15,801 bases of DNA from Nitrospinota bacterium. Lineage in GTDB: Bacteria > Nitrospinota > Nitrospinia > JACRGO01. The notes below the pieces were generated by a model. That model searched no databases, had not been told where the DNA came from, and saw nothing but the letters and a program-made list of their open reading frames with translations. The number at the start of each line of letters is the position of its first letter. Positions within the stretch are counted from its first letter, which is position 1. The DNA lies in NCBI GenBank assembly GCA_016212295.1, contig JACRGO010000093.1, positions 1 to 15,801 on the forward strand, in the 5' to 3' direction. Made by a program: the position numbers and the translations under genes. Shown piece by piece: positions 1-15,801 of this stretch.

Positions 1-41
1 ATGAGATTGCGTTCTTCTTTGGTCACGCGTGTGTAAGCCAT
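1..41 (-). CDS. Probable IS30-family transposase, N-terminus only
   Basis: An open frame on the - strand starts with ATG at 41-39 and runs off the left edge; only 13 residues are visible (MAYTRVTKEERNL). They resemble the N-terminus typical of IS30-family transposases, which often begin M-x-Y-x-x-L/V-T-x-E-E-R. A strong ribosome binding site (AAGGAG at 52-47, 5-7 nt from the ATG) supports real translation from this codon. The fragment is too short to prove the family. Any other protein starting with a similar short helix could look the same. Confidence 0.45.
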   Translation of the reverse strand, partial: MAYTRVTKEERNL

Positions 42-128
42 GTCGTTCTCCTTGTGTTGTGGCACAATACGAAGAACGTAGCTTACCTCGCGTGGCTTTT
101 TCTATCTACAAGTGTTGCAATAGCCGGT
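1..128 (-). mobile_element. Probable end of an IS30-like insertion sequence
   Basis: The partial transposase start lies about 70-85 bp inside a short sequence (about 110-128) with the core TGTTGCAA. That is reminiscent of IS30-family termini, which commonly contain TTGCAACA/TGTTGCA cores. The outer boundary cannot be fixed because the other terminal repeat lies outside the window. The adjacent 8-bp-word repeat begins at 133, so the element would end just before it. Confidence 0.3.
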
Positions 129-132
129 AGCG

Positions 133-202
133 CGCGGGAACGCGGAAACGCTGAGAAAAAAACAATAGCGCTAAAAAATCCCCGCGCTTCCGCGCCTCAG
201 CG
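133..202. repeat. Inverted array of 8-bp words (CGCGGAAA type)
   Basis: Three octamers follow each other without a gap: CGCGGGAA (133-140), CGCGGAAA (141-148) and CGCTGAGA (149-156). After an A-rich spacer (157-178), three octamers occur in inverse orientation at 179-202, reading on the other strand as CGCTGAGG, CGCGGAAG and CGCGGGGA. The element can fold as a long imperfect hairpin. It lies in the upstream part of the mltA open frame. The same build with different words recurs at 5693-5747 and 13364-13436. Confidence 0.8.
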
Positions 203-248
203 GTTCCCTTTCTTGCAAACAGGCGTCTTATTTTTTACACTACTTTTC

Positions 249-1595
249 ATGAAAATTTATAAAATGTCCGCTTGCGTACCTGGGAGCAAGGAAAAAAACC
301 GCCATACCCATACCCTTCGCTTTTTGCCCTTCACCTTTCGCCCTTCACCCTTCGCTCTTTGCCCTTCGCCCTTTGCCTTTTGCCTGCTTTTGTTTTTTCT
401 TGTTGTTTCGGTTTCTTCATGCGTCTGTCCTCCCATTCCAAGGGAAAAGGCCGCTGGACCTCAAGGTTCTCTTATCAAATTAAAGGCCGGCGGCTTTCCT
501 TATTTTTCCGATGGCCTTGACAGGGAATCCCTCACGGCAGCGGTTGACAGGAGCCTTCATTACCTCAGGAAATTGCCCCAGGACCGGACCGTTTATTTTG
601 GTGAAGACGCAAGAACAGTGGGCGAGATGATAGAATCAATGCATTGTTTTTTGGAAATCCTGCGAAAGGAAAAGAACCCGGCTGGATTGAACCGGGCCGT
701 GCGCGGCCAATTTGATGTTTACCAGCCGCCGCCTATCGAGAAAAAAAACGAGACAACTCTTTTCACCGGATACTATGAGCCTGTCCTGGAGGGAAGCCCG
801 GAGCGGACCGATATTTTCCGTTATCCCCTATACAGGAAACCCGCTGACCTGGTCTCACTGGACCTTGGGGTGTTTCATCCACGGTTCAATGGAATGAGCG
901 TGGTGGGGAGATTCGGGGACGGGTCTTTCCTCCCCTATCACACGCGGAAGGCCATTGATGGGCGGGCGGCGCTTTCCGGAAACGGGCTGGAGCTGATATG
1001 GCTGCGGGACGTGGTGGACATTTTTTTCCTCCATATCCAGGGGTCCGGCAAAATAAAATTCCGTGACGGCAGGACCATCAATGTCAACTATGCCGCCTCC
1101 AACGGCAGGGAATACAAGAGCATCGGAAAGCTGTTCATTGATGAAGGGATTTTGCCCAAGGAAAAGGTCAACCTGGACTCAATAAAAACATATCTGAGGG
1201 AACATCCGGAGGAACGGGACAGGATACTGAGCTACAACGAAAGCTATGTCTTTTTCCGGGAGGTTGATGAAGGCCCTGTCGGGAGTATTTCGGAGCCGGT
1301 GACAGCCGGACGCTCCATTGCAACTGACAGCGGACTTTTCCCAAAGGGGGCCTTGGCGTTTATCGAGACTAAAATACCGGAGCTGGACGGGAAAGGCCAA
1401 TTGAAGTCATGGGAAAAGATCTCACGCTTTGTTTTGAACCAGGACACCGGTGGGGCGATCAAGGGGCCGAACCGGGTTGACCTCTTTTTCGGGAGCGGGG
1501 ATGAGGCCGGGAAAAGGGCCGGATTCATGAATCAGGAAGGGAATATCTACTTTTTGATCAAAAAACATGGCGCGGCATGGCCGCAACAAAAATAA
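249..1595 (+). CDS. mltA: Membrane-bound lytic murein transglycosylase A (lipoprotein)
   Basis: MltA cleaves the MurNAc-GlcNAc bond of peptidoglycan to form 1,6-anhydro ends, acting at the periplasmic face of the outer membrane. The MltA domain is marked by FTGYYEP near 780 and a long central barrel. The C-terminal 3D domain has DTGGAIKG followed by VDLFFG, whose Asp (codon 1479-1481) matches the catalytic Asp308 of E. coli MltA, then AGxRAGxxN. A hydrophobic run followed by V-S-S-Cys (Cys codon 420-422) looks like a lipobox; the mature protein would be about 391 aa, near the family size. The frame is open back to ATG 54, but that stretch is repeat sequence, so I prefer ATG 249 (or 264); no good Shine-Dalgarno marks either. 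The signal peptide is largely encoded by heptanucleotide repeats (313-382). The last residues (GAAWPQQK) are encoded by a dispersed hairpin repeat. It is convergent with recB. Confidence 0.88.
   Translation: MKIYKMSACVPGSKEKNRHTHTLRFLPFTFRPSPFALCPSPFAFCLLLFFLVVSVSSCVCPPIPREKAAGPQGSLIKLKAGGFPYFSDGLDRESLTAAVDRSLHYLRKLPQDRTVYFGEDARTVGEMIESMHCFLEILRKEKNPAGLNRAVRGQFDVYQPPPIEKKNETTLFTGYYEPVLEGSPERTDIFRYPLYRKPADLVSLDLGVFHPRFNGMSVVGRFGDGSFLPYHTRKAIDGRAALSGNGLELIWLRDVVDIFFLHIQGSGKIKFRDGRTINVNYAASNGREYKSIGKLFIDEGILPKEKVNLDSIKTYLREHPEERDRILSYNESYVFFREVDEGPVGSISEPVTAGRSIATDSGLFPKGALAFIETKIPELDGKGQLKSWEKISRFVLNQDTGGAIKGPNRVDLFFGSGDEAGKRAGFMNQEGNIYFLIKKHGAAWPQQK
313..382 (+). repeat. Ten tandem heptamers (CCCTTYG type), family A
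   Basis: Ten consecutive 7-bp units fill 313-382 with no indel. The consensus is C-C/T-C/T-T-T-C/T-G/A; CCCTTCG occurs at 313-319, 348-354 and 362-368, CCCTTCA at 327-333 and 341-347, and CCTTTTG at 376-382. In the mltA frame the array is translated into a Pro/Phe/Cys-rich stretch just before the hydrophobic core of the signal peptide. Confidence 0.85.
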
Positions 1596-1599
1596 ATTT
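1570..1599 (-). repeat. Dispersed GCGGC/GCCGC hairpin element, copy 1
   Basis: A 30-bp sequence matches 12318-12347 at 29 of 30 positions. On the - strand it reads as an AT-rich lead, then GTTGCGGC, loop CAT, GCCGCGC. It overlaps the 3' end of mltA, whose final codons and stop lie inside it. A third copy of the hairpin part is at 5530-5547 with a different loop. Confidence 0.75.
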
Positions 1600-1682
1600 G
1601 ATTAATAAGCAATTTCAGCTTAATTCAGCTCCCTGGCCATTAATGCTCAATCAAGTTTTCTCTGATTTTTTCAGAACAGCGG

Positions 1683-1773
1683 AATATCGAACAAGGAATA
1701 ATGAATGTCAAAGGATCGGGATTTGAAGCAATTTTGCCTTCGACATTCCTTGTTCGATATTTGATATTCAGAT
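1683..1773. repeat. Inverted repeat built of heptamers (TTCGATA type), family B
   Basis: Perfect 17-bp arms at 1683-1699 and 1745-1761 are separated by 45 bp. Both arms are in 7-bp phase. The right arm reads TTCGACA (1739-1745), TTCCTTG, TTCGATA, TTTGATA, TTCAGAT (to 1773). The left arm, on the other strand, reads TTTGACA, TTCATTA, TTCCTTG, TTCGATA (1712-1685). It sits between the convergent ends of mltA and recB and could act as a bidirectional transcription barrier, although neither side has a proper T-tract. Confidence 0.8.
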
Positions 1774-1809
1774 TTTAACCATTGGAATCAAATGTCAATA
1801 AAAATCCTT

Positions 1810-4800
1810 TCAAACCAACCCCAGCCCCCGGCCCAGGCCGCGCACCAGGTCCACTGCCGGCAGGTCCCTGAAAATCCCGAATTCCGGGCCGCGATCCGAG
1901 CCCACCCCCCTCAGGAATATATAATAAACTCCGCCGAAATGTGTTTCATAGTCGTACCCAGGGACCCTGAGGGCAAGATAGCGGTCCAGGGCCACCGCAT
2001 AGATATGGTACTGGAGGATGTAATATCCCTCCTCCATTGCCCTCCTCAAGGCGTCCTGGCCGTAATCCTCCACCCTTGCCCCCAGATAATTTGATTTCCA
2101 GTCCGCCAGGTAGTAGCGTCCGCCGGATTGAAACACAAGGTCCATGAATCCCTTCATGAATCCCCTGGCCGGGGCGAAGTCCAGGCGGCCTATTCTTCGC
2201 GGGAAACCGTCCTCCACATTCGCCTGTCCATGCTTTTGGAAAATCCCCTTTAACTCCCTGGGTGATACCGGACTCAGGGGAAAGTGAAACTCCATTTCAT
2301 TCACGCGCTCCTTTTGGGAAATTCCGGACAGCTTCAGATTCCCGCCACGCCGGTCCAAGGGGGTTTCCAGGACGTGCCTGACCATCCGGCAAACCGGCGC
2401 GGTCCACTCGGACCCGAACCCGTATCGCGCCAAGTTACTTTCAACCACGGAGGAAGGGTCTTCCTTCGTGAAATCGATCTCCTCAAAAATTGCATGAAGC
2501 GCGGTGCCGGCCTTGGCGCCCCTTGGAAAAGTGAAGATGCTTGGCCGGGCGTCCATTGGTTCCGTCTTATCGGCTGCCTCCATTCCATGCGGCGCGTCCC
2601 AGTCCGGCAGATCAGCCAAGACCGGCTTGTTAAATACCAATGAGGAAAAGGAAGAAATCTTCCATGCCTCTTCCACCTTCCCCCGGAAAGTCCGGCAGAT
2701 CAAGGACGCGGTTCCGGTTTTATAGATTTCAGGGACCATGCCTGCCTCCACTGACAGAATGGAAACTCCGATGCTTCCCTTCCCCTCCTCCGCCAACTGG
2801 TTGAGGCCGTTCATCAATTCCACATCCGGCATACTGCGGACAGCGCCTTGATTCAAAAATTCATCCGGCGCATTCCGGTTGTGAAACAGATACGCCAGGG
2901 CGGAGGTTTCAGCGGAGTTGATCCCGCCCCATGCCACATAGCATCGATGCTTGGCCCTGGTGAGCGCCACGTAACAGAGCCGCAGGTTCTCGGCGAGCAA
3001 TTCCTTTTCCGCGTCCGCCTTATGCGCTTCCCTTTCCTCCGGCCCGATGGCCAGGGTGAGGCGTCCGGCCTCGTCATGAAATAAAAAGCCATTGCTCCGG
3101 TCCTCGCGCCTCAAACTGGACCCGCTCCACAGGAAGGGACAAAAAACTATCGGGTACTCCAGGCCCTTGCTCTTGTGAATGGTCACGATCCTCACCGCGT
3201 TTTCGTCGCTCTCCAGGCGCAGTTCATGCTCCTTTTCCCTGGCCGGGTGGTCCGGGTCCATTTGACCGCGCAGCCACGCCAGGGTCCCGTTCATGCTCAG
3301 ACATTTTTCAAGCGACTTTTGGTGCAGGACCTCGGAGACGTGCAAAAGGTTCGTGACGCGGCGTTCCCCGTCCGGGAATTTCAAAAGCCGCCGCCGCACT
3401 CCTTCCCTTGCCATGAAGGCCCTGAACATCCTGATGAATCCATAGCGGTTCCATGTCTCGTTATATTCGCGGAAACGGAAAAGCGCCGCGCTCCACTCCC
3501 CGGCGTCTTCCGCCAATTTTTCCAGGTCTTCTCCACGGACTCCGAGGAGGTCCGTGGCCAGGGCCGCCTTCACCAGTCCAATGTTGCCGGGCTCCATTAC
3601 CGCTGCAAGGACCCGTTGGACCTCTCCCGCTTCCGGGGAATCGAAGAGGTTTCCCGCGCTCTCCAGGACCGATGGAATTCGCAGGGACTTCAGGACCTCC
3701 TGGCTCAGCCGCGCCTCCTTGTGGGTGCGGGTGAGAACGGCGATGTCCCTGGGCTCCAGACGCCTTTCTCCGATGGCGGCGTCTCCTTTTTCGCCAAGGG
3801 CGATAAGCCGGGCGGCTTCAGCAGCCACAGCGGCGGCTATGCGGTCCCTGGCCTTGGCTTTATTCATGGACTTGGCCGGGTCCGCCTCCCCGTCTCTATC
3901 CAAAAACCAGATATGAAGCGGGGGCTCGCGGCGTCCGAGAATAGCCAAGGCGGACTTTCCCGTTTCTTCGGCGGCAAGCGCGGGCCTGAATTGAATTCCC
4001 TCATATACAAAGGGATTTCCGGTCCTGGAAAAAACCGCGTTGACCGCCTCCACCAGTCCCGGCTCGGAGCGGTAATTCTTCCCCAAGGTGTAAGCCTGGC
4101 TTACCTTGGAGGCCGCTTCCAGGTAGGCATGGACGTCCGCCCCACGAAATCCATAAATCGCCTGCTTAGGGTCTCCGATAAGAAACAGGACGCTTTCCCG
4201 GCCATGGAACACGGTTTTGAAGATGTCCCACTGGACCGGGTCAGTGTCCTGGAACTCGTCGATCAAGGCGGCCTTGAATCTCGCGCGAAGGGTGTCGGCC
4301 AGGACCGGTCCTCTGGCTTTATCCTTCAAGGGATTTCGTAAATCGGTCAGCAGATCACCGAAGGAGCGGAGATTTTTTTCCCTCTTCTTCCGGCGCAACT
4401 CCTTTTCCGCGTAATAAAAAAGCTCATATTTAAGACAGAGGAGATGGTTGTCCAATGCCTCGGTAAGGGTCCCGGCCTCATTTTTAAGATCTTCGCAAAG
4501 GGCGAAGAAGGGATGCGCGGGCGCGGCCTGGCCCTTGTTCATGGAGGCGGTTAATTTTGAGGCGGTGTATTTTTCAAATCCCTCGAACAGGGAAGGATTG
4601 CTTGCGGTGGAGGTGGAAAAGAGCTCCATTTTTTTCAGCAGGCCGGGGATATCCTGCTTCCTGTAGGTTTTCCGGTTCAGGTTGGCGGTGAGAAGGATGT
4701 TTTCGATCTCCGCTTGCGCGCCGGGCCACGCCTCCCGGACTTTTTTAAGGACGCTCCTGAAGGCGTCCGGGGAGCAGGGCCAGGTTTCAGGCTTGGGGAC

Positions 4801-5412
4801 TATGTTCATATCCGGGTGCTCGATATGGCGGCCTATGGATTTCTTCAGGTTTTCCGGGGTGAATTTGTTGTCCAGGGCGTGGCAGGCCAGTTCCGGCGTT
4901 GCGCCGTAAATTTTCTTCCTCCAGAAATCCTCCACTATTTCTTCCACAAGGCCTTCCTGGTCGTCCGTGATTTCGGTATCGAAGAGGGAGCCGCTTTCAA
5001 AGGCGTTTTCGCTAAGGGCCCTGCGGCAAAATCCGTGTATGGTGAAGATGGCGGCTTCGTCAAAGGAGCGTATGGCGTCGTTCAGGAGCCTGGCCGTTTC
5101 CCCTGAGCCAATCCTGTCGAGGTACTCCTTCAGGGACGCGTCTGGGGAAGAGGGATTTTTAAGTTCTTGCAGCGCCTGGCGCAGGATTTCGAGGGTCCGG
5201 CTCTTCAGTTCCTGCGTGGCCGCCTCCGTGAAGGTGACCACCAGGATTTCGTTGACCGGCATCCTCTCTTCAACGACCAGGCGAAGAAAAAGGCGGGTGA
5301 TGACATAGGTTTTTCCGGTCCCGGCGCCGGCCTCTATGAGGTTTGAGCCTTTTAAGGGGCACTGGAAAAGATCGAATTCCTGCATTTGTTTTTTAGAAAT
5401 TTCAAATTTCAA
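1810..5412 (-). CDS. recB: Exodeoxyribonuclease V beta subunit (RecB)
   Basis: RecB is the helicase-nuclease subunit of RecBCD, which processes double-strand breaks and degrades foreign linear DNA. Numbered from 5412 (1200 aa; E. coli RecB has 1180), the UvrD-type helicase motifs are: Walker A EAGAGTGKT (27-35), motif II IDEFQDTDP (384-392), GDPKQAIYGFRGAD (413-426), motif V TIHKSKGLEYP (744-754) and motif VI YVALTRAKHR (814-823). The C-terminal nuclease shows H973 (GTALH), D1091 (KGFMDLVF), D1104 and K1106 (DWKSNYLG) and QY at 1134-1135, all expected of an active RecB rather than AddA. The longest frame starts with TTG at 5412, inside a repeat. ATG 5385 leaves a 15-residue lead close to E. 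coli RecB and is the more likely start. No Shine-Dalgarno is visible for either. recC and recD are not in the window. Confidence 0.93.
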   Translation of the reverse strand: MKFEISKKQMQEFDLFQCPLKGSNLIEAGAGTGKTYVITRLFLRLVVEERMPVNEILVVTFTEAATQELKSRTLEILRQALQELKNPSSPDASLKEYLDRIGSGETARLLNDAIRSFDEAAIFTIHGFCRRALSENAFESGSLFDTEITDDQEGLVEEIVEDFWRKKIYGATPELACHALDNKFTPENLKKSIGRHIEHPDMNIVPKPETWPCSPDAFRSVLKKVREAWPGAQAEIENILLTANLNRKTYRKQDIPGLLKKMELFSTSTASNPSLFEGFEKYTASKLTASMNKGQAAPAHPFFALCEDLKNEAGTLTEALDNHLLCLKYELFYYAEKELRRKKREKNLRSFGDLLTDLRNPLKDKARGPVLADTLRARFKAALIDEFQDTDPVQWDIFKTVFHGRESVLFLIGDPKQAIYGFRGADVHAYLEAASKVSQAYTLGKNYRSEPGLVEAVNAVFSRTGNPFVYEGIQFRPALAAEETGKSALAILGRREPPLHIWFLDRDGEADPAKSMNKAKARDRIAAAVAAEAARLIALGEKGDAAIGERRLEPRDIAVLTRTHKEARLSQEVLKSLRIPSVLESAGNLFDSPEAGEVQRVLAAVMEPGNIGLVKAALATDLLGVRGEDLEKLAEDAGEWSAALFRFREYNETWNRYGFIRMFRAFMAREGVRRRLLKFPDGERRVTNLLHVSEVLHQKSLEKCLSMNGTLAWLRGQMDPDHPAREKEHELRLESDENAVRIVTIHKSKGLEYPIVFCPFLWSGSSLRREDRSNGFLFHDEAGRLTLAIGPEEREAHKADAEKELLAENLRLCYVALTRAKHRCYVAWGGINSAETSALAYLFHNRNAPDEFLNQGAVRSMPDVELMNGLNQLAEEGKGSIGVSILSVEAGMVPEIYKTGTASLICRTFRGKVEEAWKISSFSSLVFNKPVLADLPDWDAPHGMEAADKTEPMDARPSIFTFPRGAKAGTALHAIFEEIDFTKEDPSSVVESNLARYGFGSEWTAPVCRMVRHVLETPLDRRGGNLKLSGISQKERVNEMEFHFPLSPVSPRELKGIFQKHGQANVEDGFPRRIGRLDFAPARGFMKGFMDLVFQSGGRYYLADWKSNYLGARVEDYGQDALRRAMEEGYYILQYHIYAVALDRYLALRVPGYDYETHFGGVYYIFLRGVGSDRGPEFGIFRDLPAVDLVRGLGRGLGLV

Positions 5413-5530
5413 TTGTCAAATAACAAATAAATCCCAATAACTAAAATTACAAGGAACAAACAAGGAAATGGGATTGTTTTGGACATTCAGTAATTGTAAT
5501 TTGTCATTTGGGATTTTGTTTTCCTTTTGG
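5400..5530. repeat. Heptamer arrays (TTTCAAA and GTAATTT types), family E
   Basis: The left part has CAA every 7 bp at 5403, 5410, 5417 and 5424 (units TTTCAAA, TTTCAAT, TGTCAAA, TAACAAA), then drifts through 5455. The right part (5489-5530) again runs in 7-bp steps: AGTAATT, GTAATTT, GTCATTT, GGGATTT, then TGTTTTC and CTTTTGG. The halves are loosely inverse: ATCCCAA on the left against its near complement TTTGGGAT on the right. The array covers the TTG start of the recB frame and would form its leader. Confidence 0.75.
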
Positions 5531-5547
5531 TTGCGGCTCTGCCGCGC
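5530..5547 (-). repeat. Dispersed GCGGC/GCCGC hairpin element, copy 3
   Basis: On the + strand it reads GTTGCGGC, loop TCT, GCCGCGC, identical to the reverse complement of the copies at 1570 and 12318 except for the loop (CAT there). The GCGGC/GCCGC stem is unchanged. In all three copies the closing GCGC is followed by one variable base and ATG. Confidence 0.65.
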
Positions 5548-5692
5548 AATGTTATCTTATGGCGCTGTTTGCTGGGACAGGACTTTAACCATGACAAGAA
5601 GATATGGAGAAGGAGTAAGCCCTGCCCCCTGTAAACTATTCTCTCCATTTTACATGGAAACTTCATTCATGTTAAACCGGAAGAATATCTCA

Positions 5693-5747
5693 CACAAAGC
5701 CACGAAGACACGAAGATTTTTTCTTGTAATCCTTGTGGCTTTGCGTG
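5693..5747. repeat. Inverted array of 8-bp words (CACGAAGA type)
   Basis: Three contiguous octamers, CACAAAGC (5693-5700) and CACGAAGA twice (5701-5716), are followed by a T-rich spacer. Inverse words at 5730-5747 read on the other strand as CGCAAAGC and CACAAGGA. The outer parts can pair into an imperfect hairpin. The build matches the elements at 133-202 and 13364-13436. Confidence 0.75.
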
Positions 5748-5850
5748 AGGCCATCTCTTAGACGGATTCAGGCTTGGCTCACAGATAAGCTTTAAAAAAA
5801 TGCTAAACTAAAATCCTTGTTAATTGGAATTTTGAGCCTATACCCAGGGC

Positions 5851-5903
5851 AGGGCAACGCCCTAGGAAACAAAAGCCCCTCGCCTTCCACCCTGAAGGGG
5901 TTG
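5851..5903. repeat. REP-like GC-rich hairpin pair
   Basis: AGGGC-AAC-GCCCT (5851-5863) is followed by CCCCT (5876-5880) pairing with AGGGG (5896-5900), inside a further GCCC/GGGC match. Such extragenic palindromes are typical of REP or RAYT-associated repeats. No transposase of that family is in the window, so the class is inferred from structure only. Confidence 0.45.
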
Positions 5904-5974
5904 GGCAAAATCGCTCAATGCGCGTTGAAATTTGCGGATTGAACATTATAAGCCGGAGCGCAATGTAAAATTTT

Positions 5975-6003
5975 TTGACTTTAAAACACGCCTGTGCTAA
6001 TTT
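5975..6003 (+). promoter_or_regulatory. Candidate sigma-70 promoter
   Basis: TTGACT (5975-5980) and TAATTT (5998-6003) are separated by 17 bp, with a TG two bases before the -10 as in extended -10 promoters. It lies at the AT-rich left boundary of the restriction island. It is 370 bp upstream of the endonuclease gene, so it may serve the small frame at 6018 or a long leader rather than the operon directly. Confidence 0.3.
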
Positions 6004-6017
6004 TTTGGTCAGAATTT

Positions 6018-6140
6018 GTGAAGCTGACCAACCGCCATTATAAGGCAATCGAGCTTCAGTACATGGAAGGGCTGGATTTTAAGAAATCTTCGGGCGAAAT
6101 CATTAGCTACTGGCCATTGACCAATGACTGCTGCTATTGA
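6018..6140 (+). pseudogene. Possible helix-turn-helix gene fragment
   Basis: A 40-codon frame beginning with GTG reads VKLTNRHYKAIELQYMEGL and continues to a stop at 6138-6140. The N-terminal part has the rhythm of helix-turn-helix proteins (L-T-x-R-x-x-x-A-I-E-L-x-x-x-G), but the expected second helix degenerates. It follows the candidate promoter and has no Shine-Dalgarno. It could be the left-over start of a gene interrupted when the restriction operon arrived, or chance. Confidence 0.18.
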
Positions 6141-6172
6141 ATTATCAGGCCGTTAGCAGTTAAATCAACGGC

Positions 6173-6319
6173 ATGTTATACAGACTGGAAATCAAAGTTC
6201 CACATCTTTATAAGGATAAATCTAATTACAGCCGGATCGCACTATTCTACAATCTGACGTTTGTGTTTATGGAGGACTTCATGTGGTATTTTTATCTTTT
6301 TCAAGCGAACTTAATTTAA
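6173..6319 (+). CDS. Small unrecognised open frame
   Basis: An ATG at 6173 opens 48 codons ending in TAA at 6317. The product would begin MLYRLEIKVPHLYKD and be rich in aromatic residues towards its C-terminus. I recognise no family and see no clear ribosome binding site. It ends 55 bp before the endonuclease start on the same strand, so a leader peptide or small controller is conceivable, but it has no helix-turn-helix like restriction C-proteins. Chance is equally likely. Confidence 0.15.
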   Translation: MLYRLEIKVPHLYKDKSNYSRIALFYNLTFVFMEDFMWYFYLFQANLI

Positions 6320-6325
6320 AAATGT

Positions 6326-6331
6326 TATAAT
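6326..6331 (+). promoter_or_regulatory. Consensus -10 box upstream of the endonuclease gene
   Basis: TATAAT at 6326-6331 is a perfect sigma-70 -10 hexamer, 42 bp before the endonuclease ATG. No good -35 hexamer sits 16-18 bp upstream, so the promoter is uncertain in this AT-rich stretch. Confidence 0.25.
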
Positions 6332-6373
6332 TAAAATAATGGGAATCGATAAATATATGTATAGGTTACGGCC

Positions 6374-7438
6374 ATGACGATGCCATCTTTATATGGAATA
6401 ACGCATTCAAACCGTGATTTTTCAGATTCGTATTATTGGGGTAAGAATCAGTTCAACTCGTCTTTCCCTGTTGCCCTGACTTGTTTCATGAGAGATTCCG
6501 GCATTAATCCCGTATATTTAAGACTCAATAGCGACCGGAAAATATTTCATGAGGAAATTGCAGTTAGCGAACTTTTTAATACGACATTGTCAAACGACAA
6601 GCTCTATTTCTCTTTTGAATCCCGTTTTGAACCATTCAAGCAATTCGTTCATGACGAATTAGAAACAATTGATTTGGTTGTAATGAATGCCGAAGCTAAT
6701 GATTTCTTGCAGCCTCTCGAAATAAAACTCACAACTTTGCCGGATAATACGACGGAAGGTCTTCCAGAGGATGAATACGGCTGTGAGCTTGTTATCCGCT
6801 CTGCAACCATGCGATACATGGCTCTTTCAATGGCACAATCACTTCAGAAAAAAACAAAAGAAATAAGAGAAATTTTTGAGCCCGCGTGTTTAAAGGTTCG
6901 AGGATGGGATAACGCCGATGAAATCAGGAACAAAATGCCCGCAATTCTGGAGGCGCTTGAAGCGTTTATCTCAAAATATAGGCGATATGAAAAACCGTTC
7001 TTGATGCAGCCTATTTGGAAAACTATCGGCAAGTCGCCTGTTTTGGCGGACAACTGTTTGGACATCTTTATTTGGAGCGATTTTGCCTTAACACGGCTGT
7101 TTATGGATTCTGCCTTAGAGAATGATTCACCGAGAATCAGCCGTCAGCAAAGAGCGGCAGTTCGCCTTGCAAGGTTTCTATTCGAGGTTTCAAGAGCGGG
7201 AAAAGTATATCAAGAACCTATTTACGACGGTATGAGTCTTGGTAACCAAACAGACAAAGAGTTTGCCATCTCCGGCAATAAAACTCATTCTTACATGAAA
7301 TGCAAAAGATTAACTAAACCAGTTATCCATAAAAATCAAATAAAGAAAATAATACTTGGCGGCGGGCAAAAGTATTTGAGCCCAGAGAGACGCTTTGACG
7401 CTATTATTTATTTTTCTACAGACTTGTTTGACGATTAG
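6374..7438 (+). CDS. HindVP-like type II restriction endonuclease
   Basis: The product (354 aa) has an N-terminal block GITHSNRDFS...YWGKNQFNSSFP that I recognise from HindVP-type restriction enzymes, whose prototype cuts GRCGYC. A PD-(D/E)xK-like nuclease core is visible: D100 in ETIDLVV and E116-x-K118 in PLEIKLTTLP. The methyltransferase gene begins 8 bp after the stop, and that gene's Shine-Dalgarno (AGGA) overlaps this stop codon, so the genes are translationally coupled. ATG 6374 is followed by ATG 6380; neither has a strong ribosome binding site. The gene is much more AT-rich than recB or the mot genes, as expected for an acquired system. Identity as the restriction enzyme is strong from context. 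The exact recognition site is inferred from family memory. Confidence 0.82.
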   Translation: MTMPSLYGITHSNRDFSDSYYWGKNQFNSSFPVALTCFMRDSGINPVYLRLNSDRKIFHEEIAVSELFNTTLSNDKLYFSFESRFEPFKQFVHDELETIDLVVMNAEANDFLQPLEIKLTTLPDNTTEGLPEDEYGCELVIRSATMRYMALSMAQSLQKKTKEIREIFEPACLKVRGWDNADEIRNKMPAILEALEAFISKYRRYEKPFLMQPIWKTIGKSPVLADNCLDIFIWSDFALTRLFMDSALENDSPRISRQQRAAVRLARFLFEVSRAGKVYQEPIYDGMSLGNQTDKEFAISGNKTHSYMKCKRLTKPVIHKNQIKKIILGGGQKYLSPERRFDAIIYFSTDLFDD

Positions 7439-7446
7439 GAACTTTT

Positions 7447-8472
7447 ATGCGCTTGAGAACAATAGATTTATTTTCGGGCGGCGGCGGCCTCTCCTTAGGT
7501 TTTATTAACGCAGGCTTTGACATTATGGCCGCTTATGACAATTGGCTTCCGGCTAGATTGTTGTATAAGAGTAATTTCAAACATCCAATTTACGACATTA
7601 ATCTGTCAAGCAAGGAAGCAATTGAAAACATTCGTCAATTTGACGCCAATATTATCATCGGCGGCCCCCCATGCCAGGATTTTTCCTCTGCCGGCAAAAG
7701 GGATGAAAATTTGGGCAGGGCCGATCTTACCATTGCTTATGCAAATATAATTAAGAATATTCTTCCTTCATTTTTTGTAATGGAAAATGTTGATAGAGCT
7801 TTTAAAAGCAAAACATTTTCAAAGGCAAAGAACATTTTCAAAAAAGCCGGTTATGGCTTGAGCATCAGGATTCTGGATGCGAGTCTTTGCGGAGTCCCTC
7901 AACTAAGAAAACGGCTCTTTGTTATTGGTCAACTTAAAGGTCCCGACGGCTTTTTAGATTCATTACTTGATATCAAGCGATCATCTAAGCCGATGACGTT
8001 GAGAGATTATTTTGGCTCCCGTTTAGGGATAGAGCATTATTACAGACATCCGAGAAGTTATAAAAGGCGAGGCATTTTTAGCATCAATGAACCAAGCCCC
8101 ACAGTTCGCGGAGTCAATCGTCCTATTCCCAACGGCTACCCCGGCCATGCCGGAGATCCATCGCCAATTACAGATAAAATCCGTCCATTAACAACTAAAG
8201 AACGTAGCATGATACAAACTTTTCCAGAATCGTTTATTCTCGTCGGCAACAAAACCGATGTTGAGCAAATTATCGGCAATGCTGTGCCGGTAAAGCTGGC
8301 TGAATTTGTTGCTCTTCGGTTGAAGGAATATTTTCTGCAAGAGGGTCTTATTACAGAGAGCGACTTTCGCAATAGAGTTCTTACATTTCCAGCTTTACCG
8401 AAACATCAAAGGAGAATAAATATTTTGAATTCGTTGCGCAAACAACGTCAGCAGGCTCGGAACAGCGGATGA
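7447..8472 (+). CDS. DNA (cytosine-5)-methyltransferase of the restriction system
   Basis: This 341-aa enzyme transfers a methyl group from AdoMet to C5 of cytosine, protecting the host from the endonuclease encoded just upstream. The motifs are in canonical order: motif I DLFSGGGGLSLGF (7-19), motif IV GGPPCQDFS with the nucleophile Cys76, motif VI ENV (113-115), motif VIII QLRKR (152-156), motif IX RGVNRP (221-226) and motif X GNAVP (277-281). The short region between VIII and IX and the GVNRPIPNGY block resemble methyltransferases of GRCGYC systems such as HindVP; that specificity is an inference. AGGA 7 nt before ATG 7447 overlaps the preceding stop. The gene ends in an ATGA overlap with vsr, so all three genes form one operon. 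Confidence 0.93.
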   Translation: MRLRTIDLFSGGGGLSLGFINAGFDIMAAYDNWLPARLLYKSNFKHPIYDINLSSKEAIENIRQFDANIIIGGPPCQDFSSAGKRDENLGRADLTIAYANIIKNILPSFFVMENVDRAFKSKTFSKAKNIFKKAGYGLSIRILDASLCGVPQLRKRLFVIGQLKGPDGFLDSLLDIKRSSKPMTLRDYFGSRLGIEHYYRHPRSYKRRGIFSINEPSPTVRGVNRPIPNGYPGHAGDPSPITDKIRPLTTKERSMIQTFPESFILVGNKTDVEQIIGNAVPVKLAEFVALRLKEYFLQEGLITESDFRNRVLTFPALPKHQRRINILNSLRKQRQQARNSG

Positions 8473-8888
8473 CAGACTGTTTTTCTCCCTTTATGCGCTC
8501 GCAGGTGATGAGCGCAGTGCGCTCAAAGGGGAACAAATCGACAGAACTTTCCCTCATCAATATATTTCGTAATAAGTCCATCAAAGGTTGGCGCAGAAAT
8601 TACAAATTATTGGGGAGTCCAGATTTCGTATTTCCCAAAAAACGCACTGTAGTTTTTGCTGATGGTTGTTTTTGGCACGGCCATAAATGTCGCAATACTA
8701 AACCAAAACAGCATGCTGATTATTGGGCAAATAAAATACTGAGAAATACGGCAAGAGACAAATTCATTACGAGAACTTTAAAGCAGGCTGGATGGCATGT
8801 GATTAGAATTTGGGAATGTGAGATTAAGACGAATAAGTTGTCTAAAAAATTAAAATCATTATTCAAAGAAAATGAAACCGTCGCATAA
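8469..8888 (+). CDS. vsr: Very-short-patch-repair endonuclease Vsr
   Basis: Vsr nicks next to T:G mismatches that arise when 5-methylcytosine deaminates, so it repairs the mutational cost of the neighbouring methyltransferase. The 139-aa product has RSQVMSAVRSKGNKSTE at its N-terminus, the catalytic D52 in GSPDFVF, and CFWHGHKC with H70 matching E. coli His69. Zinc ligands C67, H72, C74 and C117 are all present, so it should be active. The ATG overlaps the methyltransferase stop (ATGA), a sign of coupled translation. E. coli Vsr works on Dcm sites; this one presumably matches the site of its own methyltransferase. Confidence 0.93.
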   Translation: MTDCFSPFMRSQVMSAVRSKGNKSTELSLINIFRNKSIKGWRRNYKLLGSPDFVFPKKRTVVFADGCFWHGHKCRNTKPKQHADYWANKILRNTARDKFITRTLKQAGWHVIRIWECEIKTNKLSKKLKSLFKENETVA

Positions 8889-9138
8889 TTTTTGTGTTTT
8901 TTGAAATGAGGCTATTAAAACAGCATAAAATAACAACCTTGATCCAACGATATGAATTTTACTTTTTTGGGTGAGTCGCCTAAAAACTTCATGATTACAG
9001 GCCAAGGCAATAAGGCCATATTTCCTCAATTTCATTTATTAGATGCAACTTAAATTTTGTCGAAAACCAATGGAGTCCATTTATGTCAATGGAAGGCAAC
9101 AGCGTCACAAAAAATTATCGTAGGATTGAGGCAACAAA
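8889..9138. other. AT-rich gap after vsr
   Basis: I see no gene in these 250 bp. A short GGCC...GGCC palindrome (near 9001-9019) has no T-tract and is not a convincing terminator. The base composition is like the restriction genes, so the acquired segment probably extends to the attC-like site. Confidence 0.5.
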
Positions 9139-9210
9139 CGCGTAACAACTCGCTCCACGTCGGCGCTCATTACGCTCCGTTACATTCGCGCGATAGCCCA
9201 ACGTTAGTTT
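9139..9210 (+). repeat. attC-like recombination site (integron cassette type)
   Basis: The segment starts with GTAACAACTCGCTC (9142-9155) and ends with GCCCAACGTTAG (9196-9207). Integron attC sites commonly start with a core ending in TAAC followed by AACTCGCTC- or AATTCGTTC-like boxes and end with a CGTTAG core. TAAC and GTTA pair, with a further AGC/GCT match inside. The match to the GTTRRRY consensus is imperfect (GTTAGTT). It lies 16 bp before the alkD start, the usual spacing between an attC and the next cassette gene. No integrase or second convincing attC is in the window. Confidence 0.35.
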
Positions 9211-9225
9211 TATAAACCAATCCCA

Positions 9226-9936
9226 ATGAACGGTAAACTGCCAGGCGTACGTAATGAGCTAAGAAAATCGGCCGACAAGGAAATAGCTAAACATTCTCAA
9301 GGATTCTTTAAAACAGGAAGCGGGCAGTATGGTGAAGGAGATAGATTCCTGGGAATCCGGGTCCCTGTGTTAAGAAAGCTGGCAAGGAAGCATCAGGGAA
9401 TTTCAATTGAAGAAGCCTCAAGATTGTTAGAGTCCCAATTCCACGAAGAGCGGTTGCTGTCTCTTTTCATGCTTATAAATATTTTCAAAAAGGCTGATGA
9501 GAAAAACAAGAAGGCCATTTACACCCTGTATCTCAATAGCACAAAATTCATCAACAACTGGGACTTAGTTGACTGTTCAGCCGGGCATATTGTCGGCGCG
9601 TATCTGCGGGAACGCAATAAGCGGCCGATTTACTGCCTTGCCGGTTCCAGAAATTTATGGGAACGCAGAATTTCAATTATGTCCACTTTCCATTTTATAA
9701 AAAACAGGGAATTCATTGACGCATTGAAAATTTCAGGGATTTTATTGCATGACAAGGAAGATTTGATCCATAAAGCTGTGGGCTGGATGCTCAGGGAGAT
9801 AGGGAAACGGGATATCAGGGCGGAAGAGAATTTTTTAAAAAAACACTACAAGGCCATGCCCCGCACCATGCTGCGGTATGCAATGGAAAAGTTTCCTGAA
9901 GAAAGAAGAAAAAAATATCTGAGGGGCAAAATATAG
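9226..9936 (+). CDS. alkD: AlkD-like DNA alkylation repair glycosylase
   Basis: AlkD-family proteins are all-helical HEAT-like repeat enzymes that excise positively charged alkylated bases (N3- and N7-alkylpurines) without flipping the base. In this 236-aa product the conserved blocks are NNWDLVDCSA, with W112 and D116 matching the B. cereus AlkD W109/D113 pair, WERR with R148, HKAVGWMLREIGK with W187, and the C-terminal MPRTMLRYAMEKFP. These residues define the DNA-binding cleft and suggest an active enzyme. The start (ATG 9226) has no clear ribosome binding site and follows an attC-like sequence by 16 bp. A strong terminator at 10055-10092 follows. Confidence 0.9.
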   Translation: MNGKLPGVRNELRKSADKEIAKHSQGFFKTGSGQYGEGDRFLGIRVPVLRKLARKHQGISIEEASRLLESQFHEERLLSLFMLINIFKKADEKNKKAIYTLYLNSTKFINNWDLVDCSAGHIVGAYLRERNKRPIYCLAGSRNLWERRISIMSTFHFIKNREFIDALKISGILLHDKEDLIHKAVGWMLREIGKRDIRAEENFLKKHYKAMPRTMLRYAMEKFPEERRKKYLRGKI

Positions 9937-10054
9937 AAACACCTGATCGTGCAGCCTGTGGAGTTCAGCCTCCCATCCGCTACATCACCCAGTTGGATGC
10001 AGGTCAAAAGGGAAATTGGGAGCATTCCAGAATTCTTGCACATACAACGAATAA

Positions 10055-10092
10055 GGCATGGAACGGTTTTAAACCGTTCCATACGCCTTTTT
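10055..10092 (+). terminator. Rho-independent terminator after alkD
   Basis: Twelve-base arms ATGGAACGGTTT and AAACCGTTCCAT flank a single T. The stem is extended by GGC/GCC with a small bulge and is followed by CTTTTTCC. The stem is almost perfectly complementary, and the T-run lies on the alkD side. Confidence 0.8.
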
Positions 10093-10095
10093 CCT

Positions 10096-10128
10096 TACCG
10101 CGAAAATGCAGCCGGGACGGCTGCGGTA
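10096..10128 (-). terminator. Hairpin behind the ABC ATPase gene, possible - strand terminator
   Basis: GCAGCCG-GGA-CGGCTGC (10108-10124) forms a 7-bp stem; read on the - strand it is followed by ATTTTCG. The outer words TACCGC (10096-10101) and GCGGTA (10123-10128) can pair instead, giving two alternative folds. It is either a weak terminator for the ATPase gene or a REP-like palindrome. Confidence 0.4.
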
Positions 10129-10183
10129 CGGGAACTTAAAACCAGACAGCGAAACGAAGAGGAAAAACAGCGCATGACTCATT

Positions 10184-10885
10184 TCAACTCCCGTTCTTCA
10201 CGCCCACTTCCTCCTCCACGATTTCCCCGTCCAGAATGGCTATGATCCTGCTCCCCCTTTGCGCCACCTTGGGGTCGTGGGTGACAAGGAGGATGGTCCC
10301 GCCGTCCTGGATGATGCGGTCGAATATCTTTAAAATCTCCTCGCCTGTTTTGGAGTCCAGATTCCCGGTCGGCTCGTCCGCCAGGATGATGGAGGGCCTG
10401 GTGATGATGGCCCTTGCGATGGAAACCCGTTGCTTTTCTCCACCGGACAGCTCGCTTGGGGAGTGGGCCAGGCGGTGGGAGAGGCCCACCTGGTCCAGGG
10501 CCTCCCTTGCCAGGTCCCTGCGCTCGCCCTTGGAATATCCCAGATAAAACAGGGGAAGTTCCACGTTCTTCACTATGGAAAGCCGCGGGATCAGGTTGAA
10601 GGTCTGGAAGATAAAGCCGATCTTCCCGCCCCGTATCACGGCCAATTCATGGTCGGAGAGGTCGGCCACCGGGTGGCCGTCGAAAATATAGGAACCCTTG
10701 TCCGGCCTGTCCAGGCAGCCGATGATATGCATGAGCGTTGATTTGCCGGAGCCGGAGGGGCCCTTCAGGACCACGTAGTCGTTTTTTTTTATGGTGAGGT
10801 TGACCCCTTTAAGCACCGGGACCTCGACCTTGCCTATGTGGTAGGTCCTGTATAGATCGTTTATCTCGATTACGTTTTCAAGCAT
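10184..10885 (-). CDS. ABC transporter ATP-binding protein, MacB/LolD type
   Basis: This 233-aa ATPase belongs to the MacB/LolD/FtsE-like class that powers FtsX-type permeases. It shows Walker A GPSGSGKST (42-50), Q-loop FIFQTFNLIPRLS with Q94, signature LSGGEKQR (146-153), Walker B IILADEPT with D170 and E171, the D-loop GNLDS and H-loop H203. The FQTFNLIPRLSIVKNVELPL block is typical of the MacB/LolD class. The gene lies downstream of the membrane fusion protein gene on the same strand, 162 bp apart. The expected permease does not follow: the next gene is alkD on the opposite strand. The ATG has no Shine-Dalgarno, because the leader is entirely a heptamer repeat. Confidence 0.92.
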   Translation of the reverse strand: MLENVIEINDLYRTYHIGKVEVPVLKGVNLTIKKNDYVVLKGPSGSGKSTLMHIIGCLDRPDKGSYIFDGHPVADLSDHELAVIRGGKIGFIFQTFNLIPRLSIVKNVELPLFYLGYSKGERRDLAREALDQVGLSHRLAHSPSELSGGEKQRVSIARAIITRPSIILADEPTGNLDSKTGEEILKIFDRIIQDGGTILLVTHDPKVAQRGSRIIAILDGEIVEEEVGVKNGS

Positions 10886-10893
10886 GGTTAGGG

Positions 10894-10970
10894 TTTCAGG
10901 GATCAGGTTTCAGTTATCAGGTTTCAGGGGACAGGGAACAGTTGACGGTTCTCAGTTTACAGGTAACGGT
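10894..10970 (+). repeat. Eleven tandem heptamers (NNNCAGG type), family D left part
   Basis: Eleven contiguous 7-bp units without an indel share the pattern NN(T/A)C(A/G)G(G/T). The first is TTTCAGG (10894-10900), then GATCAGG, TTTCAGT and so on to TAACGGT (10964-10970). The array directly abuts the start codon of the ABC ATPase (ATG at 10885-10883 on the other strand). Confidence 0.88.
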
Positions 10971-11007
10971 CCGCGGTAGGCCATTCACAACCGCCATTGG
11001 CTGAATC

Positions 11008-11049
11008 GCCCTCTGCCCTCTGCCCCCTGAAACCTGATAACTATTAACT
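11008..11049 (+). repeat. Six tandem heptamers (GNNNNCT type), family D right part
   Basis: Six contiguous 7-bp units end in CT: GCCCTCT twice (11008-11021), GCCCCCT, GAAACCT, GATAACT and ATTAACT (11043-11049). Units four and five are complementary to the CAGG-type words of 10894-10921 and would pair with them. The array overlaps the stop codon of the membrane fusion protein gene (11050-11048). Confidence 0.85.
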
Positions 11050-12310
11050 ATATTTTATCTTTTTCCACCCTCACCCTGCTTCCCTCCTTCAGGTTCAGGA
11101 TATCGATTGAGGAGATGATCTCCTCCCCCTCCTTTATTCCTTCAGCCACCACGGTGAAGTCCCAGTTGGAGAGGCCCAGCCGGAGGTCGCGCTTTTTCAC
11201 CATGCCGTTTTCCACAACGAAGACGTATTTAGAGTCCACTCGTCCCATAAGGAGATTCGTGGGGACAAGCAAGGCGCCTTGAATCTGGTCCACCATGATT
11301 TCCACGTCGCAGGACATCCCTGGCCGGAGAATTTCGCCTTGAGGGTCAAGGGAAATCTTAACGGAGACGGTGCGGCCTTCCTGTTTTTCCTGGGAGACCG
11401 TGGGTGATATTTCGTATAATTTCCCGGTGAATTTTTCGCCTGGATAGGAGTCGATGGAGATTTTCACCTCCTGCCCGGCGCGGATTTTATGCAGGTCCGC
11501 TTCATCCACCGGGGCGTGGATGTATATGGAGTTGTCGTCCATGATTTCCAACAGGGGCGTTCCGGGCAGGACCATTTCTCCAAGCTCCACGGACTTAAGG
11601 GAGACGATCCCGCCGAAGGGGGCCTTGATGGCCAGATAATTTTGCTGGATCTGGGCGATTTTCAGGGACTCCTCAAGTTGCCTGATTTCCGCCGTCGCGG
11701 CCAGCATCTCTTTTTCCTTGAGCACCACGGTCTCCTTGCCGGCAACGGCCGAATCGTTGGCGGCCTTCGCCACATCAAAATTCCTGACAGCGGAATCCAG
11801 TTGCTGGGTGGAATAGATCCCCTGCTTCATCATGTCCTTTGTACGGTTAAGGGCGGACGCCGCCTCCTTAAGGGTGGCCTCGGTTTCCGATACCCTGGAG
11901 TCCACGAGCTTTTTTTCCAACTCATAGGCGGCCTTGGCTTTTTCGTAACGGACCCTGGCAAGGTTAAGATTGGCCGCCGTCATTTTGGTGTTGGCCGCGG
12001 CCTCTTCCGGGTCGAGGGTGATGAGTTCGTCTCCCTCCTTGACGCGGTTCCATTCGCTGAAATTGACGCTTGTGACCCGACCGTTGATCCTTGAGGCCAC
12101 CTTGGCTATACGGTCCGCCTTCAGGGTCCCGGAGGAAGTGGAAGTCACTGTGTACAGGAAGAGACCGCGGGCGATTTTTCTTGTCTTGACGGTTATGGTG
12201 TTAAGGTCCCGGAAATACCAATATCCTCCGCCGGCCATAGCGGCAAGGACCGATAGGGAAAGCAGGGTTTTAATCATTCGCCCCGGGAGCGATGTTTTTT
12301 TCTTTTGCAT
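11048..12310 (-). CDS. MacA/HlyD-type membrane fusion protein (efflux adaptor)
   Basis: This periplasmic adaptor would link an inner-membrane ABC transporter to an outer-membrane channel. The frame is open from 12334 (428 aa); numbering from there, a single N-terminal membrane anchor lies at 22-39. Two biotinyl-lipoyl half motifs follow (about 78-110, with V-x-x-V-x-F...V-x-x-G-D; and 236-266, APFGGIVS...G-x-x-V-x-P-G-x-x-L). Between them is a long coiled-coil hairpin (about 111-233), then a beta-barrel (268-350) and a membrane-proximal domain. Two earlier in-frame ATGs (12334, 12316) lie in or at the edge of a dispersed hairpin repeat. I therefore prefer ATG 12310 (MQKKKTSL...), which begins just outside it. 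Its likely partner is the ABC ATPase downstream; no permease or TolC is present. Confidence 0.88.
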   Translation of the reverse strand: MQKKKTSLPGRMIKTLLSLSVLAAMAGGGYWYFRDLNTITVKTRKIARGLFLYTVTSTSSGTLKADRIAKVASRINGRVTSVNFSEWNRVKEGDELITLDPEEAAANTKMTAANLNLARVRYEKAKAAYELEKKLVDSRVSETEATLKEAASALNRTKDMMKQGIYSTQQLDSAVRNFDVAKAANDSAVAGKETVVLKEKEMLAATAEIRQLEESLKIAQIQQNYLAIKAPFGGIVSLKSVELGEMVLPGTPLLEIMDDNSIYIHAPVDEADLHKIRAGQEVKISIDSYPGEKFTGKLYEISPTVSQEKQEGRTVSVKISLDPQGEILRPGMSCDVEIMVDQIQGALLVPTNLLMGRVDSKYVFVVENGMVKKRDLRLGLSNWDFTVVAEGIKEGEEIISSIDILNLKEGSRVRVEKDKI

Positions 12311-12317
12311 ATTCATA

Positions 12318-12347
12318 GCGCGGCATGGCCGCAACCAAAATAAATTT
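12318..12347 (-). repeat. Dispersed GCGGC/GCCGC hairpin element, copy 2
   Basis: It differs from 1570-1599 at one of 30 positions. On the - strand it reads through GTTGCGGC, CAT, GCCGCGC and ends two bases before an ATG in the macA-like frame. It therefore overlaps the annotated 5' end of that gene and replaces any Shine-Dalgarno sequence. Confidence 0.75.
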
Positions 12348-12413
12348 CCATGTATTCAAACGTTCGATGGATAAAGAGGAGGGAGGATGCGGTGAGGAAA
12401 GAACTTAACGCCC

Positions 12414-12448
12414 TTCGATGTTGGACGTTCGATGTTCAATGTTCGATA
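12414..12448 (+). repeat. Five tandem heptamers (TTCGATG type), family B second copy
   Basis: Five contiguous units TTCGATG, TTGGACG, TTCGATG, TTCAATG and TTCGATA fill 12414-12448, in the gap between motB1 and the membrane fusion protein gene. The words match those in the inverted element at 1683-1773, so family B occurs twice in the window. Confidence 0.82.
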
Positions 12449-12522
12449 TTCTGTTTTCCCCCTTAGATATTCAGCGTCTCGTTGATTTATACGCGGGAAA
12501 AATGGAAATTCCTATACTATTT

Positions 12523-13299
12523 TTACGGTTCGTTGCCTCTTTCCCACTTCGTCATGGCGAGGATATTCATTCTTCTGTTGGCGGACCGCCCCTCTTCAGT
12601 TTCGTTTACCGATATAGGGCGCGCGTCTCCATAGGCGCCTATTGATATCTTTTTCGGAGAAAATCCGCACTGGTCCACGAAAAATTTTACCATGGCGGAG
12701 GCCCTTGCCGCGGAAAGCTCCCAGTTGGAAGGGTAATCGGTAGCGGCCACGGGCTGGTTGTCAGTATGCCCTTCTATCGTAAGAACAGTCCCTGCTTCTT
12801 TCAATATCTCCACGGTCTTTCTCAAGGGGAAGCGCGCCTCACGCCTTATTTCGGAGCTGGCTGGGCTGAAGAGATAATCGGCATTAAACCTTAATATAAG
12901 CCCCCTTTCCGTAAAATCAAAGGCCACGGGACTAACCTTCCTCCCGTCTGGAGCGTCTTTTTGAAAGAGCGGTTCAGCGGCTTGCTTGATCCTTTCGAAT
13001 CCTTCCGCCTCTTCCGGATAGTACAGATGGCTTATCTCATCCACACCTTTTACCGGGAGGGGGATATACCTTTCCCTGCTTCTAAAATCAAACACCGGGA
13101 CCTTTTCCACGCCTTCCGTTCCGGCTATTCCAAACGCGAACTGAAAAGAACTCGCCACTTTCTTAAGCTTCGCCACATCGACCTCGGATATGGCGTATAA
13201 AACAACAAACAGGGCGAAGAGGAGGGTAATGAAATCCGCGTAAGAAATGAGCCATCTCTCAAGGTTTTCATGTTCCTCTTCCTTTTTTTTTCTTGCCAT
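12523..13299 (-). CDS. motB: Flagellar stator protein MotB (copy 1)
   Basis: MotB anchors the stator to peptidoglycan and forms the ion channel with MotA. The 258-aa product has a basic N-terminus, one membrane segment (about 17-38) with the ion-binding Asp D22 in WLISYADFITLLFALFVVL, and a C-terminal OmpA-like domain. Peptidoglycan-binding residues are intact: GHTDNQP with D180, NWELSAARA with R199, and RSANRRMNI. The start has a GGAG 11 nt upstream. A run of nine A follows within the first codons (lysine codons), a possible slippage point. It is downstream of motA, separated by 161 bp holding an inverted octamer element. The N-terminal DNA is strikingly similar to motB2. Confidence 0.94.
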   Translation of the reverse strand: MARKKKEEEHENLERWLISYADFITLLFALFVVLYAISEVDVAKLKKVASSFQFAFGIAGTEGVEKVPVFDFRSRERYIPLPVKGVDEISHLYYPEEAEGFERIKQAAEPLFQKDAPDGRKVSPVAFDFTERGLILRFNADYLFSPASSEIRREARFPLRKTVEILKEAGTVLTIEGHTDNQPVAATDYPSNWELSAARASAMVKFFVDQCGFSPKKISIGAYGDARPISVNETEEGRSANRRMNILAMTKWERGNEP

Positions 13300-13363
13300 G
13301 CGCGGTTTTTCTCCAGATACTTACACGTTCGTTACAGGAATTCGTCTCGCAAAATCTATTTAC

Positions 13364-13436
13364 CGCAAAGGCGCAGAGATCGCAAAGAAAATCTTTTTCC
13401 AATTATTAGCTCTGCGTCCTTTGCGTCTTTGCGGTG
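13364..13436. repeat. Inverted array of 8-bp words (CGCAAAGA type)
   Basis: The left arm has CGCAAAGG (13364-13371), CGCAGAGA (13372-13379), one extra T and CGCAAAGA (13381-13388). An AT-rich spacer follows. The right arm (13409-13436) reads on the other strand as CGCAAAG, CGCAAAG and CGCAGAGC, each separated by one or two bases. It lies between motA and motB1, two genes that are normally co-translated, and could form an intercistronic hairpin in their mRNA. Confidence 0.8.
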
Positions 13437-13460
13437 ATAAAAAATTTCAAATATCCTTAA

Positions 13461-14231
13461 TCAGGACTCAAAGGAGGATTTTCTCAATTTTTCCTCGAGA
13501 AAGGCATTAAGCTGGTTTTCCAGTATCCTCGGATTCAATCCTTCCTGGATGCACATTACCCCTTTTAAAATGAGTTCCTTGAGCAAGACCTCGCCCTTTG
13601 CCTTTCTCTTTATCTTGGATGAAATGGGCAGGAATATCAGGTTGGCCGATCCCACGCCGTATACAGTGGCGACAAAGGCCACGGCTATGCCTTCCCCTAT
13701 CTGGGCAGGATTGGACATGACCTCCATGACATGGATAAGCCCCAATACCGCCCCCAATATGCCCACGGTCGGAGCGTATCCGCCCAAGGATTCAAAGACC
13801 TTGGCCGCCACCATCATTTCCTCCTCCATTGTCTCGATATCTCTTTCCATTATATCAAGGACCGCCTTGGGCTCGTAGCCGTCCACAGTGTAATCAATTG
13901 CGTCCTTCAGGAATTTGTTCTTAACATCGGTTGTCCTGTCCTGAAGCGCCAGTATTCCTTCTTTTCTCGCTATCCCGGAAAAATTCACCAGTATCCCCAC
14001 ATAATCCTGCGGGTGCTCCTTTGGGGTCGAAAATATGGTAAGAAAATAAACGCCGGCTATTTTCAAATCGCTGAAGTTAAAGCTCAATATTGATGCCCCA
14101 AAGGTGCCGCCGAAAACAATGATCGCGGCGGTCAATTGCAGGATGGCGCTTACATGCCCCCCTTCCAGCACCTGGCCTCCAAGGATTGATGCAATGGAGA
14201 GGATTGGTCCGATTATTGAGGTTAATTCCAT
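13461..14231 (-). CDS. motA: Flagellar stator protein MotA
   Basis: MotA is the four-helix inner-membrane stator subunit that converts ion flow through MotA/B into torque. In the 256-aa product, membrane segments are near 5-22, 33-52, 150-170 and 183-205. The cytoplasmic loop has the charged stretch ARKEGILALQD (88-98), equivalent to the rotor-facing region of E. coli MotA. The two channel prolines are present: P154 in APTVGILGAVLGL and P202 in FLPISSKIK. The start codon has no obvious Shine-Dalgarno in the AT-rich leader. It lies 33 bp after the DUF3303-like gene and 161 bp before motB1. Confidence 0.94.
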   Translation of the reverse strand: MELTSIIGPILSIASILGGQVLEGGHVSAILQLTAAIIVFGGTFGASILSFNFSDLKIAGVYFLTIFSTPKEHPQDYVGILVNFSGIARKEGILALQDRTTDVKNKFLKDAIDYTVDGYEPKAVLDIMERDIETMEEEMMVAAKVFESLGGYAPTVGILGAVLGLIHVMEVMSNPAQIGEGIAVAFVATVYGVGSANLIFLPISSKIKRKAKGEVLLKELILKGVMCIQEGLNPRILENQLNAFLEEKLRKSSFES

Positions 14232-14264
14232 GTGAGTTATTTGTTATTATTGTTCATTTAGTTT

Positions 14265-14546
14265 TTATTTGCCGCCGCAATATTTGGAAAAGTCCTTCAA
14301 GGGATGTATGGGCGCCAAATCCCATGAATATACATCCCTGAAATGTCTTATGCAAAGGTAAAAGGCGTCTATATTGTCCGCCTCTATGATGAAAAACCCC
14401 TTTCTTGCCCCATAGAACCCGTATTTGCCTATGATCTTAAAGGCAAAGTGCCCCGTCTCCATCTCCCTTTCCCAGGAAAGGATTTTGCTGCTGACCTCTT
14501 CGTAACGAGTATCCGGCAGCATCTCGAATTCAGCTAAAAAGAACAT
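14265..14546 (-). CDS. Small DUF3303-like protein of unknown function
   Basis: The 93-aa product begins MFFLAEFEMLPD and contains GKYGFYGARKGFFIIEADNID followed by WDLAPIHPL. The pattern of a short beta-strand, a helix, then G-x-x-x-x-x-x-x-G-F-x-I-x-E-A-D and a final strand matches small ferredoxin-like proteins such as DUF3303. I cannot assign a biochemical role. A perfect AGGAGG (14560-14555) lies 8 nt before the ATG, one of the best ribosome binding sites in the window, so it is clearly translated. Its position between motB2 and motA suggests co-transcription with the stator genes. Confidence 0.75.
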   Translation of the reverse strand: MFFLAEFEMLPDTRYEEVSSKILSWEREMETGHFAFKIIGKYGFYGARKGFFIIEADNIDAFYLCIRHFRDVYSWDLAPIHPLKDFSKYCGGK

Positions 14547-14605
14547 GCCCTTTTCCTCCTTTTTTTAAAATTTCGTAATAGTTCACCCCTATGGACAGTT
14601 ATTAA

Positions 14606-14751
14606 CTCCAGCCTTCAGGCTGGAGCCTGCGAACAAACTAAGTAGGGCTTTAGCCCTGACTGTATTTGCCTGTCAGTTCACGACGCTCAGGCAGTAAAGT
14701 CATGGCTAAAGCCTGGTAGTTGTTTCCGTTTCTCCGCCATAAATGGCGGAG
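14606..14751. repeat. Cluster of five hairpins between motB2 and the DUF3303-like gene
   Basis: Five consecutive palindromes are visible: CTCCAGCC/GGCTGGAG (14606-14625, loop TTCA), AGGGCT/AGCCCT (14644-14657, loop TT), TGCCTG/CAGGCA (14667-14693), GGCT/AGCC (14704-14713) and CTCCGCCAT/ATGGCGGAG (14732-14751, loop AA). All stems are perfect over the given bases. GGCTTTAGCC-type words are typical of REP-like families. On the - strand mRNA these would lie between two stator-region genes. Confidence 0.75.
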
Positions 14752-14801
14752 TTATTAGGGATAGACAAGATACGCAGGATATTTTGCTTTTATATTATTC
14801 C

Positions 14802-14829
14802 AATCTGAAATCTGAAATCCGCAATTTAA
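14802..14829 (+). repeat. Short heptamer array (AATCTGA type), family I
   Basis: AATCTGA occurs twice in tandem (14802-14815), then AATCCGC and AATTTAA, all in 7-bp phase. The array ends five bases before the stop codon side of motB2 (14835). Confidence 0.7.
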
Positions 14830-14834
14830 AATAC

Positions 14835-15572
14835 CTACTCCCTTCCCAGCACCACTATATTGACCCTTTCGCTCCTTGCCTTGTCCTTGTCCGTGACGGC
14901 ATCGGCAATGGGATGGTATCCAGCGTAACCGGCGGAGAAGATTTTTTTTGCTGAAAATCCTTTTTTTTCTATAAGATATCGCGCTACATTGGCGGCCATC
15001 ATGGAGGAGAGGTCCCAACCGGACTGGTATAAACGGCCTGGAACAAGGTCGGCATTCGCGAAGCCTTCTATTTTTATTTTGTTCTTCAAAGGTTTCAGTG
15101 TGTCCGCTATTTTATCCAGGACGGGAATAACAGCGGGCCGGATAGAGGCGTCGCTTCCTTGAAATAAATAATCGGCAGGGAATGTCATGATAAGCCCCCT
15201 GTCGTCCATTTTGAATTTCAAATTATCGCCTATGGCGTTTTCTCCTATCAGGTATTCAATTAGATTCTGTTTTATCTTGTCTCGCGCCTTTTCCAGGTCC
15301 TCATAGCGGATAACTCTCCCCATGTGTTCAGCGGAAGCCAGGGTTTCTCCAGGCGGGCCTTGCAGGACCTGCGGCGCCCCGGTGCCCCCGGTCCCTGACG
15401 TGGTGAAACCAAAACGAATCGATTTCGTGGTCTCCCGCAGTTTGGTCAAGTCTATATTGGTTATGGCGAAGAGAACAACAAACAGGGCGAAGAGGAGGGT
15501 AATAAAATCCGCGTAGGAAATGAGCCACCTCTCCAAATTTTCGTGTTCTTCGTGTTTCTTTTTTTTGGCCAT
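14835..15572 (-). CDS. MotB-like protein with divergent peptidoglycan-binding domain (copy 2)
   Basis: The 245-aa product shares almost its whole N-terminus with motB1, including the membrane segment and ion-binding D22. Its C-terminal OmpA-like domain is divergent. Where MotB1 has GHTDN this protein has GFANA (D180 to N173). The conserved Arg of the LSxxRAxxV motif (R199 in MotB1) is Met192, and the N-R of the final motif is replaced by S-E. In OmpA-like domains the Asp and Arg contact diaminopimelate of peptidoglycan, so binding is probably weak or altered. A Gly/Pro-rich linker follows the membrane segment (59-76). A Shine-Dalgarno AAGGGG lies 5 nt before the ATG. No partner motA lies between it and the right edge. 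Confidence 0.88.
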   Translation of the reverse strand: MAKKKKHEEHENLERWLISYADFITLLFALFVVLFAITNIDLTKLRETTKSIRFGFTTSGTGGTGAPQVLQGPPGETLASAEHMGRVIRYEDLEKARDKIKQNLIEYLIGENAIGDNLKFKMDDRGLIMTFPADYLFQGSDASIRPAVIPVLDKIADTLKPLKNKIKIEGFANADLVPGRLYQSGWDLSSMMAANVARYLIEKKGFSAKKIFSAGYAGYHPIADAVTDKDKARSERVNIVVLGRE

Positions 15573-15674
15573 TATCGCCCCTTGCCGCCATTAGCCATTA
15601 AGAAGCTGTCTTGAAAAAATGTTTATACTGAGGCATGAATAAGAAGCCCCTTAACACACCCCTGCCTTCGGCCA

Positions 15675-15699
15675 CCCCTCTCAAGAGGGGAATTTTTTT
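15675..15699 (+). terminator. Terminator-like hairpin CCCCTC/GAGGGG
   Basis: CCCCTC, loop TCAA, GAGGGG (15675-15690) is followed by AATTTTTTT, which fits a rho-independent terminator reading rightwards. No + strand gene ends nearby. It may instead be another copy of a dispersed GC-rich repeat; the preceding GCCTTCGGCC (15663-15672) is a second small palindrome. Confidence 0.45.
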
Positions 15700-15801
15700 A
15701 AAAACAAATTTTCAGACGCCGCGGACAACTCAAATTTCTGAACAATTTTTATAATTTCCTGTGCATGAACGTAATAATATAATGGCCTGTTGAAAAGGCG
15801 C

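Follow-up and report, generated by a model that had tools for sequence, protein, structure and literature searches.

The five heptamer repeats in gaps between genes of the window, the whole 15,801-nt stretch of Nitrospinota DNA analyzed here, are probably local instances of dispersed intergenic elements in which 7-bp arrays have arisen by slippage in unit steps. We put the probability of this reading at about 0.6. The bodies or arms of the elements are degenerate tandem units, and a step of seven is dominant without being unique or universal.

Repeat elements of the window

The following repeats were located in the window.

313 to 382, + strand: array A, 10 units of the CCYTTYG/CCCTTCA type, read directly and by TRF
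1675 to 1776, unstranded: B-type hairpin element with two 40-nt arms (1675 to 1714 and 1737 to 1776)
5391 to 5555, unstranded: E element, with NNNCAAA heptamers on the left, inverted TTTGNNN heptamers on the right, and a GC hairpin end (TTGCGGCTCTGCCGCGCAATG)
5689 to 5749, unstranded: 8-bp-step hairpin of the ACACGAAG type, an inverted repeat laid out like the 7-bp elements with another unit length
10892 to 11049, unstranded: D element, with NNNCAGG heptamers, inner heptamers, and a complementary array
12312 to 12373, unstranded: G element, a GC hairpin (CGCGGCATGGCCGCAAC)
12397 to 12521, unstranded: B-type copy, with five TTCGATG/TTGGACG/TTCAATG units (12414 to 12448) and the conserved right part of a dispersed element
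13362 to 13435, unstranded: 8-bp-step hairpin of the CGCAAAGG/CTTTGCGT type, with 31-nt arms that are 77% complementary
14760 to 14836, unstranded: I-type repeat, with AATCTGA heptamers (14802 to 14829), adjoining the stop codon of a MotB-like gene

Array A has a lag-7 identity of 0.71 and a lag-14 identity of 0.82 and lies in an open frame that precedes the gene for an MltA-family lipoprotein and runs on into it. Its doublet word is matched without a mismatch at about 18 sites spread over roughly a dozen host contigs. A profile search of the sampled contigs returned only array A itself, and no inverted partner was found nearby among the inverted repeats listed for the window.

The arms of the B element at 1675 to 1776 consist of NNNNGAA heptamers and their complement and are 75% complementary over 40 nt; alignment showed that they differ by whole 7-bp units. 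This element folds at -32 kcal/mol (z = -4.6 versus shuffles) and gave 22 nhmmer hits in 1.17 Mb of host sequence. For the B-type copy at 12397 to 12521, 12 copies were found in a BLAST overlay and 23 nhmmer hits were obtained with its array half, and related copies were aligned. The E element gave 154 nhmmer hits in the same 1.17 Mb, 145 of which were intergenic, and full-length copies were aligned; the fold of the window copy was not significant versus shuffles (z = -0.95). The D element occupies the entire gap between an ABC-ATPase gene and a membrane-fusion gene and, read directly, begins 7 nt from the ATPase start codon. The nearest named relative of this ATPase is from a Nitrospinae metagenome-assembled genome (MAG), at 74% amino-acid identity. 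The D arms (40 nt, 80% complementary) fold with a z score of -5.0, and 21 profile hits were obtained. The I-type repeat gave 25 profile hits, all intergenic; neither it nor the 12414 array has a fold better than that of shuffles.

The G element gave 71 profile hits, with 31 copies in the BLAST overlay, and also caps many E elements. The 8-bp-step hairpins at 5689 to 5749 (fold z = -7.6; 16 profile hits) and 13362 to 13435 (-35.9 kcal/mol, z = -6.6; 25 profile hits) had been left out of the original prediction. The window inverted repeats that fold far better than shuffles are the B element at 1675 to 1776, D, and both 8-bp-step hairpins. No Rfam match at the gathering score was found in the window.

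A 7-bp period in the non-coding DNA of the host

The host genome is a draft assembly of 3.74 Mb in 237 contigs, of which the window is contig 47. The survey sample consisted of the window and 100 other host contigs, each read from its start for no more than 20 kb, amounting to 1.17 Mb of the 3.74 Mb; 5 of the 100 sampled contigs were wholly N-masked and were removed for the local array counts. The gene caller was crude (coding fraction, 74%) and missed the restriction-modification genes of the window. The "non-coding" set contains some genes, by which the lag-7 signal is diluted and not created.

All nine stretches for which heptamer runs had been claimed are present where they were placed, with lag-7 identities of 0.54 to 0.77; neutral lags give about 0.27 in non-coding DNA. 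TRF independently reported a period of 7 (or 14) for A, the left part of E, D, and I and a period of 14 for 12414 to 12451. The original prediction had also proposed, as a check in its favor, a sharp lag-7 peak of self-match in gaps and not in genes, set against dinucleotide shuffles, and this peak was found. Over the 1.17 Mb, lag-7 self-match in non-coding DNA was 0.315, versus 0.290 in 10 dinucleotide shuffles (z = 35), with harmonics at lags 14 and 21 and a smaller lag-8 peak (z = 25). The lag-7 match of coding DNA was 0.246, with no peak there and only the codon period. Chance or composition is ruled out as the source of the signal by the dinucleotide shuffles and the coding DNA. CRISPR was rejected as well, since the units are contiguous, with no spacers.

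At a score of at least 14, 117 local lag-7 arrays were found in non-coding DNA, versus about 0.3 in shuffles. With the N-masked contigs out, arrays at lags 4 to 6 and 8 to 13 numbered 0 to 10 each, about ten times rarer than those at lag 7; lag 14 is a harmonic. We estimate the host-wide total at 350 to 400 lag-7 arrays.

Dispersed families and inverted pairs

The original prediction described the repeats as unrelated, free-standing arrays. This description is not supported, and "unrelated" is too strong: most arrays lie in dispersed families or use words repeated tens of times, inverted pairs take in about half of the arrays as their arms, and the words share a weak grammar. Dispersed intergenic families include E, B, D, and I, and A recurs as a word. 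When taken with 80-bp flanks, 102 of the 117 arrays match DNA elsewhere (E ≤ 1e-6), some by word similarity alone and often over 100 to 190 bp at 80 to 98% identity. Aligned full copies of E and B are discrete elements of 170 to 300 bp that share 80 to 98% identity and carry GC-rich hairpin caps. They are multicopy, dispersed, and non-coding, as MITEs are; no obvious terminal inverted repeat was found in the aligned E and B copies.

Of the 111 arrays that were 28 bp or longer, 51 have an inverted partner no more than 250 bp away (reverse-complement match of at least 20/28), versus 0 with shuffled arrays. The match between arms was 22.6/28 within an element and 20.8/28 across elements of a family. 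On these values, strong homogenization of arms is unlikely, as arms within an element are only slightly closer than arms across the family. A universal strand polarity of the hairpins, with an A-rich 5' arm, was rejected (31 versus 18).

Change by whole units

Decay of similarity was measured in 60 arrays with six or more units each. Units at distances 1 to 6 had identities of 0.759, 0.694, 0.666, 0.616, 0.567, and 0.530, respectively, and those at distances 6 to 8 had about 0.52. Because arrays were selected on the similarity of neighbors, the fair comparison is that of distance 2 with distances of at least 3; within arrays, this difference was +0.077 ± 0.011 and was positive in 46 of the 60.

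Pairwise indels among E copies peaked at 7 bp (213, versus 82 at 6 bp and 45 at 8 bp), and no 7-bp peak was found in control R, a non-heptamer family of the host genome. In per-copy counts, 36 indels in E measure 7 or 14 bp, versus none in control families R and G; many indels of 1 to 3 bp are also present in the E family. Two of the six small indels among I copies are exactly 7 bp, the remainder being 1 to 2 bp. The decay of similarity and the whole-unit differences between copies are what local duplication and loss of tandem units (slippage) leaves behind, and not the sign of a maintained motif.

The claim that the heptamers run with no indel stands within the arrays of the window. It fails between the arms at 1675 to 1776, with their whole-unit differences, and elsewhere in the host genome at locus L277, where 8- and 7-bp steps are mixed on a single core word in one array. 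Other unit lengths occur in the host genome as well, namely 9-bp inverted pairs (TTGGTTNAA with AACCAANNN) and some 8-bp arrays. A 131-kb sample of a same-genus relative contained 9 lag-7 and 10 lag-8 arrays, the latter being inverted pairs of GGAGTNNT with TCCANTAC. In an unrelated Verrucomicrobiales MAG (L271 and L273), runs of one word switch in phase, from CTGACAC to CTGATAC to CTGAACA, and the process looks fresher there than in the host.

Arrays in relatives and in other lineages

The junction of the ABC-ATPase and membrane-fusion genes that holds D in the window consists in three relatives (G008, G017, and G019) of a short gap only, with no array. The motA region of G015 contains other hairpin arrays, made of CACCAG units in 8- and 7-bp steps and of AATGAGC units. 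The 13362 hairpin was not found in the short motA-junction gap of G011, where local gene order may differ. Since genes of the relatives are about 65 to 75% identical, the direction of change, gain in the host or loss in the relatives, can at most be called likely from these junctions.

In small samples, the same-genus relative and relatives of family f6 had 69 to 300 lag-7 arrays per Mb, while four further relatives within the class (G005, G010, G022, and G024), sampled at 14 to 60 kb, had none. Eighty loci of other phyla (1.2 Mb in total) yielded 18 lag-7 arrays on 9 loci, and 50 kb of Escherichia coli K-12 yielded zero.

Words and placement of the arrays

The 117 arrays reduce to 47 distinct consensus necklaces, and words also change inside arrays. 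When the 47 non-redundant words were aligned over rotations and strands, a score of 2.23 was obtained, compared to 1.72 ± 0.08 for column-permuted words and 1.74 ± 0.08 for random GC-matched intergenic heptamers. There is therefore a weak common word preference, roughly TGWMAWY. This shared grammar could stem from words prone to slippage, from a recent common origin of some families, or from selection. Across the seven columns, variation is uneven (variance of 0.031, versus 0.019 expected), with 41% of arrays at P ≤ 0.05.

Array density per 10 kb was 1.25 in divergent gaps, compared to 5.6 where the flanking genes are co-directional and 6.4 where they converge. Forty-eight of the 117 arrays lie at most 20 bp from a gene end, where about 11 are expected. 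Arrays often fill short gaps, so this closeness need not mean regulation.

Comparison with known repeats

Cyanobacterial STRRs, named in the original prediction as the closest parallel, are near-perfect arrays of few words. They consist of intergenic heptamers, as in the host, and are set apart by that near-perfect description with few words. Three repetitive heptanucleotides are described in Calothrix PCC 7601 (PMC4692102). The GGGNATC G-quadruplex heptamers of Xanthomonas and Nostoc are likewise over-represented in non-coding DNA and under-represented between divergent open reading frames, but they are G-rich, with four units preferred (PMC4692102), whereas the host words are mostly not of the G-run kind.

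The closest paired arrangement is that of Geobacter metallireducens, for which "predicted global regulator binding sites" of classes 1 to 3, read as regulator sites, and H4 elements were described (PMC2700814). These are tandem octamers (GTTGCTYN) or heptamers (MTYCTGA) in opposite-strand pairs with variable spacing, present in tens of copies and largely intergenic (PMC2700814). By their published description, the MTYCTGA heptamers are of the same type as the AATCTGA heptamers of I. Two opposite-strand tandem arrays, the Geobacter arrangement, are likewise seen in 51 of the 111 host arrays tested (control, 0), with B and D as examples in the window. The Geobacter classes have few fixed words and 3 to 5 units per site (PMC2700814), whereas the host has no fixed consensus word per class (47 necklaces among 117 arrays) and is distinguished by its dozens of words, arrays with as many as about 14 degenerate units, words that change in phase, and copies that differ by 7 or 14 bp.

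Arrays of TAACTGA heptamers were reported from Beggiatoaceae, Cyanobacteria, and Bacteroidetes by MacGregor (PMC4679880), together with indels in 7-nt increments between Cyanothece strains. They resemble the host arrays as intergenic direct heptamers with 7-nt strain indels, repeat-free gaps in relatives, and, in some genomes, an admixture of other heptamers. In Maribeggiatoa, by contrast, TAACTGA is a single exact word with rare near-variants, lies mostly just upstream of start codons, and has only one indirect repeat in the genome (PMC4679880). No window array has TAACTGA as its unit, but an array of the reverse complement, TCAGTTA, is present in an unrelated MAG (L274).

According to Mrazek et al. 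(2007), as cited in PMC4679880, heptanucleotides are the commonest class of long simple sequence repeats (LSSRs) in most of the prokaryotic genomes studied, and polymerase slippage at a 7-nt contact length was proposed. Across bacteria, 7-nt units exceed the other long units, as cited there and in PMC4692102, and this is paralleled by the host counts of 117 arrays versus 0 to 10 at each of lags 4 to 6 and 8 to 13. As presented in those citations, the LSSR class comprises runs longer than statistically expected; the window arrays, in contrast, are degenerate (mean adjacent-unit identity of 0.76), often inverted-paired, and dispersed. A Porphyromonas gingivalis MITE likewise carries a tandem repeat inside a dispersed element, but this is a minisatellite in one MITE (PMC4596501), whereas the 7-bp units of the host occur in many families. 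The original prediction knew of no named class for such repeats. There is indeed no formal class, but the heptanucleotide excess (Mrazek et al. 2007, as cited in PMC4679880) and the Geobacter paired arrays (PMC2700814) had been published. A search of the open-access literature, which was not exhaustive, found no paper joining the STRR-type, TAACTGA, and Geobacter reports.

Origin of the arrays

Under the slippage account, units would be gained and lost one at a time by replication slippage, with polymerase slippage as the putative duplicating step, and non-coding DNA would tolerate without harm a step that is not a multiple of 3. Point mutation would then vary the words while the phase stays. 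Template switching across a hairpin might conceivably keep the arms matched, and, separately, copies of the elements would reach new gaps by means of a presumed mobilizing enzyme. A preference of slippage for a step of 7, less often 8 or 9, and not descent of all the words from one ancestor, would account for the shared unit length. A regulatory role need not be assumed. Several observations run against this account. Neutral slippage with point mutation predicts neither the uneven columns nor the weak grammar, slippage by itself yields neither inverted pairs nor dispersal, many E indels are of 1 to 3 bp, arms within an element are only slightly closer than those across its family, and the step length of 7 is itself left unaccounted for. 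The idea that one process makes 7-bp steps is upheld in part: the step is common to many words, is confined to gaps, and is accompanied by unit-wise gain and loss and by decay of similarity. A dedicated 7-bp machine is not upheld, given 8- and 9-bp arrays of like layout and a same-genus relative with as many 8-bp as 7-bp arrays.

If the arrays were instead selected binding sites (iterons) of a repeat-reading protein or an RNA-binding regulator, with inverted pairs as operators, the uneven conservation of columns, the shared grammar, the crowding near gene ends, and the position of D 7 nt from a start codon would find an explanation; such a role was already proposed for G. metallireducens (PMC2700814) and for TAACTGA repeats (PMC4679880). 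We consider this unlikely. One genome holds dozens of words (47 necklaces), similarity decays along arrays, unlike at a fixed site, divergent promoter-bearing gaps are depleted (1.25 per 10 kb versus 5.6 to 6.4), and closeness to gene ends may only mean that arrays fill short gaps. Structures acting at the RNA level, such as transcription terminators or mRNA 3' hairpins, are very improbable: a terminator requires no 7-bp phase, no fold beyond that of shuffles is seen for E, I, or the 12414 array, and Rfam gave no match, even though B, D, and the two 8-bp hairpins fold strongly, convergent and co-directional gaps are enriched, and many arrays lie near stop codons.

The discrete 170- to 300-bp copies with 80 to 98% identity and GC-hairpin caps, the D junction that is empty in relatives, and two Y1-transposase (Y1_Tnp) genes in the host genome would also fit ordinary MITE- or REP-like mobile elements in which the 7-bp units are the recognition sequence of the mobilizing enzyme. 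We doubt that this is so, as the aligned copies showed no obvious terminal inverted repeat, neither 3.3-kb Y1 locus has any of the nine families, and the 7-bp habit recurs with other words in unrelated phyla and in arrays without a listed inverted partner. REP/REPIN elements with a RAYT were specifically rejected on the lack of any family match at the 3.3-kb loci of the two Y1_Tnp genes. The draft state of the host genome, with its 237 contigs, could suggest an artefact of assembly or composition, but the chance of this is negligible: the arrays are missing from dinucleotide shuffles and from genes, they recur in independent assemblies of relatives and in the published Geobacter and Cyanothece genomes, and neither 50 kb of E. 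coli K-12 nor any of the three 20-kb samples taken from each of the single-contig relatives G010 and G022 contained an array.

Beyond the slippage account, we tentatively raise a lineage-restricted process that would duplicate non-coding DNA in a constant 7-bp step (8 or 9 bp in certain relatives), favor particular word types, and renew arrays by copying across hairpins. Some Nitrospinota families would have it, as would scattered members of Bacteroidota, Verrucomicrobiota, and Planctomycetota, while other lineages of the same class would lack it, and the STRR, TAACTGA, and Geobacter paired sites would be among its outputs.

That 7-bp units are in excess in the non-coding DNA of bacteria was known before, as was the proposed explanation by a 7-nt polymerase contact, for which we found no test. 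The host genome contributes its scale and its wealth of words, together with the decay test and the junctions matched across relatives. With an array-rich host, relatives that are array-free in the sampled stretches, copies missing at matched junctions, and decay along arrays, the step length and its genetic cause become testable by comparison. These data suggest that several separately described repeats, some of them read as regulatory, may be by-products of one mutational habit.

Array layout, duplication and interruption

Arrays with a 9-bp unit (AATTGGTTN / AACCAANNN) were found on four other sampled contigs of the host genome:

L169, 9348-9449
L175, 5047-5717
L171, 140-226
L170, 8076-8152

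The L169 and L175 arrays each have an inverted counterpart close by, and these pairs are the 9-bp form of the common inverted layout. Among loci of G001, a relative of the same genus (L202, L211, and others), inverted 8-bp arrays (GGAGTNNT / TCCANTAC) are as frequent as 7-bp arrays. Contig L091 carries two near-identical degenerate arrays of 10 units each (2743-2814 and 3477-3548) separated by 730 bp; this pair shows that duplication can copy a degenerate array together with its flanks.

A B element, one of a dispersed family with heptamer arrays, is split in L164 by a copy of R, a dispersed family without heptamers that has 64 matches in 1.17 Mb of host genome. At about 4190 in L159, part of a B array is replaced by a perfect palindrome (GGGCACGATGCATCGTGCCC), which looks like a REP inserted in the array.

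Genes and contig ends in the window

The features located in the window were as follows.

1-140, contig end, up to 8 copies of about 99% identity in the genome sample
264-500, stretch with array A (10 heptamer units), which lies in the open frame of an MltA-family gene
1566-1602, copy of the G element, a dispersed GC hairpin
6374-8888, restriction-modification cassette (Pfam)
15597-15743, R element at the contig end

The sequence at 1-140 is likely a recent mobile element that caused the assembly break. The cassette encodes a HindVP-type restriction endonuclease, a C-5 cytosine methyltransferase, and a Vsr mismatch endonuclease (Pfam), and is flanked by long noncoding stretches.

The G element copy forms the last codons and the stop of the MltA gene (..HGAAWPQQK, stop). 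At the other end of the gene, with the ATG at 264 as the start, array A would code for much of a lipoprotein-like leader (..FRPSPFALCPSPFAFCLLLFFLVVSVSSC..). If this start is used, array A may therefore be a heptamer array that has turned coding.
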